Below are positions 1-64,000 of a stretch of DNA of 64,000 nt, piece by piece. The stretch covers positions 1 to 64,000 of the forward strand of contig NZ_FORP01000024.1 of NCBI RefSeq assembly GCF_900114035.1, read 5' to 3'. A program made the translations under genes and the position numbers. A model generated the notes under the pieces. It did not search any database and was not told the origin of the DNA. It saw nothing but the letters and a program-made list of their open reading frames with translations. How positions within the stretch are numbered: position 1 is the first letter of the stretch; every line of letters begins with the position of its first letter. The DNA comes from Amycolatopsis sacchari. GTDB taxonomy: Bacteria > Actinomycetota > Actinomycetes > Mycobacteriales > Pseudonocardiaceae.

Positions 1-110
1 GTCGGGAACCAACTTCTCAATCACCACATCAGCATGCCCACACTTGATCAACTACGGCCAGCAGACGCGCCGATCATTTTGAAACGAGTTGTAAGGGGCT
101 TTGCTCGTGC

Positions 111-668
111 TTATCGGTCCCGCCAGGCGAGTGGTGACAGGGAGATCGCCGCTTCGGCGACGCTCCGGGCGGTTTCGGTGGTCAGGCCCTTGAGGGCGCT
201 GTCGATCCAGCCCTGGACTCGCTGGACGCCGATCTCGCGGTATTCAACCGCCTGCAGGAGCATTTCGAGCTTGTCGGCGTCGCGGGCGCAGCGCGCCTCC
301 GCGGTGTCGGCTGTCTCGTACTCGTCGACGGCGTCCCGGACGGAGGTGCGCGCGGCATCGGGCAGCTGGGAGGTCTGGTCGGCGGTGATCTGCCGGGGAT
401 CGGGTTTGGCGAGGTAGGGCTTGACGGTGTGGGGGAGGTCGCCGGTGCGGGTTTCCTGGGTGTCGTGCCAGAGGGCGAGGTAGGCGGCCCGGGCGGGGTC
501 GACGCCTTCTTCGGCGGCCAGCAGTCCGGCCAGCTGGGCGACGCGCAGGGAGTGCTCGGCCACCGATTCGGGGTCGCGTACGCCGGCGTGCCACCAGCCC
601 GAGCGCCGGATCCGTTTGAGGATGCCGAGTTCGTAGCCGAAGCTGGCGATGGCGCTGGCGTGTGACAC
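111..668 (-). CDS. HD-domain phosphohydrolase (YfbR/HDDC2-like)
   Basis: 185 aa. The metal-binding HD signature is visible: His39 in VAEHS, His68-Asp69 in LWHD, and a distal Asp near residue 130 in CARDADKLE. This arrangement is typical of YfbR/HDDC2-type 5'-deoxynucleotidases, which dephosphorylate (deoxy)nucleoside monophosphates in the cytoplasm. The GTG start at 668 is chosen because GGAGAA lies 6-7 nt upstream; a longer frame upstream only shadows the neighbouring gene. It starts 11 nt after the stop of the XRE-type gene, so the two are probably co-transcribed. The family is clear; the substrate is not visible. Confidence 0.8.
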   Translation of the reverse strand: MSHASAIASFGYELGILKRIRRSGWWHAGVRDPESVAEHSLRVAQLAGLLAAEEGVDPARAAYLALWHDTQETRTGDLPHTVKPYLAKPDPRQITADQTSQLPDAARTSVRDAVDEYETADTAEARCARDADKLEMLLQAVEYREIGVQRVQGWIDSALKGLTTETARSVAEAAISLSPLAWRDR

Positions 669-679
669 GCGCGGTTCTC

Positions 680-1801
680 CTAACGGTCGGCGATGCGGAG
701 GGCGTAGTGCAGGCCGGCGAACTGGTCCCGCTCGGCGCGGGTGAGTTCGTCGGTGGACAGGCCCACCTCGACGGCGTCGGCGAGCGGTGGGCGCAGGTGG
801 GGCCAGTCGGTCAGCAGTGACGGGCGTGAGGCTATCAACGTGAACAGGGTGTGCAGGTTCAGCGGTAGGTGGGGCGAGGACGGTGCGACGCGGCGGGTGA
901 GGTGTTCCAGCAGGTGCATGCCGCCCCAGGAGCGGGGGTCGGCGTGCAGCATGAAGGCGTCGTCGACGTGGTCCTCGCGCAGTTCGCCGATCCAGTAGGC
1001 CCAGTAGTTCAGGTTCGCGACGTCCGGAGTCGAGCCTGTGGTCATGGCGGTGGTGAAGTCGCGCAGGACGTCGCCGTCGCCGCGGCCAGCCAGGGCGACT
1101 GAGGCGGAGCGGGTTTCGAGTAGCCGGTTGACGTTGTCGGTCTGGATGGATTGGCGGCTGGCTCGTGCCCACTCGCCGCGGAGCCAGTCAACGCTGGCGG
1201 GCCGTTGGTCGAAGCTGAGCAGGTAGACCGCTTGGCGGCGCAGCAGGGTTTGTTCGGTGCCGGAGGCGCGGTCGGCGATGGTGAGCAGGTGGTCGAAGAA
1301 GCGTTCTCGCTCGTCGGCGTAGAGCACGGGTTTCGAGGCCGACGGTCCCCGTCGCCGTGCAGGCGTCGCGAGTGGGCGGAGTTGCTCGGGCAGGATCCCG
1401 GTGACCGGCCAGGTGATCAGGTTCGTCAGCGACCGGCGATGCACGTTGTCCGCCAGGGGATGCTGCGCCGGGTCCAGCCAGGCCGGACCGGCGTCTACCG
1501 CCGCGGCGAGGACCAGGTCGGCTTCGATGGCCTCGTGCAGATGCCGGCCCACCGAGGCCGGCGTGCCGAGCCGGGTCAGGGTGGACCGGAGCCTGAGGAA
1601 GTCGCGGGTCTGCATCGCGGCGAGGGGCCTGCGGCCGGATTCCCACCCCTGCACGGTCGTGATGTCGACGCCCGCGGCTTCGGCGAACTGGTCTTGCGTC
1701 GCGTTCGCGGATTGGCGGGCAAGCTTGAGCAGGAACCCCGCCACGACGCCCAGGCAGCGTGATCCCTGACTGCCGGTCGGTGTTCGTGACGTCCTCGCCA
1801 T
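680..1801 (-). CDS. XRE-family transcriptional regulator
   Basis: 373 aa. An N-terminal helix-turn-helix lies at about residues 28-62 (TQDQFAEAAGVDITTVQGWE). A long alpha-helical region follows, resembling the TPR-like C-termini of actinobacterial XRE regulators. It probably controls itself and the downstream HD gene, and the 133-nt gap to the divergent GRDP-like gene would hold both promoters. Genes of this type often sit beside phosphohydrolases and phosphotransferases in actinomycete accessory regions. The ligand and targets are unknown. Confidence 0.75.
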   Translation of the reverse strand: MARTSRTPTGSQGSRCLGVVAGFLLKLARQSANATQDQFAEAAGVDITTVQGWESGRRPLAAMQTRDFLRLRSTLTRLGTPASVGRHLHEAIEADLVLAAAVDAGPAWLDPAQHPLADNVHRRSLTNLITWPVTGILPEQLRPLATPARRRGPSASKPVLYADERERFFDHLLTIADRASGTEQTLLRRQAVYLLSFDQRPASVDWLRGEWARASRQSIQTDNVNRLLETRSASVALAGRGDGDVLRDFTTAMTTGSTPDVANLNYWAYWIGELREDHVDDAFMLHADPRSWGGMHLLEHLTRRVAPSSPHLPLNLHTLFTLIASRPSLLTDWPHLRPPLADAVEVGLSTDELTRAERDQFAGLHYALRIADR

Positions 1802-1934
1802 GCGTTCGCCCCCAGGTCGAGCCTCCGTCGCTGCCGCAACCCGTACTGGCAGTGCGTTCTGCCGCGGCCGCCCCGATCGTAACGTGTTCTCAAGCGATTA
1901 CGGCGAGTGATCGCACACGCCGAAGGAGGACACG

Positions 1935-2399
1935 TTGACAGCAGTACTGAGCACCCCGATGACCGGCCAGTCCCTGATCGAGCCGACCTTGTTCGAGCGG
2001 CTGGTGAACCGGATCGTCGCCGAGCACGACCTCAAGCGGGGCCTGGCCGAACGCATCATGGACCAGGCGCTGGCCTTCCTGGCCGCGTGCGCCCGCAACA
2101 CCGGTGATCCGCTCGCGCCCAGCGAGCTGGTGGACATCGGCTGGCACACCTTCGTCCTGCACACCCGCGACTACGCGGCCTTCTGCGAGCGGATCGCCGG
2201 CCGGTTCCTGCACCACGTGCCCACCGTGGACCACGACCCGGCCGCCAGCGGCGAAGCCGCCAGCGAGACGGTGGCCCGGACGGTGGCGGCGATCGAGGCA
2301 GCGGGCTTCACGCTCGACTCCGAGCTGTGGCCGCAGGCGGCTGGGTGCACCGGTTGCCACAATGGCTGCCACGACGACCCGCCGCCGGCCCGCGACTGA
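1935..2399 (+). CDS. GRDP-like (glycine-rich domain protein-like) conserved hypothetical protein
   Basis: 154 aa. The TTG start is supported by a strong AAGGAGGA box 4 nt upstream. The core (residues about 60-95, with WHTFVLHTRDYAAFCE) resembles the short bacterial relatives of plant glycine-rich domain proteins. The C-terminus has a Cys/His cluster (CTGCHNGCH) that could bind a metal. No enzymatic role is assigned to such short proteins. It is followed 15 nt later by the phosphotransferase gene, so they probably form one operon. Confidence 0.6.
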   Translation: MTAVLSTPMTGQSLIEPTLFERLVNRIVAEHDLKRGLAERIMDQALAFLAACARNTGDPLAPSELVDIGWHTFVLHTRDYAAFCERIAGRFLHHVPTVDHDPAASGEAASETVARTVAAIEAAGFTLDSELWPQAAGCTGCHNGCHDDPPPARD

Positions 2400-2414
2400 C
2401 AAGGGAGCTCTACG

Positions 2415-3359
2415 ATGCCTCGCAGCACCTGGGACGAGCTCCCCGCCACGGTGCAAGCCGCGATCGAACGCAAGGCCGGGCTGGTCGCGCGCGCCGAGAT
2501 CCCCTCGGCGGGACGCAACTCGGACTTCTCGGCCACGTTGCACCTGCACTCCGGCGGAGTCGTGTTCTGCAAGGGCATCGCCGATGCCGAGGGCAAACGC
2601 GGCGCGGTGCACCGCCACGAGGCGGACATCAACCCGTGGTTGCCCTCGGCCCTCGCGCCGCGACTGCGCTGGCGCATCGAGGCCGACGGCTGGCTGCTAC
2701 TCGGCTTCGACCGCGTCACAGGCGCCCACGCCGACCTCACACCCGGCTCACCGGACCTGCCCGTGGTGGCCGACGCCATGGCAGCGCTGGGGCGCGACCT
2801 CGCCGACTGCCCAGCACCCGCACCCCGGCTGGCCGATCAGTGGGCACGACTCGCACCCTGGCGACGGCTCGCCAAGAACCCGCCACCCGGGATGTCGGTA
2901 CCTGAGCAGCTCATAGCGTGGGAGGCGCGAGCGGTCGAGGCCGCCGACGGGCACGACCTGGTGCACACCGACCTGCACTCGCTCAACATCCTGGTCGCCG
3001 GGCGGCAAGCCACGATCATCGACTGGGCGTGGTCGCGCACCGGATCTGCGGCGGTCGACGTGGCGTTCCTCATCGCCCGGCTGATCGCCGCCGGCCACAC
3101 CCCGCCTGCTGCCGAGGATTGGGCCGAGGCGCTCCCGGTGTGGCAACGAACTCCACCGGCCGCGCGCACCGCGCTGGCGGTCGAGATCTGGGGCATCTGG
3201 CAGTACCAGGCCGCGCAGCAGCACCGCGACCTGTGGCGCATCCTCGTCCCGGCCGCCCGCGCCTGGGCCACGCACCGCCTGGGCGACAACACGGGCGTCG
3301 AACACCAGTTCGATGACGTGTTAGCCTCGGGACATGAACGTGGAGGGCCTGACCGGTGA
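2415..3359 (+). CDS. Aminoglycoside phosphotransferase (APH)-fold kinase
   Basis: 314 aa. The Brenner-type catalytic loop HTDLHSLN is at residues 184-191 (catalytic Asp186, metal ligand Asn191), and the DFG-equivalent IDWAWS is at 202-207. These identify an APH/choline-kinase-like small-molecule kinase. A Lys or equivalent in the N-lobe (VVFCKGIA, about 49-56) would bind ATP. The substrate cannot be told from sequence; antibiotic resistance should not be assumed. The 3' end overlaps the next small gene by 26 nt. Confidence 0.75.
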   Translation: MPRSTWDELPATVQAAIERKAGLVARAEIPSAGRNSDFSATLHLHSGGVVFCKGIADAEGKRGAVHRHEADINPWLPSALAPRLRWRIEADGWLLLGFDRVTGAHADLTPGSPDLPVVADAMAALGRDLADCPAPAPRLADQWARLAPWRRLAKNPPPGMSVPEQLIAWEARAVEAADGHDLVHTDLHSLNILVAGRQATIIDWAWSRTGSAAVDVAFLIARLIAAGHTPPAAEDWAEALPVWQRTPPAARTALAVEIWGIWQYQAAQQHRDLWRILVPAARAWATHRLGDNTGVEHQFDDVLASGHERGGPDR

Positions 3360-3651
3360 GCACTACGACGGGCTCGTCAACTACCGCGTCGATCCCCACG
3401 GTGAGCGGGTCGTCGTCCTGCCCGCGATCTGCAGGGCGGGCCGACATTCCCTTGTCGTGGCGGGATACCGCGCCGTTGCCGACAGTGCTGGCGTCGCTGT
3501 CGAGTGCCAGGCGTGCCGGGCCGAAGGCGTTTCTCCGGCAGCGTGGCACTTCGGCACGGCCGGGCCACTCGCCGCGCGGGCCGAGTTCGATGACCAGCCG
3601 TACCTCGATCGATGGACTCGGTCGGACGCTGCGCGCCCGGGCCGGAGGTAG
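3334..3651 (+). CDS. Hypothetical protein
   Basis: 105 aa, no recognised family. The sequence is hydrophilic, with a single CQAC pair at about 53-56 that might be part of a zinc site. It overlaps the end of the phosphotransferase gene by 26 nt, which suggests translational coupling. The following small gene begins 12 nt after its stop. Codon use looks coding, but the gene is supported only by context and length. Confidence 0.45.
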   Translation: MNVEGLTGEHYDGLVNYRVDPHGERVVVLPAICRAGRHSLVVAGYRAVADSAGVAVECQACRAEGVSPAAWHFGTAGPLAARAEFDDQPYLDRWTRSDAARPGRR

Positions 3652-3662
3652 GGGGTCTGCGG

Positions 3663-3974
3663 ATGCTGCACAGCCCGTACACCCGGTTCAGGGGCGACGA
3701 CGACCACGGGCGGGCCCCCGTCATCACACCGGTCTGGGTTCGGCTCGACGCCATCTACCTGCGAGTGCCGGGCGCGCCCGTGCACACCGTCGTCACTGGA
3801 CTGGACATGACCGGTGAGGTGCCCGGTCGCCTGACGGGCTGGTTCTCCACCGCGAAGGGGGACTGGCTCGGCGTCGTCGACTTCGACATCCCGTATGCGG
3901 ACGCGCGGCGGAACAAGCTCGAGGTCGTCGACCAGCTCGTCCCGGCCTACGCCCTACGTCGCCGCGACGACTGA
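3663..3974 (+). CDS. Hypothetical protein
   Basis: 103 aa from the ATG at 3663, which is preceded by a purine-rich GGAGG/GGGGG stretch. A longer frame starts at 3612 inside the previous gene. A beta-rich pattern (VWVRLDAIYLRV, GDWLGVVDFDIPY) resembles small actinobacterial proteins of unknown function. It is the last gene of the rightward group beginning at 1935 and is convergent with the DUF5753 regulator, 12 nt away. No function is proposed. Confidence 0.5.
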   Translation: MLHSPYTRFRGDDDHGRAPVITPVWVRLDAIYLRVPGAPVHTVVTGLDMTGEVPGRLTGWFSTAKGDWLGVVDFDIPYADARRNKLEVVDQLVPAYALRRRDD

Positions 3975-3986
3975 CCGCGGTCTGTC

Positions 3987-4844
3987 TCATGGTGACGGGG
4001 TTCTCAACTCCCGGAGAACATCCTCGAGGTGCCGACGAGTTTCCGCCGGCGTCAGGGCTAATCGCGCGAGCGTGGCACGAAGCTGTCGGTAGCGTCCGAC
4101 GATTTCGCGATCGGTCAGGAGGGTGACCGCCCCGAGGTGCTGGATGACGACGGCGTCCTCGCCATCGTCCCGGTCGTAGAGCGCAAAAGGGCCAAGCTGC
4201 CCGTCATGCCAATCCGGACCCTCGAGTACGAGACGCACCGCGGCCCATCGCTGGTCGAGGACCTCGATCAACCGCTGAACCTGCTTCGCCATGACGGTCA
4301 CCCCGCCGACGCGCCAGGTGAGTGCCGGTCGGCCGAGGAAAACTTCATACTTGGTTCGTCGGTGCTCGACCACTGCGGCCTGGCGTTCGGATTTGGAGGG
4401 CAAGTCGCTCATATCGGATGTAACGTGACGGGCGTAATCGTCACTCTGCAAGAGATCGGGGATGCGCAGAGGTGACCACTCTGTGATCGAGGTGGCTTGC
4501 TTTTCGAGCTCCATCGCCTTGGCGGTTTGATGTGAAATGCCGAAAAGGCCGGGGGTGCCACGGTTCGGGGTTGCCCGTTTCGGAGTGACCCACGCCGCGA
4601 CCTGGAGCAGGTCTGCGCGTGCTTTACCCGTGATTCCCAGGGTGTCGGCGAGCGCTTTCGTCTGCTCGCCGGTCGGGACAAGTGTGCCGTCGAGCCACCG
4701 GCTCACGGTGGTATGCGAGACGCCGAGCTGGCGACCGATGTCTCGCGTGGTGGGCCGAGGTGAGCAAGCTAACCAGTGCGAGCGCAGAAGACGTGCGAGC
4801 GGCTGGCCGTCGAGCTGCTTCGCCGTATCGGGGTGCCTCGGCAT
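3987..4844 (-). CDS. XRE-family regulator with DUF5753 (Scr1-type)
   Basis: 285 aa. A helix-turn-helix is at about residues 33-60 (RDIGRQLGVSHTTVSRWLDG). The C-terminal DUF5753 region (from about 120) has the usual features: a WSPLRIPDLLQS-type start, an ERQAAVVEHRRTKYEV segment and a terminal helix. These regulators act in Streptomyces-type Scr1/BldB-like toxin-antitoxin or developmental switches, usually with a small DUF397 partner. No DUF397 gene is visible here. The 274-nt gap to the divergent GntR gene should contain both promoters. Confidence 0.8.
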   Translation of the reverse strand: MPRHPDTAKQLDGQPLARLLRSHWLACSPRPTTRDIGRQLGVSHTTVSRWLDGTLVPTGEQTKALADTLGITGKARADLLQVAAWVTPKRATPNRGTPGLFGISHQTAKAMELEKQATSITEWSPLRIPDLLQSDDYARHVTSDMSDLPSKSERQAAVVEHRRTKYEVFLGRPALTWRVGGVTVMAKQVQRLIEVLDQRWAAVRLVLEGPDWHDGQLGPFALYDRDDGEDAVVIQHLGAVTLLTDREIVGRYRQLRATLARLALTPAETRRHLEDVLRELRTPSP

Positions 4845-5118
4845 GGGCCAAGAGTACCGAGAAAGACCTTTGTCAGAACGACCCGGATGGGCTATTGCCC
4901 CTTCTCGCTGCCGCCATGCACCGTTGTTTGGTGCGTAAGTTTTCGCACCAAACTTGGAGGGAAGATATGTGGCGATGGATTTCGCGTATTTGCGGCGGTG
5001 TGCCTTCTGCGACTAGGAACGGTCGATCGCAGCATCGTCCTCGCCACGCGATGCCTGAACGTGTGAAGGTGGCGCTCAACGAAGAAAACGGCTGGGGACG
5101 CGTTCGCCGGAGTCGGCG

Positions 5119-5388
5119 ATGACGGAGGATCAGCGAACCCCGCAATATCTCTACCGGACGGTTTTCGAGCAGTTCAAAGCCCGTATCGAATCCGGCGAAC
5201 TGGCGCCCAACACGCCGCTTCCGGCCGAACGGCGTCTGGCAGCGGAACTCGGCGTCGCGCTGGGCACCCTTCGCCACGCGACTCAGCTCTTACGGGAGGA
5301 GGGACTCGTCGTCACGGTGCCGTCGAAGGGGACCTTCATCCGCGACACGCGGCTGAAGTCCGCCGAGGGTGCCGGGGCGCGATCTTGA
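5119..5388 (+). CDS. Short GntR-type winged-helix regulator
   Basis: 89 aa, just the GntR DNA-binding domain (LPAERRLAAELGVALGTLRHATQLLREEGLV at 34-64) with no effector domain. That architecture is typical of KorSA-like regulators of actinomycete conjugative elements and of YtrA-like small repressors. The start is supported by GGAG 6 nt upstream. It sits just outside the left att site of the nested element, pointing towards it, with a 13-bp hairpin after it. Whether it regulates the element is not known. Confidence 0.75.
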   Translation: MTEDQRTPQYLYRTVFEQFKARIESGELAPNTPLPAERRLAAELGVALGTLRHATQLLREEGLVVTVPSKGTFIRDTRLKSAEGAGARS

Positions 5389-5416
5389 TAAATGCGAAGT
5401 CTCGCCGCTCCGCCTG

Positions 5417-5447
5417 TGCGGCCGCGAGTGGATGACTCGCGGCCGCA
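5417..5447. terminator. Perfect 13-bp inverted repeat, putative bidirectional terminator
   Basis: The arms at 5417-5429 and 5435-5447 are perfectly complementary around a 5-nt loop (GGATG). The hairpin lies between the convergent GntR gene and the SDR tail remnant, where a bidirectional terminator would be expected. There is no T-run, as is common in actinomycetes. Confidence 0.6.
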
Positions 5448-5459
5448 GAGGTGTCGTTG

Positions 5460-5516
5460 TCAGTGACCGGCGCTCTGCCCGCCGTCGACGTGCAGGATCT
5501 CGCCTGTCACGAACGG
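5460..5516 (-). pseudogene. C-terminal tail of a split SDR gene (left half-site)
   Basis: Reading leftwards from 5514 the strand encodes FVTGEILHVDGGQSAGH and a stop, the canonical C-terminus of an SDR dehydrogenase. The SDR fragment at 29947-30300 ends abruptly just before this motif, at ...LYLENAP. Joining the two across the shared GG/CC restores ENAPFVTGE in frame. This is therefore the 3' end of a gene interrupted by the element at 5515-29946. Confidence 0.85.
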
Positions 5517-5540
5517 ACCTAACGCTTCAGCATACGAACC
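5490..5540. repeat. attL of the nested serine-recombinase element
   Basis: The chromosomal half ends at 5514, the presumed crossover dinucleotide GG is 5515-5516, and the element half-site is 5517-5540. The element arm ends in CGAACC, which mirrors GGTTCG at the start of the attR element arm (29921-29944). Site boundaries beyond the 24-nt arms are approximate. Confidence 0.8.
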
Positions 5541-5616
5541 GCGAAGTGCTGGTCGAAGGCCCTGAGATCATGATCCGCCCGGTGGGTACGCGCCGACAGA
5601 TGGCGGGTGGTTCCCG

Positions 5617-6378
5617 ATGAGCGCGGCGGCTGCCCCGGCTCGGCGGGACCGCGCTCTGTGGGTCCAGTGCGCCTGTACGGCACTGGTCGCCTTGGGCGCG
5701 GCGTACGCCTCGTATCGGCACGGGCGCGAGTTCGCGTTGCGGTTCGGCGCGGACGAGGCCACGGCGGCTATCTGGCCGTTGATCGTGGACGGGTTGTTGA
5801 CCACGGCCACGGTCGAGCTGTGGAAGTCCGGACAGGGCCGCCGTGCGGGTGGTCGGTGGGCGGCGTGGTTGGCGTTCGTGTTCGGCATCGTGCTGTCGCT
5901 GTGCGCGAACGTGGCGGCGGCTCCGGAGTTGAGCGTGTTCGCCGTGGCGGTGGCGGCGTGCCCGCCGCTGGCGCTGCTGCTGGCGGTGGAGTTGCTCAAT
6001 CGTGCGCTGAAGCGGCACCGCGCCGAGACCACTAGCGAGACCAGCGACGAGACCGCCGAGACGAGCGAGACCGGCGACAAGATGACGTCCGTGGTGCGTC
6101 TCGCGGCGATCCCGGACGACTCTCGCCCGGCGGAGCCGACCGCCGAACAGCGGATGTGGGCGTACTACGTCACCGAGCGATCGAAGGGCCGCACGCCGAC
6201 CGGCGCGGAACTGGACCGGATCGCGGGCACGAACAACTACGGCCGCCGAGTGTTGCGCCGCTGGCGCACAGTGGGCGGCCCAGCAGGGACCAGTGCCACG
6301 CGCGTGGCCGCCGCAGCGCCTCGTCGCCTCGGTGTGGACGGCCTACCGGCGCGTGACTCCGCGCAGGCGTCGGCGTAG
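5617..6378 (+). CDS. DUF2637 membrane protein (Spd-like)
   Basis: 253 aa. Four hydrophobic segments lie at about residues 13-32, 48-66, 77-97 and 105-126, followed by an acidic Thr/Ser/Glu-rich linker and a C-terminal helix-turn-helix-like part (GAELDRIAGTNNYGRRVLRRW, about 199-219). DUF2637 proteins are common on actinomycete conjugative elements, where related Spd proteins act in intramycelial spread; this role is inferred here. Its ATG overlaps the stop codon of the recombinase frame that would exist in the excised circle (ATGA at 5617-5620). Its last 36 nt overlap the convergent LapA gene. Confidence 0.75.
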   Translation: MSAAAAPARRDRALWVQCACTALVALGAAYASYRHGREFALRFGADEATAAIWPLIVDGLLTTATVELWKSGQGRRAGGRWAAWLAFVFGIVLSLCANVAAAPELSVFAVAVAACPPLALLLAVELLNRALKRHRAETTSETSDETAETSETGDKMTSVVRLAAIPDDSRPAEPTAEQRMWAYYVTERSKGRTPTGAELDRIAGTNNYGRRVLRRWRTVGGPAGTSATRVAAAAPRRLGVDGLPARDSAQASA

Positions 6379-6720
6379 CTGCCAGATTCGCAGCGATCCG
6401 GCGATCGCGGTCAGCAGCACACCTGCCACGGCGGCCAGCAGCATCGCCACTGCCAGGGAGACGTGTCCGGTCGCGCCGAAGTAGGAGATCTGCACCGACT
6501 GCGTGTTCTGCAAGATGAAGATCAGCAGCAACACGAGCACGGCGGTGAACACGATGACGCCGATCCAGGTGGCGCTGGTGCGGGTGCGCCGCAACGGGCT
6601 GCGACCGACCGGGCCTGCTGCTAGTGGGGCAGTCTCGGCGACCGGCGCTTGCGGCGGCGGGGTCGAGTCGGCGGGCGTGGGGTGGGACTGTACGAGCCTG
6701 GTGGCCGACGTATCGGTCAT
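6343..6720 (-). CDS. LapA-domain membrane protein
   Basis: 125 aa. A Pro-rich cytoplasmic N-terminus is followed by two transmembrane helices (about 51-73 and 86-110) around the signature QNTQSVQISYFG (71-82), typical of LapA/DUF1049 proteins. The short basic C-terminus (RIWQLRRRLRG) fits the family. Actinobacterial members have no established role. It overlaps the 3' end of the DUF2637 gene by 36 nt on the opposite strand. Confidence 0.75.
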   Translation of the reverse strand: MTDTSATRLVQSHPTPADSTPPPQAPVAETAPLAAGPVGRSPLRRTRTSATWIGVIVFTAVLVLLLIFILQNTQSVQISYFGATGHVSLAVAMLLAAVAGVLLTAIAGSLRIWQLRRRLRGVTRR

Positions 6721-6819
6721 GAGATGCCCCCTCTCTTAGGTGAGGGGCTACCTGTCCCACCCTACGCCGATCTGCGCGCGTCCACACACGCCGCATCGTT
6801 CGAACGAGAATGCACCGGC

Positions 6820-7377
6820 TCAGGCGGGGGCGTGGAGGTGGCCGCCCTCGGTCTCCCAGCGCTGTTCCGGTGCTGGCTCGGCCGTCCTGGACGTCGTGCC
6901 CAGCGGGCTGCTGTCGCCGGTCGACGGGGTGACGCCGTTGCTGGCGAGAATGTCCGCCACGCTGGCGGTCGAGTCGCTGGCTGCGGCCGAGCGCAACACC
7001 GCGCGCGCCGTCCCGCCGGGTGTACCCGGAGGGACCACCAACAAGCTGACTCGGCGACCGTCCGAACCGATCACCTCGACGGTGTGCGTGTCCATTGACC
7101 GGAAGCCTCCGAACCGCACCACCCGTCCCTGAACCGGCATCTTCCGCGCCACCGCGTCCCATGTGTCGAGGTGGTAGGACATCCGGCTGACCGGCCCGAC
7201 CGACGCCCCGAGCGCGACGACCAGAGCGGGAAACTCGGCGGCCGGATCATTGGAGTGCGGCCACCAACCGCCATCGACAAACCCGCGCGCCGCACCGGCC
7301 GGTTTCATCTGCAACCGCACGACCACACCGATCTGATCGACTGGGGCTGCGTGGGAGCGATTCTGAGCCGAGATCAT
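6820..7377 (-). CDS. DUF5994 family protein
   Basis: 185 aa. The N-terminal half carries the DUF5994 pattern: RLQMKPAGAARGFVDGGWWP, an ELPALV-like segment, a SYHLDTWD segment, RVVRFGGFRS and LLVVPPGT. The family is widespread in actinomycetes and uncharacterised. The C-terminal 55 residues are low-complexity. It has its own upstream gap (7378-7544) and lies 99 nt from the LapA start, so it may be read independently. Confidence 0.75.
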   Translation of the reverse strand: MISAQNRSHAAPVDQIGVVVRLQMKPAGAARGFVDGGWWPHSNDPAAEFPALVVALGASVGPVSRMSYHLDTWDAVARKMPVQGRVVRFGGFRSMDTHTVEVIGSDGRRVSLLVVPPGTPGGTARAVLRSAAASDSTASVADILASNGVTPSTGDSSPLGTTSRTAEPAPEQRWETEGGHLHAPA

Positions 7378-7544
7378 CTCGGCGCTCCTGCCTCCGACCC
7401 GCCAAGCGGATCGGGGATAGCTACTGCGCCCGAGGCGGCACCCACTGCCCGTGGATACGTGGTCGCCTCCGGTACCTTCCAGCCTACGCCGAACACCTGC
7501 TCACACCCCGGCGATCTCTCACCACGGAGGGGCGGGCGTGGTGC

Positions 7545-8537
7545 TCAGTCGGAACCGGCGGCGTGGTCGAGTTCGGCGCGGACGCGGGCCAGCCGGTCGC
7601 GCCACCACGCCGCCTGTTCGGTGTCGGTCAGCGCGTAGGTGTCAAGTAGGGCGGGGTCGGGCGTGGGCGGTGTGCGGGGTACTGGGAGGTAGCCGCCTGC
7701 CGGGCGCAGCGAGTCGGCACCGGCCACGACATCGCCTTCCAGCAGCGAGAGCGTGCCGAGACCGCAGGCGAAGTCGAGTTCGGGCAGCGCCCCGGCGAGG
7801 GCGAGTTGCGCCGCGAGTCCGACGCTGGTTTCCAGCGCGGAGGAAACCACGCAGGGCAGCCCGGCGGCTTCGGCGACTTGCAGCGAACGCCGCACGCCGC
7901 CCAGCGGCGTGCACTTGATCACGGCTACGTCCGCCGCGCCCGCGACCGCTACCCGCATCGGATCTTCGGCGCGGCGGATGGACTCGTCGGCGGCGATGCG
8001 CACGTCGACCTGGCGGCGGACGGCGGCCAGTTCCTCGATGGTGCGGCAGGGTTGCTCGACGTACTCCAGTCCGCCCGCTGCCTTGTCGAGCGCTCGGATG
8101 GCGGTGACCGCGTGGTCCACGTCCCAGACGCCGTTGGCGTCTACGCGGATCGCCCCGTCCGGGCCGAGCGCGTCGCGGACGGCTTCCACGCGGGCGAGGT
8201 CTTCGGGCAGCGATTCGGGGTGGTCGGCGACCTTGACCTTGGCGGTGCGGCAGCCCGAGCGGGCGGTGATCTCGTGAGCGCGTTCCGGGCCGACCGCGGG
8301 GACGGTGCAGTTGATCGGGATGCGGTCACGTACGGGCTCGGGCCAGCCCACGGTGCACTGCTCGATGGTGGTGGCCAGCCAGGAGGCGGACACGGCGTCG
8401 TCGTAGTCGGCGAACGGGCAGAACTCGCCCCACCCGGCAGGGCCTTGGATCAGCATCCCCTCGCGCACGGTGATGCCTCGGAACCGGGCGCGCATGGGGA
8501 TGGCGTAGACGTGGGCGGCGTCGAAGTCGATGGTCAT
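7545..8537 (-). CDS. menC: o-Succinylbenzoate synthase-like enolase superfamily protein
   Basis: 330 aa. All enolase-superfamily catalytic residues are present: Lys100-x-Lys102 (TAKVKVA), Asp133 (RVDANG), Glu161 (YVEQP), Asp184 (IAADES) and Lys208 (VIKCTPLGG). The pattern fits o-succinylbenzoate synthase of menaquinone biosynthesis, or a related N-acylamino acid racemase or dipeptide epimerase. The ATG at 8537 overlaps the TGA of the upstream regulator (TGATG), so the two are translationally coupled. A MenC-type gene on a mobile element without other men genes is unusual. Confidence 0.75.
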   Translation of the reverse strand: MTIDFDAAHVYAIPMRARFRGITVREGMLIQGPAGWGEFCPFADYDDAVSASWLATTIEQCTVGWPEPVRDRIPINCTVPAVGPERAHEITARSGCRTAKVKVADHPESLPEDLARVEAVRDALGPDGAIRVDANGVWDVDHAVTAIRALDKAAGGLEYVEQPCRTIEELAAVRRQVDVRIAADESIRRAEDPMRVAVAGAADVAVIKCTPLGGVRRSLQVAEAAGLPCVVSSALETSVGLAAQLALAGALPELDFACGLGTLSLLEGDVVAGADSLRPAGGYLPVPRTPPTPDPALLDTYALTDTEQAAWWRDRLARVRAELDHAAGSD

Positions 8538-9985
8538 CAGGTGGTGGAGTCCTCGTCTCGGCGAGCGCGGTTGCGGGTCAGCAGGTCGGTGATGCGCTCG
8601 TCCAGTTCGCCGAGGTGCCGTGAGCTGGCGCGCAACGGTCGGACCTGTCGTTGCAGCGTGCGCAGCCGGTCGAGCGTGCGGGTGGAGCTGACCTGTGCGG
8701 CGGTGCGCACCGCGTCGCGTCCGAGCGCTGCGGCGTGTTCGTAGTCGCGGCCGACGAGGTGGGCGGTGGCGAGGTCGGTTTGCACGAAGCAGCGGCTGCG
8801 GACGCGCCACGGTTCGTAGGTGTCCATCGCTTGGCTGATCAACCGGGTGCCCTGCTCGGGCTCGCCCACGTCTCGCAGGCAGCGGCCGAGGTCGGCGGCG
8901 AGTTCGGCTTCGGTGTAGAAGGCCAGCCAGGTGGGTTCGTCGTCGGCACGGGCGCGCTCGTAGCAGCGCTCGGCTTGCAGCACGGCGGTGCGGGTGGCGT
9001 TGGCTTCGCCGAGCAGGGCGTGCCCGCGTGCCTCGACGGCGTGTAGCAGGGCGGACAGCACGGGGGTGGCCTTGCCGTCAGTGACGCTGTGACCGGCGCG
9101 CGCGAGCGCGATGGCTTGGCGGGCGTGGCGCAGCCGGTCGTGGTCGGTGATCGCGCCGTGGCCGATCTGCACGGTGAGGCGGCTCATGTGGGACAGCACG
9201 TTGGCGGCGTAGAGCCGGTCACCTGCGCTCATGGCGAGGTTGAGCGTCTGGATGTAGTAGCGCTGGGCCAGCGAGTGGCGGCCCACGTCGGCGGCCATCG
9301 AACCGGCCAGCCAGGAGGCTTGGGCGACCGCGCCGAGCAGCGCTTTGCCGGTCTTCTCCGAGTAGCTGCCGTGCATGACCGTGCTGGCCTCGCGGTGCAG
9401 CAACTGCACGATCTGCTCACGGACGCGGCCCGAGCTGTACCGGTGATCGAGGCGGCGTAGGTGGGCGATGTTCTCGGTGATGATCTCGACATCGGGCATC
9501 CCGATGCGTTTGCCCGCGACCCGCGCGGTGTTCTCGGTGGGCGGCACGGTGAGCGCGAACAGCGCGGGCTCCGAGAAGGCCGCCGCCGTGAAGGCGGAGC
9601 CCAGCAGGAACTTGCGCCGATCCATGTCCCGTCCCGACAACTCGACAACCGTGCGAACCGTGCCGTCCAGTGTGCCTGAACACTGGAGCCCGTCGTACCG
9701 ATCATCGGATGCCGGAGTGCGATCGGCAAACCCGCACTCGGTGACGCTGATCTCGCGGTGCAGGTGGCGGGACAGCACCTTGGCGACGAGCCGGGGCACC
9801 GGCCAACGTGGCTGGGAACCGTCCAGCATCCGCTTCACCGAGGTGGTGTTGGTTCCGACGTGCACGCCTTCCTCCGCGCCCGCCGTCACCACGGCGCGCG
9901 CGAGCGCGGCGTTGCTCATTCCGGCCTCGTCCAGCAGCGCACGCAGCGCGGTGTTGCTGTCGCCCGCTCGGCCGTCGCGGCCCAT
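8537..9985 (-). CDS. HTH regulator with TPR-like C-terminus
   Basis: 482 aa from the ATG at 9985; a longer frame runs to 10105. The N-terminal region (residues about 10-75) looks like the atypical HTH of actinobacterial NsdA-type regulators (GMSNAALARAV...VHVGTNTTSVKRML). The C-terminal 300 residues are helical, TPR-like repeats. Between them is a twin-arginine-like segment, RRKFLLGSAFTAAAF (123-137). It has the look of a Tat signal but lies internally, as seen in several such proteins. It is coupled to menC by TGATG and is divergent from the gene at 10207. Confidence 0.7.
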   Translation of the reverse strand: MGRDGRAGDSNTALRALLDEAGMSNAALARAVVTAGAEEGVHVGTNTTSVKRMLDGSQPRWPVPRLVAKVLSRHLHREISVTECGFADRTPASDDRYDGLQCSGTLDGTVRTVVELSGRDMDRRKFLLGSAFTAAAFSEPALFALTVPPTENTARVAGKRIGMPDVEIITENIAHLRRLDHRYSSGRVREQIVQLLHREASTVMHGSYSEKTGKALLGAVAQASWLAGSMAADVGRHSLAQRYYIQTLNLAMSAGDRLYAANVLSHMSRLTVQIGHGAITDHDRLRHARQAIALARAGHSVTDGKATPVLSALLHAVEARGHALLGEANATRTAVLQAERCYERARADDEPTWLAFYTEAELAADLGRCLRDVGEPEQGTRLISQAMDTYEPWRVRSRCFVQTDLATAHLVGRDYEHAAALGRDAVRTAAQVSSTRTLDRLRTLQRQVRPLRASSRHLGELDERITDLLTRNRARRDEDSTT

Positions 9986-10206
9986 CCCGGTCACATCCTG
10001 GCGTACTCGTCCCATTGCTGGCCGTAGTCGATCGTGGCGCACCGGCCGATGTCCTGTGAAGCCCCGCGTGCGAAGTGGGACCGAAGTGGGACCCCTGAAC
10101 AGCAAGCGGACGCAGTGCCACGCAACCCTGACTGCCGTCTAGCTGAGCTGGGCGTTTGTCTGGTGGTGACGGATCACTGACCGACCGTTGCCAAGGAGGC
10201 TAGACA

Positions 10207-10707
10207 ATGGCCACGCCGACGATCACAGCCGCACAGGGCGGCAACGGGCCCCACCAAGAGCAGCCCCTGTCCGGGCTGACCGCGACCGCTGCCCACTACG
10301 CAGGGTGGGAATGGCTGGTCCTGCGAGCCGATGATCGGCTGCTGCTGACCACCAACGAACGGGTCAGCGCGGTCGAGCTGCCCGCCGCGATCGGCGCCGA
10401 GGTACAGCACTACCTCACGGTGCGGATGCTCGCCGGACCGGTGGTCGCCCTGCCCGGCGTACCGCGCCGTTGGCTGTTGCTCACCGAGTCCGCGGACGAG
10501 TCCGCCCCGGTCAACCTCGTCCGGCTGCGTGCCCGTGGCGCGCTGACGCACCGCTGCGGGACCTTGGTACCGCTGCCGCCGAGCCGCCTGGAATCCGGCG
10601 TCGTGACCTGGCAGGTGCCTCCGTCGCTGGACGGCCCGTCGTTGCCGCCGTTCACCGCCGTGGTCGCAGCAGTCCGCGCGGTGACCGAAACGGTGGGACT
10701 GGCGTGA
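10207..10707 (+). CDS. Hypothetical protein
   Basis: 166 aa, start supported by AAGGAGG 8 nt upstream. No family was recognised with confidence. Features such as LPAAIGAEVQHYL and GPVVALPGVPRRWLLLTE faintly recall the N-terminal part of actinobacterial bifunctional primase/polymerase-related proteins, but catalytic Asp motifs are not evident. It opens a rightward group that continues with the radical SAM and CYTH genes. Confidence 0.6.
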   Translation: MATPTITAAQGGNGPHQEQPLSGLTATAAHYAGWEWLVLRADDRLLLTTNERVSAVELPAAIGAEVQHYLTVRMLAGPVVALPGVPRRWLLLTESADESAPVNLVRLRARGALTHRCGTLVPLPPSRLESGVVTWQVPPSLDGPSLPPFTAVVAAVRAVTETVGLA

Positions 10708-10734
10708 CCGCCGCGCATCGCCGCGCATGAGCGG

Positions 10735-11004
10735 ATGGGCGAGCCGATGTGCGTCTGCGGTTGGCAACTCGTCGCCGTGACGGTGCTGCTCCAACTCTTG
10801 ATCCTCGGATACGGCGAGATCGAGGGTCGCCGCCGCAGCGCGGCCGACCTGCGGGCGTTCCGGCACCGGCAGGTGGACGGCACACCCGCCAAGCACAGCC
10901 CCACGGCGCGACACCGCACGGGCGAACCCGTGAAGTCCCTGCGTGCCCGCCACGACGCCGAGACGCTGCCCTACTACCCGTCGTCGTCCCGCAAGACCAC
11001 CTGA
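10735..11004 (+). CDS. Small single-pass membrane protein, hypothetical
   Basis: 89 aa. One hydrophobic helix (about 11-27, QLVAVTVLLQLLILGYG) is followed by a basic, Arg-rich cytoplasmic tail. The start is uncertain: ATG at 10735 or the internal one at 10747. The gene fills the gap between the neighbours in the same direction. No function can be proposed; similar short proteins are frequent in actinomycete element backbones. Confidence 0.4.
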   Translation: MGEPMCVCGWQLVAVTVLLQLLILGYGEIEGRRRSAADLRAFRHRQVDGTPAKHSPTARHRTGEPVKSLRARHDAETLPYYPSSSRKTT

Positions 11005-11192
11005 CCGCTCCGGCGGCGCAGGCGCGGCCCCTCCCGCACCTGGCCCCTGCGCTGCCGGAGCACCCCACGCGGCACGTCGCCAGCCCGTACCCCGACCGGG
11101 CTCGACGTGCCGCACCCGGCACCCGGCGTGATCCCCCGCGCGCCGGGTGCCGGTCTCCCGATCCCACCGCAACCACGGAAGGGCCACCTCCG

Positions 11193-12275
11193 ATGTTCCC
11201 CACCGGCATCCCTGTCCACGTCGAGAAGGACAAGACGGCGCGCGTGAAGATCCACGATCCCTGCGGGCTGACCTGCGACTTCTGTCACAACGAAGGCACC
11301 CCGGTCGTGGTGGACAACCGCCGCCGGCCGCTCGGCGACTTCACCACCGCCGGCCCCAGTGGGCGCGTGTCGATCTACGCCGCCACCAACGGCGCGGCAT
11401 TCCTGCCCGCCGCAGTCCCCGACAACGAGCAGTTCGGCGAGGCGCTGACCGTGTTGGGCGACGCCCTGGACCTCAGCGAGGTGCATCTGACCGGTGGTGA
11501 ACCGACGTTGCATCCCGCCGTGGCGCGGCTGACGAAGATCGCGGTGGACGCCGGGTTCCAGGTCGGGATGACCTCCAACGGTGAGCGCGGTGACCGGGTA
11601 CTCGCCGACTGCGCCGCCGCTGGGCTGGACCGGGTGAACTTCTCCGTCTTCGGCACCACGGCCGCCGAACTCGCCGAGGTCCAGCACGCCCGCTACCGCG
11701 ACCCCGACCGCGCACAGCGCAAGATCGACGCCCTGAAACGCTCCATCGCCGAATGTGAGGCGCACGGGATCAAGGCCGGCGCCAACATCGTGGTGCTCGA
11801 CCACAGCCACGCCCCGCGCGTGCACCGCCTGCTGGACGAATACTCCCCGTACCTGTCGGTGCGGCTGCTCAACTCGCTGGACCACGGCCCGGTCTCGATC
11901 GAAGCCATCGAACGCATCCTCGCCGAGCGTGGCGCGGTCGCCGAGGCCCACTACATCACCGCTGGTGTGTCCGGCGCACGCACCGCCTACCGGCTGCCGG
12001 ACGGACGGCGGGTGTTCTTCAAGCAGATCCGGCCCGTGCGGCTGCCCGACACGTGCGCCGGGTGCCGGTTCAACAACGACACCGACTGCCAGGAAGGCTT
12101 CTACGGCGTGCGGCTCTACTACGACCGCACCGGCCGCTACCAGGTCGGCGTGTGCATCCAGCGCATGGACCTGTGCATGCCGCTGGACGAGTTCGTGACC
12201 AGCCCGAAGCGCGCCGAGATCCTCGCCCTGCGCGAAGCCGAGTACCAGCGGCTCACCACCCGCCTCGCCGGATAA
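11193..12275 (+). CDS. Radical SAM protein, MoaA-like
   Basis: 360 aa. The radical SAM cluster motif Cys24-x3-Cys28-x2-Cys31 (CGLTCDFC) is present, and GGEPTLHP (101-108) is the SAM-binding GGE motif. The C-terminal region has at least five more cysteines (about 288, 291, 299, 321, 328; CAGCRFNNDTDC and GVCIQRMDLC), suggesting an auxiliary Fe-S cluster as in MoaA and SPASM/Twitch enzymes. The ATG at 11193 follows GGAAGGG; the open frame upstream is not coding-like. The CYTH gene begins 35 nt after its stop and is probably in the same operon. The substrate is unknown. Confidence 0.8.
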   Translation: MFPTGIPVHVEKDKTARVKIHDPCGLTCDFCHNEGTPVVVDNRRRPLGDFTTAGPSGRVSIYAATNGAAFLPAAVPDNEQFGEALTVLGDALDLSEVHLTGGEPTLHPAVARLTKIAVDAGFQVGMTSNGERGDRVLADCAAAGLDRVNFSVFGTTAAELAEVQHARYRDPDRAQRKIDALKRSIAECEAHGIKAGANIVVLDHSHAPRVHRLLDEYSPYLSVRLLNSLDHGPVSIEAIERILAERGAVAEAHYITAGVSGARTAYRLPDGRRVFFKQIRPVRLPDTCAGCRFNNDTDCQEGFYGVRLYYDRTGRYQVGVCIQRMDLCMPLDEFVTSPKRAEILALREAEYQRLTTRLAG

Positions 12276-12310
12276 CGTCCACCACTGATCACCATCGGAA
12301 GGAGCCCGCA

Positions 12311-12841
12311 GTGCCCATCGAGCACGAAGCCAAGATCCTCGACATCGACCCCGACGCCATGGAACAGCTGATCCTGGACAAGGGCGGCCAGAAGCTCGGC
12401 GAGCGGTTCATGCGCCGCTACGTCTACGACATCACCCCTGGCGACCAGTCCAAGTGGATCAGGCTCCGCGACACCGGCGACGAGACCACGCTGACCGTCA
12501 AGCAGATCACCAGCGACGCCATCGACGGCACCCACGAGATCGAAGTGGGCGTCGACGACTTCGCCGCCACCAACGCACTGCTGAACGTGCTCGGCTTCAC
12601 CGCGAAGTCCTACCAGGAGACCAAGCGCACCAGCTTCATCCTCGACGGCGCACAGGTCGAGATCGACACCTGGCCCCAGATCCCCCCGTACTTGGAGATC
12701 GAAGCCGGGTCCAAGGACGAGGTGGTCAGGGTCGCCGGACTGCTCGGCCACACCGAAGCCGACCTGACCGGCGAAAACACCATCACGATCTACGCCCGCT
12801 ACGGCATCGACCTGAACACAATCCCCGAACTGCGCTTCTGA
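12311..12841 (+). CDS. CYTH-domain protein (class IV adenylate cyclase/triphosphatase fold)
   Basis: 176 aa, GTG start with GGAG about 6 nt upstream. The CYTH signature E-x-E-x-K is at residues 4-8 (EHEAK). Further acidic and basic strand residues typical of the triphosphate tunnel follow (KWIRLRD, TLTVKQ, HEIEVGV, QVEIDTWPQIPPYLEIE). Family members hydrolyse or cyclise triphosphates with divalent metals: ThTPase, tripolyphosphatase or CyaB-type cyclase. It directly follows the radical SAM gene. The actual substrate is not visible. Confidence 0.8.
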   Translation: MPIEHEAKILDIDPDAMEQLILDKGGQKLGERFMRRYVYDITPGDQSKWIRLRDTGDETTLTVKQITSDAIDGTHEIEVGVDDFAATNALLNVLGFTAKSYQETKRTSFILDGAQVEIDTWPQIPPYLEIEAGSKDEVVRVAGLLGHTEADLTGENTITIYARYGIDLNTIPELRF

Positions 12842-12937
12842 CCATCGCCACCCGTCCACCGCGTCCGCACGCCCGCGCACTGCCGATCGGCCCTGCGGGC
12901 GTGCGGCCCCCGCACGCCCACCAGGAGCCCGCCAACC

Positions 12938-13315
12938 GTGAGCGCCATGCCCGCGCAAGCAGCCCAAGAGCTGGGCCGACGCCTCCACACCGCAGGCTTC
13001 CGCCCGCTGCCCGACGTCGATGACGACGGCGGGTTGATCGGCACCCGGCTCTGGCGCGTCCGAGCCGGATACGTCGAATACCTCGCGCTGCGCCCCAGCG
13101 GACTCGCGCACGCCGTCCGCGCCGAGGCCCGGTTCGACTATCGCCGCCCCGCCGAACACGGCGCGGTGGTCGAACACCGGTTCGGCCACGCCACCAACGC
13201 CCTGAACTGGCTACTGAACAGCGCCGACACCACAGGTGGGCGACTGCCCCGACCCTACGCCCCGCCCGCCAGATCGTGGCCGCCGAGCGAGCCCGACCCC
13301 GACGAGATCAACTGA
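12938..13315 (+). CDS. Hypothetical protein
   Basis: 125 aa, GTG start preceded by AGGAG. Composition is coding-like (mixed alpha/beta with WRVRAGYVEYLALRPSGLAHAVRAEARFDY), but no family was recognised. It closes the rightward group that starts at 10207, 96 nt after the CYTH gene. The C-terminus is Pro-rich and disordered. Confidence 0.5.
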   Translation: MSAMPAQAAQELGRRLHTAGFRPLPDVDDDGGLIGTRLWRVRAGYVEYLALRPSGLAHAVRAEARFDYRRPAEHGAVVEHRFGHATNALNWLLNSADTTGGRLPRPYAPPARSWPPSEPDPDEIN

Positions 13316-13552
13316 GAAACGAGCCGCCAGCCATTCACCCGGCAACTCACTGGGCAACTCATCGACCATTTCCTAGGCAACCCAGAGCTGCCGGGGTACA
13401 CATCTGGCGTTAGTAGCGGTTGACCTGCGGTTTCAGTCGTGCGGTCGTGCTACGCGGGTGCCCGATTGGCCTTATATGGCCACCCGTGGTGCGGCGTACA
13501 CACATCCACACAACGACCGGAACACGCCGGGCGGCTACGGCAACATCGACTG

Positions 13553-13582
13553 TTGACGGCTGCCGAGGACGGATGCTAGCCT
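13553..13582 (+). promoter_or_regulatory. Putative sigma70-type promoter
   Basis: TTGACG at 13553-13558, an 18-nt spacer, then TAGCCT at 13577-13582. It points towards the truncated replication-relaxation gene and would give a leader of about 390 nt containing the hairpin at 13676. Confidence 0.4.
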
Positions 13583-13675
13583 AATTGGCCGATCCGCTGT
13601 CGGCTCGGGTCTGCGCAGGCAGATGGTCGAGGCCTCGCCGAGGATCGGCAGAACGTGTCCCGCACCGTGACGCGC

Positions 13676-13712
13676 CTTGGTGTCGTCGGCGTCGTTGTGA
13701 CGCCGAGCCAAG
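13676..13712. promoter_or_regulatory. Hairpin with two-part stem
   Basis: Inner arms TCGGCGTC (13686-13693) and GACGCCGA (13699-13706) pair perfectly around a 5-nt loop. Outer CTTGG/CCAAG (13676-13680 and 13708-13712) extend the structure. It lies in the leader of the replication-relaxation gene and could be a regulatory or structured RNA element. Confidence 0.4.
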
Positions 13713-13857
13713 TGTTTACCGCGTCCACCGTGATCGTGCGGGCCGGTCGGTGTTGTCGGTGTCTCCCCTCGGTGGTGGTGATCATGGTGCGCGAGCGTGG
13801 CGCGGGTTCCGCGCCCGGCCGAGACGGCTGGTTGGTGGGTGCACGTGGGGGTTCACA

Positions 13858-13891
13858 TGGGGATTCCGTTGGGGATTCCGTTGGGGAGTCC
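13858..13891. repeat. 12-bp tandem repeat, about 2.8 copies
   Basis: The unit TGGGGATTCCGT occurs at 13858-13869 and 13870-13881, with a third partial copy (TGGGGAGTCC) at 13882-13891. The period is a multiple of three, so it would be neutral in a reading frame, but no convincing gene covers it. Confidence 0.6.
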
Positions 13892-13981
13892 TCTCAGAGT
13901 TGCCGACCCGACCTGCCGGGTTCCGGCCGTGTTGTTGCAGGTCAGCGCGTCGTAGTAGGCGCGGCTACGGTGCCAGACTCG

Positions 13982-14220
13982 ATGGACAACTGTCCTCATG
14001 ACACATCCTCGGGGCTGCGGCGGCGCGTGACGGCGGCGGCCGTGGCCGCTGCGGGCGGCCGTCTGACCGACCGGGATCGCCGCATCCTGGCCCTGCTGGA
14101 CGAACACTTCACCTTCACCACCTCACAGCTCGCCCTGCTCGCCGGGTTCGGCTCGGTGATCACCGCACAGCATCGGCTGGCCGCGCTGCACGCGCGGGGC
14201 GTGCTGCACCGCGACCGCCC
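13982..14220 (+). pseudogene. Replication-relaxation family protein, N-terminal remnant
   Basis: From the ATG at 13982, about 80 residues match the start of actinobacterial replication-relaxation (Replic_Relax) proteins, including the winged-helix segment LTDRDRRILALLDEHFTFTTSQLALLAGF and AQHRLAALHARGVLHR. The homology stops near 14218. The frame then runs into an SDR remnant. The remaining 150-250 residues usual for the family are missing, so this marks the left edge of the inserted catabolic block. Confidence 0.7.
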
Positions 14221-14500
14221 GTTCCACCAGCAACCTGTCCCACCCGGGCGTGGCTCCCACGAACCTTCTCGGCGCCCGGCCCGACCTCGGTCGCGACCGC
14301 CCCACCCCGCGCGCCCGTCTCATCCGCGCCCTGTCCGCCTGTACGGCCCGAGCGGCGTCGGGCACTTCGCCGGCCCACCGGCCGAGCAGAAGCTCTACTC
14401 CCGACTGCGCGACGCCGAGGACGCCCGTCGACTGTGGACGGTCACCGAGGAGCTCACCGGCGTGCGCTTCCCCGCCACCGAGACCACGGCGTCAGCCTGA
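14219..14500 (+). pseudogene. SDR oxidoreductase C-terminal remnant with internal deletion
   Basis: One frame encodes STSNLSHPGVAPTNLLGARP and about 20 more SDR-like residues (to about 14335). Another frame then continues with LYGPSGVGHFAGPPAEQKLY and ends with the characteristic ARRLWTVTEELTGVRFP. Both belong to the C-terminal third of a retinol-dehydrogenase-like SDR, separated by a deletion of roughly 35 codons and a frameshift. The 5' two-thirds are lost at the junction with the replication-relaxation remnant. Its end overlaps the amidase stop by 9 nt. Confidence 0.7.
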
Positions 14501-15811
14501 GACCGGCCCGCCGAGGGCGGCCTCGAACCCGGCCGCCGCACGCAGCAACACGTCCTCCCGCCACGGGGCCGCCGCCAGGTGCAGCCCCACCGGCATCCCG
14601 GACTCCGGATGTCGTCCACACGGGACGCTCATCGACGGGCCGCCGTACATCGCCCACACGTAGGTGAACCGGGCGAGGTCGCGAGTGGACGCCGCCAGGT
14701 CGACGGCGTCCGCGCGGGGCACGTCGACCGGGATGGTCGGGCACACGACGACGTCGACGCGGCTGAACACCTCGCTCGCGCGCGCCTGGAAATCCCGCCG
14801 CCAGCGGCGGGCGCGCTGGGTGATGTCCTCCGGCGTGCCGGCGCCGATCCGCAGCCGGCGCAACACGTCCGCGTCGATCGAGCGCGGATCGGCCCGCATG
14901 CGCTCCGCGTGCACGCCCGCCGCCTCCGGGTACATGATCTCGAGCATCCGCTCCTGCGCCGACTCCGCACCCGCGACCGTGACCGGCGTCGCCGTGGCAC
15001 CGTGCCGGGCCATCAGCTCCGTCGCGGTCGCGACCACCCGCCGCACACCCGGTTCGACGCCGTCCGCGAGGAATCCCCCGGCGACCCCCACCCGCAGACC
15101 GTCGAGCCCGGCGCCGAGCAGCGCGTCGACCGGTGTCCGCTCACCGGGCACCGCGGTGGGGTCGTCGGGATCAAACCGGTCCAGCGCGGCAAGGACCCGC
15201 GCGACCGTCCGGACGTCGCCCGCGATCGGCGTGACCGTGTCGAACGACGGGCTCACCGGAAACACCCCGCGGTTGGACACCCGCCCCACTGTCGGGCGCA
15301 ACCCGACGACCCCGTTGACCGAGGCGGGGATCCGGCCCGATCCGCCGGTGTCCGTGCCGAGCGCGGCCTCGACCAGCTCCGCCGCCACCGCGACCCCCGA
15401 ACCGCTGCTGGACCCGCCCGCGATCCGGTGCCCGTCCCGCGCGTTGCGGCAGTCGCCGAACACCGCGTTGCGTCCGGTGGCGCCCATGGCGAACTCCGCC
15501 ATGTTGTTCTTGCCCAACACGACGGCACCGGCGTCGTCGAGCAGCCGGGTGACCGTGGCGTCCCGCGCGGCCGGGACGCCACCGTGGTGCGCCGAGCCCG
15601 CGGTGCTGCGGACACCGGCCACGTCGATGTTGTCCTTGAGCGACACGGTCAGACCGTGCAGGCTCCCCCGCCGCGCGGGTGGCGTCGCGTCCCGTTCGTC
15701 GGCCTGCCACCGCGCGCGGTCGGCGAGCACCGCGATGAACGCGCGCAGATCCCGATCGCGTTCCCGCGTGCGCGCCAGGTACCGCTCGACTCGTTCCCGG
15801 ACCGGACCCAC
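14492..15811 (-). CDS. Amidase (amidase signature family)
   Basis: 439 aa, GTG at 15811 with AAAGGAGA 6 nt upstream. The Ser-cisSer-Lys machinery is visible: Lys in VSLKDN, the Gly/Ser-rich GGSSSGSGVAV, and the nucleophile loop GTDTGGSGRIPAS. Such enzymes hydrolyse C-N bonds of amides, carbamoyl amino acids or allophanate-like substrates. It is the last gene of the leftward seven-gene operon, 74 nt after HyuB, so it probably opens an amide intermediate of the hyu pathway or releases ammonia from the primary substrate. Confidence 0.88.
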   Translation of the reverse strand: MGPVRERVERYLARTRERDRDLRAFIAVLADRARWQADERDATPPARRGSLHGLTVSLKDNIDVAGVRSTAGSAHHGGVPAARDATVTRLLDDAGAVVLGKNNMAEFAMGATGRNAVFGDCRNARDGHRIAGGSSSGSGVAVAAELVEAALGTDTGGSGRIPASVNGVVGLRPTVGRVSNRGVFPVSPSFDTVTPIAGDVRTVARVLAALDRFDPDDPTAVPGERTPVDALLGAGLDGLRVGVAGGFLADGVEPGVRRVVATATELMARHGATATPVTVAGAESAQERMLEIMYPEAAGVHAERMRADPRSIDADVLRRLRIGAGTPEDITQRARRWRRDFQARASEVFSRVDVVVCPTIPVDVPRADAVDLAASTRDLARFTYVWAMYGGPSMSVPCGRHPESGMPVGLHLAAAPWREDVLLRAAAGFEAALGGPVSG

Positions 15812-15885
15812 CTGGTCTCCTTTCCCTGCCGAAAAACCGGGTCCGCCGGGACGCCGGGGTACCGGCCGCCCCGGCGGACCCGCGA

Positions 15886-17700
15886 TCACGCCGCCTGCCG
15901 CGACGCGCGCGCCCTGGCGGTCGCGTCCTCGTCCACGGTCATCGTCGATTCGTCGATCACCACGCCGTAGTGGCGCTCGGCATCGGCGACGGTGACGAAG
16001 TCGTCGAGCACGTCCTCCAGCACGAGCGCGGGTTCCCGCAGCAGCGGATCGCCGTACCCGCCGCCGGAGGGCATCCGGATCTCCAGCGTGTCGCCTGCCG
16101 CGCAACGCTCCTGCGTGACCTTCGAGTACAGCGTTTCCTCCCGCTCGGTACCCACGTTGCGGGTGAACGCACCGGGCAGACCGTCGTGTCCGCCCGCGAG
16201 CCCCTTCGGCGGGTCGTTGCGGTTGTCCGCCTCGGACCCGATGAAGGTGTCGGTGAGCATCCGCCACGTGCGGACGCTGCCGATACCACCCCGGTACTGG
16301 CCGGGTGCGGGCGGTTCGTCGCGCAGTTCGTAGCGTTCGGCGATCATCGAGCGGTTGAGCTCGAGCTCCTCGATCGGGTTGTTGCGGGTGTTGGCCATCA
16401 GGGTGTCGACGCAGTCCAGGCCGTCCTTGCCGTTGCGCGCCCCGTAGGAACCCTCGTTGATCTCGATGTACACCCAGTACGACTGGCCGTCCTCGGCGAG
16501 ACCCGAGTAGGCGATGGCGCACAGCGCGGCCGAGGACCCCGCCACCGCACGGTCGGGCAGAACATCGGCCAGCGCGATGTTGATCGAGTCGAACATCCGG
16601 TTGATCTGCGAGAACCGCGCGAAGCACGACGCCGGGAAATCCGGGTTGAACAGCGTGCCTTCCGGGGCGTAGGCCTTGGCGGGGCGGAAGCAGCCGTCGT
16701 TCTGCGGCACGTACTCCTCGGTCAGCGCCTCGTCGAGCAGCAACGTGCGCACCGCGGAGGCCACCGTGGGCAGCACCGAACCCTCGAACGGCACGTTGAA
16801 CGCCGTCGGCACCTGCCCGTGCGAGCCGGTGAGGTCGACGACGACGTCGTCGCCGGTCACCTTGACCTTCACCGCGACCGCCAGCGGGACCTCGCGGTTC
16901 TTGCCGTCGTCGTCCAGGTAGGACAGCGGCGCCTCGTACTCGCCGTCCGGGATCTCGCGCACCCGGCGGCGCAACATCTCCTCGGAGTAGTCCATCCACT
17001 TCTCGGCGGCCGACATCACCACGTCGACGCCGTAGCGCTCCAGCAGCTCGACGAACCGCCGCTCGCCCAGCCGCGCGCACGCGATCAGCGCCTCGAGGTC
17101 TCCCGCGTTCTGCTCGGGGGTGCGCACGTTGTCCAGGATGTGCTGGATCAGCGCGTCGTTGCGCACGCCGGCGTCGTAGATCTTCGCCGCGTCCATCAGC
17201 TTGCCCTCGGCCCAGACGTCCACGACGTCCATGCACAGACCGGGGAAGTTGCCGCCGATGTCGGACACGTGGCCGGTGCAGCCCGCGAACCCGACGTGGC
17301 GCCCGCCGAAGAAGATCGGGATCACGATGCCGTAATCCGGGGAGTGGGCGGCACCGTGGTAGGGGTGGTTGTGCAGGATGACGTCGCCCGGCTGGTAGGT
17401 GCCGGACAGCCTGCGGTCGATGCCACGGATGTAGGCCGGGATGGATCCGCAGTGCATCGGCGTCGAGTCCGATTCGCACAACTCACGGCCGTTGACGTCG
17501 AAGATGCCCGCACCGAGGTCCTCGGACTCCCGGATCAGGCTGGAGTACGCCATCCGGTAGAGGATCTGCGCCATCTCCTTGGCGATGGAGTCGAGCGCAC
17601 CGCCGATCACCCGCAGCGTGATGGGGTCGACGTCGACGCGGACGAAGTCGTCCGGGGCGACGCCCGCGAGGGTCTCGCCCGCCGGGTTCAATGCCGTCAC
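15886..17700 (-). CDS. hyuB: Hydantoinase B/oxoprolinase family, subunit B
   Basis: 604 aa. The HyuB fold is recognisable from DPITLRVIGGALDSIAKEM near the start, ...HCGSIPAYI, HNHPYHGAAHSPD and GNFPG, and the C-terminal GGIGSVRTWRM and MPSGGGYGDPLLREP. It would form the catalytic partner of the ATP-binding HyuA subunit in an ATP-dependent ring-opening or carboxylating enzyme (N-methylhydantoinase, oxoprolinase, acetophenone carboxylase class). The GTG start overlaps the hyuA stop (GTGA), so the subunits are coupled. The exact reaction cannot be told. Confidence 0.88.
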   Translation of the reverse strand: MTALNPAGETLAGVAPDDFVRVDVDPITLRVIGGALDSIAKEMAQILYRMAYSSLIRESEDLGAGIFDVNGRELCESDSTPMHCGSIPAYIRGIDRRLSGTYQPGDVILHNHPYHGAAHSPDYGIVIPIFFGGRHVGFAGCTGHVSDIGGNFPGLCMDVVDVWAEGKLMDAAKIYDAGVRNDALIQHILDNVRTPEQNAGDLEALIACARLGERRFVELLERYGVDVVMSAAEKWMDYSEEMLRRRVREIPDGEYEAPLSYLDDDGKNREVPLAVAVKVKVTGDDVVVDLTGSHGQVPTAFNVPFEGSVLPTVASAVRTLLLDEALTEEYVPQNDGCFRPAKAYAPEGTLFNPDFPASCFARFSQINRMFDSINIALADVLPDRAVAGSSAALCAIAYSGLAEDGQSYWVYIEINEGSYGARNGKDGLDCVDTLMANTRNNPIEELELNRSMIAERYELRDEPPAPGQYRGGIGSVRTWRMLTDTFIGSEADNRNDPPKGLAGGHDGLPGAFTRNVGTEREETLYSKVTQERCAAGDTLEIRMPSGGGYGDPLLREPALVLEDVLDDFVTVADAERHYGVVIDESTMTVDEDATARARASRQAA

Positions 17701-19793
17701 CGCTGACCTCCCTGGCTGTTGTCACTGGTCTCGATGATGATGTGGCCGACGCGGTCGACGGTCGCGCGCTGCCCCGGCCCGATGATGGTGGTCGAGTCGA
17801 ACTGCTCGACGATCGCGGGACCGTCGATCACGTTGCCCGCCTTCAGGCGGTCCCGGTCGTAGACGTTCGTGGTGAACTCCGCGGGCTGGTTGCCCTCATC
17901 CCAGAACAACGTCTGCGTCGTCGCCTTCAGCGCGCCCGACGGGTCCGGCCCGCCCGCTTCGACCTCGGCGAGCGGCACGTGCCCCACCTTGCCGACCGCG
18001 GCCACCCGCACGTTCACGAAGTGCACCGGCTTGTCGTCGAAGCGCTGCAGGTAGGTGCGTTCGTGCACCTGGTGGAACGACTCGGCGGCGCGCGCCACCC
18101 AGTCGGCGTCCACCGGGCCGTCGGGCGCGGGCACGCGCAGCTCGTAGCCCTGGCCGATGTAGCGGCAGTCGAGGCTGCGTTCGATGACGACGTCGTCGGG
18201 CGAGAGTCCGTCCGCGGTGACCTGCTCGACCACCTGCGCGGACAACCGGTCGATCTCGGCGGCGATCCGGTCGGTGTCCGGATCGGCGGAGGAGGTCCAC
18301 ACCGTCGCGGGCACCTCGACGCGGATGTCGGTGGACAGCAACCCCATCGCCGAGGCGATGCCGGGGTGCGCGGGCACGATGACGCGGGGGACGTTGAGCT
18401 GCTGCGCGATGTGCCACGCGTACAGCGGCCCCGCGCCGCCCTCGGCGACGAGCGAGAAATCGCGCGGGTCGTAGCCCTTGCGCACCGAGTGCAGGCTGAT
18501 GGCTTCGGTCATCGCGTGCGCCAGGATCTGGAAGATCCCGATCGCGGCGTGCTGGACGCTGGTGCCCAGCTTGGCGGCCACGTGTTCCTCGATCGCCTTG
18601 ATCGCCAGGTCGGTCTCCACCCGCATCGCGCCGGACAGGAAACTGTCCTCGCGCAGCCACCCCATGGCCACCATGGCGTCGGTGCTGGTGGGTTCGGTGC
18701 CGCCGCGCGCGTAGCAGGCCGGTCCGGGCACCGCGCCCGCGCTGCGCGGACCGACGCGGAACATCCCGCCCTCGTCGATGAAGGCGATGGAACCGCCGCC
18801 CGCGCCGATCGTGTCGACCTCCGCCATCGGCACCATCGCGTGGTAATCGCCGATGCGGGTGTCGAGCAGGTGTTTCATCCGCAGCTTGCCGTCGGCCGCC
18901 ACGCCGATGTCGGCCGAGGTGCCGCCGACGTCGAGGGTGATGACGCTTTCGTACCCGGAGGCCTTGCCGATCGCGCACCCGCCGAGCAGGCCCGCCACCA
19001 CCCCGCTGGTCAGCAGCGACACCGGGTGCTCCACTGCGCGGCGCGAAGTGATCAGCCCGCCCGCCGACGTCATGAGCCGCACGTCGCCGCGCACACCCGA
19101 CTCGCGGGCGGTGTCGACGAGGTTGGTGACGTAGCCGGACACCTTCGGCCCGACGAACGCGTTCAGCGCCGTGGTGGAGAACCGCTCGTACTCGCGGTAC
19201 TGCGGGGCGACCTCACTGGACAGCGAGATGAAGACACCGGGGTACTCCTCCTCGACGATGCGCTTGACCGCCTGCTCGTGCACCGGGTTGCGGTAGGCGT
19301 GCAGGAAGCACACCGCGATCGCCCGCACCCCGTTGGCCTTGAGCACGCGGACCTGCTCGCGCACGCCGTCCTCGTCCAGCGGCGTCAGGATCTCGCCGGC
19401 CGCGTTGATCCGCTCCCGCACCACCCGCCGGTTGCGGCGCCGCACCAGCTGCCACTTCTGCCACGGCAGGTCCTGGTACGACGAGTAGTTCAGGGGGCGC
19501 TTCTTGCGGGCGATGTGGAGGATGTCGCGGAAGCCCTCGGTGGTGATCAAGCCGACGTCGGAGCCGTTGTGCTCCAGGACGATGTTGGTCGCGACGGTCG
19601 TGCCGTGCAGGAACTGGTCGAGGGCCTCGACGGACACGCCGACGCGCTCGGCCAGCTCTCCGACGCCCGCGACGGTGGCCACGGACGGGTCCTGCGGTGT
19701 GGACGGGATCTTGTGCACCGCGATGGTGCCGTCCTCGTCCCAGTACATGAGGTCGGTGAACGTGCCACCGACATCGACTCCGATGCGTTTCAT
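17697..19793 (-). CDS. hyuA: Hydantoinase A/oxoprolinase family, subunit A
   Basis: 698 aa. The N-terminal ASKHA-type phosphate loop DVGGTFTD is at residues 7-14. A second nucleotide-binding element (VITLDVGGTSADIGV) lies in the middle, with GAGGGSIAFIDEGG and the GGTEPTSTDA segment after it. The family phosphorylates or activates a carbonyl substrate at the expense of ATP. It lies 25 nt after the CitE-type gene and overlaps hyuB by 4 nt. Presence with CoA-ester enzymes suggests that a cyclic imide, lactam or hydantoin is opened to a dicarboxylate. Confidence 0.88.
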   Translation of the reverse strand: MKRIGVDVGGTFTDLMYWDEDGTIAVHKIPSTPQDPSVATVAGVGELAERVGVSVEALDQFLHGTTVATNIVLEHNGSDVGLITTEGFRDILHIARKKRPLNYSSYQDLPWQKWQLVRRRNRRVVRERINAAGEILTPLDEDGVREQVRVLKANGVRAIAVCFLHAYRNPVHEQAVKRIVEEEYPGVFISLSSEVAPQYREYERFSTTALNAFVGPKVSGYVTNLVDTARESGVRGDVRLMTSAGGLITSRRAVEHPVSLLTSGVVAGLLGGCAIGKASGYESVITLDVGGTSADIGVAADGKLRMKHLLDTRIGDYHAMVPMAEVDTIGAGGGSIAFIDEGGMFRVGPRSAGAVPGPACYARGGTEPTSTDAMVAMGWLREDSFLSGAMRVETDLAIKAIEEHVAAKLGTSVQHAAIGIFQILAHAMTEAISLHSVRKGYDPRDFSLVAEGGAGPLYAWHIAQQLNVPRVIVPAHPGIASAMGLLSTDIRVEVPATVWTSSADPDTDRIAAEIDRLSAQVVEQVTADGLSPDDVVIERSLDCRYIGQGYELRVPAPDGPVDADWVARAAESFHQVHERTYLQRFDDKPVHFVNVRVAAVGKVGHVPLAEVEAGGPDPSGALKATTQTLFWDEGNQPAEFTTNVYDRDRLKAGNVIDGPAIVEQFDSTTIIGPGQRATVDRVGHIIIETSDNSQGGQR

Positions 19794-19818
19794 CTGGTTG
19801 GTCCTCCAAGTGACCCTG

Positions 19819-20655
19819 CTAGTCCATCACTGATCCGGCGTCCGGAGCGGCCAGCGCCAGCACGCGGCGCGCACGCCGCACCACCGCGGCGTCGACCATG
19901 CGCCCGGACACGACCGCCACACCGCTTCCCTTCCGCTCCGCGTCCTGCGCCGCGGCCAGCACCGCGCGCGCCCGCTCCACGTCGTCCGCACCCGGCCGCA
20001 CTGCGTCGTGCGTCCACTCCACCTGGCGCGGATGGATGCACATCCGTCCGGCGAAACCCATCCGCTGCAGCGCCCGCGTCGACGCCGTGAACGCCTCCCG
20101 GTCGTCGAACGCCGCCGTGACCGGGGCGGGCGGCGGCACCAGGCCGCACCCCGCCGCGGCCGCCACCGCTCCCGAGCGCGCCCAGGCGAGCGGCTGCGGG
20201 TCGTCCTCGAAGCCGCTCACCCCGAGGTCGGCGGCCAGGTCGTACTCGCCGAGCGTGACCGTCGCCACACCCGGCACGGCGGCGATTTCGGGCAGCCGCC
20301 ACAGGGCCGCGGCGGTCTCCACGAGCGGCAGCACGGGGACGCGCAACCGCCCGGCCAGCGCCGTCACCGTGACGAGGTCGGCTTTCGGGAGCACCACGCC
20401 CGCGATCCCGAGCCCGGCGATCGCGTCCAGATCGGCGTCCACGAGATCCTGCTCGTTGTTCACCCGCACCCAGACCCGGCGCGCCCGTGCCGGGTCCGCC
20501 GCGAGCCACTCCGCGACGGTCGCGCGTGCGCGCGCCTTGGCGTCGGTGGCCACCGCGTCCTCCAGATCGGCCACCGCGACGTCGGCCACGTCCACCGCCC
20601 GGGTGAGGCGGTCCGGGCGGTCGGCCGGGCAGAACAGCCAGCTGCGCGCGATCAC
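19819..20655 (-). CDS. HpcH/HpaI-CitE family CoA-ester lyase
   Basis: 278 aa. Motifs of CitE-type TIM barrels are visible: RSWLFCPADRPDRL at the start, VADLEDAV (metal-binding Glu/Asp), RVWVRVNN, LPLVETA, LGEYDLAADLG and CIHPRQV. These enzymes cleave citramalyl-, malyl- or related 3-hydroxyacyl-CoA esters to acetyl-CoA plus a 2-oxo acid. GTG at 20655 overlaps the acyl-CoA dehydrogenase stop by 4 nt. Together with the CaiB and MaoC genes this reproduces the enzyme set of itaconate/mesaconate/citramalate degradation. Confidence 0.85.
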   Translation of the reverse strand: MIARSWLFCPADRPDRLTRAVDVADVAVADLEDAVATDAKARARATVAEWLAADPARARRVWVRVNNEQDLVDADLDAIAGLGIAGVVLPKADLVTVTALAGRLRVPVLPLVETAAALWRLPEIAAVPGVATVTLGEYDLAADLGVSGFEDDPQPLAWARSGAVAAAAGCGLVPPPAPVTAAFDDREAFTASTRALQRMGFAGRMCIHPRQVEWTHDAVRPGADDVERARAVLAAAQDAERKGSGVAVVSGRMVDAAVVRRARRVLALAAPDAGSVMD

Positions 20656-21818
20656 CAGCCGACCCTGCCCTTGTCCCCGATGAGCGACCGGGCGATCACC
20701 GTCCGCATGACGTCGCTCGTGCCCTCGCCGATCGTCATCAGGATCGAATCGCGGTAGAGGCGTTCGATCTCGAACTCCGCCGAGTAGCTGTACCCGCCGT
20801 GCACCCGCATCGAGTCCTGCGCCGCCTGCAGCGCCACCTCGGAGGCGAACAACTTGGCCATCCCCGTCTGCAGGTCCGAGCGCTTGCCCCGGTCCAGCGC
20901 ATCGGCCGACCAGTAGGTGAGCAGCCGCGCCGCCTGCAGCTGCGTGGCCATTTCGGCGAGGCGGATCTGGATCGCCTGGAACTCGGCGATCGGCTTGCCG
21001 AAGGCGCGCCGGTCGCGCGCGTACTGCAGTGCCTCGTCGTAGGCGCGCTGCGCGATGCCGAGGCTGCGGCCTGCGATGTTGAGCCTGCCCACCTCCAGCG
21101 CCGACAGCACCTGCTGCATTCCGCGACCCTCGACGCCGCCGAGGAGGTTCGCCGCGGGAACGCGGACGTCGTCGAAGACCACCTCGCAGGACTCGGTGCC
21201 CTTGTAGCCCAGCTTGGGGATGTCCTTGGTGACGGTGAAGCCCGGTGTGCCTGCCTCGATCAGCAGCACGCTCATCCCCTTGTGCGCGGGGGTGGCGCTG
21301 CGGTCGGTCTTGACCAGCACGGGCAACGGGTCGGCGTACCGGGCGTTGGTGATCCACATCTTCGTGCCGTTGACGACGTAGTGGTCGCCGTCGCGGGTCG
21401 CGGTGGTGCGGATGCCCTGCAGATCGGTGCCCGCGTCCGGCTCGGTCAGAGCGATCCCGGTGCGCCGGGCCCCGGTGGCGAGGTCGGGCAGGTACCGGCG
21501 CTTCTGCTCCTCGGTGCCGTGCCGCGCGAGCATCCAGCAGGACAGCGAGTGGCTGCCGAGGATGCCCGCGATGCCCATCCAGCCGCGCGCGATCTCCTCG
21601 AACATCAGGGTGAACGACACGAAGTCCGCCGCCGCTCCCCCGTACTCCTCCGGGATCATCAGGCCGAACAGACCCAGCTGTTTCATCTGGTCGACGATCT
21701 CGGTCGGGTACCGGCCGCTGTGTTCCCATTCCCGCGCGACCGGAACGATCTCGCCGTCGACGAAGTCGCGCAGCATCGACCGGAACTGTTCCTGGTCGCC
21801 GCTCAGTGTGAAGTCCAC
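20652..21818 (-). CDS. Acyl-CoA dehydrogenase
   Basis: 388 aa, the full family length. Standard elements are present: IALTEPDAGTDLQGI (substrate/FAD segment), MWITNA, GRSLGIAQRAYDEALQYARDR, FGKPIAEFQ, and the C-terminal YRDSILMTIGEGTSDVMR. The Glu in IGEGT is near the usual catalytic-base region. In this operon it would introduce a double bond into the CoA ester before hydration by the MaoC protein, for example methylsuccinyl-CoA to mesaconyl-CoA. The precise substrate is inferred from context only. It starts 5 nt after the CaiB stop. Confidence 0.88.
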   Translation of the reverse strand: MDFTLSGDQEQFRSMLRDFVDGEIVPVAREWEHSGRYPTEIVDQMKQLGLFGLMIPEEYGGAAADFVSFTLMFEEIARGWMGIAGILGSHSLSCWMLARHGTEEQKRRYLPDLATGARRTGIALTEPDAGTDLQGIRTTATRDGDHYVVNGTKMWITNARYADPLPVLVKTDRSATPAHKGMSVLLIEAGTPGFTVTKDIPKLGYKGTESCEVVFDDVRVPAANLLGGVEGRGMQQVLSALEVGRLNIAGRSLGIAQRAYDEALQYARDRRAFGKPIAEFQAIQIRLAEMATQLQAARLLTYWSADALDRGKRSDLQTGMAKLFASEVALQAAQDSMRVHGGYSYSAEFEIERLYRDSILMTIGEGTSDVMRTVIARSLIGDKGRVGW

Positions 21819-21823
21819 CGCGT

Positions 21824-23035
21824 CTACTCCCGCTCTCCGAACGCGCCGGCCCGTGCCAGCGCGTCGATCTCGCCTGCGTCCATGTCCAGGAGCTGCTCGA
21901 GCACCTCACGGGTGTGCTCACCCAGCGACGGGGCGCGCCGGTGGTCGCTGCGCGGCGCACCGGCGCGGGCGGCGGAGGCCACCTGGCGCACGGTGCCGAA
22001 CCGCGGGTGCTCGGTGCTGATCAGCAGCCCGCGCGCGGCGGCGTGCTCGTCGGCCAGCGCCTCGGGCACCGAGTTGATCGGCGCGCACGGCACCCCGGCG
22101 GCTTCCAGGCAGTCCAGCCACTCCGCCGTGGTCCGCTCGGCCAGCTCCACCTCCAGCAGCCGCACGCACTCCGCGGAGTTCTCGTAGCGGGCGGCGGGAG
22201 TGGCGAACCGTTCGCTGCGCGCCCACTCCGGCGAGCCGAGCGCGTCCACGAGCCGTTCCCAGAACTTCTGCTTGGCGCAGCCGATGACGATCCAGGAGTC
22301 CTTCGTGGGGAAGTTCTGGAACGGCACCAGGCTCGGGTGGGCGGAGTGGTGCGTGCGCCGGGGCTCGAACCCCTTGTTCAGATGCCACGTCGCCAGGTAG
22401 GTCAGCATGCCGATGGCGGTGTCGTAGAGGCTGACGTCGCAGTCCATGCCGACGCCGTCCCGCCGCGCGGCGTGGATGCCCGCCAGCAGCGACGTCGCGG
22501 CCACGATGCCGCCGGAGTAGTCCACCATGGACAGACCGGACTTGGTGGGCGGCCCGTCCGGCTCGCCGGTCACCGACATCCAGCCCGCGAGGCCCTGCAA
22601 CATGTAGTCGTAGCCGGGCCGGTCCTGCCGCGGACCGGTCATGCCGTAGCCGGACAGCGAGCAGCACACGATCGCGCGGTTGAGGTGCTTGAGGTCGTCG
22701 TACCGGATGCGCATCTTCGCCGGGACGTCGCCGCGCAGGTTCGAGTACACCGCGTCGCTCACCGACACCAGCCGCTCGAACGTGCGGCGCCCGGACTCAC
22801 TGGACAGGTCGAGGACGATGGAGCGCTTGTTGCGGTTGAACGCCTCGAAGAACAGCGAGTCGCCGTCCTGCGCGTAGGGCGGGGTGTGCCTGCCGACGTC
22901 GCCGCCGAAGCGCGGGTCCTCGATCTTGATGATCTCCGCGCCCAGGTCGGCGAGGTGCAGGGTGCCGAACGGGCCGGCACCGTACTGCTCCACCGCGAGC
23001 ACCCGGACGTCGGAAAGGGGCAGCCGCTCAGTCAT
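21824..23035 (-). CDS. CaiB/BaiF family CoA-transferase (family III)
   Basis: 403 aa. Typical class III CoA-transferase features: VLAVEQYGAGPFGTLHLADLGAEIIKIE at the start, NRNKRSIVLDLSS, and GPRQDRPGYDYMLQGLAGWM (Asp in this segment is in the region of the catalytic Asp), with GIVAATSLLAGIHAARR and PFQNFPTKDSWIVIG. It would activate the dicarboxylate by CoA transfer, probably from succinyl-CoA. It overlaps the MaoC gene by 8 nt and is followed directly by the acyl-CoA dehydrogenase. Confidence 0.88.
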   Translation of the reverse strand: MTERLPLSDVRVLAVEQYGAGPFGTLHLADLGAEIIKIEDPRFGGDVGRHTPPYAQDGDSLFFEAFNRNKRSIVLDLSSESGRRTFERLVSVSDAVYSNLRGDVPAKMRIRYDDLKHLNRAIVCCSLSGYGMTGPRQDRPGYDYMLQGLAGWMSVTGEPDGPPTKSGLSMVDYSGGIVAATSLLAGIHAARRDGVGMDCDVSLYDTAIGMLTYLATWHLNKGFEPRRTHHSAHPSLVPFQNFPTKDSWIVIGCAKQKFWERLVDALGSPEWARSERFATPAARYENSAECVRLLEVELAERTTAEWLDCLEAAGVPCAPINSVPEALADEHAAARGLLISTEHPRFGTVRQVASAARAGAPRSDHRRAPSLGEHTREVLEQLLDMDAGEIDALARAGAFGERE

Positions 23036-23570
23036 GGGTTCCCTGTTCCGCGGGCAGCGTCATCGGGCCGTTCTTCGCCTCCGGGAAGGAGTCGATCACC
23101 GTGGCGTGGGCGCGCTTGTAGATCAGCACCGTGCGGTCGAACGACACGCACTCGTCGCCGTCGGCGTTGAGCATCCGCGAGCGGACGCTGACCAGGCCCG
23201 CGTACGGCCGCGACGCCGATTCCCGCTTGTTCGTGCAGATCGACTCGGCGTACACCGTGTCGCCGACGAAGACGGGGTGCGTCAGCTGCACGTCGGTCAG
23301 CGACAGGTTCGCGATCGCGCGCTGGCTGATGTCGGTGACGCTCTGCCCGATCAGCATGGCGATCGTGAGCCCGGAGTTGACCAGGACGCGCCCGAACGGG
23401 GTCCGTCCGGCGTAGTTCGCGTCGAAGTGCGCCGGGTGGGTGTTCATCGTGAGCAACGTGAACCAGGTGTTGTCGGCCTCGCTGATCGTCCGGCCCAGGG
23501 GGTGGCGGTAGACGTCCCCGACCACGAAGTCCTCGTAGTAGCGCCCTTGCCAGCCGTCGTGCACAGCCAC
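23028..23570 (-). CDS. MaoC-family enoyl-CoA hydratase
   Basis: 180 aa, GTG start. A single hot-dog domain with the hydratase-2-like segment around residues 30-52 (EADNTWFTLLTMNTHPAHFD) and GRVLVNSGLTIAMLIGQSV. It resembles mesaconyl-CoA or itaconyl-CoA hydratases more than the fatty-acid type; this is a weak judgement. It is the first gene of the leftward operon, with a divergent GntR regulator upstream. Confidence 0.83.
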   Translation of the reverse strand: MAVHDGWQGRYYEDFVVGDVYRHPLGRTISEADNTWFTLLTMNTHPAHFDANYAGRTPFGRVLVNSGLTIAMLIGQSVTDISQRAIANLSLTDVQLTHPVFVGDTVYAESICTNKRESASRPYAGLVSVRSRMLNADGDECVSFDRTVLIYKRAHATVIDSFPEAKNGPMTLPAEQGTHD

Positions 23571-23605
23571 GCGGCGACCTCCTGTCGTGTTGCGTTGGGG
23601 GGTTC

Positions 23606-23627
23606 CCCGGACCGGCTCGGGTCCGGG
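23606..23627. promoter_or_regulatory. 8-bp inverted repeat upstream of the MaoC operon
   Basis: CCCGGACC (23606-23613) and GGTCCGGG (23620-23627) around a 6-nt loop, 36 nt before the MaoC start and inside the divergent control region shared with the GntR gene. It could be an operator for that regulator or a leader hairpin. Confidence 0.4.
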
Positions 23628-23778
23628 CTTGGCGGGCAGTATGCGTGACGCAGACCGCAGCGCGCAATACCTCAGACGTTTTCCGCGTGCACCTCGCTCG
23701 TGCGGCTAGACTCCGGTGTGCTTCGGTTGCGTTCCGTTGCGCACGACGCCCGACATCGATGAACAGGACACCGCCGAC

Positions 23779-24543
23779 ATGACCGACGCCCCAGCTCCCG
23801 GCTCCGGACTCCGCGTCCGCCGCGTGCGCGCCGCCTACCGGCAGGTCGCCGACCAGCTCAGGGAGCAGATCCTGACCGGCACGCTGCCCTCGGGCACCCG
23901 GCTGCCCAGCGAGGCGGAACTCACCGGCCTGTTCGGGGTCAGCCGCAGCACCGTACGGGAGGCGCTGCGGCTGCTGGCCAGCCAGCACCTGATCGACACC
24001 ACCCGCGGTGTCACCGGCGGGAGTTTCGTGTCGAACCCGGACGCCGACAGCATCGCCGACAACCTGGGTGGCACCCTCGGGCTGCTGGTGAACACCAGGT
24101 CGATGACGGTGTCAGACCTGCTCGAGGCCCGGCTGATCCTGGAACCGTCGGCGGCCCGGCTGGCCACCGAGCGGGCCGACGCCGAGGCGCTGGACATGCT
24201 GCGGGCCACCGCGGCCAGCACCTCGACGCTGGAGCCGGACCGCGGCTTCGTCGTGCACTGGGACTTCCACACCACGCTCGTGTCGGCCACCGGCAACCCG
24301 CTGCTGCAGCTGATGTGCCGCCCGATCAACGAGGTGCTGCACAGCAGGCTGGACCGGGACCGGATCAGCCGCGCGGAGTGGGAGCGGGTCGACCGCGATC
24401 ACGTGGACATCTACGAAGCGGTGACCAGCGGGGACGCCGAGGCCGCCGAGCGGCTCACCCGCGAGCACCTGCACAGCCTGCGACCGCTCTACGAGCAGAT
24501 GGAGGTGCGGCAGCCCGCGCCGCCGCGTCCTCCGTCGGACTGA
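23779..24543 (+). CDS. GntR-family regulator with FCD domain
   Basis: 254 aa from the ATG at 23779; a GTG at 23716 would add 21 residues. The winged helix (LPSEAELTGLFGVSRSTVREALRLLASQHLI, about 37-67) is followed by an all-helical FCD domain with His/Asp ligands in VHWDFHTTLV and NEVLHSR...VDRDHVDIYEAV. FCD proteins respond to small carboxylates. It is divergent from the MaoC-led operon and upstream of the MmgE/PrpD gene, so it probably controls both in response to a pathway acid. Confidence 0.85.
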   Translation: MTDAPAPGSGLRVRRVRAAYRQVADQLREQILTGTLPSGTRLPSEAELTGLFGVSRSTVREALRLLASQHLIDTTRGVTGGSFVSNPDADSIADNLGGTLGLLVNTRSMTVSDLLEARLILEPSAARLATERADAEALDMLRATAASTSTLEPDRGFVVHWDFHTTLVSATGNPLLQLMCRPINEVLHSRLDRDRISRAEWERVDRDHVDIYEAVTSGDAEAAERLTREHLHSLRPLYEQMEVRQPAPPRPPSD

Positions 24544-24629
24544 TTCCGCCAGGAAAAGTCCGATGTTTTCTTGCGGCGGTGCTCGACGGGCTGGCACACT
24601 CCTGCCCACGCCGCAGGGAAGGGAATCGC

Positions 24630-26012
24630 ATGGGATCGTCCAGCATCGCCGAGCGCATCGGGGAGTTCGCCGCCGCAGCGACCTTCGAGGACCTGCCGCG
24701 GGCCGTGGTCGACCACGCCCGCAACCTGGCGCTGGACTCGGTGGGGGTCGCGTTCTGCGCCGCGGGAGAACCGTTCGCCGAGCGCGCCCGCCGGGCGGTG
24801 TCCCGGTTCGGGCGAGGTGATCACCCCGTGCTGGGGTCGCCGGACCGGCTGTCGGCGCGCGACGCCGCACTGCTCAACGGGATCCTGGTCCACGGGCACG
24901 ACTTCGACGACACGCACATCGGCTCGATCGTGCACGTGTCCGCCTCGGCGCTGCCGGCCGCGCTCGCCGCGGCCGTCGAACATGACCGCACGACGCGCGA
25001 GCTCATGCTGGGCTACATCCTCGGTCTCGAGATCAGCGCCCGGGTCGGTCTGGCCGCGCACGGGGGTTTCCACCGCGCCGGTTTCCACCCCACCGGACTG
25101 GCCGGCGCGTTCGGCGCGGCGGTGGCGGCCGCCACGGTGTCCGGTTCGGACGCCGCCGGGATCGCGGGCGCGCAGCAGATCGTCGGTTCGATGGCGTCCG
25201 GCATCCTCGAGTTCCTGGAGGACGGTGCGTGGACCAAGCGCCTGCACCCGGGATGGGCGGCGGCATCGGCGCTCACCGCGGCCGGTTTCGCGGCCGCGGA
25301 CTGGCCGGGGCCGCGCGCGGTGTACGAGGGGCGCTACGGGCTGTTCGCGACGCACCTGCCCGGGCAGGAGTGCGACACCGAGACCATCGTGGCCGATCTC
25401 GGGCAGCGGTGGGAGATGCTCGGCACCGGTGTCAAGCCGTACCCGAGCTGCCACTTCACACACAGCTTCGCCGATGCCGTGCTCGCGGTGCGCGAGCACG
25501 AAGGTCTCGAACCCGACCAGGTCACCGACATCCTGTGCCGCATCCACCCGACGGCCGCGGCCGCGGTGTGCGAGCCGCTGGAGGGCAAGCGCCGCCCGCG
25601 CGACCTGTACGACGCGAAGTTCAGCCTGCCCTACGTGGTGGGCGCGTGCCTGCAGCGCGGACGGCTGACGCTGGCGGAGTTCACCGACGAGTCCCTGACC
25701 GACACGGCGATCCACGCGATCGCCGACCGGGTGCGCATCACCGACGACCCGGACAGCCGGTTCCCGGAGGCCTATTCGGCCGAGATCGAGGTGACCCTCC
25801 GGGACGGTCGCGTGCTGACCCACCGCGAGGACGTCAACCGCGGCCACCACGAGCGGCCGCTGACCCCGTCGGACATCGAGCGGAAGTACCTGGCGAACAT
25901 GCGGCAGGTCGCCGACGAGCCGACGATCGAGCGCGTCCGGGCGGCCGTGGCGGATCTGGGGTCCGACCGCGGCGCGCGCGACTTCGCCGAGGCCTGCGCC
26001 ACCGCGGGCTGA
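24630..26012 (+). CDS. MmgE/PrpD family protein
   Basis: 460 aa from the ATG at 24630 with AGGGAAGGGA upstream. Family marks include HGHDFDDTHIGSIVHVSASALPAALA, GFHPTGLAGAFGAAVAA, AWTKRLHPGWAA, VKPYPSCHFTHSF and the LYDAKFSLPY segment. PrpD-type proteins dehydrate 2-methylcitrate; relatives are cis-aconitate decarboxylase (itaconate forming) and iminodisuccinate epimerase. Beside an itaconate/mesaconate-like enzyme set, either a dehydratase or a decarboxylase is possible. It is 86 nt downstream of the GntR gene on the same strand. Confidence 0.85.
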   Translation: MGSSSIAERIGEFAAAATFEDLPRAVVDHARNLALDSVGVAFCAAGEPFAERARRAVSRFGRGDHPVLGSPDRLSARDAALLNGILVHGHDFDDTHIGSIVHVSASALPAALAAAVEHDRTTRELMLGYILGLEISARVGLAAHGGFHRAGFHPTGLAGAFGAAVAAATVSGSDAAGIAGAQQIVGSMASGILEFLEDGAWTKRLHPGWAAASALTAAGFAAADWPGPRAVYEGRYGLFATHLPGQECDTETIVADLGQRWEMLGTGVKPYPSCHFTHSFADAVLAVREHEGLEPDQVTDILCRIHPTAAAAVCEPLEGKRRPRDLYDAKFSLPYVVGACLQRGRLTLAEFTDESLTDTAIHAIADRVRITDDPDSRFPEAYSAEIEVTLRDGRVLTHREDVNRGHHERPLTPSDIERKYLANMRQVADEPTIERVRAAVADLGSDRGARDFAEACATAG

Positions 26013-26254
26013 GCGCCGTACCGTCCGCGCGCGTCGAGCGGCCGGCCTCGACGTCGACGTGGTCACCTTCGAGCTCGCGGTCACGACCTGTCCTCCCGCG
26101 CGAGCCGCTACATATTCGAGGCGTCCCTCGGCGGTCTCGGTGCCGTGATGGCCGGACTGGCGGGCCGGCGTCGGCTGGTCCGTGCGCACCCGCACGCCGA
26201 CGTGTCCTGGTGGACGCCGACCACCGGCTCCTCGTCACCCACGCGCTCGATGTG

Positions 26255-26450
26255 GCCGGGCTGGTTCGGGCCGCCGCGCGGCCGGACACACAGGACCACT
26301 CCGGCTACCGCAGGTACGACGCCGGTGCGGTGGTCGAGCTCATCCGGATCGAGACGCTCGCCGGAGCCGGGGTTCCGCCGGCTCGGCTGCGCGCGCAGAG
26401 CCGGCAACGCGAGCGGCATCGGGCGCGCATCGCCCGCCTCGCCTCCGGGC
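26255..26450 (+). pseudogene. MerR-type regulator remnant
   Basis: In the frame containing 26297 the sequence SGYRRYDAGAVVELIRIETL followed by AGVPPARLR is the second half of a MerR winged-helix domain. The usual start (a GEVA/RTLRHYDEIGLL-type segment) is not found upstream, and downstream sequence soon becomes low-complexity Arg/Pro-rich. No start codon with a ribosome-binding site is evident. The 26013-26860 stretch holds nothing else that I recognise. Confidence 0.5.
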
Positions 26451-26861
26451 GGCCTGGCGGTGCCGCCGGAGGTGGGATCGTCCGGGTCGAGCGGGACGCT
26501 GGATCCCGCCTGCCGCACATGCCCCGGCCGGGTCGTCGCGGAGTGGGCCGGGCGCTCGACGCCGCGCGAGCGGGCCCGGAGCCGGACCGGCCGGCCGCCT
26601 CGATCACGCGGATGACCGACGCACCCGAGGACGTGGAGCTCGCCCCGACGCTCGCCCGGCCGCTCGACGCCGTGGCCGCCCCGGAGCCGCGCCGGCGGCG
26701 CAGCGGCCGGACCCGCGCCGTGCGACCGGATCACGTCGTGGCAGGCACCCGCGGTACCGGGACGTGGTGTTCCGGGGCCGGGGCGCTGCTCCTGGTCGCG
26801 GTGGACGGCTGTCGTCCTGGCGCCGCGGTGCCACCGGCCGGGGCGCCGGTCAGCCGGCGGC

Positions 26862-27428
26862 GTGCGCGCCCGTCATCAGCGCCGCCAGGTCCACCTGAGG
26901 ATGCCGGCCACCACGATGCTCATCGGCGGCATCGTCTTCTCCGTGGGCGGGCTGCTCGGCTCCCTCGGCTTCTCGGCGCTGTCCGACCGCGTCGGCAGGC
27001 GACCCGTGTTCATCGTGGCAGCCGCTTTCACCGCGCTGTACGCGTTTCCGCTCTTCTGGCTGGTGGACATCCGGTCGGCGCCGATCATCTGGCTGGCCCA
27101 GGGGCTCGGAGGTGTCGCGAACGGCACGCTGTACGGCTTGATGGGCGCGCTGACCGCGGAGATGTTCGACGCCCGGGTGCGCTACACCGGTGCCTCGATC
27201 GGGCAGCAGGTCTCGGCCGCGGCCGTCGGCGGGACGACACCGCTGATCGTGACCGGACTGGTCGCCCAGGCCGACAGCTACTGGCCGGCCCCGGCCTGGC
27301 TGGCGGCCCTGGCGGTGATCAGTCTCGTGTGCGTGTACCTGGCGCGCGAGACCGGCAAGAACCGCACCCTGGATGCCGGGGGGTCGTCTGCCTCGGCCGA
27401 CGCGGCCCGGGCGGGCGATCCGGCGTGA
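26862..27428 (+). pseudogene. MFS (metabolite:H+ symporter-type) transporter, C-terminal half
   Basis: 188 codons; homology begins near 26895. Five to six transmembrane segments of the C-terminal MFS half are present, with the MHS-like loop LSDRVGRRPVFIV and MLIGGIVFSVGGLLGSL. Parts resemble the intact transporter at 39697-41013 (RVRYTGASIG versus SVRYSGASIC). The N-terminal six helices (about 200 residues) are missing. Its stop overlaps the GTG of the following amidase (GTGA), so the original operon order is preserved. Confidence 0.75.
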
Positions 27429-28270
27429 GCACCGCCCCGCTGCCGGACGCCGTGGCCACCGCGGCCGCCGTGACGGCCGGGACGATCTCGCCGGTCGAGC
27501 TCGTCGAGGCGGTCCTCGAGCGGGTCGAGCGGATCGACCCCGTCCTGAACTCCTACACCACTCTGCTTCGCGGACGTGCACTCGCCCGGGCGCACGCGAT
27601 CGGCCGGACCACGGGCACGACGCCGCGACCGTTGCCGGGACTGCCGGTCGCGGTGAAGGACAACCTGCACGTGGCCGGTGCGCCCACATCCCTGGGGGTG
27701 TACCCGCCCGCCGTGGCGGAACCGGTGCGCAGCGCGGAGGCGGTCCGCCTGCTGGAACGGGCCGGAGCCGTCGTGCTGGGCAAGACCAACCTGCACCAGC
27801 TCGCCTACGGCGCCACCGGTGACGTGTCGGCGTTCGGGCCGGTGCGCAACCCGCACGATCCGGCCAGGATGGCGGGCGGCTCGAGCGGCGGATCGGCGGC
27901 CGCGGTCGCGGCCGGGCTGTGCGCCGCGGCCTTGGGTACCGACACCGGTGGGTCGGTCCGGGTGCCCGCGGCACTGTGCGGCGTCGTCGGGCTCAAGCCG
28001 ACCCGGGGCGCGGTCGGCACCGGGGGAGTGGTGCCGCTCGGGCCCACTCTCGACTGCGTCGGGCTGCTGACCCGCACCGTTCGGGACTGCGCGGCGTTGT
28101 TCGCCGTCCTGGCGGGCCGGACCACCCCACGGGACACGGCGGCGCGGGAACGGCTCGACGGCTACCGGATCGGGGTCCCGGACGCGTTCTACTTCGACGA
28201 CGTGCAACCGGCGGTCGGCGCCGCGTGCCTGCGGGCATTGGACACTAAGTCAAAACTAGTAGTGATCTAG
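27425..28270 (+). pseudogene. Amidase, 3'-truncated
   Basis: The GTG at 27425 begins a good amidase-signature N-terminus: VAVKDNLHVAG with the catalytic Lys, AGGSSGGSAAAV, LGTDTGGSVRVPAAL. The similarity stops at about 28243 (CLRALD), after which seven unrelated codons lead to a stop at 28268-28270. Family members are 400-470 residues; here only about 273 remain. The break marks the right edge of the catabolic block, next to the recombinase's upstream region. Confidence 0.85.
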
Positions 28271-28285
28271 TAGCCGCGTAGCCGT

Positions 28286-28317
28286 CCTGTGGCAGCCGGA
28301 CAAACGGCTACCACAGG
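28286..28317. promoter_or_regulatory. 13-bp inverted repeat upstream of the recombinase
   Basis: CCTGTGGCAGCCG (28286-28298) pairs with CGGCTACCACAGG (28305-28317) with a single mismatch around a 6-nt loop. It ends 35 nt before the recombinase ATG and could be an operator, an attenuator or a terminator of incoming transcription. Confidence 0.5.
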
Positions 28318-28352
28318 GCACGCGGAAATGCCGAACCAAGGGGGGTCGGACA

Positions 28353-30062
28353 ATGGCGCGATCAACAACCGCGCAACGCACCAAGAAAGCAGCGATAACC
28401 ACACTCGGCGATGACGTGCGAGTGGGGATCTACGTGCGGCGCTCCACTGACGACGAGCACCAGCCCTACTCGATCGAAGCTCAAGATGCGCGCCTGGAAG
28501 CCTACATCGGCTCCCAGCCCGGTTGGCGGCTCGTGGCGCGGTTCCCTGATGACGCCTCCGGTGCCACTACCGAACGCGACGGGTTGCAACGCGCGCTCGC
28601 CGCCGCCCGTGCCGGGTTGATCGACGTGCTGTTGGTGTACCGGGTGGACCGGTTCTCCCGGAACCTGCGGGACATGGTGATGCTGCTTGACGAACTGGAC
28701 TCAGCCGGGGTGGTGTTCCGCAGCGCCACGGAACCGTTCGACACCTCGACGCCGATGGGTCGGATGCTGGTGCAGATGCTCGGCATGTTCGCCCAGTTCG
28801 AGCGCGACACCATCATCGACCGGGTCATCGCCGGGATGGAACGCAAGCACGCCAAGGGCAAGTGGAAGGGCGGCAAACGCCCATTCGGCTACCAGGTGGA
28901 CAAGACCTCGCACACGCTGATCGTGGACGAGCACGAAGCGGTGATCGTCAGGATGATCTTCGACCTCTACACCAAAGACCGGCTCGGGTCCCGCGCCATC
29001 GCCAAAGTGCTCAACGACCGGGGCCACCGCACCAGCTCGGGTGGCAAGTGGTCCGGCTACCAAGTCATCCGCGCCCTGAACAACCGCGTCTACCTCGGCG
29101 AACTGACGTTCCGGGAGACCACCGTGACCGACACCCACGCACCCATCATCGACCTCACCCGGTGGGAGCAGGCCCAAGCCATCCTCGACGCCCGCGGCGA
29201 ATCCCACGCCCACCGGGCCGCGTCCGGCTCCGACTACGTGCTCACCGGACGCCTGCGCTGCCCCCAGTGCGGCAAAGCCATGATCGGCACCCGCGCCACC
29301 GGACGAAACCGCACCTACCGCTACTACACGTGCTGGAACCTCGCCCGCTACGACGCCAGCAAGTGCGACATGTCGCGGCTCAACGCCGACGCCGTGGACG
29401 CAGCCGTCCTGGATGCCCTGGCCACCTTCTATCGCACCCGGCACGACCTCATCGCCGACGCCATCACCCACGAACAGAAACAGCACCAGGCGGCGCACGC
29501 CGACCGGCACGCCGAACTCGCCGCCGTCGAGAACGAGATCACCAAGACCGGGCAGGCCATAGACCGGTACCTGTCCGCGTTCGAGCGCGGCACGATGGAC
29601 GAAGAACTCGTCGCCGACCGGCTCACCGAACTACGCGCCAAGACCAAGCAACTCCGCATCCGCCGCGACGAACTCACCCTCGCGCTCGACGACGAGCCCA
29701 CCACCCCCGAGCCCGCCACCCTGGCAGCGGTGGCCGATCACATCACCGAGATCATCACCAACGGCACCCACAACCAAACCAAGGCACTTGTCGAAGCCCT
29801 CGTCGCCAAAGTCACCATCACCGGCCCCGACCGGCTCATCCCGGTCTTCCGCATCCCCCAACCCCGCAACAACGACGGGGCAGCACCCGCCCTACCAACG
29901 GAAACGGCCCCGAACGGAGTGGTTCGCACAATGACTAAATCGGTGGGGCGTTTTCCAGGTAGAGCACCGCGTCGACGATGTCCGAGATCTCGCCCATTCG
30001 GCGGACCGGGTGCAGGCCGGCCAGCGACTCGTGCGTTTCCGGGGCGTGCATCGGGGTCTTGA
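28353..30062 (+). CDS. int: Large serine recombinase (integrase)
   Basis: 569 aa in the integrated state. Resolvase domain with nucleophile Ser31 (YVRRSTDD), YRVDRFSRNLRDMV and GRMLVQMLGMFAQFERD. It is followed by the recombinase domain (DLYTKDRLGSRAIAKVLNDR), a zinc ribbon with Cys pairs (CPQCGKAM...YTCWN...KCDMSRL) and a coiled-coil. Start: AAGGGGGG upstream. The frame crosses the attR core at 29945-29946, so its last 38 residues come from chromosomal sequence. In the excised circle it would instead run into 5517-5620 and end, at 565 aa, in an ATGA overlap with the DUF2637 gene. Confidence 0.92.
   Translation: MARSTTAQRTKKAAITTLGDDVRVGIYVRRSTDDEHQPYSIEAQDARLEAYIGSQPGWRLVARFPDDASGATTERDGLQRALAAARAGLIDVLLVYRVDRFSRNLRDMVMLLDELDSAGVVFRSATEPFDTSTPMGRMLVQMLGMFAQFERDTIIDRVIAGMERKHAKGKWKGGKRPFGYQVDKTSHTLIVDEHEAVIVRMIFDLYTKDRLGSRAIAKVLNDRGHRTSSGGKWSGYQVIRALNNRVYLGELTFRETTVTDTHAPIIDLTRWEQAQAILDARGESHAHRAASGSDYVLTGRLRCPQCGKAMIGTRATGRNRTYRYYTCWNLARYDASKCDMSRLNADAVDAAVLDALATFYRTRHDLIADAITHEQKQHQAAHADRHAELAAVENEITKTGQAIDRYLSAFERGTMDEELVADRLTELRAKTKQLRIRRDELTLALDDEPTTPEPATLAAVADHITEIITNGTHNQTKALVEALVAKVTITGPDRLIPVFRIPQPRNNDGAAPALPTETAPNGVVRTMTKSVGRFPGRAPRRRCPRSRPFGGPGAGRPATRAFPGRASGS
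29921..29970. repeat. attR of the nested element
   Basis: The element arm is 29921-29944 (begins GGTTCG, ends CGGT), the presumed GG crossover is 29945-29946 and the chromosomal half follows from 29947. The arm is an imperfect inverted copy of the attL element arm at 5517-5540 (14 of 24 positions agree by eye), as expected for the two halves of a serine-integrase attP. Confidence 0.82.
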
Positions 30063-30306
30063 CGATCCCGGGGGACACCGCGTTGACGCGCACACCGCGG
30101 TCGGCGTACTCGATGGCCAGCGCCTTGGTCGCCGACTGCAGACCGCCCTTGGTGAGGGAAGCCAGGGCGGACGGGACGGTGGACAGGGCGTGGTCGACCA
30201 GGCTGGTGGTCAGGTTCACGATGTGGCCACCTCCGTTGTCCAGCAGATGCGGGATCGCGCGCCGCGTGAGGCGGAAGAACCCCTCGAGGTTCACGCCGAC
30301 GTGGAC
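29935..30306 (-). pseudogene. SDR dehydrogenase, middle part of a split gene
   Basis: Residues read GVNLEGFFRLTRRAIPHLLD...GGHIVNLTTSL...ALASLTKGGLQSATKALAIEYADRGVRVNAVSPGIVKT...DIVDAVLYLENAP, the C-terminal half of a classical SDR. The Tyr of the catalytic YxxxK is replaced here (SALASLTKGG has Leu at that position; Lys kept). The 3' tail lies at 5460-5514 beyond the inserted element. The Rossmann N-terminus is also missing upstream of 30306, so the gene was already or later broken on that side. Confidence 0.82.
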
Positions 30307-30509
30307 GCTTCGTCACCGCCGCCGTGTCAAGTGATTGTCCAAAAAAGACCGCTGTCGGCATGGTCCCGCCATCCGTTGACAAGGATTCTCTTCCCCGTCA
30401 AGCACAATCCGGTCGAAGCAGAAAAAAATGCATAGACGGCTTGACATTCGTGCGTGTATCGAGCGTGGATGGACCCGTATCGCATTGCCATTCATCGAAG
30501 GGGGCTGCT

Positions 30510-31325
30510 GTGCAAGAGAATCTGGTGACTAAGCCGGCCGAGAGTCTTGTCGATCTTCGTGTGCGCGAGGGGCTGCAGCGGGAGGCGGTGGTGTTGATCG
30601 CCGACGGCGCTGCCCAGGCCGCGCCGATGGGCATGCCGCCTGGTGCGTGGGGGCTGTTGGTGACCGCTGTCGACCGATCAGCGGCCGACGGCGAGGTGCT
30701 GCTGTTCGCCGGGACGTGGTGCGAGCAGGATTTCGAGTCGACTGGCTTCGATGGGGACCTCGTGGTCCAGCTGCAGCATGCCGGTGATGGTCCTGACGAC
30801 TCGGATGCTGTCGAGGTCCGCATGCTGACGGCCGAGGGCGACGGTTGGGAGGCGGTCCGGACCTGGCCTCGGCTCGACCGTACGTGGCCCGCCACGGCGG
30901 GGGCGGAGGCCGCGACCGTCCTTGCCGACGGTGTCGATTCCACACCGATCGAAGTCCGGCTGTCACCGCCGCTGTTGTCGGGTAAGGATCCGGATGCGCG
31001 CCTGAGTGTGCGGGACTTGGTCGCTGTCGGCGCGCTTGCGGTGGGCGAGGAGCTGGTGTATGAGCGACCCAGGCTCGGCCTGCACCGCACGGCACGCGTG
31101 ACCAGCGACGGGAAGCTGCGTTTGGACGACGGTCAGGTGTTCGCGACCCCGTGCGGGGCGACTACTGCGCTGGGTAGTCCACACCAGAACGGGTGGTACT
31201 TCTGGTCGCGCGTGAGCGATGGTCGTCCGTTGTTCCAGATCCGCGCATGCTACGCGGAAGTCGTCTACCGTCGGCGGGCTTCGGAGTGGTGGAACGCCGA
31301 CGTCGGAAGTTCGTACGCGGGCTGA
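30510..31325 (+). CDS. RAMA-domain protein
   Basis: 271 aa, GTG start with GAAGGGGG upstream; TTGACA at 30441-30446 is a possible -35 box. The N-terminal half has no recognised domain. Residues about 168-250 (LSVRDLVAVGALAVGEELVY, HRTARVTSDGKLRLDDGQVF, GSPHQNGWYFWSRV) match the RAMA domain found attached to restriction-modification methylases and thought to bind DNA. No methylase or nuclease partner is visible nearby. Base composition in the 5' region (30310-30480) is richer in A/T than its surroundings. Confidence 0.65.
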   Translation: MQENLVTKPAESLVDLRVREGLQREAVVLIADGAAQAAPMGMPPGAWGLLVTAVDRSAADGEVLLFAGTWCEQDFESTGFDGDLVVQLQHAGDGPDDSDAVEVRMLTAEGDGWEAVRTWPRLDRTWPATAGAEAATVLADGVDSTPIEVRLSPPLLSGKDPDARLSVRDLVAVGALAVGEELVYERPRLGLHRTARVTSDGKLRLDDGQVFATPCGATTALGSPHQNGWYFWSRVSDGRPLFQIRACYAEVVYRRRASEWWNADVGSSYAG

Positions 31326-31367
31326 CGGCGCCGCAAGTCGCTGCTCGTCACGTCACACCAAGCTGCA

Positions 31368-31742
31368 CTACCTCGACGGCCGTGTGGCGCCGACGTAGTC
31401 GTCATTCGGGTGGTGGTAGTTGTCGATCTGAACGGGACTGCCGAAGGTGGGGGCATTGATCATCTTGCTGTTGCCGAGGTAGAGCGCGACGTGGGTGATG
31501 CGGGCTGGGGTGCCGTAGAAGACGAGGTCGCCGGGTAGTAGCGGGGATCCGCCGGGAACGTGGGGTCCGGTGTGGAAGTGGGCGTGGGCGGTGCGGGGCA
31601 GAGTGATTCCGGCGGCGTCGTAGGCGGCCTTGGTCAGGCCGCTGCAGTCGAATCCGCGGTCGCCGCTGTCGGGTCCGTCGCCGCCCCAGATGTAGGGCAG
31701 TCCTCGTTGGCCGCAGGCGTAGTTGATGGCGGTCAGCGCCGC
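31368..31742 (-). pseudogene. NlpC/P60 peptidase domain, truncated
   Basis: The sequence from 31742 reads ALTAINYACGQRGLPYIWGG, then FDCSGLTKAAYDAAG (catalytic Cys), LLPGDLVFYG and THVALYLGNSKMINAP (catalytic His). This is a complete NlpC/P60 cell-wall peptidase domain. No signal peptide, membrane anchor or N-terminal domain precedes it: at 31742 the homology stops and an unrelated remnant begins on the other strand. Such domains are found in conjugation proteins and secreted hydrolases. Its stop is 43 nt from the stop of the convergent RAMA gene. Confidence 0.6.
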
Positions 31743-31940
31743 CGAGGTCGGGCCAGCTCTGCGCGTTCGTGCGGATGGACGGTGTGCCCATCCAGGCGGT
31801 CCAGATCGCGCAGGACAAGGCCTACACCGCCGCCGGGTTCGGGATGCCGACCGCCCAGTGGCACGAGTTCCTGGCCCACGGGCGGGCACTGGAGCGAGGA
31901 CACCGAGGTCGCCGAAGCCGGCGCCGCCGTGCTCGCCTGA
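31743..31940 (+). pseudogene. GlcG/HbpS-like (DUF336) protein remnant
   Basis: The + strand encodes VRMDGVPIQAVQIAQDKAYT and then AAGFGMPTAQWHEFLA, a core segment of GlcG/HbpS heme-binding proteins. After a frame change it reads SEDTEVAEAGAAVLA and a stop at 31940, a plausible C-terminus of the same family. The N-terminus and the middle part are missing. It abuts the NlpC/P60 remnant, so both genes were destroyed by rearrangement here. Confidence 0.55.
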
Positions 31941-32283
31941 CACCTCGCCGTCGGACTCGGCCCGCCCGCGGCTCGCGCTGGTCGAATCGGGGGAGATCGC
32001 GCATGCCCGCACCCGGACCTAGCCGCTCACGGCCATCGACGAGATCCTGCAAACTGGTCGCACGAGCGGGTGAACTCCGTGCCGATGTCCCCGCCGAGAC
32101 GTCGCTGCCGCTCTCATCGGCATCATCACCGTAAGAGGTTCGCCCGAGCACGAAGCGATGGCAGCTCGCCTGCTGCTCCTCTCGCTGGATGTCCGGCCCG
32201 TGGTCGGAGCGAGCACTTCGGCGTTCTCTCCATCCAGGGCCGACCTCCGTCCCTGCTGAGCAGCGCGGTCCGGGAAACACCGT
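31941..32283. other. 343-bp gene-free stretch
   Basis: Nothing recognisable on either strand; open frames present do not resemble known proteins. It separates the remnant cluster from the IclR gene, whose stop is at 32284. Confidence 0.4.
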
Positions 32284-33102
32284 TCAGAGGTGGTAGGCCT
32301 GGATCTGTTTCGTCAGCTCCGCCGCGGCCTCGCGGAGTGCCTGGGCTATCCGCTCCGCCCAGCTGTCGTCCACTGTGGAGGCTGGCCCGGAGACGCCGAG
32401 ACCGGCGCGGATGTCGGCTTCGGGGACCGTGCAGGCGATTCCCATGGCGAGTACGCCGGTTTCGCTTTCTCCGTGGTTGATCGCATAGCCCGTGCGGCGG
32501 ATCCGGGCCGCTTCGCGGAGGAGGGCGGTCAGCGAGGAGATGGATCTGCCGGTGAGGGCTTCCGGTGGGTTGTCCGCGTAGAGCCGGCGGAGCTCGTCGT
32601 CGGTGAGTGTGGCCAGCAGTGCCTTGCCGGCGCCGGTAACGTGGGCGGGCAGGGTGCTGCCGGTGCGCAGTGCCGCGCGGATGGTGCGCCCGCTTTCCAC
32701 GCCGTCGGCGAAGAGGACCTCCCGGCCGCGGGGGAGGACGAGGTGGGCGGTCATGCCGGTGGACTCGGCCAGCGTGGTGAGGATCGGGCGGGCCAGCGCA
32801 CGGATGTCGAGGGTACGGGCGGCGGTGAGGCCCACGTCGATGAGCGCGGGTCCGGTGCGGAAGGACCGGTCGACCGGGCTCTGCCGGACGAAGTCGTAGT
32901 AGGTGAGCATGGCCATCAGGCGGTGCGCGCTGGAGCGGACGATGCCCAGTTCGGCGGCGACGTCGGCGAGGGTGAGGGTGCCGCGATCGCGCAGGAGCAG
33001 CAGGATGCGCAGGGTGTTGTCGACCGACGCGATCGGGTACGCCGGTGCGGCCCTGTTCTCGGGCTGGAGCAGTTCGCCCAGGTGGTCAGGCCCGGTGGTC
33101 AT
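32284..33102 (-). CDS. IclR-family transcriptional regulator
   Basis: 272 aa. N-terminal winged helix (SVDNTLRILLLLRDRGTLTLADVAAELGIVRSSAHRLM, about 26-63) and a C-terminal GAF-like effector domain (GMTAHLVLPRGREVLFADGVES, HVTGAGKALLATLTDDE, GYAINHGESETGVLAMG). IclR proteins often control aromatic catabolism. It is the last gene of the LigM-led operon, 12 nt after FolD, so it is made together with the pathway enzymes. Confidence 0.88.
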   Translation of the reverse strand: MTTGPDHLGELLQPENRAAPAYPIASVDNTLRILLLLRDRGTLTLADVAAELGIVRSSAHRLMAMLTYYDFVRQSPVDRSFRTGPALIDVGLTAARTLDIRALARPILTTLAESTGMTAHLVLPRGREVLFADGVESGRTIRAALRTGSTLPAHVTGAGKALLATLTDDELRRLYADNPPEALTGRSISSLTALLREAARIRRTGYAINHGESETGVLAMGIACTVPEADIRAGLGVSGPASTVDDSWAERIAQALREAAAELTKQIQAYHL

Positions 33103-33114
33103 GGTGACAGCATC

Positions 33115-33984
33115 TCATCCGTGTCGATGACCGTGGGCAGCCCGTTCGGCGGCGCGGACGACGTTGGCCAGGAGCATCGCGCGGGTCATCGGGCCCACGC
33201 CGCCGGGGTTGGGGGAGCGCCAGGCGGCGAGGTCGCCGGCGGCGGGGTCGATGTCGCCCGCCACCTTGCCGTCCGGTCCGCGGCTGACGCCGACGTCGAC
33301 GAGCACGGCGCCCGGCTTGACCATCTCCGGCCGGACCAGTCCAGGCACGCCGGCCGCGGCAATGACGATGTCCGCGGCCCGGACTTCGGCAGTGAGGTCC
33401 CGGGTCCCGGTGTGGCACAGCGTCACGGTCGCGTTCTCGCTGCGCCGGGTGAGCAGCAGGCCCAGTGACCGGCCGACTGTGATGCCGCGGCCGATCACGC
33501 ACACCCTGGCTCCGGCGAGCGGGATGTCGTACCAGCGCAGGAGTTCCACGATCCCGGCCGGGGTGCAGGGCAGCGGTCCGTCGGCGCCGAGGACGAGCCG
33601 GCCGAGGTTGGCGGGGTGCAGGCCGTCGGCGTCCTTCGCCGGGTCGATGCGCTCGATGACCTCGAACTCGTCAAGCCCAGAGGGAAGGGGTAGCTGGACG
33701 ATGTAGGCGGTGCACCGGGGATCCGCGTTGAGCTGCTCGACCGCCCTGAGCACGTCTGCGCGCGTAGCGGTGGCGGGCAGATCGAGCCGGATCGACTCGA
33801 TCCCCACGTCGCGGCAGTCGCGGTGTTTGCCGTTGACGTAGAGCACACTGCCCGGGTCGTCGCCGACGAGCACCGTTCCCAACCCAGCCGTGTGCCCCCG
33901 TGCCGTCAGCGCTGCGACGCGGCCGCGGAGATCGTCTTTGATCTTCGCGGCGACCAGCTTGCCGTCGAGCAGGCCGGCGCCCAT
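33115..33984 (-). CDS. folD: Methylenetetrahydrofolate dehydrogenase/cyclohydrolase
   Basis: 289 aa. The Ser46-x2-Tyr49-x3-Lys53 active-site segment ([12 protein letters not shown]), [28 protein letters not shown] and [14 protein letters not shown] (NADP loop), and the [13 protein letters not shown] end are all present. It oxidises 5,10-methylene-THF to 10-formyl-THF. Its ATG overlaps the purU stop (TGATG). In this operon it would recycle the methyl group removed from aromatic methyl ethers. A second, housekeeping folD presumably exists elsewhere. Confidence 0.93.
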
Positions 33985-34853
33985 CAGAACACCACCGTGG
34001 TGTTGCCGTCACGCATGATCCGGTCTTCGCAGAAGGCCTGGACCGCGCGCGCCAGCACGAGCCGTTCGACGTCGGCGCCGCGGCGGACGAGGTCGTCGGT
34101 GGAGTCGGTGTGGCTGACGCGGACGACGTCCTGTTCGATGATCGGTCCTTCGTCGAGGTCCTCGGTGACGAAGTGGGCGGTCGCGCCGATCAGTTTCACG
34201 CCTCGTTCCTTGGCCTTGCGGTAGGGGGCGGCGCCGACGAAGGCGGGCAGGAACGAGTGGTGGATGTTGATCACCGGCACGCCCAGCGCGGCGAGGAAGT
34301 CGCCGGAGAGGATCTGCATGTACCGGGCCAGCACGACCAGGTCGACGGTGCCCTTGAGCAGGTCCAGCTGCGCGGCTTCGGCCTCGCCTTTGGCGCCCCT
34401 GGCCACGGGGATGTGGGTGAAGGGCACCTCGAACCGGTCGCCGACCCACGCCAGGTCGGTGTGGTTGGACACCACGTGGGTGATCTCCATCGGCAGGTCG
34501 CCACGGCGGTGCCGCCACAGCAGGTCGAGCAGGCAGTGGTCGAGTTTCGAGGCGAACAGCGCCACCCGTTTCGGGACCGCGGTGTCGACCAGGGACCACT
34601 GCAGCCCGAACCGTTCGCCGAGTTCGCGGTGCAGGTCCACTTCGAGCGCGGAGCGCTGGTCGGCGAGCCGGTCGAGGTGGAACACGGCCCGCTGGAAGAA
34701 GCGCCCACCGGACGGGCCGGTGGAGTGCTGGTCGAGGGAGACGATGTTGGCGCCGTGACCGGTGAGGATGGCCGAGACGGCGGCGACGATGCCGGGTCCG
34801 TCCTCGCCGGACACCAGCAGTCGCCCCTCGCCGGTGGTGGTCGTGGTTCGCAT
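33984..34853 (-). CDS. purU: Formyltetrahydrofolate deformylase
   Basis: 289 aa. An N-terminal ACT domain (about 10-90) is followed by a formyltransferase-fold hydrolase domain with the triad Asn196, His198 and an Asp near 234 ([20 protein letters not shown]). It hydrolyses 10-formyl-THF to formate and THF. With MetF and FolD it would return THF to the demethylase and release the former methyl group as formate. Sphingomonad LigM loci are reported with formate-THF ligase instead; here a deformylase takes that place. Gap to MetF start 13 nt. Confidence 0.92.
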
Positions 34854-34866
34854 GAGGGTGCCTCCT

Positions 34867-35727
34867 TCAGCCGGCGTCGAGGCGGGCCAGCAGTGATCGC
34901 CGCCAGGCTTCGGCGCCGGCCAGTTCGTTGAAGGTGAACAGGTGGATGCCGGCGATGTTGACGTCCGGCGCGGCGAGGTGGGGTTCGAAGGCGCGCAGGA
35001 GCTTGTCGGGCCGGTATCCGCCGGGGCGGATCAGCTTCCAGATCGTGTTCTGCTGCTTGCGCAGGAACCGTGCCGACTGTCCCAGACCGATGCCGCCCGC
35101 GATACGCACGAGCTTCTGCCTGCTCACCGGAGCGGGCACCCCGATCACGACTTCCAGGTCCGGGTGGCCGCGGTGCACGCGGCGCGCCCAGTCCACAGTG
35201 GTCCTTGCGTCGAAGCAGATCTGGGTGATGACGTGCGTGGCCAGCGGGGCTTTCGCGGTGAGTGCGGCGTCCAGATCCTGGTCGGTGATTCTGGCGTGCC
35301 CCTCCGGGTAGCCGCCGATCCCGGTCCGTGTGAACATCCCGGTCTCGGCGAACACACGCAGCAGGTCGAGCGCCTCGGTGAACTCCCCGGCCGGGACCGG
35401 CGCGTCGCCGCCGACGACGAAGACGCGATCGATCCCAGCTTCGGTGAGTTGTGCGGCCAGGTCCTTGGCGTGCGCGGTATCCCTGACCATACGGGCCGCG
35501 ACGTGCGGGGAGACCCGGTAGCCGCGCGCGGTCAGGTTCGCCGCGAGGGCGATGGTGGTCTCGATGCCCTTCGCCTCGGTGACGGTGACGGTCAGCGGCA
35601 CGTCCACCGGGACGTGTTCGAGGACGGCGTCCTCGGTGCCGCGGAACGGCATGATCTCGTAGCTGATGGTGCGCAGGATGTCCCGTGTCGAGCGCGGCGC
35701 CCGCCGGCGTGTCGTTGTTTCGGTCAC
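34867..35727 (-). CDS. metF: Methylenetetrahydrofolate reductase
   Basis: 286 aa. Features: FEIMPFRGTE-like start (SYEIMPFRGTEDAV), ETTIALAANLTARGYRVSPHVAARM, VFVVGGDAPVP, ATHVITQICFDARTT and GVPAPVSRQKLVRIAGG. The enzyme interconverts 5-methyl-THF and 5,10-methylene-THF. Downstream of a methyl-THF-forming demethylase it would run in the oxidative direction. GTG at 35727 overlaps the demethylase stop by 4 nt. It is somewhat divergent from housekeeping MetF, in keeping with a catabolic role (inference). Confidence 0.87.
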   Translation of the reverse strand: MTETTTRRRAPRSTRDILRTISYEIMPFRGTEDAVLEHVPVDVPLTVTVTEAKGIETTIALAANLTARGYRVSPHVAARMVRDTAHAKDLAAQLTEAGIDRVFVVGGDAPVPAGEFTEALDLLRVFAETGMFTRTGIGGYPEGHARITDQDLDAALTAKAPLATHVITQICFDARTTVDWARRVHRGHPDLEVVIGVPAPVSRQKLVRIAGGIGLGQSARFLRKQQNTIWKLIRPGGYRPDKLLRAFEPHLAAPDVNIAGIHLFTFNELAGAEAWRRSLLARLDAG

Positions 35728-37082
35728 AGCGCGCGGTAGCTCTCGCGGGCGAACTGCACGTACGGGGCCGGTGCGACGGTGGCGCGGATCTCGACCTGCT
35801 TGTGCTGCTCCACCAGCGGTTTGGTGGAGTTGGGGTCCTCACCCCAGGCCACGGTCACCTCGGTGCCGGGCTCACTGTGTTCGATGTCCACAGTGGCCAG
35901 CGACACCATGACGTGCTCGTTGGCCAGGTAGCCGGCGTCCATGGAGATCCCGGCGAGCTTGCCCCCGGCCAGGACCTTGTCGCTCTGGTGCAGTCCGTAC
36001 CGGGCCTTGGGGACCTCGATGTACTTCGCCGGCAGCCCGGGGCGGTAGAGCGAGCCGATCGCCTCGGTGACGTCGTCGCTGTTCCACACGAGCGTGACCT
36101 TTTCCCGACGGGGGTTCTTGGCGATCTCTTCGAGGGCCTCGCGGCCGACGAAGTCGTGGTCGAAGGCCACCAGCCGGCCGTATCCCACGTCGTAGGGGGT
36201 GACGTAGTAGTCCTCGATGTCCGGGGAGTCCATCGAACCGGCCAGCGAACCCATCGCGGTGGTCGGCAGCCATTCCCGGTAGGCCTTCATCTTCTCGCCG
36301 GAGAAGATGGCGGGCAGCGGCGCGGGAATCCACGCCGACTCCAGGTTCGCCGCCGAGTACGCCTTCGCGCCCACCCGAACCAACCCGAAGTCCCCTCCGG
36401 CTGCCAGGATCGCCTCGCGGACCCGGTCGCCTTCCTCCCACGGGCCGAACAGTTCGTAGCCGGGCTGGCCCGCCATGCCGTGCCGCAGGCCGCGCACGGT
36501 GCACCCGGCGATGGTGAAGGTGGCCATGTTGAAGAACTTCACGTCCGGCAACGGGCCGTCGATGACCTTCTCCATCACCGCGGATGCGGTGGGACCCTGC
36601 AGCTCGTACCGGTAGACCTTCGGCGGTCCGGAGACGCGGTCGAAGGAGTTGTCGTCCCGTTCGGTGGTCGCGTCGTAGTTCCCCGTTTCGAGGTTGAACT
36701 GCACCCAGTCCAGCACCATCGGGTGCCCGACCAGGTCGAAGTGCTGCTCCTCCAGGTGAAACAGCACCGCGTCCCCGATCAGCTGACCGTCGTGGTTCAC
36801 CGCGACGTACTGCTTGGCCTTGCCCGGTGTGAACTTCGCGAAGCTGTTCACCCCCAGGTCGCTCAGCAGCCGCGAAGCGTCGGGGCCGCTGACGTAGAGG
36901 TCGGTCATGTGGTGCGACTGGTCCAGCAACGCGCACGAATCCCGCCACGCCCGCTGCTCGCTGCGCCAGTTGGTGAACTCCGCGGTCACCGGGAACGTGT
37001 GCGGGCGGATCGGGGAGTTCCGGAGCAGCTCGACCGCTCCTCCCGCGCGCTGGATCCCCTGTTCCACGGTTTCGGCACTCAT
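35724..37082 (-). CDS. THF-dependent aromatic O-demethylase, LigM/DesA-like (GcvT fold)
   Basis: 452 aa. GcvT-like aminomethyltransferase fold without a glycine-cleavage context: FTNWRSEQRAWRDSCALLDQSHHMTDLYVSGPDA, VYRYELQGPTASAVMEKV, GMAGQPGYELFGPW, AYSAANLESAWIP. Length and genes alongside match LigM/DesA-type enzymes that move the methyl group of vanillate, syringate or similar methoxyaromatics to THF. The start is supported by GGAGAGGTGG upstream. The operon continues MetF, PurU, FolD, IclR. Other THF methyltransferases (dimethylsulfoniopropionate or dicamba demethylases) are possible alternatives. Confidence 0.78.
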   Translation of the reverse strand: MSAETVEQGIQRAGGAVELLRNSPIRPHTFPVTAEFTNWRSEQRAWRDSCALLDQSHHMTDLYVSGPDASRLLSDLGVNSFAKFTPGKAKQYVAVNHDGQLIGDAVLFHLEEQHFDLVGHPMVLDWVQFNLETGNYDATTERDDNSFDRVSGPPKVYRYELQGPTASAVMEKVIDGPLPDVKFFNMATFTIAGCTVRGLRHGMAGQPGYELFGPWEEGDRVREAILAAGGDFGLVRVGAKAYSAANLESAWIPAPLPAIFSGEKMKAYREWLPTTAMGSLAGSMDSPDIEDYYVTPYDVGYGRLVAFDHDFVGREALEEIAKNPRREKVTLVWNSDDVTEAIGSLYRPGLPAKYIEVPKARYGLHQSDKVLAGGKLAGISMDAGYLANEHVMVSLATVDIEHSEPGTEVTVAWGEDPNSTKPLVEQHKQVEIRATVAPAPYVQFARESYRAL

Positions 37083-37113
37083 CTAGGGCCACCTCTCCAC
37101 TGAGACTGCTGAT

Positions 37114-37148
37114 GTCTGTACACCAGACGCGCTGACTGCTATACAGAC
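37114..37148. promoter_or_regulatory. Putative GntR operator in the divergent promoter region
   Basis: GTCTGTACA (37114-37122) and TATACAGAC (37140-37148) form an inverted pair with one mismatch across 17 nt. The left copy itself lies in GTCTG-TACAC-CAGAC (37114-37128). It is centred between the demethylase operon and the GntR gene, where an FCD-type GntR dimer would be expected to bind. Confidence 0.5.
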
Positions 37149-37208
37149 GCTACACGGAAGCAACATTGGCCGCAAGATTGTCAACAATGCCGGTGAGAGG
37201 AGGTGACG

Positions 37209-37877
37209 ATGAACCTCGCTGCGAGAAGCGGAGCTGCGGGCGCCACCCATGTCCGGAACTCCCTCCGGCGGGCGATCGTGACCGGCGATCTGGTCCCGGG
37301 ACAGCGGATCGTCGCCGCGGAAGTCGGCACGGCGCTGGGAGCGACCCGCAGTTGTGTCCGCCAGGCGCTGCACGAGCTGGCGGCCGAAGGACTGATCGAC
37401 CGCGTGCGCGGCAGCAACGCCCGGGTACGCGCGGTGCCGATCGGGGAAGTGGTCGAGATTCTGGAGTGCCGACAGGTGCTGGACGGCCTCCTCGCCGCTC
37501 GCGCGGCGGTGCGGGCGACCGATGAGGAACACCGGCGCCTGCGCGCCGCCGGCAACCGGCTGGCTGCGGCCGCGGAACGCGGCGAGCCGGTCGAGTGCTT
37601 CCGGTTGGGCGACGAACTCCACGACCTGGTCGTCGGCCTGTCACGTCACCCGACGGCCGCCGGAATCGTCTCACGGCTCGACGCCCGCGTCGCCCGGCTG
37701 CGGTTTCGCGTGTCCCTGCGCCCCGGTCGCCTCCGGGACTCCGCGCGTGAGCACGCTGCGATCGTCCAAGCCGTAGCCGGGCGTCATCCAGTCGCCGCCG
37801 AGCGTGCCGCGCGCGAACACGTCCGATCCCTCATCGCCGCCATCGTCGGCCACCACGAGAAGGAACCCTTGTGCTGA
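37209..37877 (+). CDS. GntR-family regulator with FCD domain
   Basis: 222 aa from the ATG at 37209, chosen because AGAGGAGG ends 5 nt before it; an upstream GTG overlaps that ribosome-binding site. Winged helix about 13-75 (RNSLRRAIVTGDLVPGQRIV, TRSCVRQALHELAAEGLI) and FCD helices after it. It is divergent from the LigM-like operon and overlaps the extradiol dioxygenase gene by 7 nt, so it probably controls both arms of the aromatic pathway. Confidence 0.85.
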   Translation: MNLAARSGAAGATHVRNSLRRAIVTGDLVPGQRIVAAEVGTALGATRSCVRQALHELAAEGLIDRVRGSNARVRAVPIGEVVEILECRQVLDGLLAARAAVRATDEEHRRLRAAGNRLAAAAERGEPVECFRLGDELHDLVVGLSRHPTAAGIVSRLDARVARLRFRVSLRPGRLRDSAREHAAIVQAVAGRHPVAAERAAREHVRSLIAAIVGHHEKEPLC

Positions 37878-38836
37878 ACCGAAACCCCGCCGCCCACGAC
37901 GTCGCCCACCTCGGCCATCTCCAGTTGTTCACCCCCGCCTTCGACGAGAGCGTCGAGTTCTTCACGCACTACCTCGGCATGAGGACGCACGGGTCCCAGG
38001 GCTCCTCGGTGTTCCTGCGGGCCTGGGACGACTACGAGCACCACACGATCACGCTCACCCCGCGCACCACTGCCGGAATCGGTCGCACCCATCTGCGCGC
38101 CGCCGACGAGGACGCGCTCCAGCGTCGCGTCGAGGCGATCAAGGAGGCGGGCCTCGGCATCGGCTGGACCGATGGTGAACCCGGGTACGGGCCCACCTAC
38201 CTCTTCCACGACCCGGACGGGCACGAGTTCGGCCTCTACTACGAATCCGAGTGGTTCCAGCCCGAGGAGGACACCCGGCCGGCGCTGAAGAACCAGGCGG
38301 AGGCCTACCCGGGCGCCGGCGTCTGCGTCCGGCGCCTGGACCACGTCAACTTCCTCGGCGTGGACGTCGAGGCCAACCGCGACGTGCTGCGCGACCTGCT
38401 GGGCGCCAAGGTCACCGAACAGATCGTGCTCGACGACGGGTCGGTCGCCGGGAGCTGGACCACGTTCACGAACAAGGGTTACGACGCGGTGTACACCCGC
38501 GACCGGCTGGGCATCACCGGACGCTTGCACCACATCGCGTTCGCCACCGACAGCCGGGCGGACATCCTGCGCGCCGCCGACCTCGCGCTCGAACAGGATG
38601 TGTTCATCGAGACCGGCCCGCACAAGCACGCGATCCAGCAGACGTTCTTCCTCTACGTCTACGAACCCGGCGGCAACCGCATCGAGCTGTGCAACGCCGG
38701 AGCCCGCCTCGTGCTGGCCCCGGACTGGCGCACCATCGACTGGACCGAAGCCGAACGGGCCAAGGGCCAGGCGTGGGGACTGAAGACCATCGAGTCCTTC
38801 CACACCCACGGCACACCGCCGGCACCGGGCCAGTGA
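37871..38836 (+). CDS. Type I extradiol ring-cleavage dioxygenase (VOC)
   Basis: 321 aa, GTG start. Two VOC domains. The C-terminal domain has the Fe(II) ligands His158 (RLDHVNF), His220 or 221 (LHHIAFAT) and Glu272 (GNRIELCN), the spacing of catechol 2,3-dioxygenase-type enzymes. A probable acid/base residue lies in the FFLYVYEPGGN segment. It would open the catechol produced after O-demethylation. It overlaps GntR upstream and folP downstream (GTGA), so the three form one operon. Confidence 0.87.
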   Translation: MLNRNPAAHDVAHLGHLQLFTPAFDESVEFFTHYLGMRTHGSQGSSVFLRAWDDYEHHTITLTPRTTAGIGRTHLRAADEDALQRRVEAIKEAGLGIGWTDGEPGYGPTYLFHDPDGHEFGLYYESEWFQPEEDTRPALKNQAEAYPGAGVCVRRLDHVNFLGVDVEANRDVLRDLLGAKVTEQIVLDDGSVAGSWTTFTNKGYDAVYTRDRLGITGRLHHIAFATDSRADILRAADLALEQDVFIETGPHKHAIQQTFFLYVYEPGGNRIELCNAGARLVLAPDWRTIDWTEAERAKGQAWGLKTIESFHTHGTPPAPGQ

Positions 38837-39663
38837 CCACGACCGCCGCCCCCACGGACCTTGCGGCCGCTGCCGGACTGCCGTCCCGGAACCGGTGCCT
38901 GGTCATGGGCATTCTCAACGTGACCCCCAATTCCTTCTCCGACGGCGGCCGCTATCTCACGACCGGCCGGGCGATCGCACACGGCGTGGAACTCGCCGCG
39001 TCGGGGGCCGACATCGTCGACGTCGGGGGCGAATCCACCCGGCCCGGCGCCGGGCGCGTGTCCTGTGCGGAGGAGAAACGGCGGGTGCTGCCGGTGATCC
39101 GGAGGCTGGCCGCGGCGGGAGTCACGATCAGCATCGACACGACGCGGGCCGAGGTGGCCGACGCCGCGCTGGAGGCCGGCGCGGCGATCGTCAACGACGT
39201 CAGCGGGGGACTCGCCGATCCCCGCATGGCTTCCTGCGTTGCGGCGGCGGACGTCCCTTACGTCGCCATGCACTGGCGGGCGCCCAGCTCCCGGATGCAC
39301 GAGCACGCCCTCTACGACGACGTGGTCGCCGAGGTCGTCGGTGAACTGTCTCAACGGGTCGACGCGCTGGTCGCCGCTGGTGTGCGCCCGGAACGGATCA
39401 TCATCGACCCCGGGCTCGGGTTCGCGAAGAAACCCCGCCACAACTGGCAGCTACTGGCGGATCTGCGGGCGCTGAGCGTGCTCGGCCGCCCGGTTCTCGT
39501 CGGCGCCTCGCGCAAGTCGTTCCTCGGAATCGTGCGGGACCGCGACGCCGCCACCGCGGCGGTGTCCGCGCTCGCGGCCGCTGCGGGCGCCGCCTGCGTC
39601 CGCGTGCACGACGTGCGCCGCACCCTCACCGCCGTGCAGGTCGCGGCGGCACTGAACGTCTGA
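38833..39663 (+). CDS. folP: Dihydropteroate synthase
   Basis: 276 aa. All DHPS loops are present: GILNVTPNSFSDGGRY (26-41), DVGGESTRPGA (63-73), SIDTTRAEVA, NDVSGG (121-126), DPGLGFAKKPRHNWQLL (192-208), GASRKSFLG (224-232) and RVHDV (257-261). The usual MHMRG is MHWRA (146-150). It condenses p-aminobenzoate with dihydropterin pyrophosphate. A DHPS inside an aromatic O-demethylation operon suggests extra folate supply for the THF-dependent demethylase. Start GTG overlaps the dioxygenase stop. Whether it tolerates sulfonamides is unknown. Confidence 0.9.
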   Translation: MTTTAAPTDLAAAAGLPSRNRCLVMGILNVTPNSFSDGGRYLTTGRAIAHGVELAASGADIVDVGGESTRPGAGRVSCAEEKRRVLPVIRRLAAAGVTISIDTTRAEVADAALEAGAAIVNDVSGGLADPRMASCVAAADVPYVAMHWRAPSSRMHEHALYDDVVAEVVGELSQRVDALVAAGVRPERIIIDPGLGFAKKPRHNWQLLADLRALSVLGRPVLVGASRKSFLGIVRDRDAATAAVSALAAAAGAACVRVHDVRRTLTAVQVAAALNV

Positions 39664-39696
39664 CCCATCAGCGGATCGCTCAAGGAGGAGTGTCCC

Positions 39697-41013
39697 ATGA
39701 CGACCAAACCAGGACCGGGCCGGATCGCGCTCGCCAGCTACATCGGCAGCGTGATCGAGTGGTACGACTTCAACATCTACGGGCTGGCCACGGCGCTCGT
39801 GTTCAGCAAGCAGTTCTTTCCCAGCTTCTCCGAAGCCGGCGGCACTCTCGCCGCGCTGGCCGCGTTCGCGGTCGGGTTCGTCGCCCGGCCCGTCGGCGCG
39901 CTGATCAGCGGTCACTTCGGCGACCGCGTCGGTCGGAAGGCGATGCTGGTCGCGTCCCTGCTGACCATGGGTGTCGCCACGACGCTGATTGGCCTGCTGC
40001 CGACCTACGCGGCCATCGGCGTGTGGGCGCCGATTCTGCTCGTCGTGCTCCGCCTGGTCCAGGGCATCGGCGTCGGGGGCGAATGGGGTGGCGCGGCGCT
40101 GATGGCCGTCGAGCACGCGCCACCGAACCGGCGGGCGCTCTACGGCGCCTTCCCGCAGATCGGCATCCCCTCCGGAATCCTGGTCTCACAGCTGGCATTC
40201 CTGCTCCTGACGCAGGTCTTCTCCGACGACACTCTGCAGTCGTGGGCCTGGCGGCTGCCGTTCCTGTTTAGCGGGGTGCTCATCGTGGTCGGCCTGATCG
40301 TGCGAGCGTCCATCACCGAGACCGAGGAGTTCGAACGGGCACGCGAGGCACGCGACATCGCGCGCCTGCCGCTCGTGGAGGTCTTCCGCCGCTCGCCGCT
40401 GCAACTGTTCGCCGGCAGCCTGCTCTCCTTCGCCGGCCCCACCCTCGGCACGTTCCTGTCCGTGTACATGGTCAGCTATGGCACCAAACAGTTGCACCTG
40501 TCGTCTGGGACGATGTTGTGGATCACGGTCGTGTTGAGCCTGCCGTGGATCGCGATGATGCTCTTCGCGGGCCGCGCCGCTGACCGGTTCGGCCGCAAAC
40601 GGATGTTCGTCATCGGCAGCGGACTGGCGGCCGTGGCGGTGTTCCCGATGTTCCTGATGGTCAACACCGCCGCCGTCCCGCTGGTGTTCGCCGGGCTCCT
40701 GCTGATGACGGCCGCGAACTCGGTCATCAACGGTGCCCAGCCGGCCATGCTGACCCAGATGTTCCCCGCGAGCGTGCGCTACAGCGGCGCGTCCATCTGC
40801 TTCCAGGTCGGTTCCATCGTGGGCGGCGGCATCGTTCCCCTGGTGGCCGCGTCGTCCTACGCCCGGTTCGGCACCTCGACCGCGGTCGCGATCGTGATCG
40901 GTGTCGTCTGTCTGGTGAGCATGCTGGCCGTCCTGCCGGTGAGGCGGGAACTGCTCGACGTCGGGGCGCCGTCACCCCAGCGCACGGTTGACCATTCACT
41001 ATCTGAACAATAA
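39697..41013 (+). CDS. MFS transporter, metabolite:H+ symporter family
   Basis: 438 aa with twelve hydrophobic segments. The MHS-type signature is evident: SYIGSVIEWYDFNIYG at the start, FGDRVGRKAML in loop 2-3, RLVQGIGVGGEWGGAALMAVEHAP, and AGRAADRFGRKRMFV in loop 8-9. Members import dicarboxylates, aromatic acids and similar anions. With AAGGAGGAG upstream and 33 nt after folP, it is probably the uptake system of the aromatic pathway. A damaged paralogue lies at 26862-27428. Confidence 0.87.
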   Translation: MTTKPGPGRIALASYIGSVIEWYDFNIYGLATALVFSKQFFPSFSEAGGTLAALAAFAVGFVARPVGALISGHFGDRVGRKAMLVASLLTMGVATTLIGLLPTYAAIGVWAPILLVVLRLVQGIGVGGEWGGAALMAVEHAPPNRRALYGAFPQIGIPSGILVSQLAFLLLTQVFSDDTLQSWAWRLPFLFSGVLIVVGLIVRASITETEEFERAREARDIARLPLVEVFRRSPLQLFAGSLLSFAGPTLGTFLSVYMVSYGTKQLHLSSGTMLWITVVLSLPWIAMMLFAGRAADRFGRKRMFVIGSGLAAVAVFPMFLMVNTAAVPLVFAGLLLMTAANSVINGAQPAMLTQMFPASVRYSGASICFQVGSIVGGGIVPLVAASSYARFGTSTAVAIVIGVVCLVSMLAVLPVRRELLDVGAPSPQRTVDHSLSEQ

Positions 41014-41022
41014 AGTCGGTGC

Positions 41023-42243
41023 ATGGGTCGTCGGCAGGACACGTCCGGATGGGGCGGCAACGGTCGCAGCGGCAGCGTCGCCCGCGTTCTGGAAGCGCTG
41101 CGCAGCGACGGGCCATCCTCGCAGGCGGCGCTGGCCCGCCGCACCCGTCTGTCGCCGGCGACCATCAACAACATCGTCAAACAGCTGCGCGCCGAAGGAG
41201 CCGCGGAAATCCGCCCGGTCAACGGCCGGGAGTCCGTGGTCTCCCTGGTGTCCAGCCGCGGCGTGGTGGTCTCGGTCCAGGTCAACGTCACGTCGCTGCA
41301 CGCGGCGCTGTTCGACTTCGTCCACCGCGCACGGTATGACGTCACGATCCCGTTCAGCCCCGGCCACGAGGGTGGCAGCCCCGCGCGGGTGATCGAGGTG
41401 GTGCGGTCGCTCGTCGCCGAGGCCGGTCTGGAGACGGGCGATCTGACGGGCGTGGCGGTCGGCATGCAGGCGCCGATCGCCCGCCCGACCGGGGTGGTCA
41501 CCTCCTGGGCGCGTCTGCAGCTGCCCCGGTGGAAGGACGTGGTCGTCGCCGATCATCTCGGTGCCGAGCTGGGAGTTCCGGTCGTGGCGGACAACGACGC
41601 CAACCTGGCCGCGCTCGCCGAGTGGACCTGGGGCGCCGGGCAGGGGACTGACACGTTCCTCTACGTCCTGTCGTCGGAGCAGGTCGGCGGCGGTTTGGTG
41701 CTCGGCGGCCGCATCCACCGCGGCGGGGACGGCCTGGCCGGCGAGATCGGGCACGCGGTTCTCGAACCCGGCGGCCCGGTGTGCTTCTGCGGCAACCGCG
41801 GTTGCCTCACGACGTTCGTGGCCGAGCGCCCGATCCTGGCGACCCTGGAAGCGGCCGCGGGCGCCCGGGCCTCCTCGCTGGCCGACGTCATCGCCGCCGC
41901 GCGGGGCGGCGATCCGGCCTGTGCCCGCGTCCTGTTCGAGGCCGGCCGTCACCTCGGGCGAGCGTTCGCCAACGCGGCCAAACTCGTGGCACCGTCCGTG
42001 ATCGCCGTCGGGGGTCTGCTTGGCGAAGCCGGGGAGCTGGTGTTCGACGGCCTGAACTCTTCGGTCGAGATCAGCAACCTGCGTACGGTGGCGCCTACGC
42101 TGTCGGTCCAGCTCGCCCGGCTGGGAGCTGACGCCACTTTGCTCGGCGGGCTCGCCGCCATGATGGACCACCTCGGACAGGGTCTCAGCGTCCTTCCCGA
42201 GTGGGCGAAGACGACTTCCGCGGCTCGATCATTCAGCAACTGA
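41023..42243 (+). CDS. ROK-family transcriptional regulator
   Basis: 406 aa. HTH at about 18-60 (SGSVARVLEALRSDGPSSQAALARRTRLSPATINNIV). The ROK sugar-kinase-like domain has DNDANLAALAEW, GGLVLGGRIHRGGDGLAGEIGH and the zinc motif CFCGNRGCLTT. Such NagC/XylR-type proteins sense sugars. It lies directly upstream of the C-glycoside operon, and repeats resembling its operator occur between the two. The catalytic-type Asp and zinc ligands are kept, but kinase activity is not expected. Confidence 0.88.
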   Translation: MGRRQDTSGWGGNGRSGSVARVLEALRSDGPSSQAALARRTRLSPATINNIVKQLRAEGAAEIRPVNGRESVVSLVSSRGVVVSVQVNVTSLHAALFDFVHRARYDVTIPFSPGHEGGSPARVIEVVRSLVAEAGLETGDLTGVAVGMQAPIARPTGVVTSWARLQLPRWKDVVVADHLGAELGVPVVADNDANLAALAEWTWGAGQGTDTFLYVLSSEQVGGGLVLGGRIHRGGDGLAGEIGHAVLEPGGPVCFCGNRGCLTTFVAERPILATLEAAAGARASSLADVIAAARGGDPACARVLFEAGRHLGRAFANAAKLVAPSVIAVGGLLGEAGELVFDGLNSSVEISNLRTVAPTLSVQLARLGADATLLGGLAAMMDHLGQGLSVLPEWAKTTSAARSFSN

Positions 42244-42335
42244 ACGTTTTTCGCGCTCTTTGTTGACTTCACGCTGAACGTTCTTACGATGACGTCATCT
42301 GCTTCCCCGGACAACGTTCATCGTCCGAACGGTTC
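42241..42335 (+). promoter_or_regulatory. Promoter and repeated operator motif ahead of the C-glycoside operon
   Basis: TTGACT (42263-42268), 16-nt spacer, TACGAT (42285-42290). The 8-mer TGAACGTT occurs at 42241-42248 and 42275-42282 and inverted (AACGTTCA) at 42313-42320; GAACGGTTC follows at 42327-42335. One copy falls inside the promoter spacer, which suits repression by the adjacent ROK protein. Confidence 0.55.
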
Positions 42336-42347
42336 AAAGGAATCTCA

Positions 42348-43622
42348 ATGATGAGAACGTCCACGCTGCCGGCGACCACGCCGGGCAGCGGCACCAAGAT
42401 CGTCTTCGCCCGCCTGACCCTCATGATGCTGCTGGAGTTCGTCGTCTTCGGCTCCTGGTTCGCCACACTGGGCCTGGTCCTGGCGACCTACCAGCTGCCG
42501 GCCATCATCGGCACCGCGTACTCGCTGGCCGCGGTCGCGGCCATCGTGTCCCCGATGTTCCTGGGCGCGATCGGGGACCGGTTCCTCGCCTCGCAGAAGA
42601 GCCTCGGCCTGGCGCACCTCGCCGGTGGCGTGGTGATGGTGTTCCTGCCGGCCGTGGTGGAGGCTGGCAACGGTGGCCTCGCCCTCGCCCTCATCTTCGT
42701 GTACTGCCTGTTCTTCCAGCCGACACTGGGCCTGACGAACGCGATCGCGTTCCGGCACCTCGGCGCCAACAACCGCTGGTTCCCCTACATCCGGGTGTTC
42801 GGCACGTTCGGCTGGGTGCTGGCCGGACTCGGCGTCGGTGCGCTCGGGCTGTCGGCCTCGGTGGGCATGTTCACCGTCACCGCGATCGTCAGCTTCGTGT
42901 TCGGTCTGTACTCGTTCACCCTGCCGGCCACGGCGCCTGCCGCGAAGGGGGTGCGGTTCTCGATCGGTGACGTGATCGGCTCGAAGGCGTTCGCGATGTT
43001 CCGGCACCGCAACTTCACTGTGCTGATCATCTGCGCCTTGCTGACGTCGATCTCACTCGGGGTCTACAACACCTACGCCTCGCCGTTCCTGGGTGCGCTG
43101 GGCATCCAGAACGTGGCCGGGGTCCTGGCCATCGGGCAGGCGGCCGAGGTGCTGTTCATCATCACGATCCCATTCGTGCTCAAGCACATCGGGATGAAGT
43201 GGGCCCTGCTGATGGGCATGGTGACGTGGGGCATCCGGTTCGGTGTGCTCATCGCCGCCGCCGGTGACCACTGGCTGGCGATCTTGGCCGTGGCGTTGCA
43301 GGGCATCTGCCAGGACTTCTTCCTGGTCCTCGCGGCGATGTACATCGGCGAGATCGCCCCGGCCGAACTCGCGAACCAGGCGCAGACGATGTTGATCGCG
43401 GTGGTGTCGGGCTTCGGGCAGCTGATCGGGGCGCTCGTGTCCGGCGAGATCTACGACTCGGTCGTGGCGTCTGATCCGTCGGCGGGCCCGTCGGCGTGGA
43501 CTCCGATGTGGATCGTCCCGATCGTAAGCGCGGTGATCACCGCGATCGTCTGGGCGAGCTTCTTCCGCCACGGCCGCAAGGACAAACCCGTGCCGTTCGT
43601 CCCCGCCGCGACGGCAGGCTGA
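42348..43622 (+). CDS. MFS permease, nucleoside/glycoside:H+ symporter type (NHS-like)
   Basis: 424 aa, about twelve membrane segments. The start (ARLTLMMLLEFVVFGSWFATLGLVL), IVSPMFLGAIGDRF and RHLGANNRWFPYIRVFGTFGWVLAGL resemble the NupG/XapB nucleoside:H+ symporter family and its glycoside-associated relatives. AAAGGA lies upstream of the ATG pair. First gene of the seven-gene operon, so it probably imports the C-glycoside. Confidence 0.83.
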   Translation: MMRTSTLPATTPGSGTKIVFARLTLMMLLEFVVFGSWFATLGLVLATYQLPAIIGTAYSLAAVAAIVSPMFLGAIGDRFLASQKSLGLAHLAGGVVMVFLPAVVEAGNGGLALALIFVYCLFFQPTLGLTNAIAFRHLGANNRWFPYIRVFGTFGWVLAGLGVGALGLSASVGMFTVTAIVSFVFGLYSFTLPATAPAAKGVRFSIGDVIGSKAFAMFRHRNFTVLIICALLTSISLGVYNTYASPFLGALGIQNVAGVLAIGQAAEVLFIITIPFVLKHIGMKWALLMGMVTWGIRFGVLIAAAGDHWLAILAVALQGICQDFFLVLAAMYIGEIAPAELANQAQTMLIAVVSGFGQLIGALVSGEIYDSVVASDPSAGPSAWTPMWIVPIVSAVITAIVWASFFRHGRKDKPVPFVPAATAG

Positions 43623-43651
43623 ACCCGGCATCCAGAAGAAACGGAACAAGA

Positions 43652-45322
43652 ATGAGCACCACACCGAACAAGCGCTACGACGCACTCGTCGTCGGCTCGG
43701 GCGCCGCGGGCAGCATCGCGGTCAAGGAGCTGACCGAGCGCGGGATGGACGTCCTGCTGCTGGAAGCCGGGCGGGACATCACCGAGGCCGATTTCGTCCC
43801 GCAACCCCCGAAACCACCCGCGGCGATGAGCATCGACCTGGGCGCGCGCCTGCGTGCGGTGCTCAAGGGCCAGTACATCCAGGCGCGACGCGCGATGTAC
43901 CAGGAACAGAAGAACCCGTTCCTGGTCAACGACCTCCAGCACCCCTACTCGACCCAGGGCGGGGGCTTCCTGTGGATCCGCGGGCAGCAGCTGGGTGGGC
44001 GCCTGCACTCCTACGGGCGCGTGCTGCTGCGGGCCTCCGACCACGAGTTCAAGGGCGCCAGCATGGGGCTCGGCGGCGAGGACTGGCCGATCTCCTACGC
44101 CGATCTCGCGCCCTACTACGACCGGATCGAGGAGTTCATCGGCCTGTACGGGACCGATGAGGGCATCACGAACCTGCCGGACGGCAAGTACCGTGGTACG
44201 TCGTTGCTGACCGAGGCCGAGAAGCACTTCAAGAGCACGGTCGAGGCCCGCTGGTCCGGCCGGCGCGTGGTGCCCTGGCGGTACGCGGCGCCCAACCCGC
44301 ACCGGGTCCCGCTGGGCATCGTGGCCGCCCGGGCGACCGGCCGCCTGACCACCCGCACGGATGCGATCGTGCGCCGCGTCACGCTCGACCCGAAGACCGG
44401 GAAGGCGAACGGTGTCGTGTTCGTCGACCGGCACACGAAGAAGGAACACCGCGCCCAGGCCGACGTCGTGCTGCTGTGCGCCTCCACCATCGAGTCGGTG
44501 CGGCTGCTACTCAACTCCGCCACCGACGGCCACCCCGACGGGCTCGCGAACTCCTCGGGCCTGCTCGGCCGCTACTTCATGGACCAGACCCCGAGCCTGC
44601 TGTTCGGCCACGACCCCCACCACCCTGGGTTCGAGACGATCGACCCGGCGCCGCCGGACCCGTACTACCCGCCGGTCGGTGGCGTGTACATCCCGCAGTT
44701 CGACAACGTCGAGGAGATCACCAACACCCGCTTCGCGCACGGCTGGGCGATGCAGGGCACTGTCGGCAGGCTGCCCGTCCCCGAGGGCAGTCCGGGCACG
44801 GTCGGGCTCATGGGGTTCGGTGAGATGCTGCCGTACCGGGACAACCGGATCACTCTGCACCCGCGCCGCAAGGACGCCTGGGGAATCCCGATCCCGCGGA
44901 TCCGGCTGAGCATCACCGACAACGAGCGTGCCCTGATGCGGGCGCAGGTCGCGGGCCTGCGCGACATGGCCGAGGCCAGCGGGTTCCGGGTGAACTTCGC
45001 CGGATCCGCGCTGGGGCTCGACTCGCGCAAGGTGTGGCCGGACGCCGACCCGCTCAGCCGGGCGATCTTCCTCCTCGGCTTCAAGAAGAGCATGGCGATG
45101 GGCGCCGCCATCCACGAGTGCGGTGGTGCCCGCATGGGCTCGGATCCGAAGACCTCGGTGCTCAACGCCTACAACCAGACCTGGGACGTGCCCAACCTGT
45201 TCGTCACTGACGCCAGCTCCTACGTCACCAACGGCGCCGTGGGCCCGACGCTGACGATCATGGCCCTCACCGCCAGGGCCTGCGAGTACATCGCCGACCA
45301 GCACGCCACCGGCGCACTGTAG
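43652..45322 (+). CDS. FAD-dependent GMC oxidoreductase, C-glycoside 3-oxidase-like (CarA-like)
   Basis: 556 aa from the ATG at 43652. FAD dinucleotide fold VVGSGAAGSIAVKEL (13-27) with LLLEAGRD. The flavin-domain segment QGGGFLWIRGQQLGGRLHSYGR and the catalytic His488/Asn527 pair (IHECGGARMG and VTNGAVGPT) are as in pyranose oxidases. CarA-type enzymes oxidise C3 of the sugar of C-glycosides, the step that makes the C-C bond labile. The deglycosidase subunits directly downstream support this role rather than a general glucose oxidase. Confidence 0.83.
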   Translation: MSTTPNKRYDALVVGSGAAGSIAVKELTERGMDVLLLEAGRDITEADFVPQPPKPPAAMSIDLGARLRAVLKGQYIQARRAMYQEQKNPFLVNDLQHPYSTQGGGFLWIRGQQLGGRLHSYGRVLLRASDHEFKGASMGLGGEDWPISYADLAPYYDRIEEFIGLYGTDEGITNLPDGKYRGTSLLTEAEKHFKSTVEARWSGRRVVPWRYAAPNPHRVPLGIVAARATGRLTTRTDAIVRRVTLDPKTGKANGVVFVDRHTKKEHRAQADVVLLCASTIESVRLLLNSATDGHPDGLANSSGLLGRYFMDQTPSLLFGHDPHHPGFETIDPAPPDPYYPPVGGVYIPQFDNVEEITNTRFAHGWAMQGTVGRLPVPEGSPGTVGLMGFGEMLPYRDNRITLHPRRKDAWGIPIPRIRLSITDNERALMRAQVAGLRDMAEASGFRVNFAGSALGLDSRKVWPDADPLSRAIFLLGFKKSMAMGAAIHECGGARMGSDPKTSVLNAYNQTWDVPNLFVTDASSYVTNGAVGPTLTIMALTARACEYIADQHATGAL

Positions 45323-45334
45323 AGGAGCCACCCG

Positions 45335-45799
45335 ATGTTCGAGAACTTCCTGATCCGCGAGGACAGCCTGCGCAACGACCGCCGCGACGGCGAGGTTGTC
45401 GGCTTTTCCCTGGCCGCCCGCAACGCCAACTACCGAGGCGTGTACCTGTCCCTGCACAACGGCTACTACCTCGAGGTCGACGGCGTCGATTACCCGGTGA
45501 GCGCCCAGACCTTCGAAATCAACGGCAAACCCCCGCGCGGCTTCGACGAAATCCGCACCGCGGTGTGGGAGCACTGGGACTACGACGACGAGGGGATCCT
45601 GCACGTCGCCGCACCCGGTGGCCTGGCACCGGGGAAGCACACGATCCGGTTCCAGCAGTCTGTTCTCGCCGCCTACGGGTACCAACCCACCGACGAGGAA
45701 TGGGTGAAGAACCCGCCCAAACCCGGATCCGGGGCCGGCTCGGACAAGGCGCCGCAGATCATGACCTACACCCTGACGCTGACCGAGGAGGAGCACTGA
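45335..45799 (+). CDS. C-glycoside deglycosidase beta subunit (DUF6379; CarC/DgpC-like)
   Basis: 154 aa. A compact beta-sandwich pattern (FENFLIREDSLRN, VVGFSLAARNANYRGVYLSLHNGYYLEVDGVDYP, GKHTIRFQQSVLAAYGYQP) matches the small DUF6379 partner of C-glycoside deglycosidases. It contributes to the heteromeric enzyme that splits 3-keto-C-glycosides. It starts 12 nt after the 3-oxidase and its stop overlaps the next ATG by 1 nt (TGATG), consistent with equal production of the two subunits. Confidence 0.8.
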   Translation: MFENFLIREDSLRNDRRDGEVVGFSLAARNANYRGVYLSLHNGYYLEVDGVDYPVSAQTFEINGKPPRGFDEIRTAVWEHWDYDDEGILHVAAPGGLAPGKHTIRFQQSVLAAYGYQPTDEEWVKNPPKPGSGAGSDKAPQIMTYTLTLTEEEH

Positions 45800-46923
45800 T
45801 GACCATCCAGCGCGGGGTGTCGCTCTACAGCTACCAGCAGGCCCAGTTCTTCAAGGACCTCGACCTGCACGCCGAGATCCGGGAGGTCGGGCAGAACCTC
45901 GACGGCGCCGACGGCATCGAGATCGTCGACGAGATGTCCCTGCGCTACCCCGACCCGGGCGAGGAGTTCGTGCGCCAGTGGTTCGAGTGGATGCAGGCTT
46001 ACGGCACGCGGCCGGTCGCGATGGACGTCGGTATGGACGTGCTGCAGTTCCGCGACCACGTGATGACCATCGAGGAGTGCGCCGACCGGCTCCGCCACGA
46101 CCTCCACCTCGCCCAACGCCTCGGGTTCGGCTGCGTGCGCGTCCTGTCGGTCGTACCGATCGACGTGCTCACCGCCGCGCTCCCGCTGGCCGAGGAGCTG
46201 GACATCCGCCTCGGCAAGGAGATCCACCAGCCGATGCCGCTGGAAGGCAAGCAGGTCGGCGAGATCCTCGACGTCATCGAGCGCACCGGCACCCGCCACC
46301 TCGGCATCGTGCCCGACCTCGGCATCTTCCAGTTCCGCCCGTCCGAGGTGCAGCTGGCGTGGTTCGGCCGCCGCGGGGCACAGGCCTCGGCCCGCGATGC
46401 CGCGGTCGACCTGGCCGACCAGCTGCACCGGCACGAGGCGCCGTTCGGATTCGTCGACCTGTCCTACAGCACCGCCGGCAACCTGCGCAGCGACTTCCGC
46501 CGGTTCCTCACCACGGGCGAGTGCGACCCCGCGTTCACCGACACCTTCCACGGCCTGCGCAAGTACACCGAGGAGCGTGTCGAGAACCCGCAGGAGATCG
46601 ACTACACCGTCGTCGCCGAGGCCATCATGCTCTCCGACACCAAGGCCGACACGCTGCGCGAACTCGCTCCGCACGTCACCCACGTCCACGGCAAGTTCAA
46701 CAACATGTCGCCCGTACCCGGGCAACCCGGCCGGTTCCAGGAGCTGTCCATCGACTACGAGGCAGCGATCGGCGCGCTCAAGGCCGGCGGGTTCGACGGC
46801 TACATCAACTCCGAATACGAGGGGCAGCGCTACTTCCAGGACAGCGGCCGCGAAGACCTCGCCGACGAGGTGGACCAGGTCCGGCGGCACCAGGAAATGC
46901 TGGGAAGGTTGCTGGCGGCATGA
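45799..46923 (+). CDS. C-glycoside deglycosidase alpha subunit (TIM barrel; CarB/DgpB-like)
   Basis: 374 aa. Sugar-phosphate-isomerase/AP-endonuclease-2 barrel. Likely metal and catalytic residues are Glu141 and His143 (LGKEIHQP), Asp173 (VPDLGIFQ), His297 (THVHGKF) and Glu339 (INSEYEG). Together with the small DUF6379 subunit this would cleave the C-C bond between the oxidised sugar and the aglycone. It is placed between the beta subunit (TGATG overlap) and a lactonase-type gene (ATGA overlap). Confidence 0.82.
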   Translation: MTIQRGVSLYSYQQAQFFKDLDLHAEIREVGQNLDGADGIEIVDEMSLRYPDPGEEFVRQWFEWMQAYGTRPVAMDVGMDVLQFRDHVMTIEECADRLRHDLHLAQRLGFGCVRVLSVVPIDVLTAALPLAEELDIRLGKEIHQPMPLEGKQVGEILDVIERTGTRHLGIVPDLGIFQFRPSEVQLAWFGRRGAQASARDAAVDLADQLHRHEAPFGFVDLSYSTAGNLRSDFRRFLTTGECDPAFTDTFHGLRKYTEERVENPQEIDYTVVAEAIMLSDTKADTLRELAPHVTHVHGKFNNMSPVPGQPGRFQELSIDYEAAIGALKAGGFDGYINSEYEGQRYFQDSGREDLADEVDQVRRHQEMLGRLLAA

Positions 46924-48089
46924 AACTGGTGGCCTACATCGGTTCCTACCGCGACGAGTCCGGCGACGGCGGCGGCATCACCGTGCTCGCCGTGAGCCGC
47001 GACGGCCGGTCCCTGACCCCGGTGAGCCAGGTGCCCGAGCCCAGGGAAGCCGGTTACCTCGCCTACCTCGACGGCACCCTGTACGCGGTCGACGAACGCA
47101 AAACCGACGGCCGGGGACCGGTCGAACCAGCGGCGAGCGTGCACGCGTTCGCCGTCGACCCGCGCGACGGCAGCCTGACCTGGCTGAACTCCCGGCTCGC
47201 GCCCGGACCCCGGCCCACCTTCCTGAGCACGGACGGGCGGGTCCTGGTCACCGCCAACCACGGCGACTTCGACCACGTCGAACACGTGGTGCGCACCCCC
47301 GACGGCGGGTGGACCGTCGAGTACCTCTACGACGACTCCACCGTCATCCTCTACGGCCTGGAGGACGACGGGCGCCTCGGCGAGATCCGGGACCTGCACG
47401 TCCTGACCGGGCACGGCAAGGACCCCAACAGTTCACCCCAGGCGGGCGGGCACGGGCAGGCCAGCCCGCACGCGCACTGCGCCGTCATCGACCCCTCCGG
47501 CCGCCACGTGCTCGTCTGCGACAAGGGCACAGACCGGATCCTGGTCTTCGCCCTCGGCGACACTCTGGAGCTGGAGTCCGCCTACGCCTTCGAGGAGGAG
47601 ACCGGGCCGCGACACCTGGCCTTCGAGCCGGGCACCGGCCGGGTGTTCGTCACCTGCGAGTTCTCCTCCGAACTGGCGTCGTTCGACTTCGACGCGACGT
47701 CGGGAGCGCTGCGATTGCTGGACCGGGTGTCCACTGTGGCGTCCGGCTACCAGGGCCGCAACGAACCGGCTGAGGTCCGTGTCCACCCCAGCGGGGGCTA
47801 TGTCTACGTCAACAACCGCGGCGAGGATTCACTGGCCTGGTTCCGCGCCGACCACGAGGGACGACTGCTCCGGCTCGGGCACGTGCCACTGGCACGCTCG
47901 GTCCACCCCGGTCTCGCGGCGCGCAGCTTCGCCTTCGACCCCACCGGAAGTTTCCTGCTGCTGGCCGACCGTCCCGCGGGACTCGTCCGCTCCTTCGCCG
48001 TCGACGCCGACGACGGCCAAGTCTGTCCACTCACGACGGTGGCCGTCGCCGAGCCGTCGTTCGTCGTCTTCGCGGAGGTGAGCGGATGA
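46920..48089 (+). CDS. Lactonase family (seven-bladed beta-propeller) protein
   Basis: 389 aa. Repeated blade patterns (YIGSYRDESGDGGGITVL, EAGYLAYLDGTLYAVDE, SPHAHCAVIDPSGRHVLVCDKGTDRI, GPRHLAFEPGTGRVFVTCE, PAEVRVHPSGGYVYVNNRGEDSL, ARSFAFDPTGSFLLLADR) identify a 6-phosphogluconolactonase/carboxymuconate-cyclase-type propeller. It would open a sugar lactone formed from the oxidised sugar. The ATG overlaps the deglycosidase stop (ATGA), and its own stop overlaps the next gene in the same way. Confidence 0.82.
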   Translation: MKLVAYIGSYRDESGDGGGITVLAVSRDGRSLTPVSQVPEPREAGYLAYLDGTLYAVDERKTDGRGPVEPAASVHAFAVDPRDGSLTWLNSRLAPGPRPTFLSTDGRVLVTANHGDFDHVEHVVRTPDGGWTVEYLYDDSTVILYGLEDDGRLGEIRDLHVLTGHGKDPNSSPQAGGHGQASPHAHCAVIDPSGRHVLVCDKGTDRILVFALGDTLELESAYAFEEETGPRHLAFEPGTGRVFVTCEFSSELASFDFDATSGALRLLDRVSTVASGYQGRNEPAEVRVHPSGGYVYVNNRGEDSLAWFRADHEGRLLRLGHVPLARSVHPGLAARSFAFDPTGSFLLLADRPAGLVRSFAVDADDGQVCPLTTVAVAEPSFVVFAEVSG

Positions 48090-49168
48090 ACGTGGTCATC
48101 CTGGGAACCGGAATGATCGGGGAGGTCCACCGCCGGGCGGCCGTCCTGGCGGGCGCGCGGATCATCGGCGCGATGGCCTCCACACCACGGCGTTCGGCGG
48201 AGGTCGCGCTGCGGTGGGGGACCGAACCGGTCCGTTCCCTCGACCAGCTGGCCCGGCTGGCACCCGATGTCGTGCACGTGTGCAGCCCCAACAGCCTGCA
48301 CGCCGAGCACGTCGAAGCGGCCCTCGACGCCGGCGCGCACGTCATCTGCGAGAAGCCGCTCGCCGTCGGCAGGTCGCTCACCGAGCGCCTCGCCCGGTTG
48401 GCCGAGGAACGCGGCAAGGTCGCGACGGTGCCCTTCGTGTACCGGTTCCACCCCCTGGTGCGGGAGATCCGGGCGCGGGTCGTCGCGGGCGAGTTCGGGC
48501 GCTGGCAGCTGCTGCACGGCAGCTACCTGCAGGACTGGCTGCTGTCCCCTGAGGCCACCAGCTGGCGCGTCGACTCCGCGGCCGGCGGACCGTCCCGCGC
48601 CTTCGCCGACATCGGCTCGCATTGGTGCGACCTGATGGAGTTCGTGACCGGCGAACGCATCGCGACCGTCCTCGCGGCCATGACCACCACGGTGCCCGAA
48701 CGCCCGATCCGGGGCTCGGTGCGCGCAGTGGACACCGAGGACGCGGCGACCGTGCTGTTCACCACCCACTCGGGTGTCCTCGGCTCCGTGACGGTCTCGC
48801 AGGTGTCCGCGGGCCGGAAGAACCGGCTGTGGTTCGAGTTCGACGGGCAGCACCGATCGGCGGTCTTCGACCAGGAGAACCCGGAGACCGTCTGGCTCGG
48901 CTCGGAAGCCTCGGCGGAAGTCCTCGCGCGGGGCGCCGATTCCGCCTCGGCCGAGCACCGCAGGCTGTCGACGTTGCCACCCGGCCACCCGCAGGGCTAC
49001 GCGCAGTGCTTCGACAACTTCGTCGCCGACACCTACGCCACCATCCGCGGTGAGAAGCGCGACGGCCTGCCCACCTTCGCCGACGGCAACCGCTCGGCAC
49101 ACATCGTCGACGCCGTCGTCGAATCGGCACGAACCGGGCAGTGGACCCCGGTGCGGGAGGAATCATGA
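48086..49168 (+). CDS. Gfo/Idh/MocA-family oxidoreductase
   Basis: 360 aa. N-terminal Rossmann fold ([21 protein letters not shown]), then [32 protein letters not shown] with the family Glu-Lys-Pro motif, and a C-terminal alpha/beta domain ([21 protein letters not shown]). Such NAD(P)-dependent enzymes oxidise or reduce sugars and inositols at C1-C5. It probably processes the 3-keto sugar released by the deglycosidase. ATGA overlaps on both sides. Confidence 0.86.
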
Positions 49169-50172
49169 ACCAGCCGGTCACGCTGTTCACGGGGCAATGG
49201 GCTGACCTGCCGCTGGAGGAGGTGGCGAAGCTCGCCGCAGGATGGGGCTACGACGGTCTCGAACTCGCCTGCTCCGGCGACCACCTCGACGTCTGGCGCG
49301 CCGCCGAGGACACGGACTACCTGGACAGCCGGCGCCGCATCCTCGACCAGCACGGGCTGAAACTGTTCGCCATCTCCAACCACCTCACCGGACAGGCCGT
49401 CTGCGACGACCCCATCGACTTCCGGCACGAAGCCATCGTCCGGCCGCGCGTGTGGGGGGACGGGAACGCCGAAGGCGTCCGGCGGCGGGCCGCGGAGGAG
49501 ATGCGGCTGACCGCACAGGTAGCCCGCAAACTCGGCGTCGACACCGTCGTCGGATTCACCGGCTCGAAGATCTGGCCCTACGTCGCGATGTTCCCGCCCG
49601 TCCCGGAGTCCGTCATCGACGCCGGCTACGAGGACTTCGCTCGACGCTGGAACCCCATCCTCGACGTGTTCGACAGCGAGGGCGTCCGCTTCGCCCACGA
49701 AGTCCACCCCAGCGAAATCGCCTACGACTACTGGTCCAGTGTGCGCACCCTCGACGCCATCGACCACCGCGCCGCCTTCGGGTTCAACTGGGACCCCTCG
49801 CACATGATGTGGCAGAACATCGACCCGGTCGGCTTCATCTGGGACTTCCGCGACCGCATTTACCACGTCGACTGCAAGGACACCCGTCTCCGCCCACCCC
49901 ACGGCCGCGCCGGTGTCCTCGGTTCACACCTGCCCTGGGGCGACCCGCGCCGCGGGTGGGACTTCGTCTCCACCGGCCACGGCGACGTCCCCTGGGAGGA
50001 CGCGTTCCGGACCCTGCGCGCCATCGGATACACCGGCCCGATCTCCGTCGAATGGGAAGACGCCGGCATGGACCGCCTCCAGGGCGCCGCCGAAGCGGTC
50101 GGCTTCGTGCGCTCACTGTTGTGGCAGCCCCCGTCCGCGCGCTTCGACGCGGCCTTCGATCAGCGCCAGTAA
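49165..50172 (+). CDS. Sugar phosphate isomerase/epimerase-like TIM barrel
   Basis: 335 aa. AP-endonuclease-2-like barrel: [50 protein letters not shown] (metal Glu/His), [24 protein letters not shown] and [13 protein letters not shown]. Members isomerise, epimerise or dehydrate sugars; a role on the released 3-keto sugar is inferred. It differs clearly from the deglycosidase barrel at 45799 and is the last gene of the operon. The following 258 nt hold no gene that I can support. Confidence 0.83.
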
Positions 50173-50430
50173 GGTTGATCAGCGGTTGGTACTCGCTGGC
50201 TACCGCCAACGGCGGGTGAGAGGTGAGGTCACCCCGACGAATTCCTGGGAGTCCTCGACCCCGGCAGCCCTCTTCGTGGACGGCGCATGAGCACCACTGA
50301 GCATGGTAGCCCGATCGAATGCACCGAGCCCGTTACGCGGGTTCGCGGTTCGTGTTCCAGATAGAGCTGCGCAGCTGGACCGACGTCGGGCGTTCGAACG
50401 CGACACTCCGCGCGGTGGCGATCTGGCGAT

Positions 50431-50982
50431 TCACGCGCCCGTGGCGACGAGGGTGTGAAGTGGTTCGGGGTCGTGCTCGGCGAGGTAGCGGTAGCTCTGC
50501 GGCGGCCGAAATGCAGCGTAGTCGCGGAGCCAGGCGAGTTCGTATGGCGTGTGGAGGCGCTGTGGTGAGTCGAGGGTCAGGCAAGTGCCGGCTTCGACGC
50601 CGGCGAGGTAGTTGTCGAACTCGGCGCGTGACAGTGCGAGGTTCTTCCGATGGCGCCGCCACAGTCGGGTGGGGGTGTCGGTGTGTACCGAGGTGAGCCG
50701 GGCGACGCCGACGACCGACATGATCGGGGCGCTGGCGTAGATGATGATGGTGGTACCGGGTTGGGCCGAGACCCGGGTTCGGCGGAGTTCCACGGTCTTG
50801 CTGCCGTCGAGGATGGCCTGGGCGAAGCGTGGGCGGAGCGACATGAGCAGTGGTCGTTCGTCGGTGCGCTCTGAGGCCTGCTTCGTCACAGCCGGTGACC
50901 TTACCGGGAGGGGAAGCGGTAGCTGACCCCTGGTGCGACCGGACATGAGGGGAACACTAGTTCGATTGATCGACATTGTCAC
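50431..50982 (-). CDS. ASCH-domain protein
   Basis: 183 aa. Residues about 46-140 form an ASCH/PUA-like domain: LLMSLRPRFAQAILDGSKTVELRR, PGTTIIIYASAPIMSVVGVARL and CLTLDSPQRL. The N-terminal 45 residues are disordered and the true start may be internal. ASCH domains bind RNA or modified nucleosides; some hydrolyse N4-acetylcytidine. The gene begins 13 nt after the GNAT-PIN gene, so the two are almost certainly an operon. Confidence 0.72.
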   Translation of the reverse strand: MTMSINRTSVPLMSGRTRGQLPLPLPVRSPAVTKQASERTDERPLLMSLRPRFAQAILDGSKTVELRRTRVSAQPGTTIIIYASAPIMSVVGVARLTSVHTDTPTRLWRRHRKNLALSRAEFDNYLAGVEAGTCLTLDSPQRLHTPYELAWLRDYAAFRPPQSYRYLAEHDPEPLHTLVATGA

Positions 50983-50995
50983 GGGGCCGCGGCTG

Positions 50996-53059
50996 CTACT
51001 GCGTGCCGGTTCCCTCCCGGTAGATCTTGCCGAAGAGCTTGGCCGGGATGCGCCGGGTGCTCATGAACGCCGTGGGCCCTTCGCCCACTTGCTCGCGGTA
51101 GCGGTGGTAACGGCGCAGTGATACGGGTGCCCGGAAGATCTCCGTGTTGGAGATGCGGAGGGCTTCGGCTTGCTGGCGACCTCGTGCTGCGCGGGTGACC
51201 GCGGCCAGGTCGAACACGCCGTAGTAGGACAGCGCCGCATGCAGATTCTCCGGGCTGTCGATCATCAGCCCATCGAGCTGTGAGGCGGCGAAGAAGTGCC
51301 CGCTGCCGGTGCCCTTGCCTGTCGAGAGCCAGAGGACGCGTCCGGGCTCGGCGAGGGGGCTGTTGCCGACGCTGTGGTAATAGACGTGTTCCCGTCCCAG
51401 GGACAGTTGTGGGTCGCGGGGCACGATGCCGTCGGGGTACCCGAACAGCTCGTGCGCGTACCCGCTTCTGATCGGAACGACGAAGCAGGGCAGCTCGCTG
51501 TCCAGCAGTTTGGCTGGCCACCAGGCGTGCTCGAGCCTCGCCGCCGCGTGAGCGGTCAGGGCAGGGTTCAGGAGTGGCGCGGCACCGAGACCGGCGGCCC
51601 GGAGGGCGCCGTTGGCCGCGCTCACCACCTCGCGTGCAGTGCCGCAGACGTCGACGACGGGTGCGTACCAACGGCCGTCCACGTGGGTCATCAACTCGAA
51701 GTCGGCCGCTTGCTCGACCCGCAGTGCCAGGTGGGGGTCGGCGATCTCGACGAGGTTGGCCCCCGCCTCCCGTGCTTGTTGCTTGAACAGCCAGAGGAGG
51801 TGCCTGGCGAGCGTGTCGCCCATAGGGTGGTCGGCTACCCGCAGGAGGGGCACGGACCAGCGCTTGCCTTCGAGGTAGCCGCAGTACAGGGCGATCGCGC
51901 GACCGTCGTCGCCGTGAACCAGCCACGGTCCTTGTCCGCCTTGGATCAGTTGCTCAACACGTTCTTGCAGGTCGCGCTTGCGTTCGCCGCCGGTTTTCGC
52001 GAGGAAGGCCGCGAGTTCGCGTCTGAGTCCGGCCCCAGCTCGGGCGTGGCTGAAGCTGCTACCGGACAAGGCTACCTGGCGAAACGCTTCGGCGTTGGCG
52101 AGTTCGTCCAGGTGGAGGACCACGTAGGTCGGGGTCATGATCTTCATGCCGGTGAGGTTCCGGATGGCAGGGGCGAGGAGCTTGATCAGGCCCTCGTCCC
52201 ACGTGAGGAACACGCTGAGGCCGGCAGCCGCCGCATGCGACACCTGCAACAAGTCGCTGCGGTCCTGCTCGGTTGCCGGGTATCCGGGCTCATCCGCGCG
52301 AATGACTTCCAGCAGCTGATCGTGCAGCGATTCTGCTGCGGCGCGGTCGGCATGGATCGTTGGGTAGGTGTCGATCGCTTGTACCAGGGGTTGCCGGCCG
52401 TCGCGGCTGGTGCGATCGAGCTCGGCGTGCATACCCGAGGTGATCACCAGCTGAAGCCGTCCCGCGAGATGGTCGGCGATGAGGAAGTCCGAGCGGTGCC
52501 GTCGTGCCGCAGGGGCGGCCAGATCGCGGACGATGTTGAGGTCAACCGCCGCCCGTAGCTCGACCGGCTGCTCGAACTCGGTGAAGAGGTCCGGATGACC
52601 GTGGTCCTTCCACCACACGGTCATGGGGGCTCGGTCGCGCCCCCGGCCTGTGGTTCGTGCCCGGGCTTTGAAGCCCAGGCTGGACCACGTCTGCTCGAGC
52701 CCGTAGTCGTCACGGCACTTGGCGCGAACGCCCAGCCGATCCTGGTGGCGGCGCGTGATCTCGTCGACGAGAGCACGAGCGACGCCGGTGCCACGTGCGT
52801 CCGGCTCGACGCACAGGTGGGTCAAGGAGACCTCGTTGCGGGGGAGGCGGTACAGGGCATATCCGATCAACGCACCGGCCCGCTCGTCGCGTGCAATGAG
52901 CAACCGCGATTGCTCCGCGGCCTCTTCGAACGCGGCGTAGGGCAACTGCCCCAGCCGGCCGATGAACCGGTTGCCGAGATCGATGACGGCCTGATAGCCG
53001 TCTCGATCCTCGGGCGCAAGTGGCACTACCTGGACCTGCGAATCGCCCATGAGGTTCAA
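50996..53059 (-). CDS. Multidomain GNAT-PIN-GNAT-like protein with C-terminal PUA/EVE-like region
   Basis: 687 aa. Residues 1-150: GNAT acetyltransferase (VEPDARGTGVARALVDEI is the acetyl-CoA loop). Residues about 165-330: PIN-like nuclease with acidic residues in AAVDLNIV, GMHAELDR, EQDRSDLLQVSHA and TWDEGLI. About 350-500: a second GNAT-like region. From about 540: a beta-rich PUA/EVE-like part (EPGRVLWLSTGKGTGSGHFFA) and a basic tail. Such fusions with a neighbouring ASCH gene point to RNA modification or cleavage, perhaps a toxin or defence role. This is inference. Confidence 0.65.
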   Translation of the reverse strand: MNLMGDSQVQVVPLAPEDRDGYQAVIDLGNRFIGRLGQLPYAAFEEAAEQSRLLIARDERAGALIGYALYRLPRNEVSLTHLCVEPDARGTGVARALVDEITRRHQDRLGVRAKCRDDYGLEQTWSSLGFKARARTTGRGRDRAPMTVWWKDHGHPDLFTEFEQPVELRAAVDLNIVRDLAAPAARRHRSDFLIADHLAGRLQLVITSGMHAELDRTSRDGRQPLVQAIDTYPTIHADRAAAESLHDQLLEVIRADEPGYPATEQDRSDLLQVSHAAAAGLSVFLTWDEGLIKLLAPAIRNLTGMKIMTPTYVVLHLDELANAEAFRQVALSGSSFSHARAGAGLRRELAAFLAKTGGERKRDLQERVEQLIQGGQGPWLVHGDDGRAIALYCGYLEGKRWSVPLLRVADHPMGDTLARHLLWLFKQQAREAGANLVEIADPHLALRVEQAADFELMTHVDGRWYAPVVDVCGTAREVVSAANGALRAAGLGAAPLLNPALTAHAAARLEHAWWPAKLLDSELPCFVVPIRSGYAHELFGYPDGIVPRDPQLSLGREHVYYHSVGNSPLAEPGRVLWLSTGKGTGSGHFFAASQLDGLMIDSPENLHAALSYYGVFDLAAVTRAARGRQQAEALRISNTEIFRAPVSLRRYHRYREQVGEGPTAFMSTRRIPAKLFGKIYREGTGTQ

Positions 53060-53270
53060 GCATGGACGATCAGCGGCGCCGCGGAGCCAGAACAGTGATC
53101 AACCACCCAGTTGGCATAGTGAGTGAAGCGGGCCGGTTAGGCTGTCCAGCCGTTCTCGAACCGCGGATTCGTTCGCGCAATGCGCCGTGGGGAGCACGGT
53201 GGGGGAGCACCTTGGGAGCAGCCTTGCGTGCCGAGCGGACCGGAACGGTCCTCAACCGACCTGAACCAAC

Positions 53271-53311
53271 CGCGCTGACCTGCAGGAGTCAGATTTCCGC
53301 AGGTCAGCGCG
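53271..53311. repeat. Perfect 13-bp inverted repeat beside the tRNA fragment
   Basis: CGCGCTGACCTGC (53271-53283) and its exact complement GCAGGTCAGCGCG (53299-53311) flank a 15-nt loop, ending 14 nt before the tRNA fragment. No T-run follows. It may be a recombination-protein site belonging to the attachment region or a leftover terminator. Confidence 0.55.
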
Positions 53312-53325
53312 GTAGCGCGTACATA

Positions 53326-53370
53326 GTTCACACCGAAGAGGTCACTGGTTCGATCCCAGTATCGCCCACC
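53326..53370 (+). pseudogene. tRNA-Val(CAC) 3' fragment, putative island attachment site
   Basis: Reads as a tRNA from the anticodon loop onward: TTCACAC loop (anticodon CAC), CGAAG stem strand, AGGTC variable loop, ACTGG-TTCGATC-CCAGT T-arm and ATCGCCC acceptor strand plus ACC. The matching 5' half (CTTCG anticodon strand and GGGCGAT acceptor strand) is not present upstream. Such 3' fragments are the distal attachment copies left by elements integrating in tRNA genes, so the island should lie to the left. The intact tRNA is not in this window. Confidence 0.75.
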
Positions 53371-53377
53371 CCCCGAA

Positions 53378-53420
53378 CCCCGGGTTCGGAGTCCGAGTGA
53401 CATCGGGTTCCAACCCGGGG
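53378..53420 (+). terminator. Intrinsic terminator after the tRNA fragment
   Basis: CCCCGGGTT (53378-53386) pairs with AACCCGGGG (53412-53420) and is followed by the T-rich TTTCGTCGTTTTGTTT. A second, nested hairpin (CCGAACCC/GGGTTCGG at 53373-53389) overlaps it. This looks like the original terminator of the tRNA-Val gene. Confidence 0.6.
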
Positions 53421-53573
53421 TTTCGTCGTTTTGTTTCCCCCTTCGAAGTTCCTCACGCGGTCGGGTGAGGCGGCCGTGGCGGAGCGGCCTGTTCGGCGGC
53501 CCTTTTCCGGTATGCCCCAGGGCGCTACTATTCGAAACGCTTACTCTGCCCACTGAAACGAGGTGTGTGAGTC

Positions 53574-54398
53574 TTGTCGGCCGACCCCAACCTCGATCCC
53601 GAAGAAGGCGCCGGCGACGGGCCCCTCGCCGAAGATCGCGACTACTCGCTGCGTGCCGTGGACCGCGTCTGCGCGATCCTCGACCTGCTGCAGCAGTCCG
53701 TCGACGGTATCAGCCTGAACACGGTCGTCGAAGCCACCGGGATGCCCAAGTCCTCGGCCTACCGCTACCTGTGGACGCTGGAGGCCCACCGCTACGTCGA
53801 ACGGGACGAGGAGACCGGCCTGTGCCGGCTGGGCCTGGGCTTCCTCGGGATGCAGTCCCGCCACCTCGAACTGCTGCGCGAGGTCGCGCGCCCGTGGCTG
53901 GAGAAGCTGCGTGACGAGTTCGGCGAGACCGCGAACCTGGGTGTGCTCGACAGCGACCGCATCATCTACGTCGACATCATCGAAAGCCGCCGCGGCGTGC
54001 GGCTCGCCGCGTCCCGGGGCGACCGGGACCCGTTGCACGCCACGGCACTGGGCAAGGCGATCGCCGCCCACCTGTCCGAGGAGCGGGTGCGGGACATCCT
54101 CGCCCGCTCGGGCATGCCCCGCCGCTCGGCCAACACCATCACCTCGGTGGAGGACTACCTCACCGAGCTGGAAACCGTCCGCAGCCTCGGCTACGCGGTG
54201 GACAACCTGGAGAACGAGGCCGACGGCCGCTGCGTGGCCGTGCCGCTGCTGGGCACCAGCGTGCCCGCCGCGATCAGCCTGAGCGCTCCCGCCGCGCGCT
54301 TCCCCGCGAAGGACGTGGGCCGGGCCGCCAAGGCTTTGCAGGACGTCGCGACGCGGATCATCTCGCGACCCCGCGCCCGCAGCAACGGCGCTGCCTGA
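53574..54398 (+). CDS. IclR-family transcriptional regulator
   Basis: 274 aa, TTG start. GAGGTG lies about 9 nt upstream. HTH at about 22-60 (YSLRAVDRVCAILDLLQQSVDGISLNTVVEATGMPKSSAYRYL) and the effector domain (ETANLGVLDSDRIIYVDIIES, HATALGKAIAAHL, GYAVDNLENEADGRCVAVPLLG). No enzyme gene is adjacent in the same direction, so targets are unknown. It is the first gene beyond the presumed island edge and is followed by a 13-bp hairpin. Confidence 0.87.
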   Translation: MSADPNLDPEEGAGDGPLAEDRDYSLRAVDRVCAILDLLQQSVDGISLNTVVEATGMPKSSAYRYLWTLEAHRYVERDEETGLCRLGLGFLGMQSRHLELLREVARPWLEKLRDEFGETANLGVLDSDRIIYVDIIESRRGVRLAASRGDRDPLHATALGKAIAAHLSEERVRDILARSGMPRRSANTITSVEDYLTELETVRSLGYAVDNLENEADGRCVAVPLLGTSVPAAISLSAPAARFPAKDVGRAAKALQDVATRIISRPRARSNGAA

Positions 54399-54415
54399 AC
54401 ACCCCTGAGCAGGGA

Positions 54416-54460
54416 GGAACCCCGGCGCTCGGGGAGGGCGGATACTCGCGCCGGGGTTCC
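54416..54460. terminator. Perfect 13-bp inverted repeat, terminator of the IclR gene
   Basis: GGAACCCCGGCGC (54416-54428) and GCGCCGGGGTTCC (54448-54460) pair perfectly around a 19-nt loop, 18 nt after the IclR stop codon. No T-run follows. Confidence 0.65.
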
Positions 54461-54893
54461 GGCCGGCTGCGCTGGTCAATGGCTGAAGAAGCGCACGCAC
54501 CCGGCGGTTTTCCTATTCACGACCAGCTCTCGCTGACGGGTTCCATCGTCGTTGCCGCGCGTGCGCGACACAATGCTCCATTCGGGTTAAATCGAAACGG
54601 TGGTTTCAGCTACCGGCACTCACCGGATCGTGGTGGATTTACCGGCTACCTTGCGTGATTGTTCGCCGGTGGGTAACGGCTGCGCCGAACGGCGGGGTGC
54701 GGGGACGACCGTTGGGTGAGAAGCCGGATCTTGCTGGGGTTGACGCTGTAACGCGTGCCCGATCACCGCCGACTCCCGGGCTGATGGAACGCCGGGAAGC
54801 GGAACGTCACAGGCAATCTGGTTACTGAGCGTGACTAATTCGGGGACGAGCGGGACGCGGTGCGGTCCCCGCTGCCGGATGGCGGGAGGTCGG
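54461..54893. other. 433-bp intergenic region upstream of the glycan locus
   Basis: No gene is supported. The part around 54540-54650 is richer in A/T than its surroundings and probably contains the promoter(s) of the sugar transferase gene. No specific box was convincing. Confidence 0.4.
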
Positions 54894-56387
54894 ATGGAAG
54901 AGCCGGTGGGCAAGCGGGTTCCGGGTGCCCGAGGGGTGGCCCGGCTGCGGTTGCCACCCGCGTCCGCCGCCGGGACGGCGGAGGACGCACGGCCGCGCGC
55001 GGCCGGCACGTCCTGGGAGCGCCGGTACTCCGCCTTCGTGATCGGCGGGGACGTCGTCGCGACGCTGGTGGTGATCGCTTCCGCCGTGCTGGTGCTGGTC
55101 GAGCTCACCGGACGGCCGTACCTGCTGCACGCGTCGGGCACCACCGCCGCGGTCCTGTGCGCGCTGCCGTTCAACCGCGCGTGGAGCAGGCACGTGCTCG
55201 GCGAGGGGGCCGAGGAGTTCCGCAGGCTCGGCCGCGCCCTGCTCATGGCGGGCGTCGTCGTGGCGCTCGCCGGGCTGCTGTTCGGCGCGCTGGACGTGCA
55301 GCCGTGGGTGTTCGCGGTCGTGCCGCTGGTCGGGCTCGTGACGATGGTCCAGCGGTACACCCTGCGCCAGGTGCTGCACCACGCCCGCCACGTCCACGGC
55401 ACGTGCATGCTGCCGGTGCTCGCGGCCGGTGCCCCGGGCAGCGTGCGGGACCTGATCGAGCGCACCCGCGCCGGCGCGCACGTCGGCTGGCGCGTCGAGG
55501 CGGTGTGCACCGACAGCGGCACGGGTGAGGTCGGCGGGGTGGCCGTCGCGGGGCGGCTGGACGAGGTCGCCGAGCAGGTGTGCCGCGGGGGCTACCGCGT
55601 GGTGGCCGTGACCTCCGACCCGTACTGGACGCCGAAGCGGCTGCAGCGGCTCGCGTGGGACCTCGAAGGCACGGGGGCCGAGCTCGTCGTCGCGCCGGTG
55701 CTGATGGAGGTCGCGGGGCCGCGGCTCAACGTGTCCGGGGTGCTGGGCATGCCGCTGCTGCGGGTCAGCGCCCCCGCCTTCACCGGCGTCCGCCGCGTGG
55801 TGAAGGAGATCTTCGACCGCGCCACGGCCGTCGCGGGGCTGCTGCTGATCTCGCCGGTCCTGCTGCTGATCGCGGTGCTGATCAAGCTCAACGACCGGGG
55901 CCCGGTGTTCTACCGGCAGCGCCGCGTCGGCCGGGACGGGCGCACCTTCATGATGATCAAGTTTCGCACCATGGTCGTCGGCGCGGACCGGATCCGCGAC
56001 GAGCTGCTGACCGCGAACGAGGGTGCGGGCCCGCTGTTCAAGCTCCGCCGCGACCCCCGGGTGACGCGGGTGGGAGCGGTGCTGCGCCGGTACTCGCTCG
56101 ACGAGCTGCCGCAGCTGTTCAACGTCCTCGGCGGCTCGATGTCGCTCGTCGGGCCGCGGCCGCCGCTGCCCGAGGAGACCGTGAGCTACGAACGCGCCGC
56201 GCGCCGCCGCCTGCTGGTCAAGCCGGGGCTCACCGGGCTGTGGCAGGTCAGCGGGCGCAGCGACCTGAGCTGGGACGAGAGCGTGCGGCTGGACCTGCGG
56301 TACGTCGAGGACTGGTCGCTGGCGCTGGACATGGTGATCCTCTGGAAGACGGCGAGGGCCGTCGTGAGCGGGCGGGGCGCCTACTAG
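54894..56387 (+). CDS. Polyprenyl-phosphate glycosyl-1-phosphate transferase (WbaP/WcaJ-type sugar transferase)
   Basis: 497 aa from the ATG at 54894 (GGGAGG upstream). Four membrane helices in the N-terminal 130 residues, a CoA-binding-like middle domain, one further helix (about 310-330) and the bacterial sugar transferase domain: FYRQRRVGRDGRTFMMIKFRTM, RRYSLDELPQLFNVLGGSMSLVGPRPPL, KPGLTGLWQVSGRSDLSW. It loads the first sugar phosphate onto undecaprenyl phosphate at the inner membrane, starting a surface polysaccharide. Confidence 0.92.
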   Translation: MEEPVGKRVPGARGVARLRLPPASAAGTAEDARPRAAGTSWERRYSAFVIGGDVVATLVVIASAVLVLVELTGRPYLLHASGTTAAVLCALPFNRAWSRHVLGEGAEEFRRLGRALLMAGVVVALAGLLFGALDVQPWVFAVVPLVGLVTMVQRYTLRQVLHHARHVHGTCMLPVLAAGAPGSVRDLIERTRAGAHVGWRVEAVCTDSGTGEVGGVAVAGRLDEVAEQVCRGGYRVVAVTSDPYWTPKRLQRLAWDLEGTGAELVVAPVLMEVAGPRLNVSGVLGMPLLRVSAPAFTGVRRVVKEIFDRATAVAGLLLISPVLLLIAVLIKLNDRGPVFYRQRRVGRDGRTFMMIKFRTMVVGADRIRDELLTANEGAGPLFKLRRDPRVTRVGAVLRRYSLDELPQLFNVLGGSMSLVGPRPPLPEETVSYERAARRRLLVKPGLTGLWQVSGRSDLSWDESVRLDLRYVEDWSLALDMVILWKTARAVVSGRGAY

Positions 56388-56453
56388 GGCCAGCCGCTTC
56401 CCCACCACCACCCTCAACGGACACGCTCCGCGTGGCTTGCCTAATCTCAGCTG

Positions 56454-57104
56454 GTGCTTTCGCTCACCGCTCCCGAAATCCGGCACGTCGCGCTTCTCGG
56501 CGCGCACTGCGACGACCTGGCGATCGGCGCCGGGGGCAGCCTGCTGACGTTGTGCGAGGGGCGGCCGGAGCTGACCGTGCACGCGCTCGTGCTCAGCGGC
56601 GGGGGCACCGTGCGGGAGGACGAGGAACGCGCCGCGCTGGCCGACTTCTGCGCCCCGGCCCGCGTGGAGCTGACCGTGCTGTCCTTCCCCGACGGGCGGA
56701 TGCCGGCGCACTGGCTGGAGGTCAAGCAGGCGGTGGCAGGGCTGCGGGAACGGGTCACCCCGGACCTCGTGTTCGCGCCGCACCGCGGCGACCGGCACCA
56801 GGACCACCGCCTGGTCGCCGAGCTGGTCCCGCAGGTGTTCCGCGACCAGCTCGTGCTCGGCTACGAGATCCTCAAGTGGGACGGGGATCTCGGGCAGCCC
56901 GCGGTCTTCCAGCCGCTGACCGGGGAGATCGCGCGCCGCAAGGCCGACCTGCTGGCCAAGCACTACCCGTCGCAGCACGGCAAGGACTGGTACGACGAGG
57001 ACGCCTTCCTCGGCCTGGCCCGGCTTCGCGGGGTGCAGCAGCACACCCGCTACGCCGAGGGCTTCCACGTGGAAAAGCTCGCGCTCACGCTCGGCCGAGG
57101 CTGA
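56454..57104 (+). CDS. PIG-L family deacetylase
   Basis: 216 aa, GTG start. Zinc motif AHCDD near the N-terminus (GAHCDDLAIGAGG) and the distal PHRGDRHQDHRLVAELV His cluster mark the LmbE/PIG-L fold, which removes acetyl groups from N-acetylated sugars. In this locus it probably modifies an NDP- or lipid-linked amino sugar. Its 3' end overlaps the convergent epimerase gene by 20 nt. Confidence 0.88.
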   Translation: MLSLTAPEIRHVALLGAHCDDLAIGAGGSLLTLCEGRPELTVHALVLSGGGTVREDEERAALADFCAPARVELTVLSFPDGRMPAHWLEVKQAVAGLRERVTPDLVFAPHRGDRHQDHRLVAELVPQVFRDQLVLGYEILKWDGDLGQPAVFQPLTGEIARRKADLLAKHYPSQHGKDWYDEDAFLGLARLRGVQQHTRYAEGFHVEKLALTLGRG

Positions 57105-57636
57105 CCAGCAGGTCGCGCCACGACGGCGCCCGCGCGTCGCGCTCGCTGACGACGGTCACCGGCAGCGGCCACGCGATCGCCAGGTCCGGGTCGTCGTAAC
57201 GCACCGCGATGTCCTCCGACGGGTCGTGCGGCCGGTCGATCCGGTAGCACACGTCGGCGGTCTCGGTGAGCGCCTGGAAGCCGTGCAGCATGCCCGGCGG
57301 GACGTAGAGGTGCGCGAACTCCGTGTCGTCGAGCCGGAATTCGAGGCGCCGCCCGAAGGTCGGGGAGTCCGGGCGGATGTCGACGACCGTGTCGAGCACC
57401 GCCCCGTGGGCGCACCGCACGAGCTTCGCCTCGCCGCGCCCCGAGCGCCCGTGCAGGCCGCGGACGACCCCGCGCCGCGAGCGGGACTGCGAGTCCTGTG
57501 CACGCTCGCCCAGTTCGATCCCGTGTTCCCTGGCGATCGCGGCGTCGAAGGTCCTGGTGAAGAATCCCCGCTCGTCGTGGTGGGGTCGCGGGCGCAACAA
57601 GTAGACTCCCGCGATCTCGGTCTCGCTCACCTGCAC
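57085..57636 (-). CDS. dTDP-4-dehydrorhamnose 3,5-epimerase family
   Basis: 183 aa from the GTG at 57636 with AGGAG upstream. RmlC-type active-site residues are in place: His62 (VVRGLHGR), Lys71 (GEAKLVRCAHGAV) and Tyr131 (DVCYRIDRPHDPSEDI). It epimerises 4-keto-6-deoxy sugar nucleotides. It is the only leftward gene among the glycan genes and is divergent from the methyltransferase gene at 57689, with a 52-nt shared promoter gap. Confidence 0.88.
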   Translation of the reverse strand: MQVSETEIAGVYLLRPRPHHDERGFFTRTFDAAIAREHGIELGERAQDSQSRSRRGVVRGLHGRSGRGEAKLVRCAHGAVLDTVVDIRPDSPTFGRRLEFRLDDTEFAHLYVPPGMLHGFQALTETADVCYRIDRPHDPSEDIAVRYDDPDLAIAWPLPVTVVSERDARAPSWRDLLVSLGRA

Positions 57637-57688
57637 GGCTGAGTCGCTCCTGTCCGTCGTTCCGGAAGTTCTCGTGAGGGGAAAGCTG

Positions 57689-58768
57689 GTGCCATCTTGC
57701 CGGGCCTGTGGCGCGGTCGTCGGCGACGTCGTACTCGACCTCGGCGAGCAGCCACCGTGCGACCTGTTCCCGCCCGCCGCTGATCCCGGCCCCGATCCGG
57801 TGTTCCCGCTGCGGATGTGGTTGTGCGGGCGGTGTTCGCTCGCGCAGCTCGTGGAGGACCCGGGTACCGCGGAGGAACCCGCCGGGGTGGAGCCGAGGGC
57901 GTTGACCGAGCAGGCCGCCGACGCCGTCCGCGTGCTCACCGAGGCCGGGCTGGTGCGGCCCGGCGCCACCGTCGCCGAGTACGGCAGCCCGCACGGCGGT
58001 TCGTGGCTGCCCCTGCTGCGCGCGGCCGGCATGCGCGAGGCGGCGCCGGGGGAGCGGGCGGATCTGGTCGTCGACTGCTTCGGGCTGATGCACGAACCCG
58101 TGCAGGACAAGGCGATGGCGGAGCGTGCGGAGCGGCTGGCGCCGGGCGGGGCGCTCGTCGCGCAGTTCCACTCGCTCGCCTCGATCCTCGCGCAGGGGCA
58201 GTGGAACGCCTTGCGGCACGGGCATTTCGCGTACTACTCGCTGCCCGCGATGACCGCGCTCGCGCGGACGGCGGGGCTGGCGCCCGACCGCAGCTGGTCG
58301 TTCCCGCTCTACGGTGGGACCGTGCTGCTGGAGCTGCGGCCCGGCGCCCGGCCGGACCCGGAGACCCAACGCCGCGAACGGGCCGAGCTGGCCGCGGGGG
58401 TGACCGACGCCGCCACCGTCGCCGGGCTGGGCCGGGCGGCGGCCGACGGTGCCGCGCGGCTGCGGCGGGAGCTGGCGGAGCGGGTGCGCGGTGGAAAACG
58501 CGTGCTCGGCTACGGTGCCGCCTCGCGGACGATCGCGCTGCTGAACCGGGCCGGAATCGATCATGAACTCCTCCCGGCCATTGTGGACATTTCTACCGGC
58601 AAGCACGGGCGCAGAATGCCGGGGTGCAGAATTCCGATCACCGGGCCGGCCACCCTGAGGGGTGATCTTCCCGACGTCGTGGTGTTGTTCGTGCCGGACC
58701 TGTTGAGCGAGGTGAGAGAGTCCTTCCCTGAGCTGAAGGCCCAGGACACGGAATGGCTCCTGGCCTGA
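57689..58768 (+). CDS. C-methyltransferase-like protein, sugar-modifying, with shortened SAM domain
   Basis: 359 aa from the GTG at 57689 (AGGGGA 6 nt upstream; another GTG at 57674). N-terminal zinc-binding CRACG...CGRCSLAQL and C-terminal GYGAASRTIALLNRAGI...GKHGRRMPGCRIPI match NDP-hexose C-methyltransferases (TylC3 type). The middle SAM-binding part is short, with AEYGSPHGGSW in place of the usual loop. It may be a degenerate partner of the full-length paralogue at 58949. Confidence 0.75.
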   Translation: MPSCRACGAVVGDVVLDLGEQPPCDLFPPAADPGPDPVFPLRMWLCGRCSLAQLVEDPGTAEEPAGVEPRALTEQAADAVRVLTEAGLVRPGATVAEYGSPHGGSWLPLLRAAGMREAAPGERADLVVDCFGLMHEPVQDKAMAERAERLAPGGALVAQFHSLASILAQGQWNALRHGHFAYYSLPAMTALARTAGLAPDRSWSFPLYGGTVLLELRPGARPDPETQRRERAELAAGVTDAATVAGLGRAAADGAARLRRELAERVRGGKRVLGYGAASRTIALLNRAGIDHELLPAIVDISTGKHGRRMPGCRIPITGPATLRGDLPDVVVLFVPDLLSEVRESFPELKAQDTEWLLA

Positions 58769-58948
58769 CGTGGGGCCATTCGGGTGACCAGTGGTCCTGT
58801 GCTGGTTACGCAGAGCTTCAACTTTCAGCCAATTGGTCGTCTGTCTTCACCCGGTTGCCTGTAACGCTGCCGGCAGACATACCTATAGTCATGTTGACAA
58901 AAGTCCGGGCGCAGCCTGGGGGAGAGCGACGAGGAGTGCGCAGCGACC

Positions 58949-60208
58949 ATGCTGAGGGGCGAGGGGCCGTCGTGCCGCCTGTGCGGGGCACGGGATCTGG
59001 AGAGCGTGGTCGACCTGGGTGCCAGCCCGCCGTGTGAGTCGTTCCTCACCGGGGTGCAGCTGGACGCCCCCGAATTGACGCACCCGCTGCATTTGCGGGT
59101 TTGCCCGAATTGTTTCCTCGTGCAGCTGCCGCCGTTGATCGACCCTGCGGAAACATTCACCGAATACGCCTATTTCTCGTCCTTTTCCCACTCGTGGCTC
59201 AAGCACGCCGAGGCGTTCGTCGGCACGGCGGTCGACCGGCTGGGGCTCACGGACTCGTCGTTCGTGGTGGAGGTCGCCAGCAACGACGGCTACCTGCTGC
59301 GCAACGTCGTCGACCGCGGCCTGCGGTGCCTGGGCATCGAGCCGTCCGTCAACGTCGGCGCCGCGGCGCGGGAGAAGGGCGTGCCGACGCTCACCGCGTT
59401 CCTCGACGCGGAGACCGGCGCGGCGGTCCGGCGTGAGCACGGGCCCGCGGACCTGGTGGTGGCCAACAACGTCTACGCGCACATCCCCGACGTGCTCGGC
59501 TTCACGCGGGGCCTGCGCGAGCTCGTCGCCGACGACGGCTGGCTGTCGATCGAGGTGCAGCACCTGCTCAGCCTCATCGAGCTGACCCAGTACGACACGA
59601 TCTACCACGAGCACTTCCAGTACTACACGGTCGCCACCGCGCAGCGGGCGCTCGCGACCGCCGGCCTGGCGGTCGTCGACGTCGAGAAGCTGCCCACGCA
59701 CGGCGGGTCGATCCGGCTGTGGGCCCGCCCCGAAGCCGTCGCGGGCGGGCCGAGCGAGCGCATGCGCGCCGTGCTGGCCGAGGAGGAGGCCGCCGGGCTG
59801 CACGAGCTGCGGGGCTACCGGGACTTCGCCGGCCGGGTCGAACAGGTCCGCCTCGCGCTGCTGGAGTTCCTGATCCAGGCGAAGCGGCGCGGGCAGCGGG
59901 TCGTGGGCTACGGCGCGCCCGGCAAGGGCAACACCCTGCTCAACCACTGCGGCATCCGGCCCGACCTGCTGCCGTACACAGTGGACCGCAACCCCTACAA
60001 GCACGGGCGCTACACGCCCGGCACCCGCATCCCGATCTCCGAGCCGGAGCGGATCGCGCGGGACCGCCCCGACTACGTGCTCGTGCTGCCGTGGAACCTG
60101 CGGGCCGAGCTAACCGAGCAGCTGCGGTACGTCGCCGAGTGGGGCGGCAGGCTCGTCTTCCCGATCCCGGAACTGGAGATCGTCACCCCCGAGGAGAAGG
60201 TGAACTGA
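58949..60208 (+). CDS. NDP-hexose C-methyltransferase-like SAM-dependent enzyme
   Basis: 419 aa. N-terminal zinc region (CRLCGARDLE...CPNCFLVQL), FTEYAYFSSFSHSWLKHAEAF, SAM loop VVEVASNDGYLL with GIEPSVNVG, the catalytic-type YHEHFQYYTV, and C-terminal GYGAPGKGNTLLNHCGI. This is the full set of TylC3/CloU-type sugar C-methyltransferases. A 180-nt gap upstream contains TATAGT at 58884-58889 as a possible -10 box. Confidence 0.86.
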   Translation: MLRGEGPSCRLCGARDLESVVDLGASPPCESFLTGVQLDAPELTHPLHLRVCPNCFLVQLPPLIDPAETFTEYAYFSSFSHSWLKHAEAFVGTAVDRLGLTDSSFVVEVASNDGYLLRNVVDRGLRCLGIEPSVNVGAAAREKGVPTLTAFLDAETGAAVRREHGPADLVVANNVYAHIPDVLGFTRGLRELVADDGWLSIEVQHLLSLIELTQYDTIYHEHFQYYTVATAQRALATAGLAVVDVEKLPTHGGSIRLWARPEAVAGGPSERMRAVLAEEEAAGLHELRGYRDFAGRVEQVRLALLEFLIQAKRRGQRVVGYGAPGKGNTLLNHCGIRPDLLPYTVDRNPYKHGRYTPGTRIPISEPERIARDRPDYVLVLPWNLRAELTEQLRYVAEWGGRLVFPIPELEIVTPEEKVN

Positions 60209-60212
60209 CATC

Positions 60213-61007
60213 ATGAAGGTGGTGCTGTTCTGCGGTGGCTACGGCATGCGCATGCGCAACGGTCCCGCGGACGACGTGCCCAAGCCGATGCAGCTCGTCG
60301 GCCCGCGCCCGCTGCTGTGGCACGTGATGCGCTACTACGCCCATTTCGGGCACAAGGACTTCGTGCTGTGCCTCGGGTACGGCGCCCGGCACATCAAGGA
60401 CTTCTTCCTGACCTACACCGAGACCGCGTCGAACGACTTCGTGCTGCGCGACGGCCGGGTCGAGCTGCTCTCCACCGACATCAGCGACTGGTCGATCACC
60501 TTCGTGCACACGGGCACCGAGTCTTCGATCGGGGAGCGGCTGCGCCGCGTGCGTGAGCACGTCGCGGACGAGGAGATCTTCCTCGCCAACTACGCGGACG
60601 TGCTCTCCGACGCCCCGCTGGACGAGATGATCGCGAACTTCCGGGCCGCCGACGCCGGTGCCTCGATGATGGTCGTGCCCCCGCAGTCCACGTTCCACTG
60701 CGTGGAGCTGGAGGGCACCAAGGTGCGCACGATCAGCTCCGCGGCGAGCCTGCCGGTGTGGGAGAACGCCGGGTTCTTCGTGCTGCGGCAGGAGATTTTC
60801 GACCACATTCCCGAAAACGGCGACCTCGTGGAGGACGCCTGTGGCACCCTCGCGGGCAAGGGCAGGCTGGTGGCCTACCCGTACCGCGGGTTCTGGCAGC
60901 CCGCCGACACGTTCAAGGAACGGGCCGCGCTGGACGCCGCGTACGAAAGCGGCGAGCGGCCGTGGATGCTCTGGGAGAAGAAGGCACCCGTGGGGGCGAG
61001 CGCGTGA
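60213..61007 (+). CDS. Sugar-1-phosphate nucleotidyltransferase, glucose-1-phosphate cytidylyltransferase-like
   Basis: 264 aa. N-terminal nucleotide loop [30 protein letters not shown] and [14 protein letters not shown] resemble RfbF-type cytidylyltransferases. [17 protein letters not shown] holds the metal-binding Asp, and [20 protein letters not shown] is the usual end. It would make the NDP-sugar modified by the following epimerase and methyltransferases. It starts 4 nt after the methyltransferase stop. Confidence 0.85.
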
Positions 61008-62029
61008 AGGTACTGCTGACCGGACACCAGGGTTACCTCGGCACCGTGATGGCGCCCGTGCTGCGGGAGGCCGGGCACGAGGTCTTCGGGCTGGACTCGG
61101 GTCTGTTCGCCGAGTGCGTGCTGGGCCCGGAACCGGACGACCCGCCCGGCGAACCCGTGGACCTGCGGGACGTGACCGCCGACCGGCTCGCCGGGGCCGA
61201 CGCGGTGATCCACCTCGCCGCCCTGTCCAACGACCCGCTGGGCTCGCTCAAGCCCGAGCTGACCTACGACATCAACCACGCCGCCTCCGTGCGGCTGGCG
61301 CGCCTGGCCAAGGACGCGGGCGTCCGCCGGTTCCTGTACGCCTCGACGTGCTCGGTGTACGGCGCGGCGGGGGAGGAGCTCGTCACCGAGGACGCCCCGC
61401 TGCGGCCGGTGACCCCGTACGCCGAGTCGAAGGTGCGCGTCGAGGACGACCTGCACGAGCTCGCCGACTCCGGGTTCAGCCCCGTGTACCTGCGCAACGC
61501 GACCGCCTTCGGCTTCTCGCCGCGGCTGCGGGCCGACATCGTGCTCAACAACCTCGTCGGGCACGCCGTGCTCACCGGAGAGGTGCGCGTGCTGTCCGAC
61601 GGCACGCCGTGGCGGCCGCTGGTGCACGCGCTCGACATCGCCGCCGCGTTCCGGGAAGCGCTTTCCGCCCCTGTCGACGCGGTGCACGACCAGGCGTTCA
61701 ACGTGGGCACCGAGGTCAACAACCTCACGGTGCGCCAGATCGCGGAGGCCGTGACCGAGGCGGTCCCCGACGCGAAGCTCGTCATCACCGGGGAAGCGGG
61801 TCCCGACCCCCGCTCCTACCGGGTCGACTTCTCCCGCATCCGCGCGGCGCTGCCGGGCTTCACCGCGGCGTGGAGCGTCCCGGACGGCGCGCGCGAGCTC
61901 GCCGACGCGTACACCCGCCACGGGCTCACACCCAACACGTTCGAGCAGCGTTTCACCCGATTGGCATGGCTGCGTGAACAGCGGGAACGGCAGCTGCTGG
62001 GAGATGATCTGCGGCGTCGCCGAACCTGA
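61004..62029 (+). CDS. NAD-dependent epimerase/dehydratase (extended SDR)
   Basis: 341 aa, GTG start overlapping the previous stop (GTGA). GHQGYLG (glycine-rich NAD loop), [23 protein letters not shown], catalytic TPYAESK (Tyr and Lys), [19 protein letters not shown] and the C-terminal helix are typical of sugar nucleotide epimerases/dehydratases. It probably acts on the CDP- or dTDP-sugar formed by the upstream gene. Confidence 0.88.
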
Positions 62030-62093
62030 GCCGCCGCCAGGCGTCCGAGAAAATGTCTTCCCCGATAACCCCCGCCCGTGAGGAAACCAGCGC

Positions 62094-62990
62094 GTGACGA
62101 CCATCGACTCCCCGCGTCCCGTCACCGGCGCCCCCCGGCCCGAGTACGAGAACCTCGGCGACGCGATCGCCCTGGCCGCCCGGCACACCCCGAAACGCCG
62201 TCTCGAACCCGCCGTGACCGTCGTCGTCCCTGCCAAGAACGAGGCAGCCAACCTGCGTGTGGTGCTGCCCGAGCTGCCCGAGGTGCACGAGGTCCTCGTC
62301 GTCGACGGGCACTCCGACGACGACACCGCCCGCGTCGCGCACGAGGTGCGGCCGGGCGTGCGGGTCATCCAGCAGACCCGGCGCGGCAAGGGCAACGCGC
62401 TCGCGTGCGGCTTCCTCGCGGCCACCGGCGACGTCATCGTCATGTTCGACGCCGACGGCTCCGCCGACCCCGCCGAGATCCCCCGCTTCGTGGACGCGCT
62501 CGTCGGCGGCGCCGACTTCGCCAAGGGCAGCCGGTTCGCGCCCGGCGGCGGCAGCCACGACATCACGGCGCTGCGCGCGGCCGGCAACTCGGGCCTCAAC
62601 CGGCTGAGCAACACGCTGTTCAGCGGCGCCTTCACCGACCTGTGCTACGGCTACAACGCCTTCTGGCGGGACCTGGTGCCGCTCCTGGCGCTGCCGCCGG
62701 TGTTCGCCCCCGACGGGCCCGCGATGCGCTGGGGCGACGGGTTCGAGATCGAGACCGTGATCAACTGCCGGGTCGCCGCACTGGGGCTGTGGATCACCGA
62801 GGTGCCCAGCGTCGAGCGCGCGCGCATCCACGGCGAGACGAACCTGCGCACCTTCAGCGACGGCGGCCGGGTGCTGCGCACGCTCGTCGCCGAGTGGCAG
62901 CGGGTCGGCAAGCAGCGCCGCAGCCGCCGCTTCGGCACCTTCAACCCGTTGCCGCTGCCCGCCACCGAGAACGTGGGCGAGCCGGTATGA
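62094..62990 (+). CDS. Family 2 glycosyltransferase (DPM1/DPG-like)
   Basis: 298 aa, GTG start. VTVVVPAKNEAANL, VLVVDGHSDDDTARVA, GKGNALACGFLAATGDVIVMFDADGSADP (DxD motif) and AKGSRFAPGGGSHDI are typical of cytoplasmic GT2 enzymes that use undecaprenyl-phosphate or nucleotide sugars. It lies 64 nt after the epimerase gene and overlaps the next glycosyltransferase by ATGA. Confidence 0.88.
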   Translation: MTTIDSPRPVTGAPRPEYENLGDAIALAARHTPKRRLEPAVTVVVPAKNEAANLRVVLPELPEVHEVLVVDGHSDDDTARVAHEVRPGVRVIQQTRRGKGNALACGFLAATGDVIVMFDADGSADPAEIPRFVDALVGGADFAKGSRFAPGGGSHDITALRAAGNSGLNRLSNTLFSGAFTDLCYGYNAFWRDLVPLLALPPVFAPDGPAMRWGDGFEIETVINCRVAALGLWITEVPSVERARIHGETNLRTFSDGGRVLRTLVAEWQRVGKQRRSRRFGTFNPLPLPATENVGEPV

Positions 62991-64000
62991 GTCCCACCGA
63001 ACCCGCGCCGACCGTCGTCCTGTGCGCCTACACCGAGCGCCGCTGGGACGACCTGGTGGCGGGGCTGTCGTCGCTGCGGGCGCAGACCGTGCGGCCGGGC
63101 GAGATCATCCTCGTCGTCGACCACAACCCCGAGCTGGAGCGGCGGGCGGCGGCGGAGTTCCCCGACGTCCTCGTCGTGCCCAACGCGGGGCGGCGCGGCC
63201 TGTCCGGTGCCCGCAACACCGCGATCGAGCTGGCCAAGGGTGAGGTCGTCGCGTTCCTCGACGACGACGCGGTGCCCGAACCGGACTGGCTCGAGCAGCT
63301 GCTCGCCGGGTACCGGGATCCGCGCGTGCTCGCGGTCGGCGGCTCCGCGCGGCCGGTGTGGCCGGACGGCGAACGCAGCCCGCTGCTGCCCGCGGGCGGC
63401 GACGGCACGGGGGAGCTGGACTGGGTCGTCGGCTGCACCTACACCGGGCAGCCGACCTCGGAGACGCCGGTGCGGAACCTGATGGGCTGCAACATGTCCT
63501 TCCGCCGCGAGGCGTTCCAGCTCGCCGGGCTGTTCACCGAGGACCTCGGCCGCGTCGGGCGGACCCCGCTCGGCTGCGAGGAGACCGAGCTGTGCATCCG
63601 GCTGCACCAGGCCTCGCCCGGTTCGGTCGTGTTGTTCCGCCCGGAGGCCGTCGTGCGGCACCGCGTCACCCCCGACCGGCTCACGTGGGGCTACCTGCGC
63701 CGCCGGGGCTGGGGCGAGGGCGTGTCGAAGGCGCTGGTCTCGCGGTCCGTCGGCGCCGACGCGGCGCTGGCGACGGAACGGGACTACCTCAGCCGGGTCA
63801 TCCCGGCCGCCCTGCTGCGGGAGCTGGGCCGCCTGCTGCGCGGGCGCGGCTCCGGCGCGCTGGGCGTGCTCGCGCTCTGCCTGGTCGTGGGCTCGACCGC
63901 CGCGGGTTACGCGCGCGGGAAGCTGTCGCGCCGCCGGCTGAAGCTGGGTGCGCCGCCCAAGCTCGTGCACGGGCCCATCCACGTGGCCACTGTGGACATC
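62987..64000 (+). CDS. Family 2 glycosyltransferase, incomplete at the right window edge
   Basis: At least 338 aa; the frame is still open at 64000. VVLCAYTERRWDDLVAGLSSLRAQT, IILVVDHNP, NAGRRGLSGARNTAI, VVAFLDDDAVPEPDWL (DDD metal motif) and MGCNMSFRREAF characterise a GT2 enzyme, with possible membrane-associated helices near residues 295-312. It continues the glycan operon. Confidence 0.88.
   Translation, partial: MSPTEPAPTVVLCAYTERRWDDLVAGLSSLRAQTVRPGEIILVVDHNPELERRAAAEFPDVLVVPNAGRRGLSGARNTAIELAKGEVVAFLDDDAVPEPDWLEQLLAGYRDPRVLAVGGSARPVWPDGERSPLLPAGGDGTGELDWVVGCTYTGQPTSETPVRNLMGCNMSFRREAFQLAGLFTEDLGRVGRTPLGCEETELCIRLHQASPGSVVLFRPEAVVRHRVTPDRLTWGYLRRRGWGEGVSKALVSRSVGADAALATERDYLSRVIPAALLRELGRLLRGRGSGALGVLALCLVVGSTAAGYARGKLSRRRLKLGAPPKLVHGPIHVATVDI

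Follow-up and report, generated by a model that had tools for sequence, protein, structure and literature searches.

Why a serine-integrase element should lie in the gene of a short-chain dehydrogenase (SDR) is the question raised by the 64,000-nucleotide stretch of Amycolatopsis sacchari DNA analysed here (the window). A sequence-only reading had described an SDR gene split by an element with precise ends and a central GG, both of whose att sites are readable, and had implied that the SDR gene is its proper target. Both junctions bear out the proposed ends, and the domain content bears out a serine-integrase element; near-identical integrases at tRNA and tmRNA sites speak against the proposed target.

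Element ends and the interrupted SDR gene

The 24.43-kb element occupies positions 5517–29946 and splits the SDR frame exactly at the core dinucleotide. The attL core (5515–5516) and the attR core (29945–29946) are both GG and are the sole bases common to the two junctions, with zero shared bases beyond them; DNA homology to closer relatives stops at 29946–29948. The host side of attL, which is the unspecified half of attB, holds the C-terminal end of the SDR (5460–5514, minus strand, reading FVTGEILHVDGGQSAGH*), continuous in relatives with the middle part of the SDR on the host side of attR (29947–30303, minus strand). Joining the flanks (...5516 + 29947...) yields a single SDR frame with the C-terminal end ISDIVDAVLYLENAPFVTGEILHVDGGQSAGH*, and no base is gained or lost at the closed joint. 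The joined 414-bp sequence has matches in 75 of 390 family genomes, its own among them (E ≤ 1e-20). A different junction in element-free relatives had been set in advance as a finding that would refute the split; in 19 of 19 relatives (the best 19 of the 74 other matching genomes, identity 76–79%) the SDR aligns across the joint in one piece. At E ≤ 1e-20 the joined SDR had no match in the other genomes of the host's genus, 18 in number, so that the empty site of a close relative was not seen. The claim of a split gene thus stands as regards the in-frame rejoining at the GG, but what was split is an SDR remnant: by comparison with L078, ∼100 N-terminal residues are absent, the SDR reading stops at ∼30303, and the N-terminal part, sought in three frames from 30303 to 30600, was not found.

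The P′ arm (5517–5540, plus strand) ends with CGAACC after 18 nt, and the P arm (29921–29944, plus strand) consists of GGTTCG and 18 nt leading to the core, doubling as integrase codons. Described earlier as imperfect 24-nt inverted copies, the arms match at 14 of 24 positions when 5517–5540 is compared with the reverse complement of 29921–29944 (P is about 0.001 for random arms), and the outer CGAACC is identical in both. The host genome holds one integrase and a single copy of the P′ arm. Among relatives, 14 of 16 genomes searched (all but G393 and G394) contain the last 22 nt of this arm with ≤3 mismatches, at 20 places in total, and 6 of 6 in a second search contain it at 6 places; the core at these 26 places is GG in 24 and AG in 2 (one place, L098, is an attP).

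The large serine integrase (28353–29945, plus strand, 531 codons up to the core) combines in one protein the Pfam domains Resolvase (N-terminal, E-value 3.7e-44), Recombinase (1.4e-19), and Zn_ribbon_recom (1.5e-14). Arg-29, Arg-30, and Ser-31, the last of which we take to be the catalytic serine, are invariant in the 27 sequences compared, and the hosts of integrase relatives are nearly all actinobacteria.

Target sites of related integrases

We compared 74 integrase loci (L029–L073 and L113–L141), which gave 48 distinct readable right junctions once 23 repeats with the same 90-nt junction (L070 and L071 among them only for ending contigs), two loci at contig ends (L057, L067), and an unrelated sequence (L072, 25% identity) had been set aside. 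Sampling of integrase loci returned 50 matches in 44 of 390 genomes, of which 30 were examined. Forty-three of the 48 junctions lie at tRNA or tmRNA 3′ ends, which agrees with the earlier remark that the SDR is not a standard attB. The host RNA gene is left complete after insertion at 31 of the 43 (ARAGORN), and the other 12 are 3′ fragments judged by eye. Integrases 93.8–98.5% identical to that of the window sit in different genes at tRNA/tmRNA 3′ ends or tRNA 3′ fragments, the targets of close relatives being Ala, Met, Lys, Leu, and His tRNA genes and tmRNA genes. A quick tree of 39 integrases, made without a shuffle control and with 18 of 37 inner branches unresolved and the 12 tRNA-fragment labels set by eye, gives at least 21 target changes. 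Leaving out four attP-type junctions, the SDR is the sole non-tRNA junction among 44 integrated ones; L059, one of these four, is doubtful, because it was classed by layout only and its contig stops after a further 126 nt; it may join the SDR as another junction outside tRNA genes. Outside the 48, L068 contains a second, partial integrase with a junction near 9582, CGAACC at 13 nt, and no called tRNA gene. By these junctions, the normal target of the integrase clade is the 3′ end of tRNA and tmRNA genes and not the SDR.

In tRNA-type attB sites the core is located in the acceptor stem, and the T-loop CGAAC lies 5 bp nearer the core than in attP, where CGAACC is found 18 nt from the core on both sides. 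The distance between [CT]GAAC and the core is 13 nt at 41 tRNA-type sites and 12 nt at the remaining 2 of the 43, which have an arm one base off (L056 and L065), against a background of 63 in 12,919 GG sites in the window. Only this T-loop half of attB is conserved; in the other half no base exceeds 12 of 26 at positions −24 to −3, in a count that includes one attP (L098). Core variants among the 48 junctions are AG (L049, L050, and L122) and GT (L042). A zinc-domain motif 5 bp nearer the center in attB than in attP is a published rule for large serine integrases, as given in PMC3783163; a 2-bp core, unequal attP and attB, and this 5-bp shift occur together at the tRNA-type sites and not at the SDR site. 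We had also considered a GT core at positions −2 and −1, but the junctions in the window share only GG, and the conservation of G at −2 is uninformative because every one of the 47 host tRNAs found has it.

The score of the SDR right half-site is that of a random GG (46% of the 12,916 GG sites in the window reach or exceed it), while the usual tRNA sites of the host stay free of the element, and for these reasons the SDR insertion is, as judged from half-site scores and site occupancy, an off-target event. That the SDR gene is instead the specific attB of this integrase would fit the exact insertion at GG and the intact SDR stretch in relatives, yet we consider it very improbable: besides the random-like score and the otherwise tRNA-type junctions (L059 being doubtful), the P. 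flavalba integrase, 98.5% identical, sits at a tRNA 3′ fragment, and no unique specificity residue is seen in the window integrase. Equally improbable is that the junctions were made without the integrase or by misassembly. The T-loop motif is indeed not at the right place in the SDR site, and a truncated SDR together with a 14-kb foreign segment in the element indicates a rearranged locus; against this, each end coincides exactly with the core that relatives define, and joining the flanks restores the SDR frame.

Two further candidates were rejected. Eight residues differ between the window integrase and the P. flavalba enzyme; a change of specificity at Met-340/Ser-341, next to the last zinc-type cysteine Cys-338, was discarded, as the same residues are found in L118 and L122 at tRNA-type sites. 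As a sign of shifted recognition within the SDR, a GG-N13-CGAAC does exist at 5495 (20 bp to the left of the actual core), but it is probably due to chance: its rank among 79,088 positions is 461, and 39 copies of the motif were counted over both strands of ∼40 kb of host flank.

Probable position of attP within the integrase frame

The integrase gene is at the right end of the element, as had been stated, but its ORF reaches the core without meeting a stop codon and continues beyond it into SDR sequence read in antisense (29946–30062, plus strand; stop at 30060–30062, the first stop 115 nt after the core). The frame is likewise without a stop before the core, and in constant phase at the core, in 47 of 48 loci (the exception, L065, is out of phase), and the P arm has stops in both alternative frames. 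At the opposite end of the element, a tail motif is found in the integrase frame in 25 of 27 rows (the window and 26 others; not in L098 and L112). In the window this detached C-terminal tail spans 5516–5620 (plus strand) and comprises 34 residues (DLTLQHTNREVLVEGPEIMIRPVGTRRQMAGGSR*). Because the frame is open through the core and the tail is in the same frame at the other end, integration would split the integrase gene.

We calculated pN/pS for the short tails, obtaining 0.29 in the integrase frame versus 1.24 and 1.56 in the other frames (20 of 27 rows, 19 of them unique; motif or spacing excluded L096, L098, L104, L110, L112, L194, and L196). Some relatives have tails of ∼150 residues with helix-turn-helix motifs; the linker part of these long tails gives 0.59 (7 of 9 rows, L196 and L213 being left out). 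By these ratios the tail is under purifying selection, though the value for the linker counts against the reading. We found six detached long tails in three genomes; a long-tail match was absent from 15 of 20 genomes of other relatives, so that this tail is seen for part of the clade. In L131 and L132 (contigs of 70 and 453 kb, respectively), integrase, attP, and tail naturally form one open gene, and no tRNA gene is present in the 19-kb stretch around either. The attP site is contiguous within the integrase frame in these two loci, and elsewhere its position is suggested by frame, tail, and selection. In the short-tail subclade of the window, a contiguous attP was seen in a single genome out of 390, G225 (apparently the L068 record), where the tail is degenerate; the only other pattern match is an attR. 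A structural model of the integrase (mean pLDDT 76.9, pTM 0.40) has its last strand ending near residue 499 and residues 505–531 below pLDDT 50, so that all of the predicted recombinase fold lies ahead of the core.

The left-end tail might rather be an independent short gene or leader peptide, with the open frame through attP incidental. The tail is distant from the integrase when integrated, some tails contain an internal GTG (shown for L196), and the tail stop overlaps the next gene (ATGA or GTGA) in 23 of 27 rows, the overlapping ORF having only 10, 25, and 54 codons in L108, L110, and L112. We nevertheless regard this as unlikely, given the constant phase at the core, the stops in the other P-arm frames, and the single open genes of L131 and L132; moreover, ATG, GTG, and TTG are all absent from the first 62 tail codons of L132, L205, and L208, a stretch that takes in roughly half of the first helix-turn-helix match (codons 42–84). 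The locus is thus very probably, on the sequence comparisons, an integrative element of a tRNA/tmRNA-targeting serine integrase clade, with attP in the integrase frame, inserted at an off-target site within an SDR remnant. That the left end carries the part missing from the integrase gene had escaped the sequence-only reading.

Proposed mechanism and relation to known systems

We propose that the zinc-ribbon domain would read the T-loop of attB (CGAAC, 13 nt from the core), with the core in the acceptor stem and the second attB half nearly unspecified, whereas attP would offer CGAACC at 18 nt in both arms. The gene of the circle may be expressed as a fusion of complete recombinase, flexible linker, and C-terminal tail. 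On integration the tail would come to lie at the opposite end of the element, and the integrase frame would end in the host DNA that it happens to run into; once the tail or the coupling to the next gene is lost, integrase action or left-end gene expression may be altered. More tentatively, and with slightly less than even confidence, we suggest that these are bacterial serine integrases with a detachable C-terminal DNA-binding domain, attP lying between the recombinase and a helix-turn-helix tail, in which integration removes the domain and uncouples the left-end genes from the integrase message and excision restores both, making a switch of directionality or expression, and in which a T-loop half-site opens many tRNA/tmRNA genes. 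If true, a gene that sheds its C-terminal part with each integration would itself keep a record of whether the element is inserted or excised. Serine integrases are standard genome-insertion tools whose determinants of target and direction are still being worked out, and reading mainly one half-site, in the most conserved part of tRNA genes, would provide many safe landing sites for one enzyme.

Suicidal archaeal tyrosine integrases target tRNA genes. In those described in PMC8371274 (SSV1, pTN3, and pT26-2), attP likewise lies in the integrase gene, which is split on integration; here the recombinase is of the serine type, its hosts are nearly all actinobacteria, and the split would leave the predicted recombinase fold intact. 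That review calls self-disrupting recombinases "exclusively archaeal", from which self-splitting in a bacterial serine integrase would depart, its novelty being judged against open-licence literature. A118/LI-type integrases, as described in PMC3783163, are alike in resolvase, recombinase, and zinc-ribbon domains, symmetric attP, and 5-bp shift, whereas here one attB half is conserved as tRNA T-arm and acceptor and attP is inside the integrase gene. Entry of a serine recombinase into a tRNA gene, called rare by Ghinet et al. 2011 (PMC3218068), is described there for AICEs of Mycobacterium (tRNA-Leu) and for phage phiRSM1 (tRNA-Ser); those enter one gene each, the present clade several, and tmRNA genes. 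Multi-targeting large serine recombinases (Durrant et al. 2022, PMC10083194) likewise have close relatives at many different genes, but the example motif given there is relaxed and T/A-rich with core TT, in contrast to the long conserved RNA-gene element found here; the word tRNA is absent from the main text of that paper.

From the left end, the element encodes a DUF2637 membrane protein (5617–6378, plus strand, PF10935), whose ATG overlaps the tail stop (ATGA). It is followed on the minus strand by a LapA-domain protein (6343–6720), DUF5994 (6820–7377), an o-succinylbenzoate synthase-like protein (7545–8810), and an NsdA-family regulator (8537–10105), and on the plus strand by a radical SAM protein (11193–12275), a CYTH-domain protein (12053–12841 as ORF), and the 5′ part of a Replic_Relax gene (13655–14225), cut off at 14225 and intact in L041 (7830–9134). 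DUF2637 and Replic_Relax type genes are associated with AICEs, which are likewise actinobacterial. The Tra and Rep/Prim-Pol genes that accompany the integrase in AICEs as delimited by Ghinet et al. 2011 were not found here: FtsK/SpoIIIE-type transfer and replication initiator genes had no Pfam match among the element ORFs scanned, a set that takes in part of the small ORFs.

Positions 5870–14225 are 96.5% identical to the P. flavalba element, and a foreign 14.0-kb segment (14226–28244) stands in place of 1.5 kb of element. Its source was not found, the best family match to its truncated amidase being 76% over 319 bp. The foreign origin of these 14 kb had gone unnoticed in the earlier reading; the segment encodes an amidase, hydantoinase A, an HpcH/HpaI protein, a CoA-transferase III, a GntR/FCD regulator, an MmgE/PrpD protein, and the truncated amidase.

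Boundaries and gene content of the element

The sequence-only reading proposed two att junctions flanking an integrase-borne element in a short-chain dehydrogenase (SDR) gene, and both are present in the sequence as it described them. The C-terminal SDR piece (5460-5514) and the piece at 29947-30303 close in frame over a single GG, and the element spans 24,430 bp (5517-29946). Relatives were checked for a different junction, and the SDR stretch is continuous in all 19 that were opened, the best 19 of 74 other genomes matching the joined SDR sequence (E <= 1e-20) among the 390 family genomes searched; none of the 18 other same-genus genomes matched at this cut-off. The SDR is a remnant, with ∼100 N-terminal residues absent beyond 30303.

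A large serine recombinase is encoded from 28353 onward, and its closest opened relative comes from Prauserella flavalba (stretch L041, 98.5% protein identity). The left part of the element is shared with this stretch over 8.36 kb (96.5% identity), and the full P. flavalba element measures 11.95 kb (533-12481 in a second stretch, L201). Where P. flavalba has 1,534 bp, the window copy contains a 14,019-bp foreign segment (14226-28244). This segment carries catabolic genes, adjoins the integrase side and has a truncated gene at either edge; it shows no obvious target duplication, and its source genome was not found. The element core genes encode DUF2637, LapA-domain, DUF5994, o-succinylbenzoate synthase-like, NsdA-family regulator, radical SAM, CYTH and (cut) Replic_Relax proteins, and no FtsK-type or replication initiator genes were seen among the element ORFs scanned.

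Target sites of related integrases

We collected 74 integrase loci (44 from one scan and 30 opened in the family search, the window's own included); discarding 23 repeats, two loci at contig ends and one unrelated match left 48 readable right junctions. In closer relatives, the GG core is the point where DNA homology with the window ends. An intact tRNA or tmRNA gene lies beyond the core at 31 of the 48 junctions (Met 10, Ala 8, Lys 5, tmRNA 4, Leu 3, His 1) and a tRNA 3' fragment, as judged by eye, at 12; four are attP-type (L068, L131, L132 and, on layout alone, L059), and an SDR is found at one, that of the window. The 12 tRNA fragments are those of loci L034, L037, L039, L041, L044, L053, L055, L056, L061, L066, L118 and L129; several are cut within or close to the anticodon arm, as though these elements were nested at tyrosine-integrase element ends. 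Serine recombinases in tRNA genes are recorded, and termed rare, in PMC3218068.

Integrases 93.8-98.5% identical to the window's occupy Ala, Leu, Lys-type and tmRNA sites, and one Prauserella endophytica genome has copies at both tRNA-Ala and tRNA-Leu. A quick tree of 39 integrases, with 18 of 37 inner branches unresolved and no shuffle control, gives at least 21 target switches.

The T-loop motif [CT]GAAC lies 13 nt from the core at 41 of 43 tRNA-type sites and 12 nt at the other two; among all GG sites of the window, 63 of 12,919 show the motif at 13 nt. In attP the spacing is 18 nt, and this 5-bp shift between attP and attB matches the rule published for LI integrase (PMC3783163). Because no base exceeds 12 of 26 in the other attB half (-24 to -3; 26 P'-arm places, one of which, L098, is attP), the integrase appears to require the tRNA half-site alone. 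Its zinc ribbon would read the T-loop. Locus L068 holds a tandem near 6800, in which a natural attP is followed after ∼70 bp by a further tail-like left end and, beyond this, by a second, partial integrase outside the 48. The end site of the latter has CGAACC at 13 nt, and no tRNA gene was called there.

attP within the integrase reading frame

The integrase frame is stop-free up to the core, in constant phase, at 47 of the 48 loci, and is the sole open frame in the P arm. In 25 of 27 rows the left end carries this frame on into a conserved tail (GLTxQHTNxxVLVEGPEIxIRPVGTRR...*). The tail's pN/pS is 0.29 in the integrase frame, whereas the alternative frames give 1.24 and 1.56 (20 rows kept, 19 unique); variation affects 23 of 24 third codon positions, compared with 12 first and 10 second ones. 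In 23 of 27 cases the tail stop and the start of the next ORF overlap, three such ORFs being very short. A contiguous attP in the window's subclade occurs in 1 of 390 genomes, where the tail is degenerate. At many left junctions the ORF overlapping the tail stop encodes a conserved ∼66-residue protein (MSGDTIITGL..QADGLACV.CGADYLRVRVPHVPVGRSVTGSQVFAC), the first gene after the tail in, for example, L102, L104, L106 and L192; it is absent from the window, which has DUF2637 in its place. It may serve as an accessory or directionality factor.

A longer type of tail, of 134-176 residues, also occurs, with helix-turn-helix matches in all three scanned (L131, L132, L196). Integrase, attP and helix-turn-helix tail are still joined as a single open gene in L131 and L132, which lie on 70-kb and 453-kb contigs (stretches L198, G002:C40, and L199, G374:C46). 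A long-tail search of 20 genomes located six detached long tails in three of them, each directly after the core and none preceded by integrase sequence in frame; G391, G407 and G419 hold partial or degenerate copies, and 15 genomes returned no match. pN/pS is 0.28 for the helix-turn-helix part and 0.59 for the linker (7 of 9 tails used). Three long tails lack a start codon in their first 62 codons, and thus the whole tail could not be made alone from a standard start.

A structure prediction for the 531 residues that precede the core (mean pLDDT 76.9, pTM 0.40) shows a fold that ends near residue 503, with 505-531 disordered. Since the predicted folded part stops before the core, the split seems to spare the recombinase fold and to take off an appended tail. 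The circle would produce a fused integrase-tail protein, and the tail may play a part in integration, directionality or regulation. In PMC8371274, self-splitting integrases are termed exclusively archaeal, whereas the present clade consists of bacterial serine integrases; searches of an open-licence paper library turned up no comparable serine integrase from bacteria.

The SDR gene as an integration site

The host has 47 tRNA matches, 12 with the GT|GG start that most relatives use, including three tRNA-Ala, Lys-TTT, Leu-TAG and one Met. These tRNA sites are free, as the genome contains a single integrase of this kind and a single P' arm. With a matrix built from 21 tRNA-type half-sites, the SDR half-site scores -26.5 bits versus 21 to 32 for the tRNA set; it lies near the median of window GG sites, 46% of which equal or exceed its score. 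The best reading of the SDR insertion is that it was a rare off-target event, at a site sharing the core alone with the usual ones. A tRNA-type pattern, GG-N13-CGAAC, is present in the SDR at 5495-5514, 20 bp to the left of the actual core, and is probably there by chance, as it occurs 39 times on both strands of ∼40 kb of host flank.
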